From positions 1,240,001 through 1,304,000 of the forward strand of contig NZ_JAVIWI010000001.1 of NCBI RefSeq assembly GCF_034314085.1: a stretch of DNA of 64,000 bases. Direction: 5' to 3'. The notes beneath the pieces were generated by a model that was given only the letters and a program-made list of their open reading frames with translations, had not been told where the DNA came from and made no database searches. Shown piece after piece: positions 1 to 64,000 of this stretch. The position numbers and the translations under genes are program-made. Source of the DNA: Undibacterium sp. 5I1. GTDB lineage: Bacteria; Pseudomonadota; Gammaproteobacteria; Burkholderiales; Burkholderiaceae_D. Every line of letters begins with the position of its first letter. Positions within the stretch are counted from its first letter, which is position 1.

Positions 1-324
1 TTGTGCAGCAGGCTTTAAGCCTGGCTCTACACCGACGAGGTTCAGATCGGGATACGCCTGTCGTAAGGCTTTAATCGCCGCGGCAGTGGCGGTGTTGCAG
101 GCAACTACCAGCGCCTTACAACTATGTTCAGTTAAGAATTGGGCGACCGCAAGACTACGTTCTACGATCAGCGATTCTGGTTTGTCACCATAGGGCGCAA
201 AGCCCGAATCGGCGAAGTAGATCACATGTTCGTGGGGAAGGTCTTTACGGATATGCTGAAGTACCGACAGACCGCCGATACCAGAATCAAATACGCCTAT
301 GGCTGCATCAATTTTTACGATCAT
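1..324 (-). CDS. murI: Glutamate racemase (3' part cut by window edge)
   Basis: Interconverts L- and D-glutamate in the cytoplasm to supply D-Glu for peptidoglycan. The reading frame starts at an ATG complementary to 322-324 and runs off the left edge, so only the first ~108 residues are present. They show the N-terminal racemase signature GVFDSGIGGLSV, with the first-half catalytic region, and VVACNTATAAA, which carries the catalytic Cys of the Asp/Glu racemase family. It lies 28 bp downstream of fumarase on the same strand and is possibly co-transcribed with it. The assignment is firm; the C-terminal half was not seen. Confidence 0.93.
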   Translation of the reverse strand, partial: MIVKIDAAIGVFDSGIGGLSVLQHIRKDLPHEHVIYFADSGFAPYGDKPESLIVERSLAVAQFLTEHSCKALVVACNTATAAAIKALRQAYPDLNLVGVEPGLKPAAQ

Positions 325-352
325 AGGCGTATTTTGACTTGAGAGATTTAAA

Positions 353-1876
353 TTAAGAATTTGCGACTGGGATAATGCCGATCTTGGCTTGCCATTCTTT
401 TGGACCGGTGTTGTGCACCGAGGTACCGTTAGAATCGACCGCAACAGTCACAGGCATATCGACTACGTCAAATTCATAAATCGCTTCCATACCCAAATCG
501 GCAAAGCCGACCACGGTGGCAGTTTTAATTGCTTTCGAGACGAGGTAAGCCGCGCCGCCCACTGCCATCAGATAGGCTGATTTGTGATTTTTGATGGATT
601 CGATTGCGGCCGGGCCGCGCTCTGCTTTACCAATCATCGAGATCAGTCCGGTTTTTTCCAGCATCATGTCGGTGAATTTGTCCATCCGTGTCGCGGTGGT
701 AGGACCTGCAGGGCCAACAGCCTCGTCGCGTACCGGATCGACCGGACCAACATAATAAATGACGCGGTTTGTGAAATCGACTGGCAAGCTCTCGCCTTTG
801 GCCAGCATGTCTTGAATGCGCTTATGGGCAGCATCGCGACCGGTTAACATTTTGCCGTTGAGCAGCAAAGTCTGGCCCGGCGTCCAGGATGCGACTTCTT
901 CTTTGGTCAGAGTATTGAGATCGACGCGTTTGGATTTTTCTGTATCCGCTGTCCACTGCACTTTGGGCCAGGTAGAAAGCGATGGCGGATCCATATAGAC
1001 CGGACCAGAGCCATCCATTACAAAATGCGCATGGCGTGTCGCCGCGCAGTTAGGGATCATTGCGACTGGCTTCGATGCTGCGTGAGTCGGATACATATTG
1101 ATCTTGACGTCCAGTACGGTAGTCAAACCGCCGAGACCTTGGGCGCCGATGCCGAGGGCATTGATCTTGTCGCAGAGTTCAATACGCAGCTCTTCCGTTT
1201 TGTTTTGTGGGCCACGCAGCTTTAATTCATACATGTCGATGTCTTGCATCAAGGATTCTTTTGCCATCAACATGGCTTTTTCTGCAGTACCACCAATACC
1301 GATACCGAGCATGCCCGGTGGACACCAGCCTGCACCCATGGTCGGGACGGTTTTCATCACCCAGTCAATCAGAGAATCGGACGGATTGAGCATGACAAAT
1401 TTAGATTTGTTCTCAGAACCACCGCCTTTGGCTGCGACCTGAATATCAATCGTATTCCCCGGTACCAGCTCCATATGGATCACAGCGGGTGTATTGTCTT
1501 TGGTGTTTTTACGGTCGAACAATGGATCAGCGACGATCGATGCGCGTAAGACGTTATCTGCGTTGGCATAACCCTGACGCACACCTTCATTCACGGCATC
1601 CGTGATGGAAGTGGTGAAACCTTCTAGGCGCACGCCCATACCAATTTTCATAAATACATTGACGATGCCCGTATCCTGGCAAATCGGACGATGGCCTTCC
1701 GCGCACATACGCGAGTTGGTCAAGATTTGTGCGATTGCATCTTTGGCTGCAGGACTTTGTTCTGCTTCATAAGCACGTCCCAGATGGGCAATGTAATCGG
1801 CAGGATGGTAGTAGCTGATGTATTGCAAAGCAGCGGCAACGGATTCGATCAGGTCGTCTTGTTTAATGACTGTCAT
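353..1876 (-). CDS. fumA: Class I (4Fe-4S) fumarate hydratase
   Basis: Interconverts fumarate and malate in the TCA cycle. The 507-residue single chain has the layout of iron-sulfur class I fumarases: an N-terminal FumA-alpha domain (roughly 1-280) and a C-terminal beta domain (roughly 320-507, containing GPTTATRMDKF and the C-terminal GPKEWQAKIG). Three cysteines in the expected contexts, HRPICQDTG (~66), GWCPPGMLG (~184) and IPNCAATRHAHF (~277), would ligate the cluster. It is unrelated to FumC. The start is the ATG at 1876. Homologues are variously named fumA or fumB; the letter is arbitrary. Confidence 0.93.
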   Translation of the reverse strand: MTVIKQDDLIESVAAALQYISYYHPADYIAHLGRAYEAEQSPAAKDAIAQILTNSRMCAEGHRPICQDTGIVNVFMKIGMGVRLEGFTTSITDAVNEGVRQGYANADNVLRASIVADPLFDRKNTKDNTPAVIHMELVPGNTIDIQVAAKGGGSENKSKFVMLNPSDSLIDWVMKTVPTMGAGWCPPGMLGIGIGGTAEKAMLMAKESLMQDIDMYELKLRGPQNKTEELRIELCDKINALGIGAQGLGGLTTVLDVKINMYPTHAASKPVAMIPNCAATRHAHFVMDGSGPVYMDPPSLSTWPKVQWTADTEKSKRVDLNTLTKEEVASWTPGQTLLLNGKMLTGRDAAHKRIQDMLAKGESLPVDFTNRVIYYVGPVDPVRDEAVGPAGPTTATRMDKFTDMMLEKTGLISMIGKAERGPAAIESIKNHKSAYLMAVGGAAYLVSKAIKTATVVGFADLGMEAIYEFDVVDMPVTVAVDSNGTSVHNTGPKEWQAKIGIIPVANS

Positions 1877-2018
1877 GATATGGCTCTTGGCTAGGTAGAA
1901 AAATCGGTGTGATCAGCTTAAAAAATAATGGTGCATTGATATTGATCTATATTCTTCATTACCGTGTGCATGACGATTCTTTGTTGGTCATTACACGCGT
2001 GAAGTGCTATCGATCGTC

Positions 2019-2630
2019 TTAATGGCTGAGCTTTTTATGTGTTTCGTTATGCGTCTTAGTCAGCAAATTATCGCAGTAGGCAATTGACAGTGCGGATAAT
2101 AAGAATGCGATATGAATGACTGTTTGTGCAATGAGTGTTTTTGGATCATAAGCGGACGCATTAATAAACGTTTTCAGCAAATGAATAGAAGAGATGCCAA
2201 TGATCGCCATTGCCAATTTGACTTTCAACACCGTTGCGTTGACATGCGATAACCACTCTGGCTGGTCCCTGTGACCCTCAATGCCAAGCCGAGAGACGAA
2301 GGTTTCATATCCGCCAATAATCACCATGATCAGCAAATTAGAAATCATCACAACGTCGATCAGGCCAAGTACCACTAACATGATCGTGGTTTCATTGAGT
2401 TTGGTAGGGCGAGTTGCATTGGTAACGCTGACAGCATCCAAAATGTGATCAAGTGCCGATTGGTTACCTAAAGCAGCGCCGACTAAATCGCTGAGTTCAA
2501 CCCAAAAATGAAATACATAGACTGCTTGCGCAAGTATCAATCCTAGATACAGAGGTAGTTGCAACCAGCGGCTAAAAAAAATTATGCCGGCGATAGGAGA
2601 AAGTTTGTGCGGTGCGTCAGGTTTTGACAT
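2019..2630 (-). CDS. yqhA: UPF0114 (YqhA-like) inner membrane protein
   Basis: A 203-residue membrane protein of unknown function. Several hydrophobic segments can be seen (about residues 18-40, 75-105, 140-160 and 170-190). The central GGYETFVSRLGI and the segment SSIHLLKTFINA match the conserved core of the UPF0114/YqhA family. It is somewhat longer than E. coli YqhA because of an extra stretch between the first two membrane segments. It sits alone on the minus strand, divergent from acs across a 460-bp gap. The family is confident, the function is not known. Confidence 0.82.
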   Translation of the reverse strand: MSKPDAPHKLSPIAGIIFFSRWLQLPLYLGLILAQAVYVFHFWVELSDLVGAALGNQSALDHILDAVSVTNATRPTKLNETTIMLVVLGLIDVVMISNLLIMVIIGGYETFVSRLGIEGHRDQPEWLSHVNATVLKVKLAMAIIGISSIHLLKTFINASAYDPKTLIAQTVIHIAFLLSALSIAYCDNLLTKTHNETHKKLSH

Positions 2631-3090
2631 AGTCGGAATCGTAAGTGGTAAAAAACTGAGTTAGCCCGTATTTTACACGGCGATAGCATGATTGGTGAGT
2701 GCTGGTTTCGGCGAATTTTCCGACCGTAAGGCTTAAGTAAGTCTCTGCGCCTATGGTATGAGCTGTCGTTATGTACTGTTGTCTTGCGCCAATACTGCAA
2801 TGTTATCTATTGTTTGCCGATCACGCTGTTAGCAATAGACCGCATCTACTACAATTATGATGCCGATGAACATTGATATGAGGTCTTACCCAAAATCGCC
2901 CAACTGCGTTGTAGCGGTGAGCGGCAATAAAATACTGCCGTCGTCGTTACGCTTTGCGGGAACAATTTTGCGCAAGTCCAGGTATCTGAGTCTGTTGAAT
3001 GACGGTAATTTATGGCAATTGCAATAAGCTCAGTCAGCCTAGACTGAGCCTGAACGATACTCAACTAATTACAATAAGCTGGAGATAATC
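2631..3090. other. Intergenic region between yqhA and acs
   Basis: This is a divergent promoter region of 460 bp. No convincing gene was seen; the short minus-strand frames lack a ribosome-binding site and family resemblance. The visible elements are the inverted repeat at 3028-3049 and a GGAG Shine-Dalgarno just before the acs ATG. Confidence 0.5.
3028..3049. promoter_or_regulatory. Perfect 8-bp inverted repeat upstream of acs
   Basis: GCTCAGTC and GACTGAGC are separated by six bases and end ~41 bp before the acs start. The symmetry and position would fit an operator or a 5'-UTR hairpin. No regulator can be assigned from the sequence. Confidence 0.4.
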
Positions 3091-5073
3091 ATGTCTGACC
3101 TCGACGCCGTCAAAGCCGAAACCCGTGTTTTTCCACCGCCTGCTGCATTTGCTGCCAATGCGACAATTTCTGGGATGGATGCCTATCAGGTGCTATGCGC
3201 TGAAGCCGCGCAGGACTATGAAGGTTTTTGGGCCAGACTGGCGCGAGAAAATCTCCACTGGCATACACCTTTCAATAAAGTATTAGATGAATCCGAAGCG
3301 CCATTTTATAAATGGTTTGAAGACGGTTTATTGAATGTGTCCTATAACTGTTTGGACGTGAATCTGCAGAACGGAAATGCCGATAAAGTTGCCGTGATTT
3401 TTGAGTCGGATGATGGTGATGTGACTAAAGTCACCTACAAAGAGCTACATCAAAAAGTTTGTCAATTTGCGAATGGTTTGAAGTCCCTTGGTATCAGTAA
3501 GGGTGATCGCGTCGTTATTTATATGCCGATGTCAGTCGAGGGCGTGGTCGCTATGCAAGCGTGCGCACGGATAGGCGCCACGCATTCGGTCGTGTTTGGT
3601 GGCTTCTCTGCGAAGTCGCTGCAGGAGCGGATTTTAGATGTGGGCGCGGTAGCCGTCATCACGGCAGACGAACAGGTGCGCGGCGGTAAGCACTTGCCGC
3701 TGAAAGTGATCGTCGATGAGGCACTTGCTCTGGGTGGTTGCGAGAAGGTCACAAATGTGGTGATCTACAAACGTACTGGCGGCAACGTGCCAGTGGTTGA
3801 AGGTCGCGATCTATGGATGCATGATCTGGTCGCAATTCAATCCGATGTGTGCGAGCCTGAATGGGTCAGCGCTGAGCATCCTTTATTTATTCTTTACACC
3901 TCAGGGTCGACTGGCAAACCGAAAGGTGTTCAGCATTCCTCCGGCGGCTATTTGCTGTGGGCGATTCTGACAATGAAATGGACCTTTGATCTTAAGCCAG
4001 ACGATGTCTTCTGGTGTACTGCTGACATTGGCTGGGTCACTGGTCACACCTATATTACTTATGGGCCGTTAGCCGCAGGTGCTACTGAAATCGTCTTTGA
4101 AGGTATTCCTACCTTCCCGAATGCCGGTCGCTTTTGGGACATGATCCAAAAACATAAAGCCACGATTTTTTATACCGCACCAACAGCGATCCGCTCCTTG
4201 ATTAAAGCGGCAGATGGTGACGAAAAAATTCATCCTAAACAATATGATCTGTCCTCCTTGCGTTTGTTGGGGTCAGTTGGTGAGCCAATCAATCCTGAAG
4301 CCTGGATGTGGTATTACAACCATATTGGCAACCAAAAATGTCCTATCGTCGATACTTTCTGGCAGACCGAAACTGGTGGTCACATGATGACGCCGTTGCC
4401 AGGAGCAACGCCCTTGGTGCCGGGGTCTTGCACCTTGCCATTGCCAGGGATTATGGCGGCGATTGTAGATGAAACAGGACATGATCTGCCTAACGGGCAG
4501 GGCGGCATTCTGGTGGTCAAACGTCCTTGGCCATCGATGATACGAACCATCTGGGGCGACCCTGAGCGGTTTAAGAAAAGTTATTTCCCGGAAGAGTTTG
4601 GCGGCACCATGTATCTTGCAGGCGATGGTGCGATTCGGAATAAAGAGTCCGGATATTTTACGATTACCGGCCGGATTGACGATGTGCTGAATGTCTCCGG
4701 ACATCGCATGGGTACGATGGAGATTGAATCAGCTCTGGTCGCACATCCTCTAGTGGCAGAAGCCGCAGTCGTAGGCAAGCCGGACGATACTACTGGCGAA
4801 GCAATTTGTGCCTTTGTAGTCTTAAAACGTACTCGTCCGATTGGTGATGAAGCCAAACAAATTGCGACTGAGTTGCGTAACTGGGTTGCCAAAGAAATCG
4901 GCCCTATCGCAAAGCCAAAAGAAATCCGCTTCGGCGATAATTTACCCAAAACCCGTTCGGGTAAAATCATGCGTCGTTTGCTGCGCTTGTTGGCAAAAGG
5001 CGAAGAAATTACGCAAGATATTTCTACACTAGAAAATCCTGCAATTTTGGAGCAGTTGAAGCAGGCGCAATGA
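3091..5073 (+). CDS. acs: Acetyl-CoA synthetase
   Basis: Activates acetate to acetyl-CoA through acetyl-AMP in the cytoplasm. The 660-residue length is normal. The adenylate-forming signature [12 protein letters not shown] lies at ~270, the acetate-pocket region IGWVTGHTY at ~310, the TFWQTETGG motif at ~425, and the C-terminal [11 protein letters not shown] carries the lysine that is acetylated by Pat-type enzymes in this family. A GGAG ribosome-binding site precedes the ATG. It is transcribed alone, with no obvious intrinsic terminator before the downstream repeat copy. Confidence 0.96.
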
Positions 5074-5662
5074 TTTTACGTTCTTGATACTGGCGCTAAA
5101 AAGCTACAGTTATCAACGGCCATACAGCTCGATATTGATTGTCAATTTCCTAAAACAATTAGAAAAGCGCAAATTTATTCGGTTCAATTTGTATGGGTTT
5201 GAATAAGTTTGCGACAGATTAGGGCTGTCGTTACACACAGGCAGTTGTGTGGAGTGGCTGAGCAATATCTTGGGTTGCACTTTAGGTTTTTTTATATACT
5301 CCCATTTTAATTTTATTAAATGCTCTTATTCTCCAATGAATTATTGGGTGGTACATAAATACTGTAGCCAGTATATTGATTTTGTCTGCGTATTTTATCG
5401 TCGGTAGTTTCGTAATTAAGCGAAAATTAAGCAAAATAAATCGTTTAGATTGCTCAAGTTTTTTCTCAAATTTAAAACTGGGCAAAAAAAGAACAAACAT
5501 ATTTATTTCTTGATGGAATGTTCTAATATTAGTAACCATAACAAATAAAATTATTGCTGAAAAGAATTTCTCATAAGACAATACTAGCGCTAATGGGACA
5601 GCTACATCTTTGTTAGGCATAGGCTATTTTTTTGATTACCTTCAACGTAAAGGCAAGTATTT
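5074..5662. other. AT-rich intergenic region with one repeat copy
   Basis: This 589-bp gap between acs and the MFS gene holds a copy of the dispersed palindromic repeat (5294-5375). A minus-strand frame of ~112 codons across it is lysine/isoleucine-rich AT noise that overlaps the repeat and was not accepted as a gene. Confidence 0.5.
5294..5375 (-). repeat. Dispersed palindromic repeat, copy 1
   Basis: Begins ATATACTCCC and ends CCAGTATA, with a core of CTCCAATGAATTATTGGG. It is inverted relative to the copy at 21512-21593 and lies between two genes on the same strand (acs and the MFS gene). See the finding on the repeat family. Confidence 0.75.
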
Positions 5663-7303
5663 ATGTCGCAATCACAATTTTCTTTGCTAGCTAAGGAGCG
5701 CACCATTGCTGGTAAAGGCTTCAATCGTTGGCTAGTACCGCCTGCGGCTTTGGCGATCCATCTTTGTATCGGTATGGCGTATGGTTTCTCTGTTTTTTGG
5801 TTGCCGCTTTCGAAAGCGATCGGTATCGATAAACCGCTTGCCTGTGCCAGTGATGTTGGTCTGTTGCAAGAGCTGTTTTCCAGCGATTGCGATTGGAAAA
5901 TCTCTACTCTGACGTTGATGTATACCTTGTTCTTCATCTTCCTCGGCTCCTCCGCTGCTTTATTTGGTGGTTGGCTGGAACGTGCAGGCCCACGAAAAGC
6001 TGGTGTGGTTTCCGCATTGTGCTGGTGTGGTGGTCTGGTGATTTCCTCCTTTGGTGTGTACACGCATCAAGCCTGGCTGTTGTGGTTGGGCGGTGGTGTC
6101 ATCGGTGGTATTGGCTTGGGTTTGGGCTATATTTCACCAGTATCGACGCTAATTAAATGGTTTCCGGACAAGCGTGGCATGGCAACTGGTATGGCGATCA
6201 TGGGCTTTGGTGGCGGTGCTTTGATTGGATCACCATTAGCTGATTGGTTGATGCGTCATTTCGCAACACCTACCTCTGTCGGCGTATGGCAAACCTTTTT
6301 GGTCATGTCTGCGATTTATTTTGTATTTATGATGGCTGGTGCATTTGGTTACCGTGTACCCGCTTCTGGTTGGAAGCCAGCCGGTTGGACGCCTCCAGTA
6401 CAAACGAACAATGCAATGATCACGAACAAACATGTTCACTTGAATAAGGCTTGGAAGACTAAGCAATTCTGGTTGATCTGGGCTGTTTTGTGCTTAAACG
6501 TGTCTGCTGGTATTGGTATCTTGGGTATGGCATCGCCTTTGCTGCAAGAAGTATTTGGCGGTAAATTGATTGGTGTCGATCTTGGCTTCAATGACTTAAA
6601 TCCAGATCAAAAGAAACAGATTGCGACTATCGCAGCCGCATTTACTGGTTTGCTGTCCTTGTTTAACATCGGTGGTCGCTTCTTCTGGGCGTCGATTTCA
6701 GACTATATCGGTCGCAAAGGTACTTACTTCGTCTTCTTTGTACTTGGCTTCATTCTTTACGCATCGATTCCTACTGTTGCACATGCAGGTAGTCTGGCGT
6801 TGTTCGTATTATTTTTCTGCATTATCTTATCTATGTATGGTGGTGGTTTTGCCACTGTGCCAGCGTATTTGGCAGATATGTTCGGCTCGCAAATGGTTGG
6901 TGCTATCCACGGTCGTTTGCTGACTGCATGGTCAACTGCGGGTGTGCTCGGACCTTTGCTGATTACGTATATCCGCGAATACCAATTGGCGCATGGCGTA
7001 GCAAAAGCCCAGGCATATGACATCACCATGTACATCTTGGCGGGTATGTTAGTTCTCGGCTTTATTTGTAATTTATTAGTGCGCCCTGTTAAAGACAGTA
7101 CTTTTATGACAGATGAAGAGCTGGCGACTGAACGCAAGCTGGCACATGATCGTGTTATCGCCAGCTCTACCGATGGCAGCGTCGTTGGAAAAGGCGGTTC
7201 GACTAGCCAAGCAACCGTATTGTTTGCCTGGGCAGCAGTAGGTATCCCATTAGCAATCGGTATTTGGATCACTTTGCAAAAAGCTGTTTTGTTATTTAAA
7301 TAA
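5663..7303 (+). CDS. OFA-family MFS transporter (oxalate/formate antiporter type)
   Basis: A 546-residue major facilitator with ~12 membrane segments, predicted to move small carboxylates across the inner membrane. The N-terminus (PPAALAIHLCIGMAYGFSVF), the GGWLERAGPRKAG loop and the FGGGALIGSPLADWL stretch are typical of the OFA branch that includes OxlT. The substrate cannot be read from sequence; oxalate, formate or another monocarboxylate are possibilities. It lies upstream of a molybdopterin oxidoreductase locus but is split from it by an insertion sequence placed one base after its stop codon. Confidence 0.85.
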   Translation: MSQSQFSLLAKERTIAGKGFNRWLVPPAALAIHLCIGMAYGFSVFWLPLSKAIGIDKPLACASDVGLLQELFSSDCDWKISTLTLMYTLFFIFLGSSAALFGGWLERAGPRKAGVVSALCWCGGLVISSFGVYTHQAWLLWLGGGVIGGIGLGLGYISPVSTLIKWFPDKRGMATGMAIMGFGGGALIGSPLADWLMRHFATPTSVGVWQTFLVMSAIYFVFMMAGAFGYRVPASGWKPAGWTPPVQTNNAMITNKHVHLNKAWKTKQFWLIWAVLCLNVSAGIGILGMASPLLQEVFGGKLIGVDLGFNDLNPDQKKQIATIAAAFTGLLSLFNIGGRFFWASISDYIGRKGTYFVFFVLGFILYASIPTVAHAGSLALFVLFFCIILSMYGGGFATVPAYLADMFGSQMVGAIHGRLLTAWSTAGVLGPLLITYIREYQLAHGVAKAQAYDITMYILAGMLVLGFICNLLVRPVKDSTFMTDEELATERKLAHDRVIASSTDGSVVGKGGSTSQATVLFAWAAVGIPLAIGIWITLQKAVLLFK

Positions 7304-7304
7304 T

Positions 7305-7308
7305 AGAT
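7305..7308. repeat. Left target-site duplication AGAT
   Basis: AGAT immediately before the left inverted repeat is repeated at 8753-8756 just after the right inverted repeat. Confidence 0.8.
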
Positions 7309-8752
7309 GAGCTTCTTGCAAAATACCCAAACCAGTAAAGTCGAGCATGGGTGTGGCCACTGTTGCGATTGGTTTTCTTGTTTGAAGCGGCACATGTGAC
7401 ATGAATTTGTGCCGGATTATCGTTTTATGGCGTGTCAATCCCTATGTGACCATCACTGCCCCTATGAACGTTGGGAAACGTTGTTTTTTTCGACTCTTTA
7501 AAAGCAAAGCTGTTACGTAAATAAACGCATCAACTGATCTGCGGTCAATACCAATAAACCAAACATCAAATGCGACATCACTTTTTCGCTACCACGCACC
7601 CGTACTGTCGTGCCACCAAATTCGTCTTTCAGCCTGCCATTGGTACGTTCAGCTTGCGTGCGTTCTTTATAACGCTGTTGTTCATGCGGGGCGAACGGTT
7701 TCTTCTCCCCGCCGCGTGCGTTGTGATCAATTAATGGCACGTGGCCAAGACTTTTGCTGTGTGCCCTTAACTCTTCACTGCAATACGCTGCATCCATCAA
7801 ATCGTACAAATTCGTTACTCGTGCGGCCGTCATCGTTGCTAACGGCACCGCCGTTTGACTATCGTGCACCGAGGCGCTGGTCAATAGCGCACTGATGGCA
7901 ACGCCGCAGTCAGCGGTGTCGATATGCAGCTTGTAGCCGTTCCAACTCACTTTATAACCTTGCGCATTGCATTTAGTGCCGCGGTCACACTCTTTGGGTA
8001 AAGCATTGACGATGCTCGGTAAAGTTTGCGTCAACTGCCAGCCTATCTTGGTCACTTTCTCTTCCTTTGGCGGCCTTATCTCGCCTTTCTTTGGCCGTCC
8101 ACGGCGCTGCTTTTGGGCCTTTTCTACGGAAACAACTTTCATGTGTTTCTTCGGCTTCTCGCGCGCCGCAATCGCCGTGCCGTCACGGCTGATGTGTCCA
8201 ATGAGGCTGTCGCCTAAATAACTCTTGATCAGCGCTTCGTGCACTTTCTCCGCTAATTTGGCTTGGGCAAATTCGCCAAAGGCGCGCGAAAAAGTGGCTT
8301 CATTCGGAACTTCTTTCCACATCTCAAAGCCGCACAGCCGTTTTAAACTGCGATCCATCGTCAATCGTTCTATTAAGGCCGCTGTTGTATTGAGCCCCAA
8401 CACAGCTTTGGCGATGAAGGCGCTGGCCAATGCACCACGGTCATGCGGTTTGCGTCCTATCCCTTGCCATTGGTCCGACACAAATTCTTCGATGCGCACC
8501 CAGTCTAGTACATGAATCAATTTTTCCAGCTTCGGCGTCAGTGACCCGCATTGCTGTTTTATCTCCGGTAGCAAATCGTGTTGCAGTAAATTCCAGCGTT
8601 GCATTATCAGCAGGCGTTGTGTAGGATTCATAGCGGAGCGCAGATGGTTGTTTAGTCACTTTCATCTTGCCAGAAATGGCCGCTCCTTTCTCATCTATTT
8701 TGCGCTTCTCGCAATAAAATTACTCTCCGGTGTTTCGTTTTGCAAGAACCTC
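7309..8752 (-). mobile_element. Complete insertion sequence, IS4/IS5/IS1182-like, 1444 bp
   Basis: The ends are the near-perfect 15-bp inverted repeats GAGCTTCTTGCAAAA (7309-7323) and, on the minus strand, GAGGTTCTTGCAAAA (8738-8752). The 4-bp direct repeat AGAT (7305-7308 and 8753-8756) is the target duplication, so the insertion looks recent and intact. One full-length transposase ORF is inside. About 200 bp of non-coding sequence follow the transposase stop and include a short AACGTT stem followed by a T-run (7466-7490), which may stop readthrough. The exact IS family needs ISfinder. Confidence 0.9.
7513..8631 (-). CDS. DDE transposase of the insertion sequence
   Basis: A 372-residue transposase. 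The N-terminal third (LIERLTMDRSLKRLCGFE, then EATFSRAF) is the DUF772-like dimerisation/DNA-binding part. The catalytic DDE core shows a first Asp in SRDGTAIAAREK (~150), a second in YDLMDAAYCSEEL (~277), and the Glu in TQAERTNGRLKDEFGG (~330). A basic KQRRGRPKKGE stretch (~175) sits between. The frame has no interruption, so the element may still be active. Confidence 0.9.
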   Translation of the reverse strand: MNPTQRLLIMQRWNLLQHDLLPEIKQQCGSLTPKLEKLIHVLDWVRIEEFVSDQWQGIGRKPHDRGALASAFIAKAVLGLNTTAALIERLTMDRSLKRLCGFEMWKEVPNEATFSRAFGEFAQAKLAEKVHEALIKSYLGDSLIGHISRDGTAIAAREKPKKHMKVVSVEKAQKQRRGRPKKGEIRPPKEEKVTKIGWQLTQTLPSIVNALPKECDRGTKCNAQGYKVSWNGYKLHIDTADCGVAISALLTSASVHDSQTAVPLATMTAARVTNLYDLMDAAYCSEELRAHSKSLGHVPLIDHNARGGEKKPFAPHEQQRYKERTQAERTNGRLKDEFGGTTVRVRGSEKVMSHLMFGLLVLTADQLMRLFT

Positions 8753-8762
8753 AGATGTAAGC

Positions 8763-8798
8763 AAAAAAAAGGTCGCCTCAGTGCGATCTTTTTTTTTG
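8763..8798 (+). terminator. Intrinsic terminator displaced from the MFS gene by the IS
   Basis: An A8 run, AGGTCGC, a loop, GCGATCT and then T8 form a hairpin with one G-T pair. Without the IS it would lie ~10 bp past the MFS stop codon, so it was very likely the terminator of the MFS gene. Confidence 0.75.
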
Positions 8799-8972
8799 GC
8801 GTAGACTTAGAAAATATTACGAAATTTGGATTTCTATACTTATCGACTTTATTGATAATGTAGAAAAATTTAAGTTCTCAAAGCCCGTATTAAAGTCCCA
8901 ATTTTTAAACTCCAAGTTTTCAAAAGCCACGTTTTCAAAGTTCAAACCGTTAGTAAAATGAAGAGCGCAATT

Positions 8973-11339
8973 ATGAGCAAAAAAATAGTTCAAGTGTATG
9001 ACCGTCCTGCTGGTGGCTGGGGTGCCTTAAAAAGTGTTGCTGAGCAGATTTTCCAGCAAGGTATTCCCGGTAAAGGCGCGCGTACTTTATTGTCGGCGAA
9101 TCAGCCAGATGGCTTTGATTGCCCTGGTTGTGCATGGCCTGATCAAGACCATACATCGACGTTTGAGTTTTGTGAAAATGGTGCAAAAGCAGTCGCGGCA
9201 GAATCTACAGCGCGCCGCGCTACACCAGAGTTAATTTCCAAACATACAGTGCAGTGGCTAAGCGAACAAACCGATTTTTGGCTGGAGGGGCAGGGACGCT
9301 TAACGCAACCTATGCAATACGATCGTGCCACGGACAAATATCAGGTAATCGAATGGGCACAAGCATTTGATCTGATCGCTAAGCGCCTGAATGCGCTGGC
9401 ATCACCTAACGATGCTATCTTTTATACATCAGGCCGCACCAGCAACGAGGCTGCATTCTTGTATCAGTTATTTGTACGCGAGTTTGGTACCAATAATTTC
9501 CCTGACTGCTCTAACATGTGCCACGAGCCTTCTGGCTTTGCAATGAAGGCTGCAATTGGTGTTGGCAAAGGCACCGTTCTGTTGTCAGATTTTGAAGTCG
9601 CAGATGCGATTTTAATTTTTGGACAAAATCCTGGCACTAATCATCCGCGCATGCTCGGTGAGTTGCGTGCGGCGTCTAAACGTGGCGCATCAATTGTTTC
9701 TTTTAATCCTTTGCGTGAACGTGGTTTAGAAAAATTCCAAAATCCGCAAAACATGGTGGAGATGATCGGAGATCAATCAACCTCAATTTCTTCCGATTAT
9801 TTTCAGGTAAAAATTGGTGGCGATTTAGCCACGGTTAAAGGCATGATCAAATGCGTGCTGGAGGCTGATCTAGCAGCTCAACAAGCTGGTAAAGCGCGCA
9901 TCATTGATCTTGATTTTATTGCCGAGCACACCGCTAACTTTGATAGCTTTGCTGCCGATGTCATGGCTGAGCCTTGGGATGTTGTGTTGCGTGAATCTGG
10001 TTTAGAGCGCGCACAAATCCAGCGTGCTGCTGATATTTATATCGGCGCAGGTAAAGTGATTGCCTGCTGGGGTATGGGTATCACTCAGCATAAACATTCT
10101 GTCGCCACAATACAGATGATCGTCAATCTGTTGCTACTACGCGGGAATATTGGGCGGCCTGGTGCTGGTCCTTGTCCTGTGCGTGGTCATAGCAATGTGC
10201 AAGGCGATCGCACAATGGGAATTTATGAGAAACCTAGTCCGGCATTTTTGGATCGGCTAGGACAGGTATTTGATTTTGTACCGCCACGTGAAGACGGTTA
10301 CGACACCGTTGGTGCTATACAAGCGATGCTGGATGAATCAAATAAAGTGTTCTTCGCAATGGGCGGTAATTTTGCCACCGCTACACCTGATACCGACTTA
10401 ACACATCGCGCTTTGCAAAATTGTGCTTTGACTGTACATGTAGCGACCAAGCTCAATCGTAGTCACTTGATTTGCGGACGTGAGGCCTTGATCTTGCCAT
10501 GTCTTGGCCGTACCGAGATTGATATACAAGAGACTGGTCCGCAAGCAGTTAGTGTTGAGGATTCTATGAGTATGGTGCATCTGTCGTCCGGGATTAATGC
10601 GCCAGCCTCCAATAATTTGCTGTCAGAACCTATGATCGTGGCGCGCATGGCAGCAGCGACACTGAAGGGTCGTAGTAAAACTGATTGGATGTGGCTGGCA
10701 GCTGATTATGACCGTATTCGCGACAAAATTGCCGCGGTGTTTGATGATTTTGCTGATTTCAATAGCAAGGTAAAAGTGCCTGGTGGCTTCCATTTGCGTA
10801 ACACTGCATCCGAGCGCAATTGGGTTACAGCGAATAAAAAAGCCAACTTTTACGCACATCCGGTACCGACGGATTTGCCAATACATCAGGCTCGCCAAAG
10901 TCGTACCTCCCCAGTATTTAATCTGGGTACCATGCGTTCACATGATCAGTACAACACCACAATCTATGGAATGAACGATCGTTACCGGGGTGTGTTTGGC
11001 GAGCGCAGAGTTTTGTTTATCAATAAAGAAGACATCGCAGAATTAGGGATGAAAGTCGGTGATTGGGTTGATCTGGAAAGCTTGTGTGACGACAAAATTC
11101 AGCGTCAGGCAAAACGTTTCATGCTCGTAGAATACAATATCCCACGTGGTTGCCTTGCCGCTTATTTCCCTGAAACTAATAATCTAATACCGTTATCCAG
11201 TTTTGCGGACTTCGCTCGGACACCGACTTCTAAATCGATCCCAGTGGTATTGACTCCACATACAGCTAGTCAAAATTCATCTGAGAGCAAGGCAGTAAGC
11301 AAGCCGCAGATGGCACCGGATGCTGTAAGTCACGCTTGA
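8973..11339 (+). CDS. FdhF/YdeP-family molybdopterin oxidoreductase
   Basis: A soluble 788-residue Mo/W-bis-MGD oxidoreductase of the YdeP branch (TIGR01701 type, often annotated as formate dehydrogenase alpha-like). The N-terminal DCPGCAWPD is the reduced cysteine motif typical of this branch. The molybdopterin domain follows (SGRTSNEAAFLYQLFVREFGTNN; GQNPGTNHPRM; WGMGITQHKH), and the C-terminal MGD-binding domain starts near GTMRSHDQYNTT. The ATG at 8973 is preferred over the one at 8958 because AAGAG precedes it at suitable spacing. It begins an operon with the next ORF and fdhD. The substrate is uncertain; formate is not proven for this branch. Confidence 0.85.
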   Translation: MSKKIVQVYDRPAGGWGALKSVAEQIFQQGIPGKGARTLLSANQPDGFDCPGCAWPDQDHTSTFEFCENGAKAVAAESTARRATPELISKHTVQWLSEQTDFWLEGQGRLTQPMQYDRATDKYQVIEWAQAFDLIAKRLNALASPNDAIFYTSGRTSNEAAFLYQLFVREFGTNNFPDCSNMCHEPSGFAMKAAIGVGKGTVLLSDFEVADAILIFGQNPGTNHPRMLGELRAASKRGASIVSFNPLRERGLEKFQNPQNMVEMIGDQSTSISSDYFQVKIGGDLATVKGMIKCVLEADLAAQQAGKARIIDLDFIAEHTANFDSFAADVMAEPWDVVLRESGLERAQIQRAADIYIGAGKVIACWGMGITQHKHSVATIQMIVNLLLLRGNIGRPGAGPCPVRGHSNVQGDRTMGIYEKPSPAFLDRLGQVFDFVPPREDGYDTVGAIQAMLDESNKVFFAMGGNFATATPDTDLTHRALQNCALTVHVATKLNRSHLICGREALILPCLGRTEIDIQETGPQAVSVEDSMSMVHLSSGINAPASNNLLSEPMIVARMAAATLKGRSKTDWMWLAADYDRIRDKIAAVFDDFADFNSKVKVPGGFHLRNTASERNWVTANKKANFYAHPVPTDLPIHQARQSRTSPVFNLGTMRSHDQYNTTIYGMNDRYRGVFGERRVLFINKEDIAELGMKVGDWVDLESLCDDKIQRQAKRFMLVEYNIPRGCLAAYFPETNNLIPLSSFADFARTPTSKSIPVVLTPHTASQNSSESKAVSKPQMAPDAVSHA

Positions 11340-11620
11340 TGGGTAATGATTTAAATGATGCTTCGCTCGCTGTTTCTGTTGATCTGATCGAAGCCTTATT
11401 GCTAGAGTTAGCTGCACAGAGCGAGCCAGTGTCACTGGCTCGTTTGAGTAAGCGTCTACGTGTGCGCCAAAGTAGCTTATTGCGTTGTATCGCTTATTTA
11501 GGTGACCAGGTCATAGGTACGCAAGCTGGCCCAGGTTTAGTTCAGGTTCAGCAAATCGATGACCGTACTCTCTGCTCTTTGACCGAAAAAGGTCGTATGG
11601 CTTGTGCGCCGCAGGAATAA
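11339..11620 (+). CDS. Small winged-helix-like protein between ydeP-type gene and fdhD
   Basis: A 93-residue protein whose ATG shares one base with the upstream stop codon (TGATG), so translation is probably coupled. The sequence SVDLIEALLLELAAQSEPVSLARLSKRLRVRQSSLLRCIAYLG reads like a helix-turn-helix of the winged-helix type, followed by a short wing and C-terminal LTEKGRMAC. I do not recognise a named family. Its position inside a molybdoenzyme operon suggests a regulator or maturation helper. A TTG three bases earlier is a less likely start. Confidence 0.7.
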   Translation: MGNDLNDASLAVSVDLIEALLLELAAQSEPVSLARLSKRLRVRQSSLLRCIAYLGDQVIGTQAGPGLVQVQQIDDRTLCSLTEKGRMACAPQE

Positions 11621-11635
11621 ACTAGACATAAAAGT

Positions 11636-12589
11636 ATGAGCCAAGAAATTGAGCATGCCTATCGCGAAATGTCGGTCTTGCGCCATAGCGCAAATCAGAA
11701 CGATAGTCCGGTGTTACCTACGCCGGACCAGTTGGCAGAAGAAATCCCCATCGCCTTAGTCTTCAACGGTATCTCACATGCGGTGATGATGGCTACGCCT
11801 TTGGATCTGGAAGACTTTGCTGTCGGTTTCAGCCTAGCCGAACAAATCATTGATCACGCCAGTCAGATTTACGATATCGAATGCGTTAATAATGACGCGG
11901 TGGGTCAATCGGCAAATACTGTTGGCGTAGAAGTGCGAATGACCATCGCCAGTGAATGCTTTGTCCGTCTCAAAGAAAAACGGCGCAGCCTGATCGGCAA
12001 GACTGGCTGCGGCGTATGCGGTTTAGAAAGTCTGAATGCGCTCGATCTTAATATACCGACCCTCGTGCCGGTTCTCATGCCTATCGTCGTGCCAGCCCTT
12101 ATGCCTGGCAATGCGTCTGCCAGCAATGGCGATGTTCAACCGGAAACTCGTTTAGATAAGCAAGCTTTGCTGAAGGCTTTCGACTCACTAAAAAGTAAGC
12201 AACCCATCAATGCCATCACCGGTGCCATGCATGCCGCCGCCTGGGTAGACATGACGGGGGCAATCCAGCTGGTAAGAGAGGATGTCGGGCGCCACAATGC
12301 CCTGGATAAATTGGTTGGTGCGTTAGCTATTGATGCCAAGCTTAACTCAAAAGGTAAATCAATCCGGCAACCCGGTTTTGCCATCATGAGTAGTCGTGCC
12401 AGTTATGAATTAGTGCAAAAATCTGCACGCGCCAATATCGCTATTCTCGCCACAATTTCTGCTCCAACAGCATTGGCAGTGCGGCTCGCTGAGCAGGCCG
12501 GGATGTGTCTTATAGGATTCGTCAGGCAGAAAAATTTTGTCGTGTATTCGCATCCCGAAAGATTGTTACTGACTGAGCATGCCGAATAA
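11636..12589 (+). CDS. fdhD: Formate dehydrogenase sulfurtransferase FdhD
   Basis: FdhD passes sulfur from IscS to the Mo-bis-MGD cofactor so that formate dehydrogenase-like enzymes become active. The 317-residue protein has the conserved loop KTGCGVCG (~122-129) with the sulfur-transferring cysteines, and the later core motifs GAMHAAAW, VREDVGRHNALDKLVG and MSSRASYELVQKS. After the cysteine loop there is an unusual Pro/Val/Leu/Met-rich insertion (~143-175) containing two similar VPxLMP blocks. It is the third gene of the operon and supports the upstream enzyme being a bis-MGD oxidoreductase. Confidence 0.93.
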   Translation: MSQEIEHAYREMSVLRHSANQNDSPVLPTPDQLAEEIPIALVFNGISHAVMMATPLDLEDFAVGFSLAEQIIDHASQIYDIECVNNDAVGQSANTVGVEVRMTIASECFVRLKEKRRSLIGKTGCGVCGLESLNALDLNIPTLVPVLMPIVVPALMPGNASASNGDVQPETRLDKQALLKAFDSLKSKQPINAITGAMHAAAWVDMTGAIQLVREDVGRHNALDKLVGALAIDAKLNSKGKSIRQPGFAIMSSRASYELVQKSARANIAILATISAPTALAVRLAEQAGMCLIGFVRQKNFVVYSHPERLLLTEHAE

Positions 12590-12804
12590 ATAGCAAACAC
12601 ATAGCAGTTTTGACCAAATTTGCGCAGGTTTTTGAGTGTTAAGAACGATATAATAGAGAGAATATTTGTCCAGACACATTCTAAAGGCGTTTCGCTGATT
12701 GCTTTCTCAGCACGCGCTCTTATTGATATTTCCAGCGACATTCTCAGCTAGATTTCAAATTACATTCAAATCCCTCCAACTTAGTCTCTTACGATCAATC
12801 ATTT

Positions 12805-14265
12805 ATGCAATACGCCTCAACTCGCGGACATCCCGCAAGCCCCTATTTTTCTGAAATCCTGTTAGGCGGTCTGGCTCCTGATGGCGGTCTATATCTGCCT
12901 AAAAGCTATCCTCAAGTCACTGGCGATGAACTCAATGTTTGGCGCAAGTTGTCTTACGCTGATCTGGCATTTGCCGTACTCAAAAAATTTGCCACTGATA
13001 TTCCAGAGGATGATCTCAAAGCGATTACTGACAAAACGTATACTGCCGATGTTTACCGCAATGTCCGCGACGGCGAAGACGCCAGCCAGATCACACCTTT
13101 GCGTGTGTTGGAAGACAAGGACGGTCGCAAACTATTGTTACAAGCCTTATCAAATGGGCCGACTCTGGCTTTTAAGGACATGGCAATGCAATTGCTGGGC
13201 AATTTGTTTGAATACACGCTGACAAAAAAAGAGGCTGAGTTAAATATTTTTGGTGCGACCTCGGGTGACACTGGCAGTGCGGCGGAATATGCGATGCGTG
13301 GCAAAAAAGGCATACGGGTTTTTATGTTATCGCCGCATAAAAAAATGAGTGCTTTTCAGACTGCGCAAATGTTCAGCCTGCAAGATCCAAATATTTTTAA
13401 CATCGCTGTCGAAGGTGTTTTTGATGATTGCCAGGACATGGTTAAGGCAGTTTCTAACGATCTTGAATACAAAGCCCGTCAAAAAATCGGTACCGTCAAT
13501 TCCATCAATTGGGCGCGTGTTGTTGCCCAGGTGGTGTATTACTTCCGCGGTTATTTGAGCGCCACTAGCAGTAATGATCAAAAGGTGTCGTTCACAGTTC
13601 CGTCGGGTAATTTCGGCAATATCTGCGCCGGTCACATCGCCCGTATGATGGGCTTGCCGATTGCCAAATTAGTTGTGGCGACCAATGAAAACGATGTGCT
13701 TGATGAGTTCTTCCGCACAGGCATATACCGCGTGCGTAAATCGGCAGAAACCTGGCATACCACCAGCCCGTCAATGGACATTTCCAAAGCCTCCAATTTT
13801 GAACGCTTTATTCATGATCTGTTAGACGGCGACAGTACCCGTTTAGCAGCCTTATTCCATAAAGTAGAAACACAAGGCGGATTCGATTTGTCCGGTAATC
13901 CGGGCAGTGATGGCGATGAATTTAAAAAGATTGCGCGCTTTGGTTTCGAGTCAGGCAAATCCGTTCATGCTGATCGCCTGACTACCATACGTCAGGTAGA
14001 AAAAAATTACGGCATCACGGTAGATACGCACACCGCAGATGGCATCAAGGTCGCTCTTGAACGTATAGAGCCAGGCATCCCGATGATCGTATTAGAAACC
14101 GCCTTGCCAGCGAAGTTTAACGAGACGATACAAGAAGTATTAGGGCGCGATGCAGAGCGTCCAGCCGGGTTCGAAAATATCGAGGCTTTGCCGCAGCGAT
14201 TTGAGGTAATGACAACCGATATTGAAAAAATGAAAGCCTATATCGCAGGTCATACAGGTTTGTAG
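12805..14265 (+). CDS. thrC: Threonine synthase
   Basis: A PLP enzyme that converts O-phospho-L-homoserine to threonine. The 486 residues match the long bacterial/fungal class. The N-terminal YASTRGH and GGLAPDGGLYLP motifs, the PLP-lysine region GPTLAFKDMAMQ (~120) and FGATSGDTGSAAEYAM are all present, with the phosphate-binding VPSGNFGN at ~270. In related genomes hom normally precedes thrC; here fdhD does, across 215 bp without obvious signals. A strong terminator follows. Confidence 0.95.
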   Translation: MQYASTRGHPASPYFSEILLGGLAPDGGLYLPKSYPQVTGDELNVWRKLSYADLAFAVLKKFATDIPEDDLKAITDKTYTADVYRNVRDGEDASQITPLRVLEDKDGRKLLLQALSNGPTLAFKDMAMQLLGNLFEYTLTKKEAELNIFGATSGDTGSAAEYAMRGKKGIRVFMLSPHKKMSAFQTAQMFSLQDPNIFNIAVEGVFDDCQDMVKAVSNDLEYKARQKIGTVNSINWARVVAQVVYYFRGYLSATSSNDQKVSFTVPSGNFGNICAGHIARMMGLPIAKLVVATNENDVLDEFFRTGIYRVRKSAETWHTTSPSMDISKASNFERFIHDLLDGDSTRLAALFHKVETQGGFDLSGNPGSDGDEFKKIARFGFESGKSVHADRLTTIRQVEKNYGITVDTHTADGIKVALERIEPGIPMIVLETALPAKFNETIQEVLGRDAERPAGFENIEALPQRFEVMTTDIEKMKAYIAGHTGL

Positions 14266-14285
14266 AGCCTGTTGTTTTCATCCAT

Positions 14286-14325
14286 AAAAAATCCAGAGAT
14301 ATTATTCAACATCTCTGGATTTTTT
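14286..14325 (+). terminator. Intrinsic terminator after thrC (bidirectional)
   Basis: An A5 run, ATCCAGAGAT, a 10-nt loop, ATCTCTGGAT and T5 form a perfect 10-bp stem extended by A/T pairs, directly after thrC. It can also serve the convergent eamA transcript. Confidence 0.9.
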
Positions 14326-14334
14326 ATGGGTAAT

Positions 14335-14431
14335 TTTTGCATCCTCCAGTATATATGCGGCCTCTGGCACGATATTGGCCTAAGAGCCGCAGAATCATTG
14401 GACGATCTAAATTTGGATTTTTATTGATAAA
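14335..14431. repeat. Probable degenerate copy of the dispersed repeat
   Basis: Contains the AATCATTGGAC core segment shared with clear copies (21545-21556, 22115-22126, 28931-28941) and a CTCCAGTATAT near the left side. The outer ends no longer match well. It lies between the convergent thrC and eamA genes. Confidence 0.35.
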
Positions 14432-14438
14432 TTCTGAT

Positions 14439-15353
14439 TCAGCTCGCAAACAAAACGCGAGTACGCTCTAGCAAACGTGCGCCAAACACATTGATCAGCA
14501 AGCCACACATCACGATCAGCGCCCCCACAATTTGCAAAGGCCGTAATGCCTCACCAAGCAAAATCCAGGCGGCAGTCAAACCAATAACAGGCACCATTAA
14601 GGTCAGCGGCGCCACCATATGCGTCGGCAGACTGGACAATAAGCGACCCCACAAGGTGTAGCCAATCAGCGTTGCTGCCAGCGCCAGATACACGATCGTC
14701 AAAGCAGAAGACAGACTCATATTGCTTAGGCTATGCGCAATCACATCGGGACCTTCAAAAATGAGCGACAGCAAGGCGAAGGGAATAATCGGGATCAAAG
14801 CGCTCCACGACACCAGACTTAATACCGCGGTCGGGCCAATTTTTTTATTGATCACATTGCCGCTGGCCCAAGAGAAAGCAGCGCAGATCGTCAGCACAAA
14901 ACCCAACAAACTCACCTGACTGCCAGAACTTGCAATACTAGCGCTACCAAGAAGTATCAACCCCGCACTAGCGATCAACATACCAATCAAATTGCTGGCG
15001 CGCAGCTTGTCACCAAACACGATGGCAGACAGACCGACCGTAAAAAATGCCTGCGCCTGTAGCACCAGCGAGGCTAATCCAGCAGGCATGCCAACTGCCA
15101 TGGCCGAGAACAAAAAAGCAAACTGACCAAGGCTAATGGTCAAAGCGTAAGCCACCAGCAATTTAAACGGCACCTTAGGTCGTGGCAAAAATAAAATCGC
15201 AGGAAAGGCCACCAGCATAAAACGCAGTGCGCCCATCAAAAATGGCGGAATCCCTTTCAAACCAATCTTAATCACGACAAAATTCATTCCCCATAAACAG
15301 ACAACAATCAATGCTGTTATTAAATGACGAGTGGTGAGGACGTTTTTAGACAT
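14439..15353 (-). CDS. eamA: EamA/DMT-family exporter, cysteine/O-acetylserine type
   Basis: A 304-residue, ten-segment drug/metabolite transporter made of two EamA repeats (about 10-140 and 155-290). It resembles E. coli EamA (YdeD) along its length as I remember that sequence: WGMNFVVIKIGL, LRFMLVAFPAI, MPAGLASLVLQAQAFFT, FSWASGN and SALIPIIPF. E. coli EamA exports O-acetylserine and cysteine, so a similar role is inferred. It forms a minus-strand pair with the DUF1272 gene upstream. Confidence 0.85.
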   Translation of the reverse strand: MSKNVLTTRHLITALIVVCLWGMNFVVIKIGLKGIPPFLMGALRFMLVAFPAILFLPRPKVPFKLLVAYALTISLGQFAFLFSAMAVGMPAGLASLVLQAQAFFTVGLSAIVFGDKLRASNLIGMLIASAGLILLGSASIASSGSQVSLLGFVLTICAAFSWASGNVINKKIGPTAVLSLVSWSALIPIIPFALLSLIFEGPDVIAHSLSNMSLSSALTIVYLALAATLIGYTLWGRLLSSLPTHMVAPLTLMVPVIGLTAAWILLGEALRPLQIVGALIVMCGLLINVFGARLLERTRVLFAS

Positions 15354-15418
15354 GAAAATAGATCTGCATGGAGTGAATAGGAAGTCGTCTTGACCAGAGC
15401 TTACAATAAAGCCATCGA

Positions 15419-15652
15419 TCAGTTAACGGGTCTGTGTACACGTTCTTGTGAGGCTGGATATTTGGTCAATTTATTCGCTGGTCGGATTGGTCTGGCGACC
15501 AGATTACCTCCGCAATTGGGGCAGATATTCTGGTACACCTGATCAGCACAGTTTGCACAAAATGTGCATTCAAAAGTGCAGATACGAGCCTGCTGGGAAT
15601 CGTGAGGTAAATCACAATCGCAATGCTCGCAGTTAGGACGAAGTTGTAGCAT
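15419..15652 (-). CDS. DUF1272 zinc-ribbon-like small protein
   Basis: A 77-residue cysteine-rich protein: LRPNCEHCDCDLP, CTFECTFCANC and CPNCGGNLVARP give four Cys pairs in the layout of DUF1272, which probably binds metal. The C-terminal ~20 residues are basic and less conserved. Its function is unknown. It lies 65 bp upstream of eamA on the same strand. Confidence 0.85.
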   Translation of the reverse strand: MLQLRPNCEHCDCDLPHDSQQARICTFECTFCANCADQVYQNICPNCGGNLVARPIRPANKLTKYPASQERVHRPVN

Positions 15653-15767
15653 GTTTTTTCTGATGGATGTGCTTAAGGTGAAAGTAGAATATCACGCATA
15701 GTTCAAAAAAACTGATCATAATACTTGTCCGATCAAGCCCTGTTCATTGAACAAATTATTGAAGACT

Positions 15768-16310
15768 ATGCGCCAGCAAATCCGAGACGAAATTTTGTCT
15801 ATTTCCCCTTTCGACGCTTTGGAGCGTGATGATATTTCTCGTTGCCTGACATGGATAGACTCCGGCGTTGAATTATGCAGAGTAATAAAACCGGCCACAC
15901 CTCCAATGCACCTAGTGTCTTATTTTGTCGTAATAGATGATGGGTATGTCCTGCTGGTTGACCATCGGAACGCCAAGCTATGGCTACCGCCTGGCGGCCA
16001 CGTAGAACAAGGTGAACACCCTCGCGTTACGGTTGGTCGAGAATTGGAGGAGGAGCTAGGTTTTGTCGCGTCGCATCCAATTGAGGCCCCTCTATTTGTG
16101 ACTATAACTGCGACTGTCGGGCTTACTGCTGGACACACAGATGTCTCGTTATGGTACGTACTTCGTGCCAGCCGGCATCAAAACATTAAATTTGACGAAC
16201 GGGAATTTGAGGGCATTTGTTGGTTTCCGTTTAACGAAGTTCCGTTTGAGCGTGCAGACCCGCATATGAAACGATTCCTGGCCAAATTGGCGATTAGCGA
16301 GAAAGTTTAG
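15768..16310 (+). CDS. Nudix hydrolase
   Basis: A 180-residue Nudix protein that would cleave a nucleoside diphosphate linked to another moiety. The Nudix box is complete: GGHVEQGEHPRVTVGRELEEELGF (roughly residues 78-101) fits GX5EX7REUXEEXGU. The C-terminal FNEVPFERADPHMKRFL is typical of the COG1051 type. The substrate is unknown. The ATG at 15768 is chosen; a TTG at 15747 would add seven residues. Both have only weak ribosome-binding sites. Confidence 0.85.
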   Translation: MRQQIRDEILSISPFDALERDDISRCLTWIDSGVELCRVIKPATPPMHLVSYFVVIDDGYVLLVDHRNAKLWLPPGGHVEQGEHPRVTVGRELEEELGFVASHPIEAPLFVTITATVGLTAGHTDVSLWYVLRASRHQNIKFDEREFEGICWFPFNEVPFERADPHMKRFLAKLAISEKV

Positions 16311-16646
16311 TCAAGGGCTCACGTGATATCTTCCAATACTGCAGCTAACCAAACATTCATCATAAGGTCGGCACATATTATCAATCTTATTTGCCCGCTT
16401 TAATCGTATTTCAGTGTGCGTGATGCTATGGCTGCTCGGCAAAATTGTCTCCATGTTCCGGCTTAGATCGACTGTTTTGTACGCCCATCGTCTATACGTC
16501 GCTGTTGTTTGTATTGGTTGAATAGACCGACGGTATCAACCAATACTCTGACTATGTTTCTTTTCGATTCCCGGAACATTCTCTCGCTTGTAAAATATCA
16601 TTAACTAAACCGGAATCTATCCCACATAACCGAAAAAACATAAACC
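16311..16646. other. Intergenic region without a gene
   Basis: 336 bp between Nudix and VOC genes. No coding signal was seen; it contains the 11-bp inverted repeat at 16511-16546. Confidence 0.5.
16511..16546. repeat. Perfect 11-bp inverted repeat
   Basis: GTATTGGTTGA and TCAACCAATAC are separated by 14 bases, ~100 bp before the VOC gene. No T-run follows, so an operator or RNA hairpin is more likely than a terminator. Confidence 0.45.
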
Positions 16647-17039
16647 ATGTTTTCCCATATCTCCATCGGCATCACCGACTTCCCAAAAGCATTGGCGTTT
16701 TATTCTGCGTTGTTGGATGTACTGGCGTTGCAATTAAAATTCTGTGATCACGACAAACCTTGGGCTGGTTGGATGTCTCCGCTTGCTGCTCGTCCTTTGT
16801 TGGTAATCGGCCGACCTTTTAATGGTGAAGTTGCTACTCCGGGTAATGGGCAGATGACTGCTTTATTGGCTTCAGACCGCGCTACAGTTGATCGTGCTTA
16901 TCAAGTCGCTTTGGCGTCTGGCGGTCGTTGTGAAGGTGCTCCTGGCTTGCGGCCTGAATATCATCCCAATTACTACGGCGCTTATTTCCGTGATCCAGAC
17001 GGCAATAAGCTGTGTGTTTGTTGTCACGAGCCTTTGTAG
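16647..17039 (+). CDS. VOC/glyoxalase-fold protein
   Basis: A 130-residue vicinal-oxygen-chelate protein. The start FSHISIGITDFPKALAFYSALLDVL carries the first-strand His, and the end YYGAYFRDPDGNKLCVCCHEPL has the YFRDPDGN motif of glyoxalase-like domains. Members include lyases, dioxygenases and resistance proteins; the substrate here cannot be inferred. It is a single-gene unit. Confidence 0.85.
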   Translation: MFSHISIGITDFPKALAFYSALLDVLALQLKFCDHDKPWAGWMSPLAARPLLVIGRPFNGEVATPGNGQMTALLASDRATVDRAYQVALASGGRCEGAPGLRPEYHPNYYGAYFRDPDGNKLCVCCHEPL

Positions 17040-17147
17040 GTAGTTATAAATTGTCACCGCTCAAACACAAGGCCAGTATTAAGTAATTTCCGACATTGTT
17101 GTAGTCCGCTATTGACAGCCACGCGCATCGTCGCCTACATTAGTGGC

Positions 17148-17252
17148 ATGTATTCCGCAAAAACTCATTCTCTACTAGCTTTATCGCACGGCGCCGGCAC
17201 TCTGCTAGCGCTGCTGCTACTGGCTGCGCTACTACTAAGCGTTGCTCAGTAA
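17148..17252 (+). CDS. leuL: Leucine-rich leader peptide upstream of leuA
   Basis: A 34-codon ORF, ~300 bp ahead of leuA. Twelve of its 34 residues are Leu, in runs (LLALLLLAALLL). Seven of the 12 Leu codons are the usually rare CTA, as in classical leucine attenuator leaders. It ends at TAA and does not overlap another gene. The ribosome-binding site is weak (AGTGG). The composition and position argue for ribosome-mediated attenuation of leuA, but no clear U-tailed terminator was seen downstream. Confidence 0.65.
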   Translation: MYSAKTHSLLALSHGAGTLLALLLLAALLLSVAQ

Positions 17253-17334
17253 TTCTCCCTAGCTGTTGTTGTATCCCTCGGTGCTGCTGCACCAAATCCA
17301 AACAAAATAGTCCGACGTTGTAGAAAGCTGGCAT

Positions 17335-17445
17335 ATGCACTTTAAGTCCATACTCGTAACGCTCATCTCTGGCGATGTCATCGCTGTGATGATCTTTGCG
17401 CGTGCGCTAGCTCTGCTACCACTACCGATCGGTTACCTGGCCTAG
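17335..17445 (+). CDS. Second small ORF in the leuA leader, branched-chain rich
   Basis: A 36-codon ORF between the leucine leader and leuA. About 15 of its residues are Leu, Ile or Val ([17 protein letters not shown], then [13 protein letters not shown]). Its stop lies inside a hairpin (GGTTACCTG pairs with CAGGTAGCC, 17431-17467). It may be a second leader peptide or a chance frame. Confidence 0.35.
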
Positions 17446-17467
17446 TGTTCCGTGGCCGTCAGGTAGC
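17431..17467 (+). promoter_or_regulatory. Hairpin in the leuA leader
   Basis: A nine-pair stem with one G-T pair and a GGCC/GGCC inner pairing lies ~83 bp before leuA and overlaps the second small ORF's stop codon. There is no T-run after it, so it is a candidate attenuator element rather than a standard intrinsic terminator. Confidence 0.4.
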
Positions 17468-17549
17468 CTGGTGCCACAACAGATTCTCCCCCGATTCAAG
17501 ATTTTTGCTTCACCCAAATTCACCCGCATTGACCAAAATAGGACTCATC

Positions 17550-19271
17550 ATGATGTTGACTAATCCAGCAGCGAAGTACCGCGCCTTCCCACCTGTGCAA
17601 TTGACTAACCGTACCTGGCCTGACAAGGTCATTACCCATCCGCCGATTTGGATGAGTACAGATTTGCGCGATGGTAACCAGGCTTTGATCGAGCCGATGA
17701 GTCCTGAGAAAAAATTGCGATTCTTCGAGATGCTGGTGCAGATCGGTTTGAAAGAAATTGAAGTCGGCTTTCCATCCGCATCACAAACGGATTTTGATTT
17801 TGTCCGCAAGCTGATTGATGAAAATCGTATTCCCGATGATGTCACGATCATTGTTTTGACCCAGTCGCGTGATGAGTTAATCCGTCGTACTGTGGAGTCA
17901 GTTGTCGGCGCCAAACAGGCGATTGTGCATTTGTATAATTCCATCGCACCAGCCTTCCGCCGTATCGTTTTTGGTATGTCGCGTGAAGAGATTAAAGCCA
18001 TCGCCGTCAACGGCACCAAGCTCGTTAAAGAACTGGTCGCACAACATCCGGAGACCAAATGGGGTTTTGAATATTCGCCAGAATCCTTTAGCCTCACTGA
18101 ACTCGATTTCTCAAAAAATGTGTGCGATGCCGTGTCGGAGGTCTGGCAACCAACACCGTATAACAAAATGATTTTTAACTTGCCATCCACTGTTGAGTCA
18201 AGTACGCCCAATGTGTATGCCGATCAGATCGAATGGATGCATCGCAAATTGGCGCGTCGCGATTCCATCATCATCAGTGTGCATCCACACAATGATCGCG
18301 GCACGGCAGTTGCCTCGGCCGAGCTGGCCGTGATGGCGGGAGCGGATCGGGTTGAAGGCTGTTTGTTTGGTAATGGCGAGCGTACCGGCAATGTTGATTT
18401 GGTGACTTTGGCATTGAACCTTTACACCCAGGGCGTGCATCCAGGTCTCGATTTTTCTGATATTGATATGGTGCGTCAATGCGTCGAAGACTGTAATCAA
18501 TTGCCGGTGCATCCACGTCATCCTTATGTCGGCGATCTGGTATTTACTGCTTTCTCGGGCTCACATCAGGATGCGATCAAAAAAGGTTTTGCCCAACAAA
18601 AACCAGATGCGATTTGGGAAGTGCCGTATTTGCCGATTGACCCTGCGGATTTGGGTCGCAGCTACGATGCAGTGATCCGTGTTAATAGTCAGTCAGGTAA
18701 GGGTGGGGTTGCCTATTTGCTGGAGCAAGATTACGGATTGTCTTTGCCACGTCGTTTGCAAATTGAATTTAGCCGCGTCGTACAAGCAGTAACCGACACC
18801 AGCGGAAAAGAAATTGTTGCCAGTGATATCTATGCCGTGTTCAAAAAAGAATATCTGGATCAGTTGGCGCCGTATGCTTATGTTGGTCATCGCATGAGCG
18901 AAGACACAGCCCAAGCCGAATCGGTGCAGATTGAAGTCGATATTACACATCATGGCAAGAAAAAAACCTTGAAAGGTCATGGCAATGGCCCGATTGATGC
19001 CTTTGTAAATGCAATAGGTATCGACATCAAATTGATGGACTATCACGAGCACGCAATTACCTCGGGTGCTGACGCTCAAGCGGCCTGTTATGTGGAATTA
19101 CGGGTAGAGCAGGGCGCAACTCAGTTCGGTGTCGCGCTGGATGGCAATATCGTCAGAGCGTCTTTTAAAGCGGTGATTGGTGCGATCAATCGTAGTGTGA
19201 ACATCAGCAACAAAGTGACAGCAATTGTCGCGGATAAAGATCAGCCCATCGCTATCAGTAAGGCAGCGTAG
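17550..19271 (+). CDS. leuA: 2-isopropylmalate synthase, long (type 2) form
   Basis: Condenses acetyl-CoA and 2-oxoisovalerate, the first committed step of leucine synthesis. The ~573-residue chain matches the LeuA2 form (about 550-600 aa). The catalytic TIM barrel has [12 protein letters not shown] near residue 36, [23 protein letters not shown] with the metal-binding His region, and [12 protein letters not shown]. The C-terminal LeuA dimerisation/regulatory domain (about 430-573) ends in [13 protein letters not shown], where leucine feedback acts in this family. The start at 17550 (or 17553) follows AGGA; the frame upstream is open but lacks homology. Confidence 0.95.
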
Positions 19272-19465
19272 AGTTGCGTAGGCGTACACGGGATACATAA
19301 CCGGCATGTAAGCGGTTTTGATCCTCACCGGCCACAGTTTGTGCGCTGCACATCGCTATGATGCAGCGCCAAATGGTGTGGAAGGCTACAATGTTGAGCA
19401 AATTACTCAACACTCTTTCGTACTATTTCCGCGATGACCGACAAGGCTATGACTGAAAAAAACCG

Positions 19466-20671
19466 ATGCTCAGCGTCGCCCAAGCACTTGATTTTTTATT
19501 GAGTGCAGCGCGACCTGTGACTGAGACTGAAATTGTCTCCACGCTAGAGGCCAATGGTCGCGTGCTGGCGCAGGCACAAAGTTCCTTACTGCATGTGCCG
19601 CCGATGGACAATACCCAAATGGACGGATATGCCGTGCGCGCTGCCGATTGCGTCGGTGGCACTGCGCAACTGCGCGTGACCCAACGTATTCCTGCAGGGC
19701 ATATCGGACAAGCGCTGACTGCCGGGACTGCGGCCAGGATTTTTACTGGCGCGATGATACCTAATGGTGCCGACGCCGTTGTCATGCAAGAGCAATGCAG
19801 TCTGGATGGCGACATCGTGACAGTGGCGCATGCGCCTAAGTCGGGAGAATGGATACGTCGGCAAGGTGAGGACATTCAATCTGGTGCGATGATTTTGCAG
19901 GCCGGTACTCGTCTGCGCGCGCAAGAACTTGGCTTAGCGGCCTCAGTCGGTCTGGCAACCTTGCCTGTGGTGCGCAAACTCAGGGTCGCAATATTTTTTA
20001 CTGGCGATGAGCTGGCAATGCCAGGCGAAGTCTTAAAGCCCGGCGCGATCTACAATTCCAACCGCTTTACCTTGACCGGCCTGTTGCAAAACATGGGCTG
20101 CGAGATCACCGATTACGGCATCGTGCCTGATAATTTGCAATCGACCCGCGACACCCTAAGGCTGGCCGCACAAACGCATGATCTGATCATTACTTCTGGT
20201 GGTGTCTCAGTCGGTGAAGAAGATCATATCAAGCCCGCAGTAGAGGCAGAAGGTCGCCTCAATATGTGGCAGATCGCGGTCAAACCCGGCAAGCCACTGG
20301 CTTTTGGTGAAGTCCAATCAGCCTTCTTCTTAGGTTTGCCTGGCAATCCGGTCTCCAGCTTTGTCACGTTTTTATTATTTGTGCGGCCGTTTATTTTGGC
20401 GATGCAGGGCGTGACTGATATCGCAACAAATATTGCGCCGCAATCGTATAGGATGCGCGCCGATTTTGATTGGCCCAAACCGGATCGCCGCAACGAATTT
20501 TTACGCGTTAAACTGAATCAGTCAGACGGGCTGGATCTGTTTACCAACCAAAGCTCAGGCGTACTTACCTCGACCGTTTGGGGCGACGGTTTGATCGACG
20601 TGGCGGCAGGGCAGGCGATTGCGAAAGGGGATTTGGTACGCTTTATCCCATTTACCAGTTTGATGTCGTAA
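19466..20671 (+). CDS. moeA: Molybdopterin molybdenumtransferase MoeA
   Basis: Inserts molybdate into adenylylated molybdopterin. The 401 residues show the MoeA order: PPMDNTQMDGYAVRAAD near 50, RIFTGAMIPNGADAVVMQE, TGDELAMPGE, the MPT-binding TSGGVSVGEEDH and the VKPGKPLAFG/FLGLPGNPVSSF stretch; the C-terminal MoeA_C domain follows. The natural start is unclear. ATGs at 19434 and 19449 would give a typical MTEKKPMLSV-like N-terminus, but an A7 tract (19456-19462) leaves them one base out of frame. As the sequence stands the gene must start at 19466, where no ribosome-binding site is seen. Confidence 0.92.
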   Translation: MLSVAQALDFLLSAARPVTETEIVSTLEANGRVLAQAQSSLLHVPPMDNTQMDGYAVRAADCVGGTAQLRVTQRIPAGHIGQALTAGTAARIFTGAMIPNGADAVVMQEQCSLDGDIVTVAHAPKSGEWIRRQGEDIQSGAMILQAGTRLRAQELGLAASVGLATLPVVRKLRVAIFFTGDELAMPGEVLKPGAIYNSNRFTLTGLLQNMGCEITDYGIVPDNLQSTRDTLRLAAQTHDLIITSGGVSVGEEDHIKPAVEAEGRLNMWQIAVKPGKPLAFGEVQSAFFLGLPGNPVSSFVTFLLFVRPFILAMQGVTDIATNIAPQSYRMRADFDWPKPDRRNEFLRVKLNQSDGLDLFTNQSSGVLTSTVWGDGLIDVAAGQAIAKGDLVRFIPFTSLMS

Positions 20672-20774
20672 TACGGTCGGTGGCGCAATTCATAATGCAA
20701 TGAACGCCGTCGCTTTCAGCGTCAATTTTTTCTCCAGTTAGTCATCCCATAAGTTAAGCAGTTTTAGCTATTTT

Positions 20775-21032
20775 ATGAAAATTCAATTACGTTTTTTTGC
20801 CAGCATCCGCGAAGCACTTAATACCTCGGAAGAGACGGTCAATTTACCCGCAGAAGTTAAAACCATCGGCGATGTCCGTCACTGGTTAACCGCTCGCGGT
20901 GATGTTTGGGCCGACGCTCTGGCTGAAGGCCGTGCCTTGCGCATGGCCTACGACCAGCAGTTGACAGATGCCGATACCTTGATCGAAGACGGTGGCGAGG
21001 TCGCGTTTTTCCCCCCTGTGACTGGCGGTTGA
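20775..21032 (+). CDS. moaD: Molybdopterin synthase small subunit MoaD
   Basis: An 85-residue ubiquitin-like sulfur carrier. The C-terminal Gly-Gly (FFPPVTGG) is the thiocarboxylate-forming end that enters the MoaE active site. The N-terminal MKIQLRFFASIREAL is typical. It is transcribed in order moeA-moaD-moaE, and its TGA lies six bases before the moaE ATG. Confidence 0.93.
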   Translation: MKIQLRFFASIREALNTSEETVNLPAEVKTIGDVRHWLTARGDVWADALAEGRALRMAYDQQLTDADTLIEDGGEVAFFPPVTGG

Positions 21033-21037
21033 TCGCA

Positions 21038-21487
21038 ATGCCTATCTTTGTACAAACCGACGATTTTGATGCCAGTACCGAACTGGCCAAACTCCGTTCA
21101 GGCAATCCTGCCATCGGTGCCATCGTCAGCTTTGTTGGTCTGGTGCGCGATCTGAATGACGGCTTGGATATTCATGCCATGGAGCTGGAGCATTATCCCG
21201 GCATGACAGAAAAAGCCCTAGAGCAAATTGTTCAGCAAGCCCACGCGCGCTGGCACTTGCTGGACGCTTTGGTGATCCACCGGGTCGGTTCGCTCAAGCC
21301 TCTGGATCAGATAGTTTTGGTGGCAGTTGCATCGGCACACCGCGGCGAAGCTTTTGCCGCTTGTGAATTTGTGATGGATTATCTGAAGACGCAGGCACCG
21401 TTTTGGAAGAAAGAGCAAACCCCGCAAGGCGCACGCTGGGTTGATGCGCGGGAGACGGATGATAAGGCGCTGGATAAGTGGAAGTAA
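21038..21487 (+). CDS. moaE: Molybdopterin synthase large subunit MoaE
   Basis: With MoaD, converts cyclic pyranopterin monophosphate to molybdopterin. The ~149-residue protein has GAIVSFVGLVRDLNDG, LELEHYPGMTEKALEQI, IHRVGSLKPLDQIVLVAVASAHRGEAF and the C-terminal PFWKKEQTPQGARWVDA, containing the conserved Lys residues of the active site. The ATG at 21038 is preferred to the in-frame TTG at 21029. Confidence 0.94.
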   Translation: MPIFVQTDDFDASTELAKLRSGNPAIGAIVSFVGLVRDLNDGLDIHAMELEHYPGMTEKALEQIVQQAHARWHLLDALVIHRVGSLKPLDQIVLVAVASAHRGEAFAACEFVMDYLKTQAPFWKKEQTPQGARWVDARETDDKALDKWK

Positions 21488-21511
21488 GAGAGATTTAGCG
21501 CCATTAAATTA

Positions 21512-21593
21512 ATACTGGTAATGGGTATATTTTAATCGTCCAGAGAATCATTGGACAATAAGGCATATTTAGTAAAAATAATGGGGAGTATAT
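21512..21593 (+). repeat. Dispersed palindromic repeat, copy 2
   Basis: Starts ATACTGGTAATGGGTATATT, core CGTCCAGAGAATCATTGGAC, ends ATAATGGGGAGTATAT. Lies between moaE and crcB (same strand). Used here as the reference orientation. Confidence 0.8.
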
Positions 21594-21670
21594 GTTTTTC
21601 TCTCCTGCATTCATTCTCACTCGCTTTTGTATTCACCTGCTTTAACTCTCACCAACCTTGATTGCTCATA

Positions 21671-22063
21671 ATGATGAACACCCTCAGTTTTCTCGCAGTC
21701 GGTCTGGGTGCTGCCCTTGGTGCCTGGCTGCGCTGGGGCTTGGGCATCTGGCTTAACGCCACGCATCCATCCTTCCCCATGGGCACCTTACTTGCCAATC
21801 TCGGCGGTAGTTACATCATCGGATTATCGGTAGCATTTTTCTCTGCCAATCCGCATCTGTCGCCCGAATGGCGCTTGCTGGTGATTACCGGATTTTTGGG
21901 CGGCTTGACGACGTTCTCCACTTTCTCGGCAGAGTCCATGGGGCTATTACAGCGCGGCGATTATGCCGTCGCCCTATTGCACACCAGCCTGCATTTGTTT
22001 GGTTCTATTTTGTTGTGTTTCGCCGGATTTGCCAGTTGGCGTGGATTGACTCATTTATCCTGA
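21671..22063 (+). CDS. crcB: Fluoride channel FluC/CrcB
   Basis: A ~130-residue, four-segment membrane protein that exports fluoride as a dual-topology dimer. GAALGAWLRWGLGIWL, the GTLLANLGGSYIIG motif with the pore Asn, and GFLGGLTTFSTFSAE with the Phe box and the central Na+ site are all present. The start is one of two adjacent ATGs (21671/21674). No fluoride riboswitch was seen upstream. It is bracketed by two copies of the palindromic repeat. Confidence 0.94.
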   Translation: MMNTLSFLAVGLGAALGAWLRWGLGIWLNATHPSFPMGTLLANLGGSYIIGLSVAFFSANPHLSPEWRLLVITGFLGGLTTFSTFSAESMGLLQRGDYAVALLHTSLHLFGSILLCFAGFASWRGLTHLS

Positions 22064-22070
22064 AATATGG

Positions 22071-22153
22071 TATTTACAGGGGAGTATGTGCCAATTCATA
22101 CCTTTACGTCCAAATAATCATTGGACGATTAAAAATACAGTCCCCTAGTATTT
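22071..22153 (+). repeat. Dispersed palindromic repeat, copy 3
   Basis: Has CAGGGGAGTATG on the left, core CGTCCAAATAATCATTGGACG, and AAAAATACAGTCCCC on the right, the last resembling the copy at 40681-40765. Lies between crcB and pip. Confidence 0.7.
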
Positions 22154-22183
22154 ATTTTCTATTTAACCTGATTGCACTCACTT

Positions 22184-23143
22184 ATGACTAACTTATCACT
22201 GTTCCCACCAATAGAACCCTACAAAACTGGCAGCTTGCAGGTCGATGAATTGCATACCCTGTATTGGGAAGAATGCGGCAATCCCGACGGGCAGCCAGTG
22301 CTGTTTTTACATGGCGGACCAGGCGGTGGTACGTCGCCTACGCACCGGCGATTTTTTGATCCGACGCATTACCGTATTGTCCTGTTCGATCAGCGCGGCG
22401 CTGGCAAATCTACACCGTTAGGCGAATATCGCAACAACACGACGCCGCTCCTGATCGACGATATTGAAAAAATTCGCGTCATGCTCGGCATCTCCGACTG
22501 GCTGGTCTTCGGCGGATCATGGGGCTCCACGCTGGCGCTAGCCTATGGCGAAGCGCATCCGGAACGCTGCCTCGGCTTCATCCTGCGCGGCATCTTCTTG
22601 TGCACCAAGGCGGAAGTCGATTGGTTCGTCAACGGCATGGGCAATTTTTATCCCGAAGTGCATCAGCGCTTTGCCGACGCCATTCCCGCAGAAGAACGCC
22701 ACGATCTGCTGCAAGCCTACGTAAAGCGCCTGTTTTGTGACGACCCGGCAATCTACATGGAAGCCGCCCGCAACTGGAGCCGCTACGAAGGATCATGCCT
22801 GTTCCTAGAGCCGCAGCCGCAAGCGATTGAAGACTTTGAATCCGACGCCATCAGCCTCGGCATCGGTCGTTTAGAAGCACATTACATGCTGCACGCAGCC
22901 TTCATGGAAGAAGACCAGTTGATTCAGCAAATTGGCAAAATCCGCCATCTGCCAGCCGTTATCGTGCAAGGCCGCTACGACGTCATCTGCCCACCAGTAT
23001 CAGCCTACCGCCTGCATCAGGCCTGGCCAGAAGCCGCCTACCACGTGATTGGCGATGCGGGGCATGCTGCGATGGAGCCGGGGATTGCGAGTGCGTTGGT
23101 GAAGGCGACGGAGGAATTTAAAACTGGTGGGCGGTTTTTTTAG
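22184..23143 (+). CDS. pip: Proline iminopeptidase
   Basis: A cytoplasmic alpha/beta hydrolase (peptidase family S33) that removes N-terminal proline. The ~319-residue chain has HGGPGGGTSP (oxyanion-hole region), FDQRGAGKSTP, the nucleophile elbow GGSWGSTLAL with Ser, and the C-terminal GRYDVICPP (Asp) and GDAGHAA (His). The ATG at 22184 is chosen over a TTG at 22172. Codon and base use are more GC-rich than the accessory genes that follow. Confidence 0.94.
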   Translation: MTNLSLFPPIEPYKTGSLQVDELHTLYWEECGNPDGQPVLFLHGGPGGGTSPTHRRFFDPTHYRIVLFDQRGAGKSTPLGEYRNNTTPLLIDDIEKIRVMLGISDWLVFGGSWGSTLALAYGEAHPERCLGFILRGIFLCTKAEVDWFVNGMGNFYPEVHQRFADAIPAEERHDLLQAYVKRLFCDDPAIYMEAARNWSRYEGSCLFLEPQPQAIEDFESDAISLGIGRLEAHYMLHAAFMEEDQLIQQIGKIRHLPAVIVQGRYDVICPPVSAYRLHQAWPEAAYHVIGDAGHAAMEPGIASALVKATEEFKTGGRFF

Positions 23144-23208
23144 GGAATTCAATTTTGTGAGCTAGATCGAATTTGCTCCATGGCAATGCGTAACTAGTTG
23201 AAGTAAAG

Positions 23209-24018
23209 CTAATCGGACTGCGTAGCTTCTTGCGCAGGTTCGATCGACCATAGGGTTTGAAGATATTCCCAATGAATATCCAACCATTCAAATACCGCCG
23301 CCAAGCGCAATGAGAAAAGCGCTGAGTTATCGCGTTTCTTTTCTAAAATTATTCCCGCGGGATAAGCGATATCAAAACCATCCGTGGTTGGATTATAGTC
23401 GGTAACTTTCTGCAGCAAGCCGCCGCTAATCCCGTGAAGATCAGGAATGTCCGCGTGAGTACGCGCTCCTTGAATCTGGCCGGTTTTTGTTAAGCATGTT
23501 GCAATGTGGTATCGCTCGCAAAAATTCTTATATGGAAATGACCGCGCGCTAACGTCCGTGACGGTATAACGCATACCTTCGGATCGGAACTCTCCAAGAA
23601 TTTTTGCTGTTTTATTAACCGCCTTTGTATTCCTTGAATGGGGGAAGCCAATTGCCTGAAACAATGGTGAGGGAACTGAATTGCCAGCCAGATACTTATC
23701 AATCGTTATGAATTTATCCAGAATGCAATCCTTAACAAGCCCTTCTGGAAGAGGGATAGCCGCCAAATCGAGAGGGTCATCATCCCTGCTCGGAAATATT
23801 GAGCAGTCTGAAAGAAATGCGGGAAGCCCTCCGACTTCGTAGAACGTTTTCTCGAAATATATGAATGTCTTTTCTCCTTTTAGGCTCTCCATGACGTGTG
23901 CAGCAGTTATGAAAAACATTTGGGTACGGTGCATTACAAGTACTGCGCTACCAACGGATTGGTATTTTTTTTTGTCGTTATTATATGAATAGAAAGGTAT
24001 TACTGAATCGCTGTACAT
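23209..24018 (-). CDS. Trypsin-like serine peptidase domain protein
   Basis: About 269 residues from the ATG at 24018; the frame is open 34 codons further but that part overlaps the upstream gene. A chymotrypsin-type triad can be read: His in FITAAHVMES, Asp in DPLDLAAIPL and Ser in DLHGISGGLL (the GxSGG motif). There is no signal peptide, so a cytoplasmic role is likely. Base composition is AT-rich compared with pip. It is encoded 67 bp after the FRG-domain gene, probably in one transcript. Such peptidases often occur in conflict systems; no specific function is known here. Confidence 0.65.
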   Translation of the reverse strand: MYSDSVIPFYSYNNDKKKYQSVGSAVLVMHRTQMFFITAAHVMESLKGEKTFIYFEKTFYEVGGLPAFLSDCSIFPSRDDDPLDLAAIPLPEGLVKDCILDKFITIDKYLAGNSVPSPLFQAIGFPHSRNTKAVNKTAKILGEFRSEGMRYTVTDVSARSFPYKNFCERYHIATCLTKTGQIQGARTHADIPDLHGISGGLLQKVTDYNPTTDGFDIAYPAGIILEKKRDNSALFSLRLAAVFEWLDIHWEYLQTLWSIEPAQEATQSD

Positions 24019-24085
24019 GGGTTTTTCTAATGTTTGAATTAACCGGTCTGCACGGCTTTTCACGCATGTCCGGTTGAATGATGGG

Positions 24086-25011
24086 TTATACCTTTGTGTT
24101 ATCCAGCGGAGGCGGCACAATATCTCTGAAGTATGAAAATTTCGGATTGTAGTTATATGCGTTTTTTACATCTAACGCCACACCATCAGCGCTATCGTAG
24201 AGGTTACCTCCCGTTATGTTCATCAATTCTAAACGGGTAAATACATCTGAAGTCGCTGCTTGGTTTATGAATATTTTCGTAAGTATGGGCTTGCCGGGTC
24301 TTGTTTCCACACCGTTAAAGAAGGAAGTCTCTACTTTCTTTTCTATGTAGTCTTCAAGGTCTACTAAGCCCATATTCCCATAACAAAGCGTGTCGTAAAT
24401 AAAGCAACCTAGCTGCCGTTGCATTCGTTTGTTAGAACGTCCAGGGAATGGAATGAATTGTAGACAATTTGTGGGAAATCCGTTCTTGAAGTCTTCAGCC
24501 TTGGTATATTGAAATTCATGGATCGCTTTATAGTATTTATCGATGCTGTCCATCGAGTTGTGAATTTCTCTCGCCCATGCTTCTGCGAGTTGCTTAATGT
24601 TCAATGCGTAGACCACAGAATATGCCGCTTTTTCCCTTAGCACTCGTGTCCCATTGAACGCAAAAAACAATGCGACGTAAGGAGAGTAGGAAAAATCTAA
24701 GCAAGGAGTTGGGACGCCATGATGTCTCCCATGCTCCAGTGCTTCAAATCTGTTCGTGTGATCAAATGAATCGATGCCCAGTTTTTCTAAGCCAACTCTG
24801 TACGCTGTGAGCGCTTCATCAATATCAGACTTCCAATCTTCATGAGGGGTTGAACAGTGCCTTTGCCAAGTGTTTACGAGACGGTATGAACTATTTTCAT
24901 GTCCCCGGAATACGAAAGTATCGTTTGGCTCATGAGCCAGTGCCTCAAGAAATGCAATTGCTCCTTTTGCATTTTGAAAACGTTTTGTGACTATACTTAT
25001 AATTTTGTCAT
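24086..25011 (-). CDS. FRG-domain protein with disrupted start
   Basis: The open frame encodes ~300 residues. The namesake motif is in FVFRGHENSSYRL near the N-terminus, then EALEHGRHHGVPTPCLDFSYSPYVALFFAFNG (the conserved H-G-P-T-LD-S-P-ALFFA core), and a C-terminal LELMNITGGNLYDSADGVALDVKNAY typical of FRG proteins. No ATG, GTG or TTG lies in frame between the upstream stop and 24670. An ATG at 25011 would fit if the A4 tract at 25003-25006 had one more A. FRG proteins are of unknown function and frequent in accessory and defence regions. It is either a frameshifted gene or one using a rare start. Confidence 0.7.
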
Positions 25012-25280
25012 AAAGGCATAACGTGATTTAATTTTCTTTTTGCAATAATAACCGTCCGAGGAAAAATAGCAAACTTGCTCTAGATATCGTGAAACGCTGA
25101 TGAACGCTAGATATATTTGGTTGTACTGATTAAATGCACAGTATAACCAAATACACAAAAACACAAAAACATCACACCTACAAAATCACGTTTATCAGTT
25201 CAACATCACATCTTTATAGGCAGAAGCCACGTGCATGATTATGTCTAAATACTGATCTGCAACTGAATATAGAGTAAGCA

Positions 25281-25527
25281 ATGTCAGCTTTATACGATCA
25301 AAATGCACCCAAAAAAACAACAAACCTGAGCATCAATAGTGATTTTCTCAAACGTGCTGGCGACTTGGATATTAATTTTTTCAGCATCTTAGAAGTGGCG
25401 CTGATTAATCAAATGAAGTTGAAACAGGCTGAACTTTGGTTGGCGCAAAAACCGGAATGCTATTACTGCACAAAACGAATCCATAGACAAGGGCGGCGTG
25501 TTCAGCGATGGTCTTCGGAGTTTTTGA
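25281..25527 (+). pseudogene. ccdA: CcdA-family antitoxin, frameshifted, without ccdB
   Basis: The first ~56 codons match CcdA-type antitoxins: TNLSINSDFLKRAGDLDIN (DNA-binding part), LEVALINQMKLKQAELWLAQ. After the A5 tract at 25447-25451 the family ending is found in another frame, reading NRNAITAQNESIDKGGVFSDGLRSF and a stop at 25525-25527; this matches the conserved CcdA C-terminus. One surplus A explains the break. The undisturbed frame instead runs on to 25565 with unrelated residues. No CcdB toxin gene follows; the next gene is on the other strand. It is probably a decayed addiction remnant. Confidence 0.75.
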
Positions 25528-25638
25528 TGTCTCAGTTCATCGTTGATGAAAATAAAAATCCGTAAATTGATTGGCGCTGCTGCCACGGCAATTAATTGAT
25601 GCAGTGGCAGCGCAATGGCAACATATTGCGGTAAATTT

Positions 25639-26493
25639 TTAGCGGTTGTTCCGCGACATAAATACCAGACGTTCGAACAGATGTACGTCTTGCTCGTTCT
25701 TGAGCAAGGCTCCGTGCAGTGGCGGCACTGCTAGTTTGTTGTCTTTGCTGCGCAGTGCTTCTGCCGGGATGTCTTCTGCCAAAAGCAGTTTGAGCCAGTC
25801 GATCAGTTCTGATGTGGATGGTTTCTTTTTCAGACCACTGACTTCGCGGACTTCATAAAAAGTTTGTAGCGCGCTGGCGAGCAGATCGCTTTTTAATTTT
25901 GGGAAGTGGACATCGACGATTTTTTGCATCGTCTCTTTTTCCGGGAACTTGATGTAATGGAAAAAGCAACGACGCAGGAAGGCATCGGGCAATTCTTTTT
26001 CGTTATTTGATGTGATGATGACCAACGGGCGATGTACGGCGCGCACCATTTCGCGGGTTTCGTAGACATAGAATTCCATGCGGTCTAATTCGCGCAGCAA
26101 ATCGTTCGGGAATTCAATATCTGCTTTATCGATTTCATCAATCAGCAAGACGACTGGCTGATCGGCGGTAAATGCTTGCCACAAGACGCCTTTGACGATG
26201 TAGTTGTGGATGTCTTTAACGCGCTCGTCACCTAATTGCGAATCGCGCAGACGCGATACGGCGTCGTATTCATACAAACCTTGTTGCGCTTTGGTGGTGG
26301 ATTTAATGTGCCACTGCAGGAGCGGCATATTGAGTGCCGCCGCGACTTCTTCTGCTAGCATGGTTTTGCCGGTGCCGGGCTCACCTTTGATCAGCAATGG
26401 GCGTTGCAGGGTGAGGGCGGCATTGACTGCCAGTTTCAAATCATCGGTCGCGACATAATTTTGTGCGCCATCAAAGCGGGTAGGCTGTGTCAT
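25639..26493 (-). CDS. MoxR-family AAA+ ATPase
   Basis: A 284-residue MoxR-type chaperone ATPase. Walker A is GEPGTGKTMLAEEV (~37-50), Walker B VVLLIDEIDKAD (~117), sensor 1 VIITSNNEKELPDAFLRRC with the Arg finger, then the AAA lid. MoxR proteins usually act with a von Willebrand A-domain protein encoded next door to mature or activate enzymes; no such gene lies downstream here, where the ccdA remnant and accessory genes are found instead. It is divergent from two cytochrome c genes. Confidence 0.9.
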   Translation of the reverse strand: MTQPTRFDGAQNYVATDDLKLAVNAALTLQRPLLIKGEPGTGKTMLAEEVAAALNMPLLQWHIKSTTKAQQGLYEYDAVSRLRDSQLGDERVKDIHNYIVKGVLWQAFTADQPVVLLIDEIDKADIEFPNDLLRELDRMEFYVYETREMVRAVHRPLVIITSNNEKELPDAFLRRCFFHYIKFPEKETMQKIVDVHFPKLKSDLLASALQTFYEVREVSGLKKKPSTSELIDWLKLLLAEDIPAEALRSKDNKLAVPPLHGALLKNEQDVHLFERLVFMSRNNR

Positions 26494-26811
26494 GGTCTGG
26501 TCGGATTCAGTGGTTTATAGGGAAGTGGTCTAGTTGGAGCAGATTGATCATTAGCTTGTTGTTGTGCAACAGCGATAATTGAGTATAAGCGAGAACGCCA
26601 TTTGTTGTGAACGACTGTTCTATTTTTGCTGCTGTTGCCTAAGGCTAGATGGTCGCCTGAGCTGCTGTCTGTCGTTTTTATTACGTAAAAACGTTCAGAA
26701 ATTGGTAGTTTATGTGTGGCAAGCGCGCTATTCATAGGCAAATTGCAAGGTAATCAGCTAAAATACTGCTTTGGATTAACCCGCCCTTTAGATCATTCAC
26801 TCCTCGATAAT
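26494..26811. other. Divergent promoter region between moxR and cytochrome genes
   Basis: 318 bp without a convincing gene; an 83-codon minus-strand frame and an extension of the cytochrome frame have no family resemblance. Confidence 0.5.
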
Positions 26812-27144
26812 ATGAAAAAATTGTTCACACAGTTGTTCGCAATTCTCACCCTGGTGAGTGTCGCCCAGGCTGCTTCTGCGGCAGATGTGGTTGGCAATGC
26901 CAAGGCCGCTGAAAATAAAGTCGCTATGTGTATTGGTTGCCACGCTATTGCTGGTTATAAGGCAACTTATCCTGAAGTTTTCCAAGTGCCGATGATTGGT
27001 GGTCAATCTGCCAAGTACATCGAAAGCGCTTTGCAAGCGTATCGCAAAGGTGACCGCAAGCATCCAACGATGCGCGGTATTGCTGGCAGCATGTCTGATC
27101 AAGATATTGCTGATTTGGCGGCTTATTACTCAATGCAAAAATAA
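26812..27144 (+). CDS. Periplasmic cytochrome c (c553-like), first of a pair
   Basis: A 110-residue monohaem class I cytochrome c. The signal peptide (MKKLFTQLFAILTLVSVAQAASA) exports it, the haem site is CIGCH (~43), and the distal Met is probably in HPTMRGIAGSM. The ATG at 26812 fits the signal peptide; the longer upstream frame does not. It is followed after 26 bp by a second cytochrome, suggesting an electron-carrier pair for a periplasmic or membrane oxidase. Confidence 0.9.
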   Translation: MKKLFTQLFAILTLVSVAQAASAADVVGNAKAAENKVAMCIGCHAIAGYKATYPEVFQVPMIGGQSAKYIESALQAYRKGDRKHPTMRGIAGSMSDQDIADLAAYYSMQK

Positions 27145-27170
27145 GTATAAAAATAAGAATAGGAGCCATT

Positions 27171-27527
27171 ATGAAAAAATTCACTTTATCGGTTTTGTTG
27201 TTGTCCGCTATCTCAGGAACGTCAGCCAGTGCTTTTGCGGGTGGCGATATTGCAGCGGGTAAAGCTGCTACTGAAAAAGCAGCGTGTTTTGCTTGCCACG
27301 GTAAGGATTACAATTCGCCAATCGATCCAACTTATCCAAAATTGGCTGGTCAGCATCAGGATTACATCGCTCATGCGTTAAAGGCGTATCAGCATGGTGT
27401 CAATGCACCGAATGGTCGTGGCAATGCGATCATGGGTGGACAGGCAAAAGCCTTGTCTAATACCGATATCGAAAACATCTCCGCATATCTGAGCAGCTTG
27501 CCCGGTAGCCTGGTGATGAAGAAATAA
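27171..27527 (+). CDS. Periplasmic cytochrome c, second of a pair
   Basis: A 118-residue monohaem cytochrome c with a signal peptide ending near ASAFA, haem motif CFACH (~41) and the conserved KLAGQHQDYIAHALKAYQHG helix; the axial Met is likely in NAIMGGQAKAL. It has a GGAG ribosome-binding site. A strong terminator follows. Confidence 0.9.
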   Translation: MKKFTLSVLLLSAISGTSASAFAGGDIAAGKAATEKAACFACHGKDYNSPIDPTYPKLAGQHQDYIAHALKAYQHGVNAPNGRGNAIMGGQAKALSNTDIENISAYLSSLPGSLVMKK

Positions 27528-27549
27528 GTATCGTCTGTTTGCTTGATGC

Positions 27550-27582
27550 AAAAAAAAAGCCACGGTCGTCGTGGCTTTTTTT
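27550..27582 (+). terminator. Intrinsic terminator after the cytochromes
   Basis: An A-run, GCCACG, a 5-nt loop, CGTGGC and T7; it is bidirectional and also suits the convergent DUF1841 gene. Confidence 0.9.
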
Positions 27583-27595
27583 ATGTGAGATTGGA

Positions 27596-28024
27596 TCAGC
27601 GTGCGCGTTGATTTAAAGCGTCGATATACGCCGCACCGTCGGGCGGCATGCCTGTGCGTTGCGAAGTCCAGATCATTTCGCCCAGACACTCCATGATCTG
27701 ATGATGGGCGTCATGTTCGGAGTTGGTTTTTTGCGCCAGACGCTGAAATGCGAACCGCACGCCTGCAGGTTGATCTACCGAGATTTGTTCGCTGATCGTT
27801 AAGTGCATGGACAAATGCAAAAAGGGATTCGTCTCTCCTTGCATGACGCTGTAATCGGCGGCCAAGGCGGAATCCAGATCACTAAATACCTCGTGGTATT
27901 CAGGATGCTGATTGATCCAGTCGGCGGCAATACTTTCGAGCGGGGTTAAAATTTCTCTTGCATGAGATTTGCGGTGAGTCTCGCAAAAAAAGCGGCGTAC
28001 ATCGTCTTGGCTTGGGGTGAACAT
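27596..28024 (-). CDS. DUF1841 family protein
   Basis: A 142-residue soluble protein. MFTPSQDDVRRFF, LDSALAADYSVMQGETNPFLHLSMHLTISEQISVDQP and HDAHHQIMECLGEMIW are the conserved blocks of DUF1841, a betaproteobacterial/gammaproteobacterial family of unknown function. The ATG at 28024 is preferred over a TTG three codons upstream. Confidence 0.85.
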   Translation of the reverse strand: MFTPSQDDVRRFFCETHRKSHAREILTPLESIAADWINQHPEYHEVFSDLDSALAADYSVMQGETNPFLHLSMHLTISEQISVDQPAGVRFAFQRLAQKTNSEHDAHHQIMECLGEMIWTSQRTGMPPDGAAYIDALNQRAR

Positions 28025-28208
28025 GGCAGGCAATAAAATCGAGAATGCCCTTATTGTACGATTATTTGAGTTTGTCGAATTGAGGTTTGGTCTGGAGTAT
28101 CATTCGCCAGCCATAGGACGCTTCAGAAAGCGCTGCGATACCGCAGCCAACACTGGACTGCCCACGTGAGCTTTCGCTGTGCTTTTATCGATCAACAGGA
28201 GAAACACC

Positions 28209-28790
28209 ATGCTGACTACCGAACATCTGGATACCTTATTTACCAAAGCCCGCACCCATAATGAATGGCTGGACAAGCCTGTAAGCGACGCTCAATTGCA
28301 GCAGATTTATGATTTGATGAAATGGGGCTCGACCTCGGCAAATTGTTCACCCGCACGTGTGATTTTTGTTAAAAGTACAGAAGAAAAAACCAAGCTACTC
28401 GCTTGCATGGCACCAGGCAATGTGGAGAAAACCAAGACTGCGCCAGTGTCCGCCATCATCGGTATGGATATGGCGTTTTATGAACAACTGCCAAAGTTAT
28501 TTCCGCACGCGGATGCACGTTCTTGGTTTGTCGGCAATCAGGGTTTGATTGATGCGACGGCATTTCGCAACTCGTCATTACAAGGCGCTTATCTGATGCT
28601 GGCGGCACGGGCAATCGGTTTGGACTGCGGCCCGATGTCGGGTTTTGATCCGGATAAAGTCAATGCGACCTTCTTCGCTGGCACGGAGGTCAAGGCCAAT
28701 TTCATTTGCAATCTTGGTTATGGCGATATCGCAAAAGTATTTCCACGTTCGCCACGTCTGGATTTTGAGGAAGCTTGCAAGATCGTTTAA
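28209..28790 (+). CDS. rutE: Nitroreductase-family protein RutE (malonic semialdehyde reductase)
   Basis: A 193-residue FMN-binding nitroreductase. The sequences [47 protein letters not shown] and FICNLGYGD closely follow RutE/HadB-type enzymes, which reduce malonic semialdehyde to 3-hydroxypropionate during pyrimidine breakdown. The other rut genes are not nearby, so the exact substrate is uncertain. The ATG at 28209 has a clear AGGAG ribosome-binding site. Confidence 0.85.
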
Positions 28791-28896
28791 AGCGTTATTG
28801 ACGCGGTCAATATCTCGGCTGTTTTTTTGTGGCGAGAAAAGCGCAAGAAGCACATTTAACAATGTGGTTTCTGCGTTTTTTTGTGGGTTAAATAAA

Positions 28897-28977
28897 ATAC
28901 CCTTGGGTAGTATATTTATATTGTCCAATTAATCATTGGACAATCAAGGTATTTTTATGAAAATAATAGGGAGTATG
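28897..28977 (+). repeat. Dispersed palindromic repeat, copy 4
   Basis: Left TACCCTTGGGTAGTATATTT, core TTGTCCAATTAATCATTGGACAA, right AATAATAGGGAGTATG. Lies between convergent rutE and nth. Confidence 0.8.
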
Positions 28978-29068
28978 TGGAAGCGTATAGCCTTGCGATG
29001 GCATCATTGATCGATGTCGTTTCTATCCGCGATCACTTCCTTCCCTGCGGCTTCCGCCTGGTTGAGCT

Positions 29069-29716
29069 TTAAGCGCCTTTGGGTAACGGTGTCTTATGTT
29101 TGTAGTCGCATAAATCAGCAATCATGCAATTCCAGCATTTGGGTGTGCGTGCCAGGCAGGTATAGCGCCCATGCAAAATAAGCCAGTGATGCGCATCGAG
29201 TTTGAATTCTGTCGGGACAAATTTGAGTAATTTTTCTTCGACAATATCGACGTTTTTGCCCGGCGCGATGCCAGTACGATTACTCACACGAAAGATGTGC
29301 GTATCCACCGCAATGGTTGGCTCACCAAAAGCGGTGTTCATCACGACATTCGCCGTTTTTCTACCGACGCCTGGCAATGCCTCTAATGCAGCACGTTCTT
29401 TGGGAACTTCACTGTGATGTTCTTCAATCAAAATGCGGCAGGTGGCGATAACATTTTTAGCTTTGGTGCGAAACAAACCGATGGTCTGAATATAAGGAAT
29501 TAGACCATCGACATCCAGCGCCAATATTTTTTCTGGCGTATTAGCCACCGGATACAGCTTGCGCATGGCCTTGTTGACAGACACATCGGTGGATTGCGCC
29601 GATAGCAATACGGCAATCAAGAGCTCAAACGGACTGGTGTATTCCAGCTCAGTGGTTGGATGCGGATTTTGCTCTTTAAAACGGCTGAAAATAATCTGGC
29701 GTTTGGCTGCGTTCAT
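29069..29716 (-). CDS. nth: Endonuclease III
   Basis: A base-excision repair DNA glycosylase/AP lyase for oxidised pyrimidines, 215 residues. The helix-hairpin-helix LEALPGVGRKTANVVMNTAFG carries the catalytic Lys, VDTHIFRVSNR carries the catalytic Asp, and the C-terminal C-X6-C-X2-C-X5-C (CLARTPKCWNCMIADLC) binds a 4Fe-4S cluster. It is 38 bp downstream of rsxB on the same strand, a common pairing in this order and in gammaproteobacterial rnf loci. Confidence 0.96.
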   Translation of the reverse strand: MNAAKRQIIFSRFKEQNPHPTTELEYTSPFELLIAVLLSAQSTDVSVNKAMRKLYPVANTPEKILALDVDGLIPYIQTIGLFRTKAKNVIATCRILIEEHHSEVPKERAALEALPGVGRKTANVVMNTAFGEPTIAVDTHIFRVSNRTGIAPGKNVDIVEEKLLKFVPTEFKLDAHHWLILHGRYTCLARTPKCWNCMIADLCDYKHKTPLPKGA

Positions 29717-29754
29717 GTCGGGTCTGGATTTGTATTTTGATCTGAGCTTAGGAC

Positions 29755-30429
29755 TTAGTTTGACTCTAGCTTTTTAAGGCGTGCGCGTTCTATCGCAGCA
29801 GTGATGATGGCCTTTTTGCGATCACGATCAGCGATTTGTTCCGGAGTTAGCGTGGGTTCATCCATCAAGGCGTTTAACTTAGCCGTTGCTTTGGAGGCGA
29901 GTCTGTCGTCATTTTCTTGTTGTTCTTTTTTGAGTCTATCCTGACGGAAGTGATACGCCTTGCGCGACTGATTTGCCTGCTCTGGCGACCATGCGTCCCA
30001 GCCAGTCTTGCCCGGCGTAAGCTCGACCATGCTGATGCAGTCAACCGGGCAGGGCGCGACGCACAGATCACATCCAGTGCACAACATCGGCAATACCGTG
30101 TGCATCTGTTTGGCCGCGCCCATGATGGCGTCGACCGGGCAAGCCTGGATACAGAGTGTGCATCCAATGCAGTAGGCTTCATCAATTAAGGCAACAGGTC
30201 TTGGCCTTTCGTGTCCGTGGCTGACATCCAGGGCAATCACGGGCTTGCCGAGTAAGTTGGCTAAGCGCCGTATGCCTTCCTGGCCGCCGGGTGGGCATTG
30301 ATTGTAATTGGCGCTGGCATTGGCGATCGCCTCGGCATAAGGGCGGCATGCTGGGTAACCGCACTTAGTACACTGAGTTTGCGGCAATAGATCTTCTATT
30401 TGATCGGCAAGATTGAGTATGGGAATCAC
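29755..30429 (-). CDS. rsxB: RsxB/RnfB-like ferredoxin, stand-alone
   Basis: A 224-residue iron-sulfur protein. The N-terminal 4Fe-4S motif ([24 protein letters not shown]) is followed by two ferredoxin clusters: [18 protein letters not shown] and [17 protein letters not shown] charged C-terminal tail is rich in Lys/Glu. The N-terminal membrane helix of classical RnfB is missing, and no other rsx/rnf genes are adjacent, so it is likely a soluble electron carrier. Confidence 0.88.
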
Positions 30430-30533
30430 AAGCTGGAAATGTTTGCATCAACGGAAGCACTCATTATCCGTCTAAATACGATGCACATAAAAAAATAATC
30501 AAATAATCAGAATCGATTTTGAAAAGACTAAAA

Positions 30534-30584
30534 AATCCGGCAAGTATTTGCAGGCTTTTTTCGCCTGCAAATACTTGCCGGATT
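30534..30584 (-). terminator. Exceptionally long perfect hairpin terminator for phaZ
   Basis: A perfect 22-bp inverted repeat (30534-30555 with 30563-30584) with a 7-nt loop. On the minus strand the stem is followed by a T6 run, so it should end phaZ transcription 36 bp after its stop codon. Confidence 0.85.
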
Positions 30585-30620
30585 GATGTTATTACACCTT
30601 GCTAATTGGATATAGGCAAA

Positions 30621-31856
30621 TTAAGAGTGTTCTTTAATGAATTCTGCAATCTTCGGTGCGATGACTTCGCGCCAGCGTCGGCCAGCAAAAATACCATAGT
30701 GACCGCATCCTGGTGCCACAAAATCTTGTTTCATCTTGGCAGGAATTCCACTACACAAATCATGTGCAGCCTGAGTTTGACCAGCGCCGGAAATATCGTC
30801 CAATTCACCCTCAACTGTGAACAGTGCAACGGTTTTGATATCTTGTGGACGAACTAATTTACCTTCCACATCCCAGGTGCCTTTTGGTAAATCAAAATCT
30901 TGGAAAACAATTTTAATGGTTTCTAAGTAGTATTCAGCTGGCATGTCCAATACCGCATTGTATTCATCATAAAACTTACGGTGTTGCTCTGCAGACTCGT
31001 CATCACCTTTCATCAGATGTTGGAAGAAATCCCAGTGACTTTGTGCATGGCGATCAGGGTTCATTGCAACAAATCCAGCATGCTGCAAAAAGCCGGGGTA
31101 AACCTTGCGACCGTAACCAGGATGATTGGCGGGTACGCTATAAATTACGGTATTTTCAAACCAAGAGAATTTCTTTTCCGTTGCCAGATCATTGACTTGG
31201 GTCGGCGATTTGCGTGGATCTATCGGACCGCCCATCATGGTCATGGTTTTTGGTAATTTAGGATCTTTGGCTGTTGCCATCAGTGAGATAGCAGCCAGTA
31301 CAGGCACGGTTGGCTGACACACAGAAACTACATGCACATCAGGTCCTAGCAGACGGATGAAATCTTGTACGTAATAAATATAGTCATGTAAATGGAAAGC
31401 ACCATCGCTTAAAGGCACCATACGAGCATCAATCCAGTCGGTGATATACACATCATGCTGCGACAGCAGGCCACGCACGGTATCGCGTAGCAAAGTGGAA
31501 TGATGTCCAGACAGTGGAGCCACCAACAAGACTTTAGGCTGCTTTAACTTTGCCAGTTCTTTTTCAGGTAAATTTTTCTTGAAATGTAATAATTTACAAA
31601 ATGGTTTTTCTACTTCGGTTAACTGTACAACCTCTATCGTTTTATCTTCGATGATCGTTGAAGTGATATCAAACTGTGGTTTTTCGTAATCTTTACCAAG
31701 GCGATAAACCAGCTCATACGCAGCGGCAATACGTTGTGCGTATGGCGAATGTGCAAGAGGTGAAATTGGATTAGAAAAAAGCTTAGAGGACGCTTCTGCC
31801 CATTGTGTTATTGGGTTAAGAAACGCACGATTCAATTCATGAAATTGATAAAGCAT
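30621..31856 (-). CDS. phaZ: Intracellular polyhydroxybutyrate depolymerase
   Basis: Mobilises stored PHB granules. The 411-residue protein matches the short-chain intracellular depolymerase family: LYQFHELNRAFLNPI at the start, the lipase-box-like VSVCQPTVPVLAA where Cys replaces Ser as nucleophile (~175), an Asp in VEGELDDISG and a His in PGCGHYGIFAGRRWREVI. No signal peptide is present, as expected. It implies that the organism makes PHB. Confidence 0.93.
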   Translation of the reverse strand: MLYQFHELNRAFLNPITQWAEASSKLFSNPISPLAHSPYAQRIAAAYELVYRLGKDYEKPQFDITSTIIEDKTIEVVQLTEVEKPFCKLLHFKKNLPEKELAKLKQPKVLLVAPLSGHHSTLLRDTVRGLLSQHDVYITDWIDARMVPLSDGAFHLHDYIYYVQDFIRLLGPDVHVVSVCQPTVPVLAAISLMATAKDPKLPKTMTMMGGPIDPRKSPTQVNDLATEKKFSWFENTVIYSVPANHPGYGRKVYPGFLQHAGFVAMNPDRHAQSHWDFFQHLMKGDDESAEQHRKFYDEYNAVLDMPAEYYLETIKIVFQDFDLPKGTWDVEGKLVRPQDIKTVALFTVEGELDDISGAGQTQAAHDLCSGIPAKMKQDFVAPGCGHYGIFAGRRWREVIAPKIAEFIKEHS

Positions 31857-32208
31857 GATGATCTCTTTCTGCTAGGTGTATCAACTTAGGATTAGAGAAA
31901 TTACTCTACCTTATTGCAATGCATCATAAACCAGTTTGGAAAATTTGGGGCAAAGCCAAACATTTGACTGTTGTTGTCGTGTAAATTAGTGTTAAATGTT
32001 TAATTTAATTACAAGATGATGAGTTCTGCACGATAAATCAAGCACTTATTTCTGTTGAAGCGATTTATCTATTGAAATGCATCAGGTCTTGCGTTGTAAA
32101 ATTTAATTGAAATATTGCATGTGCACTAGGTATTAAAATCAAAGCAGCCTGTCCATAGCGTATTTTTTTACCCTCATTTTTTGGGGGGAATTAACATGAG
32201 GCTACAGA
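31857..32208. other. AT-rich divergent promoter region
   Basis: 352 bp between phaZ and the histidine kinase gene; AT-rich, no gene or recognisable RNA element seen. GAGG precedes the kinase ATG at good spacing. Confidence 0.5.
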
Positions 32209-35200
32209 ATGAATGATCACACCTCTTCCGTCGAATTTGATTGGCATCAACGTTGTTACGACGCGCTAGATTTTATGCGTGATCGCGCTGATGATGGTCG
32301 CGATGTTGCCGCAGAAATTCTATTGCAAGCGGAAGAAAAAGATGACCAGGTCATGCGGCTAAGTGCAGAATTACTGTATGCCTTTGCCAATTTCTTTGAT
32401 AAAAAAATTGACTTAGCAGAGCCTGAATTTGCTCGTCTGGCAAAGCAATTTGAGATCTTGCATGACTGCGACTGCATGCTGATGGCTTTATTCGGATCGG
32501 TCGCCGTTTTATATCGACGTGGCCTGACTCGTGAGGCTTACGACATTTGTCATCAGCGTATTTTGCCGCACCTAGATAGCAAGCCTAGTCGCATCGCTAT
32601 TTTAGTTTTTAATATTCTTGGCATCCTATCCCAGGCACTGGTTTTTACCGAAGAAGCGATCCGTCATTTTTATACCGCTTTGCGCCACGCACGCGCATTT
32701 AATATTTCTAATCGGGTCGCACAAGTCACCGCCAATCTTGGTGAGATATTTTATGTTAGCGGCAATGCTGAGGATGCAGAGACCTTATTATTAGAAGCTC
32801 GGGATATTGCTAAAGCATCGTCGGAACGGTGGTTGGCACCTTTTATTTCAACCATGTTGGCATTATGCATGGTCTCGCTGAATAAGCACGAGGAAGCCTA
32901 TCAGACAATTGCTGAATATATCGACGATATAGAAACAGATGAAAGTCTTGATAAAGCCAATCGCGCATTCTTCTTATCGGTAGCCGCTTATACCTTGGCA
33001 ATGCGTGGACAACTGGCGGAGGCTGATAAGCTTAGCGACACAGCAGTTCAGATGCTTGATCAATTTGAAGATACGCATTTAAAACCCTATACCTGGTGGG
33101 TTTGTGGACATCTGCACCGTCGTCATGCACGTTACGGTGATGCCGTTATTCACTTACGTAAAGCGGTCGAAGATATGGGTGGCTATATCTACATGCCGTT
33201 GCGGGCGATGAAAGAACTATCAGAAATTTTTGCTGAAACAGGTGATTGGCAACAAGCATTTGATGAGCAAACCCGTTACCTCGATCTGTTTGCTAAAGCA
33301 CAGGGACAAGCTAGCCGTGTGCATGTGCAAACACTACATATCCGAAATGAGCTGAGGGAGGCCGAGCTAGCCCGAACCATGGCAGAGGAGGCGATTACTG
33401 AACGTAAGCAACTGGACGACGAGCTGAAGCGTATGTTATCCGAGCGCGAAACTATCCTCGAAAATTCTATAGTCGGAATGGTGTTTTTGAATAATCAAGG
33501 TCGGGTGCAGTGGGTTAATTCACCTTTATGCCAGATTTTTGGTGTTGACCGTGAAACTGTTTTAGGGTCGTCGTTAGAACCTTTTTATCCTACACGTGAA
33601 CTGTATTTAGAATCAGGCGCGCATGTAAGCGAGGCAGTTATGCGCGGCGCGGCGTATGAAAGTGAATTGCGCATGCGTCGCAGTGACGGCAGTTTATTTT
33701 GGGTACATTTCTCTGGTCGTGCTGTTGATAAAAATAATTTATCTCATGGTACGGTCTGGGTAGTAATGGATATTTCTGCCAGGCGACAGTTAGAGGAAGA
33801 TTTATATAAATCAGAGCAGCATTACCGCCAATTAATCAATAACGTCACAGAAGGCATACTTGTGGTTCAGGGTGGCGGGATTGTATTTGCTAATCCAAGA
33901 GTTGAACGACTTACAGGCTATAACGCGGCGGAACTGAAACAAATTCCTTTTATGACGGCGATTTATCCCGATGACAGGGCGATGGTAATGGATCATCATA
34001 CCCGACGGTTACGTGGGGAAGATGTTGAGCAGTATTACCAATTCAGAATAGAAAATAGTCAGACCAAAGCAATTCATTGGCTGGAGCTATCTGCCGTATT
34101 GATTGATTGGGAAGGTGCGCCAGCGACTTTATCTTTTGTGTCGGACGTTACACAAAGAAAAATATTGGAGGCAAAGCTCAAAGAGAGTATGGCAGAACAA
34201 ATACGTTTGCAGACCTTGCAAATGCAGACCGAACTTAAAGAATCTGAATTGGCACGTTTGCATGCAGAAGAAACGACCGAAGCTAAATCCATGTTTCTTG
34301 CAAACATGAGTCATGAAATTCGCACTCCAATGAATGCCATTATCGGGATGGCGCATCTGGCATTAAGAACAGAACTTAGTCCCAAGCAAAAGGATTATGT
34401 TGAAAAAATTCATAAAGCGGGGATTTCTTTGCTGGGCATTATTAATGATATTTTAGATTTTTCTAAAATTGAAGCTGGCAAGCTCGATATTGAGCAAGTC
34501 GACTTTAATTTGGATGACGTCTTAAATAATATTTCTGCAGTGACCAGTGATAAGGCCTATGAGAAAGGTCTTGAATACTTATTCCGGGCACCGTCACGTA
34601 TCCCACGTCATCTTGTAGGTGACCCTTTGCGGCTAGGTCAGGTATTGATCAACTTGATTAATAATGCAATCAAATTTACCGAGCACGGTGAAATCTGTGT
34701 CAACTGTGAGCAAGTCGAATCACAAGGTGACAGAATTAAATTAAAATTTATGGTGACCGATACCGGCATTGGGATGACTGAGGCACAATCTGCGAAACTG
34801 TTCCGTGCGTTTAGTCAGGCCGATGAATCTACCACTCGTAAATTTGGTGGTACCGGTCTTGGACTGTCAATTTCTAAAGGTATGGTTGAATTGATGGGCG
34901 GGGACATTGGATTGCGTAGTGAACCGGGTAAAGGCACGTCAGTATATTTCACGGCCTGGTTTGGCTTAGCAGCTCATGCGGAAGAGCGTTTGGTATTGCC
35001 AAATGCCATCAATGGCATGCGTTTGCTCGTTGTGGACGACAATCCTGCTGCGGCTGACATTCTCATAGAAATGCTCTCTGCTTTGCAAATCGAAGTTGAT
35101 CAAGTGTATAGCGGAGCTGCAGCATTGGCTGCCGTGCGCGCAAATGATAGTCAACATCCGTATGACATTGTATTTGCTGATTTACATATGCCAGAAATGG

Positions 35201-36489
35201 ATGGGCTAGAACTTACTACCTATCTAAAACGCGATGGATCATTGTCATTGGAACCCTTAGTTGTTTTGGTCAGCAATCACGGCTACGAGGAATTTAGTCA
35301 TAGAGAAGATGTCGCTTCACCAGATGGTTTTTTAACAAAGCCAGTAAACGCATCAACTTTAATTGATTGTTTGATTGAGTTAGTTTCGTCTTGTAAAAAA
35401 TCTGCACCGGCCAATCATGGTGTAGTGGTGCCGCATTTCTCAGATTTACGGGTACTCTTGGTTGAGGATAATGAAATTAATCAGCAGATCGCTGTTGAAT
35501 TAATGGAGGCATCCGGGATTAAGGTTGATGTTGCAGGCAATGGACGACTCGCCATCAACGCTTTAATGGCGGTTAATGTCAACCACTACGATATCGTTTT
35601 CATGGATGTACAAATGCCGGAAATGGATGGGCATGAGGCAACCAATATCATTAGAAAAGATCCACGCTTTAATAATTTACCTGTCGTCGCCATGACTGCA
35701 CACGCAATGGTAGAAGAAAAAGAGCGCTGCTTTGCATCAGGTATGGATGCGCATCTGGCAAAACCGATTAATCCTAAAGAGTTATATAACGCGATTTCTC
35801 ATTGGTGCCCTGGAAAAATAATGTTGAGTCCTCCAGCTATCCAGGCTACTCGGGAAGATCGTGCTGAGAAATTTGACATTGAAGGACTAAATGTTGAGGA
35901 AGGTTTAAGCAGAACACTAGGAAACCGGGCTTTTTACTTTGAGTTGCTAACTCGCTTCTGTGATGACCAAAGAGGAGCAATACAAAAAATTCGTGACGTG
36001 GTTGCTACCGACGTTGTACACGCAGAGCGCCTGGCACACACCTTAAAAGGGGTTGCAGGTCTAATCGGTGCCAATGATATACAAGCGCTGGCTGAGTTGT
36101 TAGAGACGAGGCTTCATAAAAAAGTCGAAATTACAGAATTAGATACATTGCTGACTCAATCTGAGGATAAACTCAATATCGTCATCAATGCGATCCAAAC
36201 CAAAATAGCTCAGGATGCTGAGCAACAAACGATCCATATAGTCGTGCAGGAAGTGCCGCAAATTGACCGTGAATCCGTACAAGCAATTTTGGAAAGATGT
36301 AGTCAGCTTTTACGCGACTATGATGGCGAAGCGGTTGACTTTATCCTTGATTCAAGTGGCGCTCTCAGTTCGGCTTTGGGTACGGATGCATATAAGTTAA
36401 TCATGCGTTCAATAAGACAATTTGATTTTGATGCTGCCTTATTAGCCCTTGAGTCGGGAGCTACTTCAAACGCTTATAGTCTGACTTGA
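32209..36489 (+). CDS. Hybrid histidine kinase: TPR-PAS-PAS-HisKA-HATPase-REC-REC-HPt
   Basis: A 1426-residue cytoplasmic multi-step sensor without membrane segments. Domains in order: helical TPR-like repeats (~1-370), coiled coil (~375-420), PAS (~425-535), PAS (~545-665), HisKA with phospho-His in MSHEIRTPMN (~702), HATPase with GTGLGLSISKGM (~885), REC1 with Asp in DIVFADLHMPEMDG, REC2 (from LRVLLVEDNEINQ ~1081) with Asp in DIVFMDVQMPEMDG, and HPt with His in AERLAHTLKGVAG (~1278). The downstream HD-GYP regulator is its likely partner. The signal is unknown; a TPR sensor suggests a protein or peptide ligand. Confidence 0.93.
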   Translation: MNDHTSSVEFDWHQRCYDALDFMRDRADDGRDVAAEILLQAEEKDDQVMRLSAELLYAFANFFDKKIDLAEPEFARLAKQFEILHDCDCMLMALFGSVAVLYRRGLTREAYDICHQRILPHLDSKPSRIAILVFNILGILSQALVFTEEAIRHFYTALRHARAFNISNRVAQVTANLGEIFYVSGNAEDAETLLLEARDIAKASSERWLAPFISTMLALCMVSLNKHEEAYQTIAEYIDDIETDESLDKANRAFFLSVAAYTLAMRGQLAEADKLSDTAVQMLDQFEDTHLKPYTWWVCGHLHRRHARYGDAVIHLRKAVEDMGGYIYMPLRAMKELSEIFAETGDWQQAFDEQTRYLDLFAKAQGQASRVHVQTLHIRNELREAELARTMAEEAITERKQLDDELKRMLSERETILENSIVGMVFLNNQGRVQWVNSPLCQIFGVDRETVLGSSLEPFYPTRELYLESGAHVSEAVMRGAAYESELRMRRSDGSLFWVHFSGRAVDKNNLSHGTVWVVMDISARRQLEEDLYKSEQHYRQLINNVTEGILVVQGGGIVFANPRVERLTGYNAAELKQIPFMTAIYPDDRAMVMDHHTRRLRGEDVEQYYQFRIENSQTKAIHWLELSAVLIDWEGAPATLSFVSDVTQRKILEAKLKESMAEQIRLQTLQMQTELKESELARLHAEETTEAKSMFLANMSHEIRTPMNAIIGMAHLALRTELSPKQKDYVEKIHKAGISLLGIINDILDFSKIEAGKLDIEQVDFNLDDVLNNISAVTSDKAYEKGLEYLFRAPSRIPRHLVGDPLRLGQVLINLINNAIKFTEHGEICVNCEQVESQGDRIKLKFMVTDTGIGMTEAQSAKLFRAFSQADESTTRKFGGTGLGLSISKGMVELMGGDIGLRSEPGKGTSVYFTAWFGLAAHAEERLVLPNAINGMRLLVVDDNPAAADILIEMLSALQIEVDQVYSGAAALAAVRANDSQHPYDIVFADLHMPEMDGLELTTYLKRDGSLSLEPLVVLVSNHGYEEFSHREDVASPDGFLTKPVNASTLIDCLIELVSSCKKSAPANHGVVVPHFSDLRVLLVEDNEINQQIAVELMEASGIKVDVAGNGRLAINALMAVNVNHYDIVFMDVQMPEMDGHEATNIIRKDPRFNNLPVVAMTAHAMVEEKERCFASGMDAHLAKPINPKELYNAISHWCPGKIMLSPPAIQATREDRAEKFDIEGLNVEEGLSRTLGNRAFYFELLTRFCDDQRGAIQKIRDVVATDVVHAERLAHTLKGVAGLIGANDIQALAELLETRLHKKVEITELDTLLTQSEDKLNIVINAIQTKIAQDAEQQTIHIVVQEVPQIDRESVQAILERCSQLLRDYDGEAVDFILDSSGALSSALGTDAYKLIMRSIRQFDFDAALLALESGATSNAYSLT

Positions 36490-36556
36490 AACGATATGCT
36501 TAGTACCTGCAGAGCGAAATTAATTAGATGAAATTTAGTTTATATTGGGGACGAAA

Positions 36557-37681
36557 ATGAGCGAGATAGCTGAGCAAAATATGAGGCCAGTAGTATTGAT
36601 TGTCGATGACACCCCAGACAATATTTCTTTATTATCTGCTTTGCTGAAAGATCAATATAAGATCAAAATCGCCACCAATGGACTTAAGGCTCTACAAATA
36701 GCGAACGTATTACCGGCTCCCGATTTGATTTTGCTAGACGTGATGATGCCAGAGATGGATGGTTATGAAACCTGTCGCCGTTTAAAACTAGAGACGGTTA
36801 CTCAGGACATCCCGATCATTTTTTTGACTGCAAAGAGTCAGGTTCAGGATGAGGAGATGGGCTTGCGTCTCGGCGCCGTTGACTACATCAGCAAACCGAT
36901 CAGCCCGCCTATAGTCCTGGCTCGTGTCGCTACACAGATCAATCTGGTAAAAGCCAGACAGCAATTACAAAATCAAAATAAAAATCTGGAACATCTGGTA
37001 GAAGACCGGACTCGCAAGTTAGCTAAGATGCAGGACGCGATTATTATGGCCATGGCTTCTCTTGCTGAAACCCGTGATAACGAAACAGGAAATCACATTC
37101 GCCGTACCCAAAATTATGTTGCAGCGCTAGCCAGAAAATTGAAGAGTCATCCACGCTTCAGTGATTTGCTGACCAATGCCAATATTGAATTGCTTTATAA
37201 ATCTGCTCCTTTGCATGACATCGGTAAAGTGGGGATACCAGATCATATTTTGCTTAAACCCGGAAAATTGACTTCTGATGAATTCGAGATCATGAAGTTA
37301 CATACTACCTATGGTCGTGAAACAATTTTGTCCGTAGAGGCATATCTTGGTGAGAGCAATGAGTTCTTACGTTTTGCCAGAGAGATTACCTACTCGCATC
37401 AAGAAAAATGGGATGGCTCTGGTTATCCAGAAAATTTATCCGGAGACGCAATCCCGATATCAGCCCGATTAATGGCGGTGGCTGACGTTTATGATGCACT
37501 GATTTCTAAACGAGTCTATAAGCCCGCATTTACTCATGATGAAGCGATTGATATCATGCAAAAAGGTAATGGCACACATTTTGATCCTGACATACTCAAT
37601 GCATTCTTGTTGATTACCGAAGAGATTAAAGAAATTGCAGAACAGTTCCGCGAGAGTGAGCATGAGGAGATGATTCTTTAG
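36557..37681 (+). CDS. Response regulator with HD-GYP c-di-GMP phosphodiesterase domain
   Basis: A 374-residue RpfG-type protein. The REC domain (~1-125) has the phospho-Asp in LILLDVMMPEMDG. A coiled-coil linker leads to the HD-GYP domain (~165-365), with NETGNHIRRTQ, the HDIGKVGIPD metal motif, HTTYG, SHQEKWDGSGYPENLSG (GYP) and VADVYDAL. Key residues are intact, so it should hydrolyse c-di-GMP. The start at 36557 follows GGGGAC. It is encoded 67 bp after the hybrid kinase and probably receives its phosphate. Confidence 0.93.
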   Translation: MSEIAEQNMRPVVLIVDDTPDNISLLSALLKDQYKIKIATNGLKALQIANVLPAPDLILLDVMMPEMDGYETCRRLKLETVTQDIPIIFLTAKSQVQDEEMGLRLGAVDYISKPISPPIVLARVATQINLVKARQQLQNQNKNLEHLVEDRTRKLAKMQDAIIMAMASLAETRDNETGNHIRRTQNYVAALARKLKSHPRFSDLLTNANIELLYKSAPLHDIGKVGIPDHILLKPGKLTSDEFEIMKLHTTYGRETILSVEAYLGESNEFLRFAREITYSHQEKWDGSGYPENLSGDAIPISARLMAVADVYDALISKRVYKPAFTHDEAIDIMQKGNGTHFDPDILNAFLLITEEIKEIAEQFRESEHEEMIL

Positions 37682-37685
37682 ACGT

Positions 37686-37715
37686 AAAAAAACCGTAGCT
37701 CGCTACGGTTTTTTT
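37686..37715 (+). terminator. Bidirectional intrinsic terminator
   Basis: A7, CCGTAG, a 4-nt loop, CTACGG and T7, four bases after the HD-GYP stop, between convergent genes. Confidence 0.9.
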
Positions 37716-37758
37716 ATTTTAAGAACGAAGTTGAATCAATGATTAACTACAACAATTT

Positions 37759-38829
37759 TCAGTCAAAAACTGGTGTTTCAACACCCAGAATTTTGTGTAG
37801 TTTAGGCGAGGTTGTGGTGTATTGCATGTGAATTTTCTTGTCAGGGAAAATATATGGTGCTGCGCCAAATGCTGCCAGTGCTGCTTCGTGAAAGCCAGAC
37901 AAAATCAGTTTCTTTTTGCCTGGATAAGTATTGATATCGCCGACGGCAAAAATACCCGGCACGTTGGTTTCAAATTTCTCTGTATTCACTACTTTGAGCT
38001 GTTTGCGTTCAATATCCAGACCCCATTCAGCAATAGGGCCAAGCTTTGGCGACAGTCCGAAGAACACCAGCAAATTATCCACTGGCATGCGACGCGTTAC
38101 GCCATCTGCACCGGTGATTTTAATCTCTGATAGCAGATCGTCTTTAGTTTCGATACCGGTCACTTGGCCGATCACTAATTGCATCTCGTAGTTATCGCAC
38201 AATTCTTTCATTTTGGCGACAGATGCGGGTGCTGCGCGGAAGTCGTCACGGCGATGTAACACCACGACAGATTCTGCTTTACCAACCAGATTCAATGCCC
38301 AATCTAAGGCAGAGTCACCGCCGCCGCAGATCACTAGATTTTTGCCGTGGAATTTGCTTGGGTCTTTTACGCGGTAAAACACCTGGCTATTCTCAAAAGC
38401 TTCAATACCCTCGACTTTTAAGGTGCGCGGCTGGAAAGAACCAACACCAGCTGCGATAAAAATAGTTTTTGTGATGAAGCGCGTGCCGACCGATGTTTCC
38501 AGATTGAAGCGACCATCTTCACGACGCTCGACCAGATTTACTTCTTGTCCAAGATGGAAGGTCGGCTCAAATGGTTCAATTTGTTTGAGTAAATTGTCAG
38601 TCAATTCTTGGCCTGTACAAACAGGCACAGCCGGAATATCGTAAATCGGTTTGTCTGGGTACAGTTCTACACATTGGCCGCCAACAACGGCGAGTGAATC
38701 GATGACATGTGCTTTGATCTCTAATAAGCCGAGTTCAAATACTTGGAACAGACCGACTGGACCAGCGCCGATAATGACGGCATCTGCTTCGATGACGCCG
38801 GTTGCTGGATTTGCTTTATTGTTTTCCAT
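37759..38829 (-). CDS. Ferredoxin-NADP reductase, thioredoxin-reductase-like
   Basis: A 356-residue flavoprotein. FAD binding: [18 protein letters not shown] (~18) and [15 protein letters not shown] (~285). NADP binding: [18 protein letters not shown] (~165) and HRRDDFRA. There is no CxxC pair, so it is not a thioredoxin reductase; it resembles the YumC-type reductases that pass electrons between NADPH and ferredoxin. The fdxA gene 100 bp upstream on the same strand is the obvious partner. Confidence 0.9.
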
Positions 38830-38929
38830 ACGACTTGGTATTTCCTGATATTGATTGAGACAGTGCTTGCAGCGCTTACAGTATCCGCACTGATAGTCGG
38901 TACTGAAGCACGACGGCTAAGAATGCTAA

Positions 38930-39253
38930 TTAGCGCGTCAAAAATTGCAATTTATCTTTGACATCTTTCCAGTCATCTGCATCTGGCAGAGGACTGGTTG
39001 TTTTGGTAATTGATGGCCAGGTGCGGATCAGATCTGCATTGATCTTGATGAACTGCTGTTGATCTGCCGGCACGTCTTCTTCTGCATATATCGCGTTAAC
39101 TGGGCATTCTGCAACGCATACTGCGCAGTCTATGCATTCATCCGGATCAATCACCAGGAAGTTAGGGCCTGCACGGAAGCAGTCTACTGGGCAAACATCA
39201 ACGCAATCGGTATAGCGGCAGCGGATGCAGGATTCGGTCACAACGTGGGTCAT
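38930..39253 (-). CDS. fdxA: 7Fe ferredoxin FdxA
   Basis: A 107-residue ferredoxin. CIRCRYTDCVDVCPVDCF supplies the 3Fe-4S and part of the 4Fe-4S ligands, and CIDCAVCVAECPVNAIY the rest, typical of the Azotobacter FdI/FdxA type. The C-terminal tail is charged. It likely forms a redox pair with the ferredoxin reductase gene just downstream. Confidence 0.93.
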   Translation of the reverse strand: MTHVVTESCIRCRYTDCVDVCPVDCFRAGPNFLVIDPDECIDCAVCVAECPVNAIYAEEDVPADQQQFIKINADLIRTWPSITKTTSPLPDADDWKDVKDKLQFLTR

Positions 39254-39685
39254 AACAGTCCTTCTTTTCTATTGTGAGGGTGTAAGGCGCAGCCAATAGA
39301 GGGCATAGGCTGCAAAGCCTTGCATTTTAAGGCAATTTGAGCTAACTCACAAATTAGGCTTAGATAAATTACGCATAAGCAAATTCGGTATGTGTGATTG
39401 GCGATGTGCTTTTTGTAGCCTTTTTTGTGTTTTTTAATTTCATAAAATGGGTAGAGCAACGCTTGCTACGCTGAATTCCAATAACTTTGTACCTCCATCA
39501 ATTAAAGCACTGTTTTGAATGAAATTTTTTGATCCTACTCAAAAGCAGCATTTTTTGCCATATTCAGCGTTAAACTCATTTTGATATAAATAACCGTTAA
39601 GACCGTTAGCTGCTTGTAAGGCCTAAAAATCCGATCGGCCAAATAGCCAAATAGCCAAAAAATTATTAAATTATTCAGGATACGA
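39254..39685. other. Divergent intergenic region
   Basis: 432 bp between fdxA and the hydroxyacid dehydrogenase. No gene seen. A short direct repeat of ATAGCCAA-type units occurs at about 39640-39662, just upstream of the dehydrogenase. Confidence 0.5.
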
Positions 39686-40675
39686 ATGAAACCTTCCATC
39701 TTAGTCTCACGAGCAATTTTTCCAGACGTGTTAGAGCAGTTATCTACGTATTTTGAGGTTGAATCAAATCAGGATGATCATATTTTTTCAGCACAGGAAT
39801 TGGCTGAAAAGTTAAACGGAAAGCAGGGCTTGTTATGTACTGGTAGCGCCAAAATTAACGAAGCCTTATTGACCCAATTGCCTGACTTAAAAATGGTGGC
39901 GCAGATGGCAGTTGGTTACGACAATATTGATGTTGCTGCTTGCACGGCACATCGCGTCATGGTGAGTAATACGCCGGATGTATTAAACGAAACTACCGCC
40001 GATTTTGGCTGGGCATTGTTGATGGCGACAGCTCGTCGCGTGACAGAGGCAGAGCATTGGCTACGCGCTGGCAAATGGACTAAGTGGCGCTATGATGGCT
40101 TTTTGGGCGCTGATGTGCACGGCGCTACTCTGGGAATCATTGGCATGGGCAGAATAGGGCAGGCGATCGCTCGGCGCTCCATGGGGTTTGATATGAAGGT
40201 GATTTACCATAATCGTTCGCGTCTGAGCACAGAACAAGAGGCGCATGCAAACAACGCTAGCTATGTCAGTAAAGAGGATTTGTTGAGGACTGCAGATCAT
40301 GTGATGCTGGTGTTACCTTACTCAGCTGCGTCACATCACACCATCGGTGCCGCCGAGATAGCGATGATGAAGCCAACTGCAACGCTAGTCAACCTGGCGC
40401 GTGGCGGGATAGTGGATGATGCGGCCTTGATTGCAGCCTTGCGTAACAAGACGATTGCGGCGGCAGGTTTAGACGTGTTTGAGAATGAGCCGAAATTTAA
40501 TCCCAACTTATTAAATCTGGAGAATGTAGTCCTCACACCGCATATCGCCAGTGCATCAGAGGCCACCAGGAGGGCGATGGCGAATTGTGCGGCGAGTAAT
40601 TTGGTCGCTGCTTTGAGTAAGCAACGACCACCTAACTTACTGAATCCTGATGCGATTGCTGGAATGCTTGCCTAA
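39686..40675 (+). CDS. D-2-hydroxyacid dehydrogenase (glyoxylate/hydroxypyruvate reductase type)
   Basis: A 329-residue NAD(P)-dependent dehydrogenase. The substrate-binding region LLCTGSAKINEALL, MAVGYDNIDVAACTAHRV, the nucleotide fold GIIGMGRIGQAIARR (~148) and the catalytic Arg in NLARGGIVDD, Glu in FENEPKF and His in LTPHIASAS are all in place. It most resembles GhrB/TkrA enzymes that reduce glyoxylate or hydroxypyruvate; the precise substrate is inferred only. Confidence 0.85.
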   Translation: MKPSILVSRAIFPDVLEQLSTYFEVESNQDDHIFSAQELAEKLNGKQGLLCTGSAKINEALLTQLPDLKMVAQMAVGYDNIDVAACTAHRVMVSNTPDVLNETTADFGWALLMATARRVTEAEHWLRAGKWTKWRYDGFLGADVHGATLGIIGMGRIGQAIARRSMGFDMKVIYHNRSRLSTEQEAHANNASYVSKEDLLRTADHVMLVLPYSAASHHTIGAAEIAMMKPTATLVNLARGGIVDDAALIAALRNKTIAAAGLDVFENEPKFNPNLLNLENVVLTPHIASASEATRRAMANCAASNLVAALSKQRPPNLLNPDAIAGMLA

Positions 40676-40680
40676 ATACT

Positions 40681-40765
40681 ATACTGGTCGGGTGTATGAT
40701 TGTTTTATGTCAGATTGTCCAGATAAAGTCTGGACAATTAAAAATACTCCCCTTATTTATAATAT
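40681..40765 (+). repeat. Dispersed palindromic repeat, copy 5
   Basis: Left ATACTGGTCGGGTGTATGAT, core TTGTCCAGATAAAGTCTGGACAA, right TTAAAAATACTCCCC. It fills the gap between two convergent genes and ends three bases before the GNAT stop codon. Confidence 0.75.
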
Positions 40766-40767
40766 TA

Positions 40768-41199
40768 TTATTTGTCCACTTGTTGGGTGAGATAGAGATT
40801 AGGGCGGTTGATTTCCATCAGAATCTCAGGTTTGGCGGGTGCCTGAAATCCAAACTTTTGATACAGCCCGCGCGCATCACTGCTCGCTAGCATAAATCGA
40901 CGCAAACCTTGAAGCTCGCTATGTTCTATAACGGCTTGAATCAGCAGTTTGCTATACCCTTTGCTGCGCTGTTCTGGCACGACAAATACATCTACCAGGT
41001 AGGCAAAAGTAGCGTGGTCAGTCACGACGCGGGCAAAAGCGACTTGTTCACCTTCAAGATAGCCGCCAAAACAAAATGAATGTTGAATCGATCGCTGCAC
41101 CGTGGCTAGAGGAATCCCCTTGGCCCACGCCGCATGCTGCGACAAAAAATCATGAATCAGGGGAATGTTCAGCGCGGATTTGTCGGTGGAAATATGCAT
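40768..41199 (-). CDS. GNAT-family N-acetyltransferase
   Basis: A 143-residue acetyltransferase. The acetyl-CoA loop lies in LVDVFVVPEQRSKGYSKLLIQAVIEH, and the C-terminal LASSDARGLYQKFGF is the usual GNAT motif B. The substrate is unknown. Confidence 0.85.
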   Translation of the reverse strand: MHISTDKSALNIPLIHDFLSQHAAWAKGIPLATVQRSIQHSFCFGGYLEGEQVAFARVVTDHATFAYLVDVFVVPEQRSKGYSKLLIQAVIEHSELQGLRRFMLASSDARGLYQKFGFQAPAKPEILMEINRPNLYLTQQVDK

Positions 41200-41255
41200 T
41201 GTAATGTGGGATGAATGAAGGAGTTTGGTTCGCTTTAAATCGAAGTGACATTTAG

Positions 41256-41303
41256 AAACGAACTTTAAAACGAACCTTAAAGCGAACCTTAAAGCGAACC
41301 TTA
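41256..41303. repeat. Four tandem 12-bp repeats
   Basis: Four consecutive units of the form AARCGAACYTTA fill most of the gap between the ACBP and GNAT genes. The last two are identical; the first differs at two positions. Confidence 0.85.
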
Positions 41304-41317
41304 AATTCAGCTTCGGT

Positions 41318-41572
41318 TTAATCTTTCAGGCCATTGATCAGATCAATATATTGCTGCATCGCGTCTTCTTGTAAGGTGCCTGCCAGTGCTTGCCATGCAT
41401 CAAATTTGGCACGGCCCACAAAGTCAGTCATACCAGGACGATCACCAGTTGCATCACCTGCGCTGCCTTGTTTGAACAGGCCATAAATTTTTAGCAGCGT
41501 CATGTTGTCAGGGCGCTCTGGCAAATTTTTTGAATCGGCTGACGCTTGGAGAAATTGTTCTTGCAGGCTCAT
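41318..41572 (-). CDS. Acyl-CoA-binding protein
   Basis: An 84-residue four-helix ACBP that binds long-chain acyl-CoA in the cytoplasm. The LLKIYGLFKQGSAGD segment (usual YALYKQAT-GD position) and GRAKFDAWQALAGT are diagnostic. It is alone in its transcription unit. Confidence 0.9.
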   Translation of the reverse strand: MSLQEQFLQASADSKNLPERPDNMTLLKIYGLFKQGSAGDATGDRPGMTDFVGRAKFDAWQALAGTLQEDAMQQYIDLINGLKD

Positions 41573-41694
41573 TTAGTACTCCGTAATCTTGAATGGAAAG
41601 CATCAAAGTAGCATACTTGCCATTCAGTCCATAGTAGTTCACTAGAGTAAATATTCAATCAATTACCTCTTGAAAAATGGTCAAGCTAGCTAGG

Positions 41695-42393
41695 TCAATG
41701 TATCGTCGGTTCAGCGCCACAACAAGCTTTGAACTTTTTACCGCTGCCACAAGGGCAGGGATCATTGCGACCTACTTTCGGACTCTCACGCTTGACTGTC
41801 GCCACGCCTGATTTCCGTAATGGTGCCCAGAAGCGGCGGATTTCCGGGATAGCCGCCTCCAGTTCGATGGCGAGCAGGTGACATTTTTGCGGCGTATCCA
41901 CCAGCTTCACTTCCTCTTCTTCGATCTCTTCTGCGCCGAGTAAATAGATAGGATTGAGCAAGGGCGCGATAGCGGATTCCCAGATTGGCTCCCACTCATC
42001 CTCGCGCAATTGCATGCCTTCCCAAAAGCCCCAGGCCCATGTTTCGCCATCAATCAACTCTTTGCCATCTTGCTCCATGACGCAAAACAGGGGTTCAAAC
42101 TCTTGCGGCGCGACTTCAAATGTGATCTGGATTTCATTCATAAAACGGGCGATCAGCGTGGTGATGCGTTCCATTTCTTTTGGCGTTTTAAACTTTGGTT
42201 CTGCTTGGTCGGGCAAGCCCCAGACCAGCGGCAACCATTCGTTCATCGGGATCATTTCTGGTCCGATGGCAATGGCGGTCAGGTAGCCATGCAAGGCATC
42301 CATGGTCATGCCGTCGTCGCCTACACGGTCGGACATCAAAAATTTGTCCAGTTCGTTAAATTCTTTGTCGCTGAGGGGTTCGTCGAGGTGCAT
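41695..42393 (-). CDS. UPF0149 (YecA-like) protein with C-terminal SEC-C zinc motif
   Basis: A 232-residue protein. The UPF0149 domain (~1-190) has [20 protein letters not shown] and WAWGFWEGM. The C-terminal SEC-C motif [20 protein letters not shown] binds zinc, as in SecA tails, and suggests a ribosome or SecB/SecA-related role. The function is not established. Confidence 0.9.
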
Positions 42394-42474
42394 AAGAGTG
42401 CTCTTGATTGTTATTGGGTGAAATACCGGAAGTGTAGCGCTTTGTCTCTCGTTCGTGGAGAGTTTGAACGTACA

Positions 42475-43578
42475 ATGCCAGCCATGAGCACATCAATTTC
42501 TCCCAATAATTCAATTACCCCCGATCTGGATGATGATGACGATCGCCAGCCTGATTTTTTGCTGGAAGAGGCATCAGATCACTCCTTATCCTCCGACGCC
42601 ACCACTCATGCTTTCGCCGGACTCACGCCTGAATGTGCGCTGGACGCTTTACATGCGGCAGGTTTTCAATGCGACGGTCGCTTACTAGCGCTAAACAGCT
42701 ATGAAAACCGTGTATATCAGTTAGGAATGGAGGACGGGCCGCCCTTGATCGCCAAGTTTTATCGCCCGCAACGCTGGACCGATGCTGCGATTTTGGAGGA
42801 GCATCAGTTTGTTCGTGAATTAGCTGCGCAAGAAATCCCGGTCGTACCTGCCTTGGTATCTGCGGATGGCCAAAGCCTGCATCAGTATCAAGAATTTCGG
42901 TTTTCGGTTTTCCCTAGGCAAGGAGGGCGAGCGCCGGAGTTGGATCAGCCGCAAACGCTGGAGTGGCTGGGGCGGTTTATCGGACGTATCCATGCGGTAG
43001 GTGCGCAGCAGACTTATCAGCACCGACCTGGCTTAAACCTCGATACTTTTGGTCATGTGCCAAGAGCCTATTTATTGGAATATGCCGGCATGCCGCGTGA
43101 TTTATTGGCGGCCTATACCAGCGTCACGCAATTGGTGTTGGACGGCGTAGCGCAGGCATTTGAGCGGGCAGGGCAAGTCAGCCAGATTCGTTTGCACGGC
43201 GATTGCCATATCGGTAATGTTTTGTGGACGGATACCGGTCCGCATTTTGTGGATTTTGACGATAGCCGCATGGGGCCGGCGATACAGGATTTGTGGTTAT
43301 TATTATCAGGTACGCGAGCAGAGATGACGGCTCAGCTAAGTGACATCATATTTGGCTATGAAGATTTTTTTGAATTCCAGCCACGTCAGTTGCATCTGAT
43401 TGAGGCGCTGCGGAGTTTGCGTATGTTGCACTACTCCGCCTGGCTGGCACAGCGTTGGGATGATCCGGCATTCAAGCAAGCCTTCCCTTGGTTCAATACC
43501 CAGCGTTATTGGCAAGACCGGATTTTAGAATTACGAGAGCAAGTTGCCTTGATGGATGAACCGCCGCTGGTAGTTTAA
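42475..43578 (+). CDS. srkA: Stress response serine/threonine kinase SrkA (YihE)
   Basis: A ~367-residue aminoglycoside-phosphotransferase-fold kinase. [22 protein letters not shown] has the ATP-binding Lys, [13 protein letters not shown] the catalytic loop and [18 protein letters not shown] the DFD metal motif. The first ~45 residues are an acidic, low-complexity extension (DLDDDDDRQ) not usual in E. coli SrkA. The frame is open far upstream but that part is antisense to the UPF0149 gene; the ATG at 42475 (or 42484) is chosen. Confidence 0.9.
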
Positions 43579-43772
43579 TTGCTGCCAACTGATGTGGCAG
43601 CTTACTATGGCAACTTGAAATTCGTTGCCATAAGGGCGCGAGCAAATATCTAACGCAAAGCGCAAAGACCGAATTCTTGCAAACCGTCTGGAGCGTTTTT
43701 GCAGATGCCGTGTTGGCGATGCCGGGCTATCCGTTAAAATGCTGCCATTCCTTCACTTTTGAAATGCGCATC

Positions 43773-44444
43773 ATGACTCAGGACGAACTTAAACAAGCCG
43801 TAGCCCAAGCCGCTATTCAGTACGTTGTAGAAGATAGTATTGTCGGTGTCGGTACTGGCTCTACTGCCAATTTTTTCATTGATGAATTGGCTAAGATCAA
43901 ACATAAAATCAAGGGCGCAGTCGCCTCGTCAGAAGCAACCGCAGCCCGTTTACGCAGTCATGGGATTAGCGTATTTGATTTGAATAATGTCACCTCCATG
44001 CCGGTATATATTGATGGTGCGGATGAAATTACACCCCAAGGTGCAATGATCAAGGGTGGCGGTGCGGCTCTGACTCGCGAAAAAATTGTTGCTTCAGTTG
44101 CGGACAAATTTATCTGTATCGCCGATGGTTCTAAGCTGGTCGATTTGCTGGGTAAATTTCCACTACCAATCGAAGTGATCCCTATGGCGCAAGCCGTCGT
44201 TGTTCGCAAGCTTAATGCCCTCGGTGGCGAAGCGCGGCTACGCTTAAAAGATGGCGTGCCTTTGCTAACGGATAACGGCAATATCATCATCGACGTGCAT
44301 GGCTTGCAAATTGCCGATCCGGTAGCGATGGAGGCGGCTATGAATAATATCGTCGGTGTGGTGACAGTCGGTTTGTTTGCGCAACAAGGCGCGAATGTCT
44401 GCTTGTTGGGTACGGCTGAAGGTGTTAAAACGCTGAATTTTTAA
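43773..44444 (+). CDS. rpiA: Ribose-5-phosphate isomerase A
   Basis: Interconverts ribose-5-P and ribulose-5-P. The start [14 protein letters not shown] matches the E. coli protein start and gives the normal ~223 residues. The conserved blocks are [57 protein letters not shown] and [12 protein letters not shown]. An ATG nine bases earlier is possible. Supplies the same pathway as tkt and gap at 52-56 kb. Confidence 0.95.
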
Positions 44445-44508
44445 TTTAGCGCAGGCTGTTTCCTCACATTGCAGGTGAGTTTTGCTAGTGTAAAGTTTTG
44501 CCGTTTTT

Positions 44509-44592
44509 ATATACTCCCATTATGTATATTTAAGTTGTCCAGAAGTTTGTTGGGCAGTAGCTTAATTTTTTAAAAAATAATGGGGAGTATAT
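44509..44592 (+). repeat. Dispersed palindromic repeat, copy 6 (most symmetrical)
   Basis: Starts ATATACTCCCATTAT and ends ATAATGGGGAGTATAT, so the 10-bp outer ends are perfect inverted repeats; core TTGTCCAGAAGTTTGTTGGGCA. Lies between convergent rpiA and the sedolisin gene. Confidence 0.85.
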
Positions 44593-44628
44593 TAATCTTA
44601 GGTAGACTGAACTTAGTAGATTGAAGAG

Positions 44629-44690
44629 TATAAGCAGCGAAAATACTGAGGACGATCAAACAAGATCCGCAGTTTTTTCGCTGTACTTAT
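44629..44690 (-). terminator. Long imperfect hairpin downstream of the sedolisin gene
   Basis: Two ~26-nt arms (ATAAG-CAGCGAAAA... and ...TTTTCGCTG-TA-CTTAT) pair imperfectly 37 bp after the stop codon. No T-run follows, so the terminator role is tentative. Confidence 0.3.
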
Positions 44691-44726
44691 ATCGTAATAG
44701 TATTTCCTGAGGTTATACCTTTGCTA

Positions 44727-47177
44727 TTACTTCGCATTAATAGTGATAGGGATCGCTACTTTTGCAGTACGTCCGGCAGAATCAACAACGGACACGCTCA
44801 AACTATAACTGCCTGTTACCGGACTCGCCCAAGCGGCGATCACGTTCATTCCGCTCATAGAAAAACTCATTCCCATCGGTGCACCAGAGATCGTGATGGA
44901 TAACGACGTCGCACCAGGATCTGTGATTCCTATCGTTCCGGAAAGCGCTTTACCCGCGACGCCTACCATGGTTGGCACTGTGATTACCGGACCGCTTACG
45001 CTAGTCGTGCTAATTGTTACGGTGAAAATACCTTGACCGCTCAATCCGGTTTTGCTGTCTTTTGCAATCACAGTCACAGCATAGTTGCCTGTTATCGGCG
45101 TTGCCCAGCTCACGATGCCAGCTACACTAATAGTCATCCCGGCGGGTGCGCCAGTCATTGTGTAAGTCACTGGATTGGACGCAGTGACCGACACGCTAAA
45201 CGACAATGCCGTGCCCGCTTTGCCCAAAATAGTCGTTGCATTGACTACGGGCGCTTGAGTCGTTGTCGCGGCAGTGATTGTGATGGTATAGATCGCTTGG
45301 CCGCTTAGTCCAGTTTTAGAATCTTTTACTGTGACTAATACTGAGTAGGTACCAAGTACTGGCGTCGCCCACGTCACCGCACCGGTATTGCTGATCGTCA
45401 TCCCGGATGGGGCACCACTTAAACTGTATGTCAATGGGTTGGCGGAAGTAGCAGATACCGTGAACGATAATGCCGTGCCGACTTTGCCAGCAATGCTCGC
45501 AGGCGTCACTACCGGCGCAGTCACTGGCATACTTGCGCCAGACAAACTAGTTAATAAGTTGCTGATATTCGGTGTGCCTAAACCAGACAATGAGTCATAT
45601 CCGATTTTGGCACTACAAGTGGCGCAAGTACCGTCAGAACCTTTGGTGATATCCGCAAACGCACTGGCATAAGCGCCGGGTACAGTTGAGATTTGTCCAT
45701 ATAAAACTGCATGCGGCCCACCTAATGCAGATTTCGCAGTCAGAGCGCGTGAGGCGTTGGCGATCGCGATAATGCCAGCCCACTGCGGGGTAGATAAACT
45801 GGTACCACCAGCACTGACCCAACTCGCAGCAGAACTGCCTGAAGGAATAATCGCTACATATTGTCCGGTAGAGGGATCTGCATTGAACGACACATCGGCA
45901 ACTGTACGACGTGCCACCGTTCCCATCCCTGGCACCGCGTTGGACTGATAAGCTGGTGTGGCTATATAAGCACTGGTGCCACCACCTGTGCCAGACCAAC
46001 TCACCTCACTGCGCGTACCAGTGCCGGAAAAACTTAAGCTTGTACCGCCAACCGCCAACACATTTGGCGAAACGGAAGGCCATTCAACGGCAGCGCCAGA
46101 ATCACCTGTCGCAGCAAGATATGTCATATTCGCGGCAGCAAATGCGGCATCAACAGAGCCGGTCCAATTACCTTCTGTCGCACCAAAGCTCATTGAGACC
46201 ACGCCCGGCCCCATTGCATTGGCTAATTTCACGCCACCGATCAAACTGTTGAGTGAAGCATCAACAGCTTCGATCAAAATAATCCGTGCCAGCGGTGCTG
46301 TCGCATGCGCCCACTGCACGTCGAGAGCGATTTCTGTCGCCCAGCCAGAATCATAAGCAGGTGCTGTCGCCGTTAAGGTGCCGCTGGCCGTGTTGTAGAC
46401 CACTGCAAATTCGCAGCTACTGGCCGATGCTGTCGCAAGCGGGAGTGCCGTTGTGGCAGAGATCGTTTTAGTCGTACAAGCGGGCAAGCCAAATTTTTGA
46501 TTAAATGTTGTCAGTTCCGCGGCGACATTAGGGTCGTGCATTGCGTCAACGATATAAATGGTTTGTCCCGCACCGAGTTGGGCAGCTTGCGCCGGAGTCA
46601 GCGCATTTGTGGTCGCTGGTATGGCTGGCAAACCATAGGCTGCGCGAATTTGCGCTGGTGTATAGGTTGATACCGCAGTTGTCGCAGCAGCCGGGCTAAC
46701 TGTGCTGCTATCCACTGTAGACTGAAGCTGTGATTGCGTTTGAGTTTCCATGTTCCGATTATGCAAATCTCTAACAATCTCCATTGCAGACACGGTCAAG
46801 CGACGTGTTGAAAGATTTTTAAATTCTGTTGGTATCGCTTGTGTATGAGGCGCTGACAATGCAGATACAGCACTGTCCTCAAACTCAGGCGTGTTAAGCA
46901 GCACTGGCGCCAGATGAAACGCTGGCTGCGCAATTTGCATTGCTGCTGCGTCAGGTAAATTGGGCACATCGACTTGTAAAGTTGTAGTGCCAGTAGCAAC
47001 CAAAGGAGCGATTTGTATAGAGCTTTGGGCACTGGTGGGCGCATTGGTCGATGCGCTGTCGTTCGCACCACCGCAAGCAGTGAGCAGGCTTGCTACGCAC
47101 GTGACAAGCAAGCTCCCAATCGTCAGTAGCGAACTATTTTTTGTATTAGATTTTAGTTTAAAGGATGATCTTTTCAT
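44727..47177 (-). CDS. Sedolisin (S53) peptidase lipoprotein with three Ig-like repeats
   Basis: An 816-residue exported protease. The N-terminal lipoprotein signal ends LLTACGG, so the mature Cys is lipidated. The S53 domain has the Glu/Asp pair in EIALDVQWAHA, the oxyanion Asp in ATGDSGAAVEWPS and the nucleophile Ser in SAGGTSLSTPQWAG, plus SFADITKG-like calcium-site residues (ADITKGSDG). The C-terminal ~260 residues hold three putative He_PIG/Ig-like repeats, each with a GxAGxALSxx start and SLSGAPxGM middle. A c-di-GMP riboswitch lies in its leader. Homologues include adhesin-degrading or secreted acid proteases; the target is unknown. Confidence 0.85.
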   Translation of the reverse strand: MKRSSFKLKSNTKNSSLLTIGSLLVTCVASLLTACGGANDSASTNAPTSAQSSIQIAPLVATGTTTLQVDVPNLPDAAAMQIAQPAFHLAPVLLNTPEFEDSAVSALSAPHTQAIPTEFKNLSTRRLTVSAMEIVRDLHNRNMETQTQSQLQSTVDSSTVSPAAATTAVSTYTPAQIRAAYGLPAIPATTNALTPAQAAQLGAGQTIYIVDAMHDPNVAAELTTFNQKFGLPACTTKTISATTALPLATASASSCEFAVVYNTASGTLTATAPAYDSGWATEIALDVQWAHATAPLARIILIEAVDASLNSLIGGVKLANAMGPGVVSMSFGATEGNWTGSVDAAFAAANMTYLAATGDSGAAVEWPSVSPNVLAVGGTSLSFSGTGTRSEVSWSGTGGGTSAYIATPAYQSNAVPGMGTVARRTVADVSFNADPSTGQYVAIIPSGSSAASWVSAGGTSLSTPQWAGIIAIANASRALTAKSALGGPHAVLYGQISTVPGAYASAFADITKGSDGTCATCSAKIGYDSLSGLGTPNISNLLTSLSGASMPVTAPVVTPASIAGKVGTALSFTVSATSANPLTYSLSGAPSGMTISNTGAVTWATPVLGTYSVLVTVKDSKTGLSGQAIYTITITAATTTQAPVVNATTILGKAGTALSFSVSVTASNPVTYTMTGAPAGMTISVAGIVSWATPITGNYAVTVIAKDSKTGLSGQGIFTVTISTTSVSGPVITVPTMVGVAGKALSGTIGITDPGATSLSITISGAPMGMSFSMSGMNVIAAWASPVTGSYSLSVSVVDSAGRTAKVAIPITINAK

Positions 47178-47767
47178 GGCTGCAACGCTCCGATATAAAA
47201 AATATAGGCGAGGGCCAAAAGTGACAACGATCAGTTTATTTACAGTAGATGTAATTTACGTCTCGTTGGCAACCCCGCTACCATGGCGCTTTCGCGCTGT
47301 AGGCCGGTGGCTTTGCGTCCTCGTTTTTCAACAAGTTTGCCCTCAGTGATTCATACTAATTTGTCGTGCTTTTAGTGTCATACAACTATTAGCACTATAT
47401 AACTTGCTTAATATTATCTATTCCATGGGTAAACTGTACTAGAAAGTAGATCCTAAAAGTTAAATTTTGTTGCGCCACCTCAACTTTTTATAGATTGAGG
47501 CAATGAATATACGGTTTCTGATATGGAATAAATAATTAATTTCCAAAAAAATATGCAGTTATTGAAAAAAACGAATATTGTTTATAAAAATATTTCAGAA
47601 TTAATGATCTGCTAACAGGTGTAACAGAATTGATCAGAATTATTCTAAAAAATTCTCAACAATTTCTTATTTCTCTCTGGCTATTCGCTGACGTTTGATA
47701 GGCGGCATATTAGCTGAGCTTATTGCGCACCATTCCATAATATGTTTCTCAAGAAAGTAGCACACCC
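47178..47767. other. AT-rich divergent intergenic region with riboswitch
   Basis: 590 bp between the sedolisin and 2OG-oxygenase genes. The c-di-GMP riboswitch occupies 47265-47345; the AT-rich part to its right should hold both promoters. No further gene seen. Confidence 0.5.
47265..47345 (-). promoter_or_regulatory. Cyclic di-GMP-I (GEMM) riboswitch
   Basis: Read on the minus strand, the segment holds GGCAAAC, a GAAA-containing loop, the diagnostic GGACGCAAAGCCACCGGCC, then a variable arm closed by GCGC/GCGC and the receptor side GGTAGCGGGGTTGCC. These match the GEMM-I consensus in order and spacing. It ends ~88 nt before the sedolisin ATG. The expression platform is not obvious. Confidence 0.92.
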
Positions 47768-48412
47768 ATGTTTGCCGAATCACTTGGTGATTCATTCCCT
47801 GATTTTGTGCGCCTTAGCATTGCGCATCAAATCAACATTGTTGAAGACTTAGTCAAACAAGGCTGGTCACAACAAAACATTTTTTTGTCTGAAAATTTAA
47901 CTCTGGCGTTGGCGGCGGAATGTCAAGCATTGGCAGATATTGGCGCGTTAAAATTAGCCAATGTCGGTCGTGGTGCTGCGCAAGTGATCAGGCCAGAGAT
48001 TCGCGGTGATCAAATCCAATGGCTAAAAGCAGGTCAGTCGCTAGCGTGTGACCGCTATCTGCAAATTATGGAAACAGTGCGGCTTGCTTTAAACCAAGCA
48101 TTGTATTTGGGGCTGGATGATTATGAGAGCCACTTTGCTTTTTATGCGCCAGGGGCGTCTTACCTCAAACATCTGGACCGGTTTCGTGACGATGATCGCC
48201 GGATTGTATCCGTGGTAATTTATCTGAACTATCGTTGGTTGCCGGAGCAGGGCGGTGCTTTACGACTGCATCCCATCGATAAGTGCACAGAGGACATTTC
48301 GCCACTCGGCAGCCGCATGGTGCTATTTTTATCGGCTGATATGCAACACGAAGTGCTACCCGCAACGCGTGACCGGCTATCTCTCGCGGGTTGGTTTAGA
48401 CGACGCGCTTGA
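47768..48412 (+). CDS. 2-oxoglutarate/Fe(II) oxygenase
   Basis: A 214-residue dioxygenase of the prolyl-4-hydroxylase/SM-20 type. The Fe ligands are in YLKHLDRFRDDDRR (HxD) and ADMQHEVLPAT (His), and the 2OG-binding Arg in RDRLSLAGWFRR. GGALRL and VVIYLNYRWLP complete the jelly roll. The substrate, protein or small molecule, is unknown. Confidence 0.87.
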   Translation: MFAESLGDSFPDFVRLSIAHQINIVEDLVKQGWSQQNIFLSENLTLALAAECQALADIGALKLANVGRGAAQVIRPEIRGDQIQWLKAGQSLACDRYLQIMETVRLALNQALYLGLDDYESHFAFYAPGASYLKHLDRFRDDDRRIVSVVIYLNYRWLPEQGGALRLHPIDKCTEDISPLGSRMVLFLSADMQHEVLPATRDRLSLAGWFRRRA

Positions 48413-48548
48413 TCTTTAACGTGATCTGAAAACTAAGGTATTTGGGACAAACTTGCCATAAAAAATGCGCAACACCATTTCTATCGCTTAAATGGGTATT
48501 ATGCATCTTAAAAAAACCAAAAAATCTCGGTGTAAACAAAGCGCTACA

Positions 48549-49013
48549 TCAAGCCTTGCTCAAAAATGAGCTGGAAAATTGCTCCAGCATATTTCCCAAC
48601 TCACCAAAACCAGAGGTGGCTACTTCACCGTTGGGCGTAAGCTTATCTACCAGACCGGGCAACATTTCCGCCAAATGTACCGCTGCACCGTCGTGCGATA
48701 AACCTGCTGCTTCTGCCAATTGCGCTAGCTGGCCATTGCCGAGCGCACTTTTGATTTGGTCTGCAGAGATCGGCAAATTATGACCATTGCTTATCCATGA
48801 GCTGACGATATTGCCGAGGCCGGCGTTTTCAAATGCGCTAACTAAACCAGATAAGCCCGACGAGCCAGTTTGATCACTTTGACCATTTTGTCCGTTAGCA
48901 GATTGATTATTGGTAAGCATACCAAGCGCAGCTTGTAGCAACATCGCTTTGGGATCATTACCTTGATCCGAGTTGCCGCCCAACATGCCTAATGCTGAAT
49001 CCAGAAGTCCCAT
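48549..49013 (-). CDS. YidB-like DUF937 protein
   Basis: A 154-residue protein. MGLLDSALGMLGG and the glycine/glutamine-rich middle, then GLGNIVSSWISNGHNLPISADQIKSALGNGQLAQLAEAAGL, match YidB/DUF937 proteins of unknown function. The C-terminal KLTPNGEVATSGFGELGNML also fits. Confidence 0.85.
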   Translation of the reverse strand: MGLLDSALGMLGGNSDQGNDPKAMLLQAALGMLTNNQSANGQNGQSDQTGSSGLSGLVSAFENAGLGNIVSSWISNGHNLPISADQIKSALGNGQLAQLAEAAGLSHDGAAVHLAEMLPGLVDKLTPNGEVATSGFGELGNMLEQFSSSFLSKA

Positions 49014-49213
49014 ACGATCCCTTTCTGAGGTGGTTGATGAATTACATTACAACGTAAACGACAATCATATTAATACTAAAAAGTTAATCTGATTGTGAAC
49101 TTTGTATGAATAGTTTCCGGAGGTATTTGTCATCCAAGGTTATTGCTCGCCGAGAGACTATTTTGCAACGCTGTCAGTGGCGCTGCGATTGTGCGCTCTG
49201 CTATATTTGCCGC

Positions 49214-51211
49214 ATGAAAAAAATAAAAACAATCGCTTCAAAAATAGGGTTTAGTTTGATTGCTGTGTTATTTGGGGTGAGCTTCACTGCTGCTGGTATT
49301 GGAGCAGGTGCGATCCCTTTGGCTAAGCAGATAATTGGTTTGTGGAAAGCACAAAATCTGGTGGCAGTACAGGCGCAGATTGAAAAACTATCCCTGGAAG
49401 AGCACGACGGTGAGACCAGAACTTACCAGGTAAAGGCTGAATTTAGTTACAGCTATCAAGCCTTAGGTCACCGCAGCAAGCGCATTAACATCGGCGGCGA
49501 CAGCAACGATAATATTGGCGACTACCAACGTGATATTTATCGAGAATTGCAACGCGCCAAAGACCAGGAGCAGTCCGTCACGCTCTGGGTCGATCCCGAC
49601 GATCCTGAGTTTGCCGTCTATGACCGCGCAATTCGCTGGATGCGGTTATTGTTTCTGTTGCCGTTTGCATCGCTGTTCCCTGCTGTGGGGATTGGCGCTT
49701 GCTGGGCACTCTGGAAAATCTGGCGGCCTTCGGCTGAACCTGTCATTCCTGTTGTTACAGTAGAATTCGCTCAACAACATCAAGTACCACTTTCTAGCCT
49801 GATCATTGCCCCAGAACAAAGCGGTGCGTTGCCAATGGGTGTCTTTGCCGTGTTCTGGAACTTGCTCTCCTGGCCAATCGCTGGGGTGGCATTGTTCTCA
49901 TCTCATATTGGCAATAATCCACTGATCCTCATCGCCGCTATCTTCCCTCTGGTTGGTATTGGGATGATTCTTTTTGCAGTGAAATTATGGTTTGTCAGAA
50001 GCTGCATTGGTCAGCCAGTTTTAGTGACCACCAGAGCGCCGGAAATAGGGTTGAATGAATGGAAAGCGAGCATACGTTTTATACCACCGCTCGGTGAAAG
50101 TTTGGGTATGTTACGCACACCGCAAGCAAGTTATCCGGTCAGGATTGAATGCCAGTGTCTTTATGAAGACAGCAGTGGTGAAGATACCAGCACTAAAACC
50201 TTGTGGTCACTCGTCGTGGATGAGGTGCAGCTTGCGCATGGAACTTCGCAGACGAGTTTCATGGTCGATTTTCCAGCACAATTGCCAGCCTCAGGTGCTG
50301 CGGATGGTAAGAACAAAAAAATTATTTGGAAATTAGTAGTCAGAGTATTTGATGGTGATTTAGTTTTTCCTTTGTTGGTTGGTTTTGCATTGAACGAGTC
50401 TTCAAAGATCCACTGGCAATGCCTGCTGCACAAATCAAAACCGCTAGATCAGCTAGATTTGACAAAGCTAGCGGAGGCTGCGTCTTTGCGTAATGCCGCT
50501 GATCGCATGAATCCTTGGTTAGGGCGCATCTTTTTATTATTTTTTGTCGCGGTTGCTGGATGGAGTTTGATCAACTTTTTGTTATCGGTGTTTGGTCCTG
50601 CTCGTAACGAGGCGCAGTCAGAAATGGCGCCTGTACAAACCGAGACATATACACAATTACAGGCAAAGCTTGCTGAGGGTGCTGATCCAAATCGGCGTGA
50701 CAACGATGGACTAACCAGCTTGATGCAGGCTGCGCAAGAAAAAGATTTGGCCAAAGTGCAATTATTATTATCGAGTGGCGCACGTGTTGACGATGTGACG
50801 CCAGTTGTCATTAGCGCTGCAGGTTACCGAATGGGAAACCGCAGCGCCTTATTTGATGCGATTAGTAGCGACGCGGTTGAAGTGGTCGGTGTTTTACTTG
50901 ACGCTGGTGCCGACATGCGATTAGCCAGCAATCAGGTCTGGACGCCCATGCATTACGCTGCCTATGTCGGTGCTGTGCGCAGTATGCGTGTATTGCGAGA
51001 ATATGGCGCTGAGATTGATGTGCCGTTTAGCGAAGCGCGCGGTTCTACCCCATTAATGGTTGCTGCGCAATATGATCAGTTGCAGTCAATCCAATTTTTA
51101 CTGGAATCTGGTGCCGATAAAACGAAATTAGATTTGTACGGAGAAAATGCATGCGGCTATGCGCGTTATTTTAAAAAAACAGCTGCTGCAAAAGCGCTTG
51201 ACTGCGATTAA
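49214..51211 (+). CDS. Membrane protein with DUF3592 region and C-terminal ankyrin repeats
   Basis: A 665-residue protein from the ATG at 49214. Residues ~10-30 form a first membrane segment, followed by an extracytoplasmic DUF3592-like region (YSYQALGHRSKRINIGG, WVDPDDPEFAVYDR) up to a second segment (~140-165), more segments near 215-265 and 435-460, and four or so ankyrin repeats (~490-660: GADPNRRDNDGLTSLMQAAQ, AGADMRLASNQVWTPMHYAA, GSTPLMVAAQYDQ). The combination is unusual. The function is unknown; a scaffold role is possible. Confidence 0.75.
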   Translation: MKKIKTIASKIGFSLIAVLFGVSFTAAGIGAGAIPLAKQIIGLWKAQNLVAVQAQIEKLSLEEHDGETRTYQVKAEFSYSYQALGHRSKRINIGGDSNDNIGDYQRDIYRELQRAKDQEQSVTLWVDPDDPEFAVYDRAIRWMRLLFLLPFASLFPAVGIGACWALWKIWRPSAEPVIPVVTVEFAQQHQVPLSSLIIAPEQSGALPMGVFAVFWNLLSWPIAGVALFSSHIGNNPLILIAAIFPLVGIGMILFAVKLWFVRSCIGQPVLVTTRAPEIGLNEWKASIRFIPPLGESLGMLRTPQASYPVRIECQCLYEDSSGEDTSTKTLWSLVVDEVQLAHGTSQTSFMVDFPAQLPASGAADGKNKKIIWKLVVRVFDGDLVFPLLVGFALNESSKIHWQCLLHKSKPLDQLDLTKLAEAASLRNAADRMNPWLGRIFLLFFVAVAGWSLINFLLSVFGPARNEAQSEMAPVQTETYTQLQAKLAEGADPNRRDNDGLTSLMQAAQEKDLAKVQLLLSSGARVDDVTPVVISAAGYRMGNRSALFDAISSDAVEVVGVLLDAGADMRLASNQVWTPMHYAAYVGAVRSMRVLREYGAEIDVPFSEARGSTPLMVAAQYDQLQSIQFLLESGADKTKLDLYGENACGYARYFKKTAAAKALDCD

Positions 51212-51285
51212 CCTGAGAGATTAGTTCAAGAGAGTAAGTTCAAACAATCATTTCAAACAAAAAATAATCGCAGCACCGCAGTACT

Positions 51286-52011
51286 TTACATCCCTCCCCA
51301 CGCCGCATTTAATGTCGCAATCGCCGCCAGACCTGCGGTTTCTGTACGTAAGATGCGTGGCCCCATACTCAGGGTCAAGACACCTTGTCTGATCGCCAGC
51401 ATTTCTTCATCATCAGAAAATCCACCCTCAGGACCGATCATCAGGCTGACTGATTGCGCGGGGTGATGACGTGCCCAGTCGGCAAGCGATTGATCTGCTC
51501 TGGGCGATAACAAAATGCGTTTATGCATATCTTGCTGTGCCAGCCATTTAGGCAAATCCATAACTGGAGACAAATGAGCCAGGCGATTACGCCCACATTG
51601 CTCCGCCGCAGCGACGATAATGCCTTGCCAGTGAGCGAGCTTTTTTTCAGCACGCTCTGCCGATAATCTCACCACACAACGTTGGGATGACAATGGCTGT
51701 ATGGTCGTCACGCCAAGTTCAATCGCTTTTTCAATAATCCAATCCATCTTGGATGCTTCCGGCAAAGCCTGCGCCAAAGTCAGGGCAAATGGTAGTTCGC
51801 ATTCTTCCGGTAAAAATACTTTGACTTCTGCGATGACACTTTTTTTTGTAACGGACACCAAGGTGGCGACATAACTGCCGCCTTCGCCATTAAACAGAGA
51901 AATGTTCTCGCCAGCAGAAAGTCGTAAAACAAATATATGGTGAGCGACATCTGTAGGCAGATCAATCGAGGCGCCGATGGTAAGCGGTAAAGGGCAAAAG
52001 AAGCGAGGCAT
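51286..52011 (-). CDS. rsmE: 16S rRNA m3U1498 methyltransferase
   Basis: A 241-residue SPOUT methyltransferase. N-terminal PUA-like part (LRLSAGENISLFNGEGG), then the knot: IQPLSSQRCVVR, QCGRNRLAHLSPV, LMIGPEGGFSDDE and LSMGPRILRTETAGLAAIATL, the S-adenosylmethionine-binding motifs of RsmE. Confidence 0.94.
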   Translation of the reverse strand: MPRFFCPLPLTIGASIDLPTDVAHHIFVLRLSAGENISLFNGEGGSYVATLVSVTKKSVIAEVKVFLPEECELPFALTLAQALPEASKMDWIIEKAIELGVTTIQPLSSQRCVVRLSAERAEKKLAHWQGIIVAAAEQCGRNRLAHLSPVMDLPKWLAQQDMHKRILLSPRADQSLADWARHHPAQSVSLMIGPEGGFSDDEEMLAIRQGVLTLSMGPRILRTETAGLAAIATLNAAWGGM

Positions 52012-52753
52012 GTTCTATTTGTATAAAAGAGTATTCGTGTGACGGTATCGAAAAACGCCATATCATGGAAAAAGATTATACGGCAGGCTTTACTAATTTC
52101 GATTTGTGCAAGGAGTGATACTGGGAAGCTGACGGTGCAAATTTCTTATAAAGGAAGATTTTGCGGATAGTCCGCTCCAAGGGTCGCGGCTAAGCACTAT
52201 ATGGATTGCTGCTAAATCATTGCTGTTCGCGCTTTGTTTGTTTTCTTATTGGATTTAAATTTATACTCCCAATTAGTATATTTAAGTGTCCATATATTCA
52301 TTGGGTATTAAGGCATTTTTTATAAAATCATGGGGGAGTATATTTTTTTTAAACCATCTAAAGCTGGACTGATCGTTTGAAAAAGATCAAATTACCTTAT
52401 CGCAACGAGTTAAAGATGCGCCTGTATATTCGTTCAACTTGGGCTGATGTTGATGATTTTATAAACTCATATCAAAACTCCCTGATAATAAAATTGCCTT
52501 AATGGCATCAACTGTAAAAATTGATAGGAATAAATTGCGAGAGGTGAATATGACAGTTCGCATAGTTCTCCACTCCCGCTCTGTTAAAATAACGGACTTC
52601 GCAGAATCTGTTGCATATTTCTAGCCTGTTCGTCGTAGTTTTTCGCTCAGTATTTTCTGCTGGTCGTGTTCAAAGCATGACTCAACAAAGCATTACCTAA
52701 GTATTTAAAGCTATAAAGATTTTCCCAGACACTCTTAGCCCAATCTAATCGCC
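52012..52753. other. Intergenic region upstream of tkt
   Basis: 742 bp between divergent rsmE and tkt. It contains repeat copy 7 (52262-52343). A 24-codon frame at 52550-52624 has a good AGAGGTG ribosome-binding site but no other support. No RNA family recognised. Confidence 0.5.
52262..52343 (+). repeat. Dispersed palindromic repeat, copy 7
   Basis: Starts TATACTCCCAATTAGTATAT, core GTGTCCATATATTCATTGGG, ends TCATGGGGGAGTATAT. This is the only copy between divergent genes. Confidence 0.8.
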
Positions 52754-54757
52754 ATGACCACATCTATACAGCCAGCTATGCTTACTAAAATGGCCAACGC
52801 CATCCGCGCTTTGTCTATGGACGCCGTACAAAAGGCCAATTCTGGCCATCCTGGTATGCCTATGGGGATGGCAGATATTGCCGTGGCACTGTGGAGTGGT
52901 CACTATCGCCATAATCCATCCAATCCACAATGGATCAACCGTGATCGCTTTTTGCTGTCGAACGGCCATGGTTCTATGTTGCATTATTCTTTACTGCATT
53001 TGACTGGCTATGATCTCAGCATGGACGAGATCAAAAATTTTCGTCAATTGCATTCTAAAACTGCGGGGCATCCAGAAGTCCACATCACACCTGGTGTAGA
53101 GACAACCACCGGTCCGCTAGGACAAGGGATTACCAATGGCGTTGGTATGGCCTTGGCTGAGAAATTGCTGGCGGCGGAATTTAATGAGCCTGGCCTAAAC
53201 ATCGTCGATCACCACACGTATGTATTTATGGGAGATGGCTGTTTGATGGAAGGTATTTCTCACGAGGCCTGTTCCTTAGCGGGCACCTTGCGTCTGAACA
53301 AACTGATTGCTTTTTGGGATGACAACGGTATTTCTATCGATGGTCATGTCGAGGGCTGGTTCACCGATGACACGCCTAAACGGTTTGAAGCGTATGGCTG
53401 GAATGTTGTAAGAGCAGTCGATGGTCACAATCCCGCTGCCGTGTCTGCCGCAATTGTTGCTGCCAAGGCCTCTGATAAACCAACACTGATTTGCTGCAAA
53501 ACGGTGATCGGTAAGGGCTCTCCGAACATGGAAGGCACGCATAACGTCCACGGTGCTGCCTTGGGCGATAAAGAAATCGCTGCAGTTCGCGCCAATATCG
53601 ATTGGCCATATCCACCATTTGAGGTACCTGCTGACATCTACGCAGCCTGGGACGCAAAAGCCAGTGGTAATAAAATGGAAGGCGAGTGGAATGCGCAATT
53701 TGCTGCCTACACAGAGCAGTTTCCGCACAAAGCGGCTGAACTGACTCGCCGCATGAAGGGTGAATTGCCAGCCAATTTTGACGAAGTCGTCGCCAGTGCC
53801 ATTAATTCTTGCGTAGAGAAAAAAGAAAACATCGCTACCCGTAAAGCCAGCCAAAACGCGATTCAGGCCTTTGCGCCTTCATTGCCAGAATTCCTTGGTG
53901 GTTCTGCTGATTTGACGGGTTCTAACCTGACAAACTGGAAAGAATGTGTTGCGGTACGCGGTAATCAAGCCGGTAATCACATTAACTACGGCGTGCGTGA
54001 ATTTGGTATGAGCGCGATGATGAATGGTATCGCTTTGCACGGCGGTTACATTCCTTTTGGCGCCACCTTCCTGACTTTCTCTGATTACAGCCGTAATGCG
54101 ATCCGCATGGCGGCGCTGATGAAAATCCGTACCTTATTTGTCTTTACACATGACTCTATCGGTTTGGGTGAAGATGGTCCTACGCATCAATCAGTTGAGC
54201 ACATTTCTAGTATGCGTTTGATCCCTAATCTGGATAACTGGCGTCCATGCGACACAGTGGAATCTGCAGCGGCCTGGGCTTTTGCAGTGAAGCGCCACGA
54301 TGGTCCATCGACGCTGATTTTCTCGCGCCAAAACTTACCCTACCAAGAACGTAGCGCACAGCAAATTGCCGATGTTTCTCGCGGTGGTTATGTATTACAA
54401 GATGTTGCCGATGCTAAAGCCGTGCTGATTGCCACTGGTTCAGAAATTGAACTCGCGGTGAAATCAGCCGCCGAGCTGGCAAAGCAAGGCATACCTGTAC
54501 GCGTCGTGTCTATGCCATCAACCGATGTCTTTGATCGTCAGGACTCAGCGTATAAAGCGAGCGTTCTCGGCAAAGGTTTGCCACGGATTGCAATCGAAGC
54601 TGGTGTAACTGACTTCTGGTACAAATATGTCGGCTTGGAAGGTGCTGTTGTCGGCATCGATACTTTTGGTGAATCAGCGCCTGCCAGCGTCTTGTTTAAA
54701 TACTTCGGTTTTACAGTAGAAAACGTAGTTGCTAAAGTGAAAGCGACTTTAGCGTGA
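52754..54757 (+). CDS. tkt: Transketolase
   Basis: A 667-residue ThDP enzyme of the pentose phosphate and Calvin-type carbon rearrangements. [21 protein letters not shown], the ThDP motif [18 protein letters not shown] and the C-terminal [20 protein letters not shown] are intact. Followed by a GNAT gene whose GTG overlaps the stop codon, then gap. In many relatives tkt directly precedes gap. Confidence 0.96.
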
Positions 54758-55359
54758 GTAAGCAAAGTATGAGCGATGCCAGCATCATTAAAGAAATCAG
54801 CTTGCGTCGTGCGACAGTCGCCGATGCGCAAGCGATTGCCGCTGTACGTATAGAAAGCTGGCGTGCTACTTATCGCGGTGTCATGCCTGATGAATATCTC
54901 GATGAAATGAAGCTTGATGACAGTACCGCAATCTGGACTCGTATTCTTAACACATCGGCTGATGAGCTACGTTGCGTATTCGTTGCCATTGCGGATGACG
55001 AGATTATTGGGTTCGCCTCCGGGATTCTGTTGAAGGAAGAAAAGCAGGGAATGCATGCAGAGTTAGCTGCGATTTATCTGCGCCCGGCTTATCAAGGTTT
55101 AGGTATCGGTCAACGGATGCTGCAAAAAGTCTCGCGTACTTTGCAAGCCATGGGTGCAAAGAATATGTTGGTCTGGGTCTTGACTGGTAACAAGGCAGCA
55201 CGCCAGTTCTATGAAACTTTTGGCGGTCAATTTTTGATCGAGCAAAACTTCATCTGGGATGAGCTGGAGCTGCAAGAGGTTGCCTATGGCTGGCCAGATT
55301 TGAACGAGTTAACTGAATTGCATTTGACCTCGGCAGAGGTTGCGCCGACTTTGCACTGA
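54754..55359 (+). CDS. GNAT-family N-acetyltransferase overlapping tkt
   Basis: A ~201-residue acetyltransferase. [36 protein letters not shown] starts the fold, [20 protein letters not shown] is the acetyl-CoA loop and [18 protein letters not shown] the C-terminal motif. The GTG start overlaps the tkt TGA (GTGA), implying coupled translation; an ATG at 54769 is the alternative. The substrate is unknown. Confidence 0.85.
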
Positions 55360-55526
55360 TCGCCAATTTAAGGCCATAGAACCTTAAATTTAAGTAAAAA
55401 AGTGTTCTTGGTTTTTATGAAGGCTTCATACCAGTTTTGTAGTAAACCCCTGAAGTAAACCTTAAACTTATAAAAATTTACACAGATTTATAAAGATTTT
55501 TCACTGTTTTTATTGGAGATAAAACC

Positions 55527-56540
55527 ATGACGATTCGCGTCGCAATCAACGGCTATGGCCGTATCGGTCGTAACATTCTGCGTGCCCACTACGAAGGTGG
55601 CAAATTCAAAAATGAGATTCAGATCGTAGCGATCAATGACCTCGGCAATGCAGAATCTAATGCTCACTTGACTCGTTACGACACTGCCCACGGCAAGTTC
55701 CCTGGCACAGTCACTGTCGAAGGCGATACCATGATCGTCAATGGCGACAAGATCAAGGTATTCGCTGAGCGTAATCCAGCGAATATCCCTTGGGGTGAGT
55801 TGAATGTCGATGTCGTGCTGGAATGCACCGGCTTCTTCACGACAAAAGAAAAAGCTTCTGCACATTTGGCCGGCGGCGCGAAAAAAGTCATCATCTCTGC
55901 ACCTGGTGGCAAAGATGTTGACGCAACGATTGTGTATGGTGTGAACCACGGCGTATTGAAGGCAACCGATACCGTTATTTCTAACGCCTCTTGCACCACA
56001 AATTGCTTAGCACCTTTGGCGAAGCCTTTGAATGATGCGATCGGTATCGTCAACGGTTTGATGACGACCATCCATGCCTACACCAATGATCAGGTGTTGA
56101 CTGATGTCATGCACGAAGACTTACGCCGCGCGCGCTCTGCCACGATGAGCATGATCCCGACTAAAACTGGCGCAGCAGCGGCAGTTGGACTGGTGTTGCC
56201 AGAGTTGAACGGCAAACTGGATGGTTACGCAATGCGCGTACCAACCATCAATGTATCTGTTGTCGATCTGACATTTGTTGCTGCCCGCGACACATCGGTA
56301 GAAGAAATCAATTCCGTATTAAAGGCAGCGTCCGAAGGTGCCTTAAAAGGTATTTTGGATTACAACACAGCGCCATTGGTTTCAGTCGATTTCAACCACA
56401 ATCCAGCATCTAGTACTTATGACGAAACATTGACTAAAGTATCTGGTCGTTTAGTCAAAGTGTCTAGCTGGTATGACAACGAATGGGGTTTCTCTAACCG
56501 CATGTTGGATACAACGGTTGCCTTGATGAACGCGAAATAA
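55527..56540 (+). CDS. gapA: Glyceraldehyde-3-phosphate dehydrogenase, type I
   Basis: A 337-residue NAD-dependent glycolytic enzyme. [14 protein letters not shown] binds NAD and [17 protein letters not shown] holds the catalytic Cys; [20 protein letters not shown] and [12 protein letters not shown] are also present. A GGAG ribosome-binding site precedes the ATG. Likely works with tkt upstream. Confidence 0.96.
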
Positions 56541-56557
56541 TTTCAGTTTTTACGATT

Positions 56558-56592
56558 AAAAAAAAAGCCCCGAACTTTCGGGGCTTTTTTTT
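56558..56592 (+). terminator. Intrinsic terminator after gapA
   Basis: A-run, GCCCCGAA, a short loop, TTCGGGGC and T8; a near-perfect stem 18 bp after the stop. Confidence 0.92.
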
Positions 56593-56681
56593 GTCTATTG
56601 AGTTCAACTGTGTTCAACTATATTCCGCTGTGTTTTGCTATATGTAGCTGCCTTGATTGATCTAACTGGAGATGTCCGACG

Positions 56682-57365
56682 ATGTTTAATCCCAAAAAAC
56701 TAATGGCCGACAATAAAGGCTTCATCCTGTTCATGCTCGGCATGGTGCTGGTGCGCAGTGCGATGGCAGATTTCTATCTGGTGCCTTCCAGTTCTATGTA
56801 CCCAACGCTGGTAGAGGGTGACCGAGTAATTTGCAATCGCCTGGCCTACGACGTTAAGTTGCCGTTTACCGATGTCGTACTCAAGCAAGTTGCCGATCCG
56901 CAGCGCGGTGATATCGTTACTTTTATCTCACCGCAAGATGGTGTGAGATTAGTCAAACGCCTGATCGCAGTGCCTGGAGATACAGTTGAAATGCATGATG
57001 AACAGTTAGTCATCAATGGGGTGCCAGCCAATTACAAAGAAGCATTCGATAGTGCTGAAAATCATCTGACACCAGCTCGTGAATATTCCGGTAAACAGCT
57101 GGTGTATCAGGAGACGGTAGGAGATAAACAGCACGGCATTATCATCATGCCAGAGCGCCAAGCTATGCGATCTTTTGGTCCTGTCAAAGTGCCTGAGGGT
57201 CAATATCTGATGTTGGGCGACAATCGCGATAATAGCAAAGATTCGCGTTATATCGGTTTTGTGAAGCGGGAATTGATCACTGGGCGTGTCAGTCGCTTAT
57301 TGTTTTCACTCGACGGTGATAATTATTATTTGCCGAGATTAGAGCGGGTTGCAGCGAGGACTTAA
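56682..57365 (+). CDS. lepB: Signal peptidase I
   Basis: A 227-residue leader peptidase anchored by a single N-terminal membrane segment. The nucleophile Ser lies in VPSSSMYPTL (~38) and the general base Lys in RLVKRLIAVPGD (~90); GDNRDNSKDSRYIGFV (box E) completes the S26 active site. It is not next to lepA and rnc, where the usual lepB sits, so it may be a second, specialised copy. Confidence 0.9.
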   Translation: MFNPKKLMADNKGFILFMLGMVLVRSAMADFYLVPSSSMYPTLVEGDRVICNRLAYDVKLPFTDVVLKQVADPQRGDIVTFISPQDGVRLVKRLIAVPGDTVEMHDEQLVINGVPANYKEAFDSAENHLTPAREYSGKQLVYQETVGDKQHGIIIMPERQAMRSFGPVKVPEGQYLMLGDNRDNSKDSRYIGFVKRELITGRVSRLLFSLDGDNYYLPRLERVAART

Positions 57366-57420
57366 GCTGTCATTGCGCGGATGTTATTTGATGTTTATTT
57401 CAGGCTATAGGGCAAAATTC

Positions 57421-57459
57421 AAAAGCTAATCCAATATTGAGACGTTGGATTAGCTTTTT
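57421..57459 (+). terminator. Bidirectional intrinsic terminator
   Basis: AAAAGCTAATCCAA, a 10-nt loop and TTGGATTAGCTTTTT form a 14-bp stem between the convergent lepB and the next small gene. Confidence 0.9.
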
Positions 57460-57462
57460 GGT

Positions 57463-57744
57463 TTAATGATGGTTGTCAGTAAAATAATCGGCACTCGCAC
57501 TCTGAATATCATCATATAAAGTTTCTTCTGAAGTAAAACTTGTTTTGCCAGGCAGATGCGGTTCTTGTACAAAATAATTACACAATATGGCTCCGGCTAT
57601 TGGTATCAGCCAGACCAGTCCTAACTGAATGTATTTTTGTGTTAATTCTAAATTCTTACTCCGCCAAATGCGAATGCTTACAAAAATATTCAGACACAAC
57701 AGTGCAGCTATCGCTAATGTAAAGATTATTTCCAGACTATTCAT
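57463..57744 (-). CDS. Small two-helix membrane protein, unknown
   Basis: A 93-residue protein with two hydrophobic segments (~3-25 and ~42-62) and a polar C-terminus ending DNHH. It resembles a PLDc_N-like short membrane protein only in topology. It is bounded by a terminator and is likely real; no function can be stated. Confidence 0.6.
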   Translation of the reverse strand: MNSLEIIFTLAIAALLCLNIFVSIRIWRSKNLELTQKYIQLGLVWLIPIAGAILCNYFVQEPHLPGKTSFTSEETLYDDIQSASADYFTDNHH

Positions 57745-57771
57745 TGATTTTGACGTTCTTTTTTTACGAAG

Positions 57772-58554
57772 TCAGACTGATGTAGCAACATAACCCAGTG
57801 TCTCTGAAATCTGCTCTGCGGTAGAGATCAGATCGCCTAGCCATTCTTCTTGCAAGCGGTCTGCTGGTGCGGAAATCGAGAGACCCGCAATCATCTTGCC
57901 ACTATCATCGCGTATGCCTGCTGCCATGCAGCGTACTCCTAGCTCTAGCTCTTCATTGTCGCGTGCATAGCCATTTTCGCGCACGTCACTAAGTTCTTTT
58001 TCTAGCTTGTGTAAATCAGTGATGGAGTTTTTGTTGTGTCCTGCGAGGCCTGTGCGGGTAGCGTAAGCGCGGATTGCTTTTGGCTCGTCCAGGGATAAAA
58101 ATAATTTGCCCGTAGAGGTCAAATGCAGGGGTGCTCTGCCGCCGATTGCGCGTACCACCTGCATGCCGGAGCGCTCTGAAAAGGCGCGGTCGATGTACAC
58201 AATCTGATCGCCTTGGCGCACAGATAAGTTGACTGTCTGGTGCGTCTGACGATGTAGTGTACGCATAAATTCCAGCGCTGCCTCACGCACGTTTAAACGA
58301 CTTTTGACTATATTGCCTAGCTCTAACAGACGCATGCCCAGTCGATAAGAACCGGCTTCAGCTCGGTCTACAAAACGCGTCGTGACCAGATCATTCAAAA
58401 TCCGGTGTGCGGTGGAGGGGTGCAGACCAGTGACAATGGCAAGTTCTTTTAAACTTACCGGGTCTTGGTAGCGAGACAAGGCATCTAGTAGTGAGACTAG
58501 ACGTTCTATTACTTGAATGGCAGTTTTTTCTGAGCCGAGCGTATCGTTTTTCAT
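57772..58554 (-). CDS. IclR-family transcriptional regulator
   Basis: A 260-residue regulator. The N-terminal winged helix AIQVIERLVSLLDALSRYQDPVSLKELAIVTGLHPSTAHRILNDLV is followed by the IclR effector domain with HLTSTGKLFLS, and GVRCMAAGIRDDSGKMIAGLSISAP near the C-terminus. The ATG at 58554 is chosen; upstream the frame is open for 30 codons without homology. The regulated genes are not evident; the neighbours are unrelated. Confidence 0.9.
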   Translation of the reverse strand: MKNDTLGSEKTAIQVIERLVSLLDALSRYQDPVSLKELAIVTGLHPSTAHRILNDLVTTRFVDRAEAGSYRLGMRLLELGNIVKSRLNVREAALEFMRTLHRQTHQTVNLSVRQGDQIVYIDRAFSERSGMQVVRAIGGRAPLHLTSTGKLFLSLDEPKAIRAYATRTGLAGHNKNSITDLHKLEKELSDVRENGYARDNEELELGVRCMAAGIRDDSGKMIAGLSISAPADRLQEEWLGDLISTAEQISETLGYVATSV

Positions 58555-58683
58555 ATTATGGTTGGTGCATTGCAATAGCTCTTTATACCATAATGTGAAA
58601 AGCAAGTCAGCTAATTGGTGACCTAAGTCGAGGCAAATTGACAACGATTTTTGGAGTTCTCTGATCTGTTCGCAGGCGAATAA

Positions 58684-59292
58684 TCACCAATTGCAACCAA
58701 CATCAGTAACGGTACTCAAGGCAATTGGAATCACCGCAAGCAAACCCGCCCCTGCAAAGGCATTGCGACAATCTTTCCGCACGGTTTTTTTTACTTTTTC
58801 ACCAAACTGTTTTTCTACACTTTGATCACGCGCAAAACCTAGCTGCATCTTTTCTATTTCGCTGTGCTTGCCACGGCGATATTCTTCTTTGGCAGTTTGT
58901 CTGATATTTTCTAAATCCAAATGTGTGTCATGCGTATCATTAGTTGACGTAGTTATTTTGTCCCCCGAAGTAAGCTCGGCTAGTGGTGTGATGGCTGCAG
59001 TAGTCTGTGGCTTGCGCATATCTTCTGTCGCCGGCTTTGGAGGATTGCTGGTATTTGCTAGTTTAGTGTTAGTGACTTTGCTCGCTATGACTGGCGACGT
59101 TGTTTTAGCTGGTGTCTTAGGTTTTATCTGAACGAAATTCAGATCGATATAAGTGACTGCGGCTTGCTCCATATCTCTTTGCAATGGCGCTCGCCCCAAT
59201 TCAAATCGCATCAGCAGTATCAGGGCTGCATGCGCTGCCAGGATAAGGGCGATGGTGGTCAGGTGCTGCGGAATTTTATGTGCAATCGCCAT
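58684..59292 (-). CDS. Hypothetical protein with N-terminal anchor, TonB-like layout
   Basis: A 202-residue protein with one N-terminal membrane helix (~12-28), a Thr/Pro/Lys-rich middle (~55-105) and a charged C-terminal part ending CRNAFAGAGLLAVIPIALSTVTDVGCNW. The layout recalls energy-transducing periplasmic linkers, but no TonB C-terminal motif was seen. Not assigned to a family. Confidence 0.6.
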   Translation of the reverse strand: MAIAHKIPQHLTTIALILAAHAALILLMRFELGRAPLQRDMEQAAVTYIDLNFVQIKPKTPAKTTSPVIASKVTNTKLANTSNPPKPATEDMRKPQTTAAITPLAELTSGDKITTSTNDTHDTHLDLENIRQTAKEEYRRGKHSEIEKMQLGFARDQSVEKQFGEKVKKTVRKDCRNAFAGAGLLAVIPIALSTVTDVGCNW

Positions 59293-59541
59293 GTTTTGGT
59301 TTGGGATGGTGAAGGATGCTTAGAGTTTATTTTAAGCTTTGCTGCTATTTGAGCATCTCATTTGAGATTGGTTCTCACAAGGCTAAAAGAATTTTCATTT
59401 TATCAAGTCTGCGCGGCAAACATTTACATCATGTACGAAATACTTGTCGCAATGTACTGTTAAAATCGGCGCGACTATTGTTTTCTGTGTAATCCATAAA
59501 CTTTCACCCATAACGCCCCGTTGCCATTTCAGGAATTATTC

Positions 59542-59940
59542 ATGAGCGATCAAGAACAAGCCGTTAGCGAATTTAAAAGTAAGAGCGGTCTTAAACGTAT
59601 TTTCTCCGCATTTTTTTATTCGATTGATGGATTTAAATCGGCCTGGAAAAATGAGCATGCATTCCGACAGGAGCTGGTCTTGGTAGTCATCGGTATTGTC
59701 GTCGCACTGGCGCTGCCGGTGTCATCGTTTGAGAAACTGATGATGATTGCCAGCTTGCTGTTGATCTTGGTGGTGGAGTTGATTAATTCAGCCATCGAGG
59801 CAGTGGTGGACAGGGTATCGCTAGAGCGTCATACCTTGTCTAAAAACGCGAAAGACTTTGGCAGCGCTGCTGTGCTGCTGACTTTTTTAATCTCGGTGGG
59901 CACTTGGGGTGTGGTTTTATTTAACCGCTTTTACTATTGA
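59542..59940 (+). CDS. dgkA: Diacylglycerol kinase
   Basis: A 132-residue, three-helix inner-membrane kinase that recycles diacylglycerol to phosphatidate. FFYSIDGFKSAWKNEHAFRQELVLVVIG, VELINSAIEAVVDRVSLERHTLSKNAKDFGSAAV are the family motifs (Glu, Asn and Asp of the active site). AGGA lies eight bases before the ATG at 59542. Confidence 0.95.
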   Translation: MSDQEQAVSEFKSKSGLKRIFSAFFYSIDGFKSAWKNEHAFRQELVLVVIGIVVALALPVSSFEKLMMIASLLLILVVELINSAIEAVVDRVSLERHTLSKNAKDFGSAAVLLTFLISVGTWGVVLFNRFYY

Positions 59941-60271
59941 TTACTACTAGACCAACACGCTTATATTTAGCAGATATTTGGACTCAATAACTGTGTGTAG
60001 TGGTACAAATATCATATACTCCCCTCAATTTTATTAAAATTGTGCCTATCGTCCAAATATTATATGGACAATGAAAATATACTATATGGGAGTATATAAT
60101 TTACTTATGAGAAAAAAGTCTAGTTTTTTCTATTTTTACTTATCTATTTAGTTGCTTAACTCGCCAATTAGCCAAATTTTCAGAACCTGAGTTCAACACG
60201 CCGGGTTGCTTCAGGCAGATTCAGAATCACCTATCTTTAACCAGCTTGCCTACTTATCGCGACTGTCTACC
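59941..60271. other. Intergenic region between dgkA and cobT
   Basis: 331 bp holding repeat copy 8. No cobalamin riboswitch seen here, so cobT is not switch-controlled from this leader as far as can be read. Confidence 0.5.
60014..60097 (-). repeat. Dispersed palindromic repeat, copy 8
   Basis: Starts ATATACTCCCCTCAATTT, core CGTCCAAATATTATATGGACAA, ends TATGGGAGTATAT. Inverted relative to copy 2; lies between dgkA and cobT. Confidence 0.85.
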
Positions 60272-61306
60272 ATGACCCATATTCCTCACATAACTTCAAC
60301 TCACGATCTCGCTTTATCTGACGCATTGACTACTTGCATCAACAATAAAACCAAGCCTTTGGGCAGTCTTGGTATGTTGGAGCGGCTCGCCAGGCAAATC
60401 GGATTGATTCAGCAAACTACTCAACCTGTGCTGACTCAGGCGGCGATTATTGTATTTGCGGGTGATCATGGTGTGGTGGCGGAAGGTATCTCCGCGTTTC
60501 CGCAAGATGTCACCTGGCAGATGGTAGAAAACTTTTTGGCAGAGGGTGCGGCGATCAATGTGTTTGCCCGACAAAACGCGATTGCGCTGCATATTGTGGA
60601 TGCCGGTGTCAAGCATGACTTTGGCGTGCGTACGGGTTTGCTGGATCGTAAAATCGCTGGCAGCACGCGTAATTTTGCCAAAGAAGCTGCGATGTCGGCA
60701 GAACAGTGTTTGGTGGCGCTGAAGAACGGCCAAGAGATCGTCGCTGCTTTGCCTGGTAACGTGCTTGGTTTTGGCGAAATGGGTATAGGCAACACCACGT
60801 CCGCCGCTGCTTTAATGCATCAACTGACGGGCATCCCTGTTGCTGATTGTGTAGGTGCTGGTACTGGGTTGGATGCAGCAGGTATCCGCCGCAAGCAACA
60901 AGTGATTGAAGATGCGGTTAAATTGCATGGCAAACAGAGTGATCCTTTGGCAGTATTGGCCTGCTTTGGTGGATTCGAAATTGCAACGATGGTCGGTGCC
61001 ATGCTGGCTGCGGCAGAGCGTCGCATGGTGTTACTGATTGATGGTTTTATTGTGACCAGCGCATTATTGGTCGCGGCCAGATTGCAGCCAGCTATTCTCG
61101 ATTATTGCGTCTTCGCCCATTGCTCGGACGAGAGCGGACATGCCAAGATGCTGGCCGCATTAGAGGCGCGTCCTTTGCTGCAATTGGATTTGCGTTTAGG
61201 TGAGGGTACGGGTGCCGCCTTGGTGTATCCGTTAGTGCAAGCGGCAGTTAATTTTATGAATCAGATGGCGACGTTTGAATCAGCCCAAGTCAGCGAAAAA
61301 TCCTGA
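60272..61306 (+). CDS. cobT: Nicotinate-nucleotide-dimethylbenzimidazole phosphoribosyltransferase
   Basis: A 344-residue enzyme that makes alpha-ribazole phosphate for the lower ligand of cobalamin. [64 protein letters not shown] and the C-terminal [18 protein letters not shown] (catalytic Glu) are present. The ATG at 60272 is chosen as the first good match to the family N-terminus. Confidence 0.94.
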
Positions 61307-61330
61307 TATTAGCCACGCTACTCTAAAACA

Positions 61331-62095
61331 ATGATGCATCAAATTCGCCTCTTTTTTATTGCCTTGCAATTTTTTACGCGTATCCCGATTCCGTCTTGGG
61401 TCGGGTTTGAGGCGGCGTGGTTACATCAGGCATCGCGTTATTTTCCGGCAGTTGGGTGGGTGGTCGGCTTGGTCACTGCGACGGTGTTTGGTTTGGCATC
61501 TCTGGTATTGCCACAGACGGTGGCGGTTATTTTGTCGACCGTGGCGGGCATTATGTTGACAGGCGCTTTTCACGAAGATGGTTTTGCCGATGTTTGCGAT
61601 GGTTTTGGGGGAGGCATGACACCAGAGCGCGTATTAGACATCATGAAGGACTCACGTGTTGGAGCATATGGCGCGATTGGTATTGGCATGCTGCTGCTAA
61701 CCAAAGTGAGTGTACTTGCCAGCATGCCTGCGTCGTATGTGATCCCTGCATTATTGGTCGCCCATCCCTTATCACGGTTGGCATCTTGCAGCCTGATTTT
61801 TTTGATGGACTATGCGCGGCTGGAAGGGAAAGCAAAGCCCTTAGCGCAGCATATGTCGGGGTTGGAATTAGTAGTCGCTTGCGCCACCGTTTTTTTACCG
61901 GCCCTAGCTTTATTTTATGTGCAGTTGCTGCCGTTAAAAAATCTTATGCTAGGCGTCATTTTGTTGTGTCTGGCAAGTTGGTGGCTGGCACGTCTGTTCA
62001 AGCGCAGGATTGCGGGTTACACCGGTGATTGTCTGGGCGCGGTGCAGCAATTGTCCGAAGTCGCGTTTTATCTCGGTCTATGCAGCTTTATCTGA
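61331..62095 (+). CDS. cobS: Adenosylcobinamide-GDP ribazoletransferase (cobalamin synthase)
   Basis: A 254-residue multi-span inner-membrane enzyme joining alpha-ribazole to the corrin ring. ALQFFTRIPIP, AFHEDGFADVCDGFGGGMTPERVLDIMKDSRVGAYGAIG with the acidic metal motif, and the end GYTGDCLGAVQQLSEVAFYL fit CobS. It overlaps cobC by 16 bp and lies 24 bp after cobT, in one operon. Confidence 0.94.
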   Translation: MMHQIRLFFIALQFFTRIPIPSWVGFEAAWLHQASRYFPAVGWVVGLVTATVFGLASLVLPQTVAVILSTVAGIMLTGAFHEDGFADVCDGFGGGMTPERVLDIMKDSRVGAYGAIGIGMLLLTKVSVLASMPASYVIPALLVAHPLSRLASCSLIFLMDYARLEGKAKPLAQHMSGLELVVACATVFLPALALFYVQLLPLKNLMLGVILLCLASWWLARLFKRRIAGYTGDCLGAVQQLSEVAFYLGLCSFI

Positions 62096-62646
62096 TCCGT
62101 CACCCCAAGCCCGAGATCGTATCCGGTATTTGTTACGGGCGCTCTGACATCCTTAGTTCAGAGGTTGAATGTGAATTGGTATTGCCTGCATTAAGAGCCG
62201 CATTACCTGCGGATATTCCAGTCTATTCCAGCCCTTTACAACGATGCGCGCTGCTGGCAAATTATTTGCATCCTGCGCCTGTTTTCGACCCACGTTTGAT
62301 GGAGATGGATTTTGGTGATTGGGAATTAAAGAGCTGGGATCAGATTCCGCGCGCAGAGATTGATGCCTGGGCTGCTGATGTCAGTAATTACCGGCCTGGT
62401 GGTGCAGAAAACGTAACAGAGATGGCAGCACGCGTGATACATTTTCTGCAAGATGCAAAAAACATAATGATGAATGCAGGACAACAGCATCTTGCAGTAG
62501 TATGTCACGCAGGTACGATGCGTTTAATGTTGGCATATCAGCCTGCAATCGATCTTATTGCTTTAGCAAAACGGGTAGAGAGCTATCCACAAACGATAGG
62601 TTTTGGTGAATGCAAACAATTGCAACTAGGCGAATGTAACATTTAG
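62080..62646 (+). CDS. cobC: Alpha-ribazole phosphatase-like histidine phosphatase
   Basis: A 188-residue histidine phosphatase. The catalytic RHP motif is in LYLIRHPKPE, then SSPLQRCALLANYL, MDFGDWELKSWDQI and VVCHAGTMRLML. It removes the phosphate from alpha-ribazole phosphate. The ATG at 62080 lies inside cobS; the longer upstream frame is just the other frame of cobS. Confidence 0.9.
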   Translation: MQLYLIRHPKPEIVSGICYGRSDILSSEVECELVLPALRAALPADIPVYSSPLQRCALLANYLHPAPVFDPRLMEMDFGDWELKSWDQIPRAEIDAWAADVSNYRPGGAENVTEMAARVIHFLQDAKNIMMNAGQQHLAVVCHAGTMRLMLAYQPAIDLIALAKRVESYPQTIGFGECKQLQLGECNI

Positions 62647-62725
62647 GTCCAATGTTAAAATTGGTGAAATCACACCAATTGAATTGTTAATGCTGAAGTA
62701 TGCCAGCTCAGCAAGGAATGTATTA

Positions 62726-63082
62726 ATGATAGAACTACGTAAAAGTCCCAGGGTGAATGTCACCTGGCGAGCCGTAATCAAGCTGGCAAACGGGCAATTG
62801 ATGCCTGCAAAAATCGTGAATATTTCGACGGGTGGCGTATTGCTACAGTGCCCAGAAAAGTTGGAAGTCAATGCCGAATACCAAATCATGATGGAAGTAC
62901 CTAGCATCGATTTCGCCAAGAAAGAACAATTTAAAGTTCCTTGCAAAGCCCACATACAACATATCATTTTGACTGGCGATTTTTATCGGGTCGGGGTGAA
63001 GTTTAGCGAACTGTCCGATTTGCATCAGCGCTTGCTCGATGCCTGGATTTCCAAATCCACTGTAAGCGATCAATCTAATTAG
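62726..63082 (+). CDS. PilZ-domain c-di-GMP-binding protein
   Basis: A 118-residue single-domain PilZ protein. The ligand motifs RKSPR (RxxxR, near residue 5) and NISTGGVLL ((D/N)xSxxG, ~34) are both present. The ATG at 62726 has AAGGA at good spacing, whereas the upstream TTG does not. Its target is unknown. Its place behind the cobalamin genes may be incidental. Confidence 0.87.
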   Translation: MIELRKSPRVNVTWRAVIKLANGQLMPAKIVNISTGGVLLQCPEKLEVNAEYQIMMEVPSIDFAKKEQFKVPCKAHIQHIILTGDFYRVGVKFSELSDLHQRLLDAWISKSTVSDQSN

Positions 63083-63215
63083 CCCACTGTAAAGTGGGTC
63101 GATTGCTGCGTCGATTCGCCGCGAAGCGATATTTTTCCGGTCCTTACGGCGGCTAGTTACCACGTCGAACCGAGTCTTTCGCTTGCCGCCAAACCGCTAT
63201 CGCCTTAGAATGGCG

Positions 63216-63466
63216 AAGTTTTGGTGCTCGCAGACATATCCATGTCTGCGGTTAAACGGGAAACACAATGCAAAGTTTGATTTTTGCAAGCGTGTGCTGC
63301 CCCCGCAACGGTGAATAAGCGCTGTATCGAGATTGACTCAATCATGTCAATGAACAGATCAATGATCTGATCAATACAGCCAGCCTTTCGCATATACCAC
63401 TATGTCGTCGTTCAGGCATGGGAAGGTCGGAAGGTGATGCTTGTCAGCCCGGATACCGGCCAGAAT
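63216..63466 (+). promoter_or_regulatory. Cobalamin riboswitch
   Basis: The conserved parts occur in order: TTAAACGGGAAACACAATGC, GTGCTGCCCCCGCAACGGTGA and the B12-box region GTCAGCCCGGATACCGGCC. It stands ~120 bp ahead of btuB, so B12 would repress uptake. Between the second and third parts there is a large arm closed by GCTGTAT/ATACAGC (about 63321-63380). Confidence 0.93.
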
Positions 63467-63542
63467 AAGTGAAGCGTCATCCGTAATCAAGTTCATTGAT
63501 GTTGATGAGCGTTGGTGAATGCCGATGATGCTTTGTATTCAT

Positions 63543-63578
63543 GCAGCCTGCGGGGACGTTGGCTGCTTGCCCCTTTTC
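63543..63578 (+). terminator. Candidate riboswitch-controlled hairpin before btuB
   Basis: GCAGCC pairs with GGCTGC around a 12-nt loop, followed by a C/T-rich tail, 10 bp before the btuB ATG. Confidence 0.4.
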
Positions 63579-63588
63579 AATTGTGATC

Positions 63589-64000
63589 ATGACCTCTGCA
63601 TTTAAACCGCTCGCCATCAGCTTTGCTGTGGCCGCTGCTTTTTCCTCTTCTTCTGTGTTTGCTCAATCGGCTGTTCAGCCCAATGCGAGTCAACAGAATT
63701 CCGATAACACTAACAACGCCGCAAATGTTGTTATCACTGCTGGCCGTCAGGTGCAGGCAGCTAAAGACGTATTGGCTGATAACGTAGTAATTACTGCTGC
63801 TGATATCGCCAAGTCGGGCGCGGCCTCTGTTGCCGAATTACTGCAACAACAACGTGGTGTAGAAATCACGACAAACGGCGGCGCAGGTACCAATGCTTCT
63901 GTGTATATCCGTGGTGCAGGCAATGCTCAAAACGTCGTGTTAGTAGACGGCATACGAATCGGTTCTTCCACTACTGGTGGCGCTACCTGGGCGACAATTC
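63589..64000 (+). CDS. btuB: TonB-dependent vitamin B12 receptor BtuB (5' part)
   Basis: The first 137 residues of an outer-membrane receptor. A signal peptide ends near SSVFA, then a spacer and a TonB box-like VVITAGR, and the plug domain begins (VVITAADIAKSGAASVAELLQQQRGVEI, then NASVYIRGAGNAQNVVLVDGIRIGS). The cobalamin riboswitch and the cob genes upstream support B12 as substrate. It continues beyond the right edge. Confidence 0.9.
   Translation, partial: MTSAFKPLAISFAVAAAFSSSSVFAQSAVQPNASQQNSDNTNNAANVVITAGRQVQAAKDVLADNVVITAADIAKSGAASVAELLQQQRGVEITTNGGAGTNASVYIRGAGNAQNVVLVDGIRIGSSTTGGATWATI

Follow-up and report, generated by a model that had tools for sequence, protein, structure and literature searches.

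What kind of element is the short palindromic repeat that lies dispersed in the intergenic gaps of Undibacterium sp. 5I1, and what shapes its sequence? Such repeats are commonly regarded either as miniature selfish elements or as hairpins that serve the host. In this one, two parts of a single 84-base element seem to be under different rules, the arms following the locus and the core following the species.

A first-pass annotation of the window (the whole 64-kb stretch of DNA analyzed) had proposed a REP- or MITE-like family with eight clear copies and one remnant. The larger part of this interpretation stands: the repeat is an intergenic, palindromic, REP/MITE-like family that we did not find described, far more abundant genome-wide, known only from relatives, and biased toward gene 3' ends. 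The remnant, placed near 14335-14431, fell away: an unfiltered covariance-model search at E ≤ 10 does not match it, and it is absent among profile hits at E ≤ 0.1.

Architecture of the repeat in the window

All eight copies were recovered, at most 1-3 bases from the coordinates first given, and their outer ends, GTCCA/TGGAC core, AT-rich arms and occurrence in both orientations match the earlier description. Independent gene calls returned the same contexts for them: convergent at 28897, 40681 and 44509, divergent at 52262, and co-directional for the other four (Table 1). At up to one mismatch, TATACTCCC occurs 13 times in the window (6.05 expected; 13 was reached by 1 of 100 shuffles).

The element is more complex than one simple palindrome: its consensus, ~84 bases long, consists of a left palindrome, a central dyad, T5-n3-A5 and the terminal half-site GGGGAGTATAT. 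The left end is a palindrome on its own, ATATACTCC-n-AGTATATTTTAA (ATATACTCC..AGTATAT), and the right end is a single half-site behind T5-n3-A5. A covariance model trained on the six regular window copies (R1) scores these at 75.7-92.9 bits, and the two copies outside its training, at 22071 and 40681, at only 24.2 and 22.5 bits. The latter are rearranged copies, whose terminal half-site lies elsewhere or is turned the other way. In form B, seen at 22071, the terminal module is inverted and CATACTCCCC replaces GGGGAGTATAT; ten of the copies that the form-B profile detects were its training set. Both genes flanking the copy at 40681 end no more than 6 bases from it, and its "left" end is ambiguous.

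Table 1. Repeat copies in the 64-kb window, with R1 scores, flanking genes and counterparts in the sister genome G035
Positions	Strand	Form	R1 score (bits)	R1 training copy	Flanking genes	Counterpart in G035
5294..5376	-	regular	75.7 (E 3.4e-12)	yes	acetyl-CoA synthetase-like / MFS transporter, co-directional	
21509..21593	+	regular	85.4	yes	moaE / crcB-like, co-directional	ortholog, 81/85 identical
22071..22153	-	rearranged, form B	24.2 (E 0.059, window)	no	crcB-like / alpha/beta-hydrolase	present, 76/83 identical
28895..28978	+	regular	87.5	yes	nitroreductase / HhH-GPD glycosylase, convergent	
40681..40765	.	rearranged	22.5 (E 0.13, window)	no	2-hydroxyacid dehydrogenase / GNAT, convergent	
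44509..44592	+	regular, full outer stem	91.4	yes	rpiA / gene without Pfam family above cut-off, convergent	present in aligned piece L329
52261..52343	+	regular	89.9	yes	RNA methyltransferase / transketolase, divergent	
60014..60097	-	regular, full outer stem	92.9	yes	diacylglycerol kinase / cobT-like (DBI_PRT), co-directional	present, 80/84 identical

Abundance and genomic placement

Further copies lie outside the window: R1 gives at least 150 matches in the genome, five among those listed being the window copies. The 59 stretches sampled, 1.224 Mb of chromosome, hold 107 copies (110 matches less two reverse-strand duplicates, two IS-interrupted copies and one rearranged copy, plus the copies at 22071 and 40681 added by hand); extrapolated from this 1.22-Mb chromosome sample, the genome total is about 400. 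On the second replicon, two stretches of 20 kb held no copy.

As first claimed for the window, placement is intergenic, no sampled copy overlapping a predicted gene. Among the 106 copies counted by gene context (one at a stretch edge was left out), 34 lie between convergent, 60 between co-directional and 12 between divergent genes; copies are enriched in convergent gaps (0.187 expected) and depleted in divergent ones, and mapping bears out the bias toward 3' ends, with a median of 97 bases to the 3' end of the facing gene. Of the 150 matches listed, 67 are on the plus strand, and their spacing along the chromosome gives no signal beyond random placement (CV 1.03 vs. 0.99 simulated).

Distribution in relatives and shared sites

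Across 37 genomes of the genus, 15 have at least 17 matches, 7 have 1-3 and 15 have none, and the copy-rich species range from 17 to at least 123 matches; one other genus has 5-10 matches in 4 of 4 genomes. No viral contig among those searched carries the pattern with perfect ends (0 matches), and a viral origin was set aside on that ground.

The genomes of the genus other than the sister G035 yielded 146 copies, 30 of which map by both flanks into our sample of the 5I1 chromosome. Nearly all of these (28 of 30, at 14 of 16 distinct sites) coincide with a 5I1 copy in the same gap, against a background in which 126 of 628 gaps of at least 84 bp hold a copy (binomial p 1.4e-8), and orientation is the same in 28 of 28 (p 6e-5 over 14 sites). 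The comparison suggests that the copies may be old and vertically inherited at orthologous sites across species, a view that we hold, as part of the whole explanation preferred below, with nearly even confidence. Position inside the shared gaps shows no correlation between species (8 sites, rho 0.02). The copies at 52262 and 60014 were counted without a counterpart in the relatives examined, none being seen for 52262 in their syntenic pieces; 60014 is present in G035. An earlier count of occupancy, 15 of 17, was blind to rearranged copies, and of the two sites it scored as "empty", one contained a copy of that form.

In the comparison with G035, 16 of 16 sites are occupied, which says little on gain or loss because the G035 pieces were mostly fetched for holding copies. 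Substitution between the two genomes is 0.063 per site in copies and 0.070 in intergenic flanks; being hardly lower in the copies, it implies per-copy selection that is weak at best. By eye, the genes flanking eight shared sites are diverse. A single flanking gene as the core reader proposed below was dropped as a candidate, the flanks of the eight sites looked at being too diverse.

Core dialects

The core stem is GTCCA/TGGAC in 5I1 and of CGCA/TGCG type in sister clades and in the other genus. Among regular copies, GTCC or GGAC occurs in 113 of 128 in 5I1, 1 of 32 in G011 and 0 of 31 in G015, and the CGC type in 6 of 128, 30 of 32 and 27 of 31, respectively; of the 14 shared sites, 13 have GTCC or GGAC in the 5I1 core. 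The G011 and G015 copies came mostly from a mixed-dialect model (R2), and one copy set was picked by perfect ends, so that end conservation in that set is biased. In 464 kb, R2 added no regular copy to those of R1, so R1's bias toward the 5I1 type hides no CGC-type copies there.

Identity tests covered regular copies of 78-88 bases from outside the single-copy clade. Orthologs at the 12 sites (19 pairs) that 5I1 has in common with CGC-type species have a core identity of 0.47, against 0.76 for copies within a species and 0.50 for non-orthologs; the arms at the same sites give 0.57, 0.56 and 0.53, respectively. In this test of 5I1 against CGC-type species, core identity within species exceeds that of orthologs by 0.272 (CI 0.195-0.336), and ortholog arms exceed non-ortholog arms by 0.033 (CI 0.003-0.062), a small locus signal that is not significant for the left arm by itself (0.016, CI -0.056 to 0.077). 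The loop is also species-like, with an excess within species over orthologs of 0.133 (CI 0.024-0.245). When every distant pair is taken (101 pairs at 34 sites, including the close pair G014-G015), the core contrast lacks significance (0.057, CI -0.017 to 0.127), and cores of orthologs resemble each other slightly more than those of non-orthologs (0.072, CI 0.032-0.119). Some species have a mixed dialect: GTCC/GGAC, the CGC type and GCCC/GGGC occur in 3, 3 and 8 of 14 copies in U. rivi, in 5, 3 and 7 of 10 in U. aquatile, and in 1, 6 and 7 of 9 in G020. In the U. rivi/U. aquatile consensus, the core halves are not mirror images.

The element has constant ends, weakly locus-specific arms and, in several species, a core stem that follows the species. 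This core pattern at shared sites is not predicted by whole-element reinsertion or by neutral decay. Species-specific cores suggest that something in the cell may read the stem, with a preference that has changed.

The main rival to such a reader is short-tract gene conversion, in which a GTCCA-type copy would have overwritten other centers, for example by hairpin-mediated template switching, and no reader would be needed. Cores alike within a species, arms keeping a locus signal and a species-like loop (0.133 in the test above) would all follow, and some cores form long palindromes without a mismatch, such as template switching would produce (the form-B copy at L279; U. rivi L101, L067). Conversion tracts of ~20-25 bases would have to be always core-centered, though within-species arms are only ~56-60% alike, and we rate this explanation as rather unlikely, if well worth weighing.

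Pairing and fold

In a covariation analysis, two-sided changes occur at each of the seven core pairs, and 0 of 500 shuffles attain the whole-structure score; a count of 9 pairs with such changes is unexceptional, as 61 of the 500 shuffles also attain it. With 74.6% of its cells paired, the core stem is imperfect; the outer stem of terminal inverted repeats, ATATACTCC/GGAGTATAT, is paired in 92.7% of cells (46 aligned copies, many of them selected by their ends). Compared with 200 shuffles each, four of the eight window copies fold better than all (z is -3.90 at 44509), and the copy at 21509 folds like its shuffles (z 0.36).

Could the copies be bidirectional transcription terminators or mRNA 3'-end hairpins, maintained for their fold? 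The intergenic position, the median of 97 bases to the facing 3' end and the convergent bias fit such a role, as do the four window copies that out-fold all shuffles, the T5 tract that follows the core in the consensus and the core stem-loop at 44509, which passes a loose terminator scan; that scan is unspecific, however (34 sites vs. 21.4 in shuffles, for the stretch 44000-63500 only). The fold by itself would need no species-wide stem sequence, the copy at 21509 has no better fold than its shuffles, and of the 106 copies 60 are co-directional and 12 divergent. We consider such a function quite unlikely.

Mobility and the search for a mobilizing gene

The borders of 253 copies show no clear excess of direct repeats as a sign of target-site duplication (best z 2.8 over many settings); in old copies such duplications could have been lost. 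Position-weight scans for lone ends found no parent element with the same ends in the sampled 1.26 Mb, about a quarter of the genome: two 1.2-kb candidates for a parent transposon proved to be copies interrupted by an IS30-family element, and the remaining lone ends are mostly rearranged copies. The IS30-family element (NCBIfam) inserts into the repeat: of its 8 long copies, 3 interrupt a repeat, all at the same internal position, and 2 others lie 34-35 bases past a repeat's right end.

Species-specific bursts of a mobile element, independently hitting the same preferred intergenic sites without orthology, would account for species counts of 17 to at least 123, for 5I1 sites that are empty elsewhere, for the convergent-gap bias (34 of 106, 0.187 expected) and for the uncorrelated positions within shared gaps. 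The sharing of 14 of 16 sites with 28 of 28 copies in the same orientation, the greater likeness of ortholog than of non-ortholog arms and the absence of a target-site duplication signal at the borders examined speak against them, and such bursts seem to us distinctly improbable.

Another possibility is a REPIN proper, mobilized by a RAYT in co-evolution with the core. The layout is partly REPIN-like, with inverted conserved ends, a variable core, extragenic position and ~400 copies by extrapolation, though the ends are asymmetrical; the species-specific stems also resemble REPINs. A search for an associated RAYT, as the first-pass annotation had advised, found a RAYT-like Y1 gene of 276 aa adjoining a copy in 5I1 (NCBIfam REP-associated transposase, 59.3 bits, under the cut-off of 80) and, elsewhere (L200), a 58-aa Y1 fragment with a copy ~1.1 kb away. 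However, orthologs of the RAYT-like gene occur in 23 of 23 genomes of the genus tested, nine of them with 0 repeat matches (G001, G002, G005, G007, G008, G009, G010, G012 and G016), and repeat abundance does not track the presence of the gene. A copy lies within 2 of the 23 RAYT-like loci (~1.5 kb each side), with R1 and with R2, and other, direct repeats like TGTCCCCAATT/TGACCCTAATT occupy 14 of 16 readable downstream flanks (by eye; seven loci were unreadable). Six IS200-like loci have no copy within ~1.5 kb, and the consensus ends (consensuses of 172, 30, 24 and 20 copies) carry no unpaired GTAG or CGTC tag. The RAYT-like gene was rejected as a cognate RAYT on account of its orthologs in copy-free genomes, its mostly copy-free loci and the other repeats flanking it; no cognate RAYT was found, and we regard a REPIN of this kind as very improbable.

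A putative reader of the core

The explanation we prefer, in our judgment just short of probable, is an old, vertically inherited, non-autonomous repeat of REPIN/MITE type, with a core read by a putative sequence-specific factor of shifting specificity. The outer half-sites would have a binding factor that has kept its specificity. The central dyad would be recognized by a sequence-specific factor, most likely a dimeric protein that binds DNA or hairpins, and the preference of this factor would have shifted several times. After each shift, existing cores would mutate toward the new motif under weak selection or drive; the 5I1 lineage would meanwhile have gained many sites that its relatives are without. 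Several observations sit uneasily with a core reader: the weak per-copy selection (0.063 vs. 0.070 in flanks); the imperfect core pairing (74.6%) and the unclean dialects of U. rivi, U. aquatile and G020; the small arm signal, the species-specific loop and a core contrast that is not significant over all distant pairs; and the uncorrelated position in shared gaps, with 52262 and 60014 lacking counterparts in the relatives examined. Short-tract gene conversion, moreover, predicts much the same picture.

More broadly, hundreds of fixed intergenic elements might form a genome-wide recognition code. Within one bacterial family, its reader would have changed specificity several times, and the core would each time have been replaced at old inherited sites, with ends and arms kept. 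This wider reading is more tentative, and we lean somewhat against it; if true, dialects would exist in a system other than DNA uptake, one with a putative reader. Sister species provide natural core swaps at the same sites, so that the question of a specific reader is directly testable.

Comparison with known systems

In line with the first-pass annotation, no named family came up in Rfam, which at gathering thresholds gives nothing at the copies. In the part of the literature results covered, judged partly by title, searches on the end sequences, on Undibacterium repeats and palindromes, and on MITEs and palindromic repeats of the family found no paper on the repeat.

The miniature elements ERIC, Correia/NEMIS and RUP are like the repeat in size class, terminal inverted repeats and intergenic position. 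It differs from them in showing no target-site duplication signal and no parent in the sampled 1.26 Mb, and is set apart by description only.

The DNA uptake sequences of the Neisseriaceae are a genome-wide motif with dialects that track phylogeny (Frye, 2013; PMC3630211), a likeness to the repeat. DNA uptake sequences are ~10-12 bases long and number thousands of copies; the copies here are intergenic. In the 1.224-Mb sample, ATTGTCCA occurs 53 times outside the copies, and no core word is among the top-listed over-represented k-mers outside the 84-base elements. A system of this type was rejected for want of core-word enrichment outside the copies in this sample.

REPs are known as targets of insertion sequences (PMC1525189), and the IS30-family insertions here are a parallel, if in another repeat. 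REP and REPIN sequences with their RAYTs are short, intergenic and palindromic, present in hundreds of copies, with inverted conserved ends, a variable middle and types that differ between species (Nunvar, 2010, PMC2817692; Bertels and Rainey, 2011, PMC3116915), all as here. Here, however, no cognate RAYT was found and the GTAG/CGTC tag (PMC3733652) is absent; the ends are asymmetrical, a full palindrome on the left and a half-site on the right, and the core changes by species at shared sites.

Anatomy and number of the repeats

All eight copies of the palindromic repeat reported by the first-pass annotation are present in the window where it placed them, and were aligned after being brought into one orientation. 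The six regular copies, from which covariance model R1 was built, score 75.7-92.9 bits with it, and the rearranged copies at 22071 and 40681, outside the training set, 24.2 and 22.5 bits; an R1 covariance search of 14335-14431, where a remnant had been proposed, gave no match. Rfam, at gathering thresholds, is blank at the window copies, in agreement with the suggestion that the family may be undescribed; it identifies two riboswitches in the window (coordinate table).

The 84-base consensus consists of a left part, ATATACTCCCC-n-AGTATATTTTAA, a core dyad with a 9-base loop, and a right part made up of a spacer and TTTTT-nnn-AAAAA-nn-GGGGAGTATAT, with 7-8-base AT-rich zones beside both ends. 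Direct repeats of the target-site type gave no signal standing out at the borders of 253 copies. A second form of the element has its terminal 18 bases inverted; at one shared site the 5I1 copy has this form and its ortholog in the relative G006 is regular. Two-sided changes occur at 7/7 pairs of the core, though only 74.6% of cells are paired. For the whole structure, the count of pairs with such changes was equalled in 61/500 shuffles and the covariation score in 0/500. Some copies have an enlarged core that forms a long perfect palindrome; the two in U. rivi resemble, by eye, intrinsic terminators with a T run.

The expectation of further copies in the complete genome and in relatives was borne out: a covariance search gave at least 150 matches in 5I1 (4.88 Mb in two contigs), and the family is also found in other genomes of the genus. 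A sample of 59 chromosome stretches (1.224 Mb; the window and 58 others at even spacing) plus two pieces of the second contig gave 110 R1 matches at E<=0.05; 105 were retained, all at E<=0.01, and 22071 and 40681 were added by hand, for a total of 107 copies, with none in the two second-contig pieces. By extrapolation, the chromosome would hold about 400 copies. Profiles of the rearranged form yielded 21 more rearranged or incomplete copies.

As the annotation had it, the repeats are intergenic: with genes from a simple gene caller (999 genes, 106 copies), 0/106 copies overlap a predicted gene by more than 20 bases. Convergent gaps hold 34, co-directional 60 and divergent 12, where intergenic bases predict fractions of 0.187, 0.520 and 0.293; convergent gaps are thus enriched (p 7e-4) and divergent ones depleted (p 9e-6).

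Taxonomic range

Scanning named genomes for perfect copies of the ends gave 108 stretches, titled Undibacterium or Burkholderiales bacterium except for six single matches in unrelated taxa, which are taken for chance. The genus-wide, mixed-dialect model R2, at E<=1e-3, found at least 17 matches in 15 of 37 genus genomes (highest count at least 123), 1-3 in seven and none in 15. A stricter screen (E<=1e-7 plus strict filters; 97 genomes of 44 genera) was passed by four Undibacterium genomes and two of one other genus. Four genomes of that genus have 5, 9, 10 and 6 matches at E<=1e-3, and since two of these were blank in the strict screen, low copy numbers are possible in further genera. R1 gave no match in one genome each from 24 other families of the order.

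Copies at shared sites

All 16 5I1 copies with located flanks are present in the sister genome G035, a MAG, a count from which gain or loss cannot be gauged because the pieces were mostly fetched for holding copies; substitutions per site are 0.063 in copies and 0.070 in intergenic flanks. Comparison with more distant genomes is free of this bias on the 5I1 side. The other genus genomes contributed 146 copies; both flanks of 30 of these could be placed in the 5I1 sample, and 28 meet a 5I1 copy (14/16 sites), always in identical orientation, against a baseline of 126/628 occupied 5I1 gaps of at least 84 bases. The two sites empty in 5I1 correspond to one copy from G017 and one from Undibacterium sp. 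Jales W-56 (G011).

For the copies at 52262 and 60014, no counterpart at E<=0.1 was found at the same place in relatives' syntenic pieces; a G019 piece has a single weak match (E 0.07) at a different position, and gene order around 60014 is broken in G014 and G015. At a single site, with a SIS-domain gene on one side and a gene for a solute-binding protein on the other, a copy is kept in L234 and L236-L239, by elimination the loci of five large one-match genus genomes lacking the expanded family; U. oligocarboniphilum and U. jejuense carry a copy there too. In the other genus, three genomes have a copy 206-227 bases past where alignment of the LD-carboxypeptidase gene ends, at the position of a 5I1 copy (coordinate table); the alignment covers this one flank. 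Some copy groups of G014 and G015 have exactly equal spacings (in one example 2796 and 4278 bases), suggesting regions very close or recently exchanged.

Core dialects

Core types in regular copies, by genome
Genome	n	GTCC or GGAC	CGC-type	GCCC or GGGC
5I1	128	113	6	
G035	45	39	3	
G011	32	1	30	
G015	31	0	27	
G006	13	1	13	
G014	10	0	8	
U. rivi (mixed)	14	3	3	8
U. aquatile (mixed)	10	5	3	7
G020 (mixed)	9	1	6	7

In the other genus, 17/20 left halves and 18/20 right halves are CGC-type by eye. In a tree built from up to six proteins, 5I1 and G035 are sister to G011, and the three together to G019, G006, G014 and G015; together with the dialect distribution this suggests, most simply, that the GTCCA core is derived, having arisen on the branch to 5I1 and G035.

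At 13 sites common to distant species (38 pairs), core-stem identity is 0.72 within species and 0.54 between orthologs, a gap per site of 0.163 (CI 0.115-0.212); for the arms the values are 0.60 and 0.62, orthologs exceeding non-orthologs by 0.039 (CI 0.008-0.069), with the left arm higher at 12/13 sites. Between 5I1 and CGC-type species (an enlarged set of 12 sites, 19 pairs), the core difference is 0.272 (CI 0.195-0.336) and the arm excess 0.033 (CI 0.003-0.062), significant in the right arm and not the left. Over all distant pairs including G014-G015 (34 sites, 101 pairs), the corresponding core difference amounts to 0.057 (CI -0.017 to 0.127), and identity is higher by 0.072 (CI 0.032-0.119) in orthologous than in non-orthologous cores.

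The main rival reading of such cores is gene conversion confined to the core. The best explanation appears to be that the core is recognized in trans by a candidate factor whose specificity would have shifted over time, given the shared sites, the constant ends, the weak locus signal in the arms and the likeness of cores within species. The mechanism itself is inferred, and no factor was found; the biased G035 count and the mixed dialects of the outgroup clades lead us to rate trans-recognition slightly lower.

Other elements and comparison with known repeats

Coordinates of features in the window and in loci (L) or genomes (G)
Feature	Location	Strand
c-di-GMP-I riboswitch	window 47265-47351	-
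Cobalamin riboswitch	window 63205-63478	+
Enlarged core, U. rivi	L101:1939	
Enlarged core, U. rivi	L067:5169	
Enlarged core, 5I1	L279:17076-17172	
5I1 counterpart, LD-carboxypeptidase site	L174:9054	
Equally spaced copies	G014:C1:2487992-2495147	
Equally spaced copies	G015:C1:1840940-1848095	
IS30-family element	L263:11712-12912	
IS30-family element	L254:9275-10475	
IS30-family element	L308	
IS30-family element	also L309, L312	

Eight long copies of an IS30-family element (NCBIfam) occur in 5I1, one with a 333-aa transposase and another with a broken frame; 3/8 are inserted within an 84-base repeat, right past the core, and two more lie 34-35 bases off its right end. Words over-represented outside the copies in the 5I1 sample (AACCCAGATTTTCCAT, CCTTTGGCGAAC and GGACTTACGCAAAA, assembled by eye from k-mers) point to additional dispersed repeats.

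A search for an associated RAYT or transposase gene had been proposed. A RAYT-like gene has orthologs in 23/23 genus genomes tested; it was rejected as cognate of the 84-base family. Direct repeats of the type TGTCCCCAATT / TGACCCTAATT, unrelated to the family, lie in 14/16 readable downstream flanks of loci L201-L223. Among the papers listed for the element's ends, for repeats or palindromes of the genus and for Oxalobacteraceae MITEs and palindromic repeats, none deals with the 84-base family, judged by title and the opening of the abstract; the literature consulted for comparison comprises PMC3733652, PMC3116915, PMC3630211, PMC2817692 and PMC1525189.
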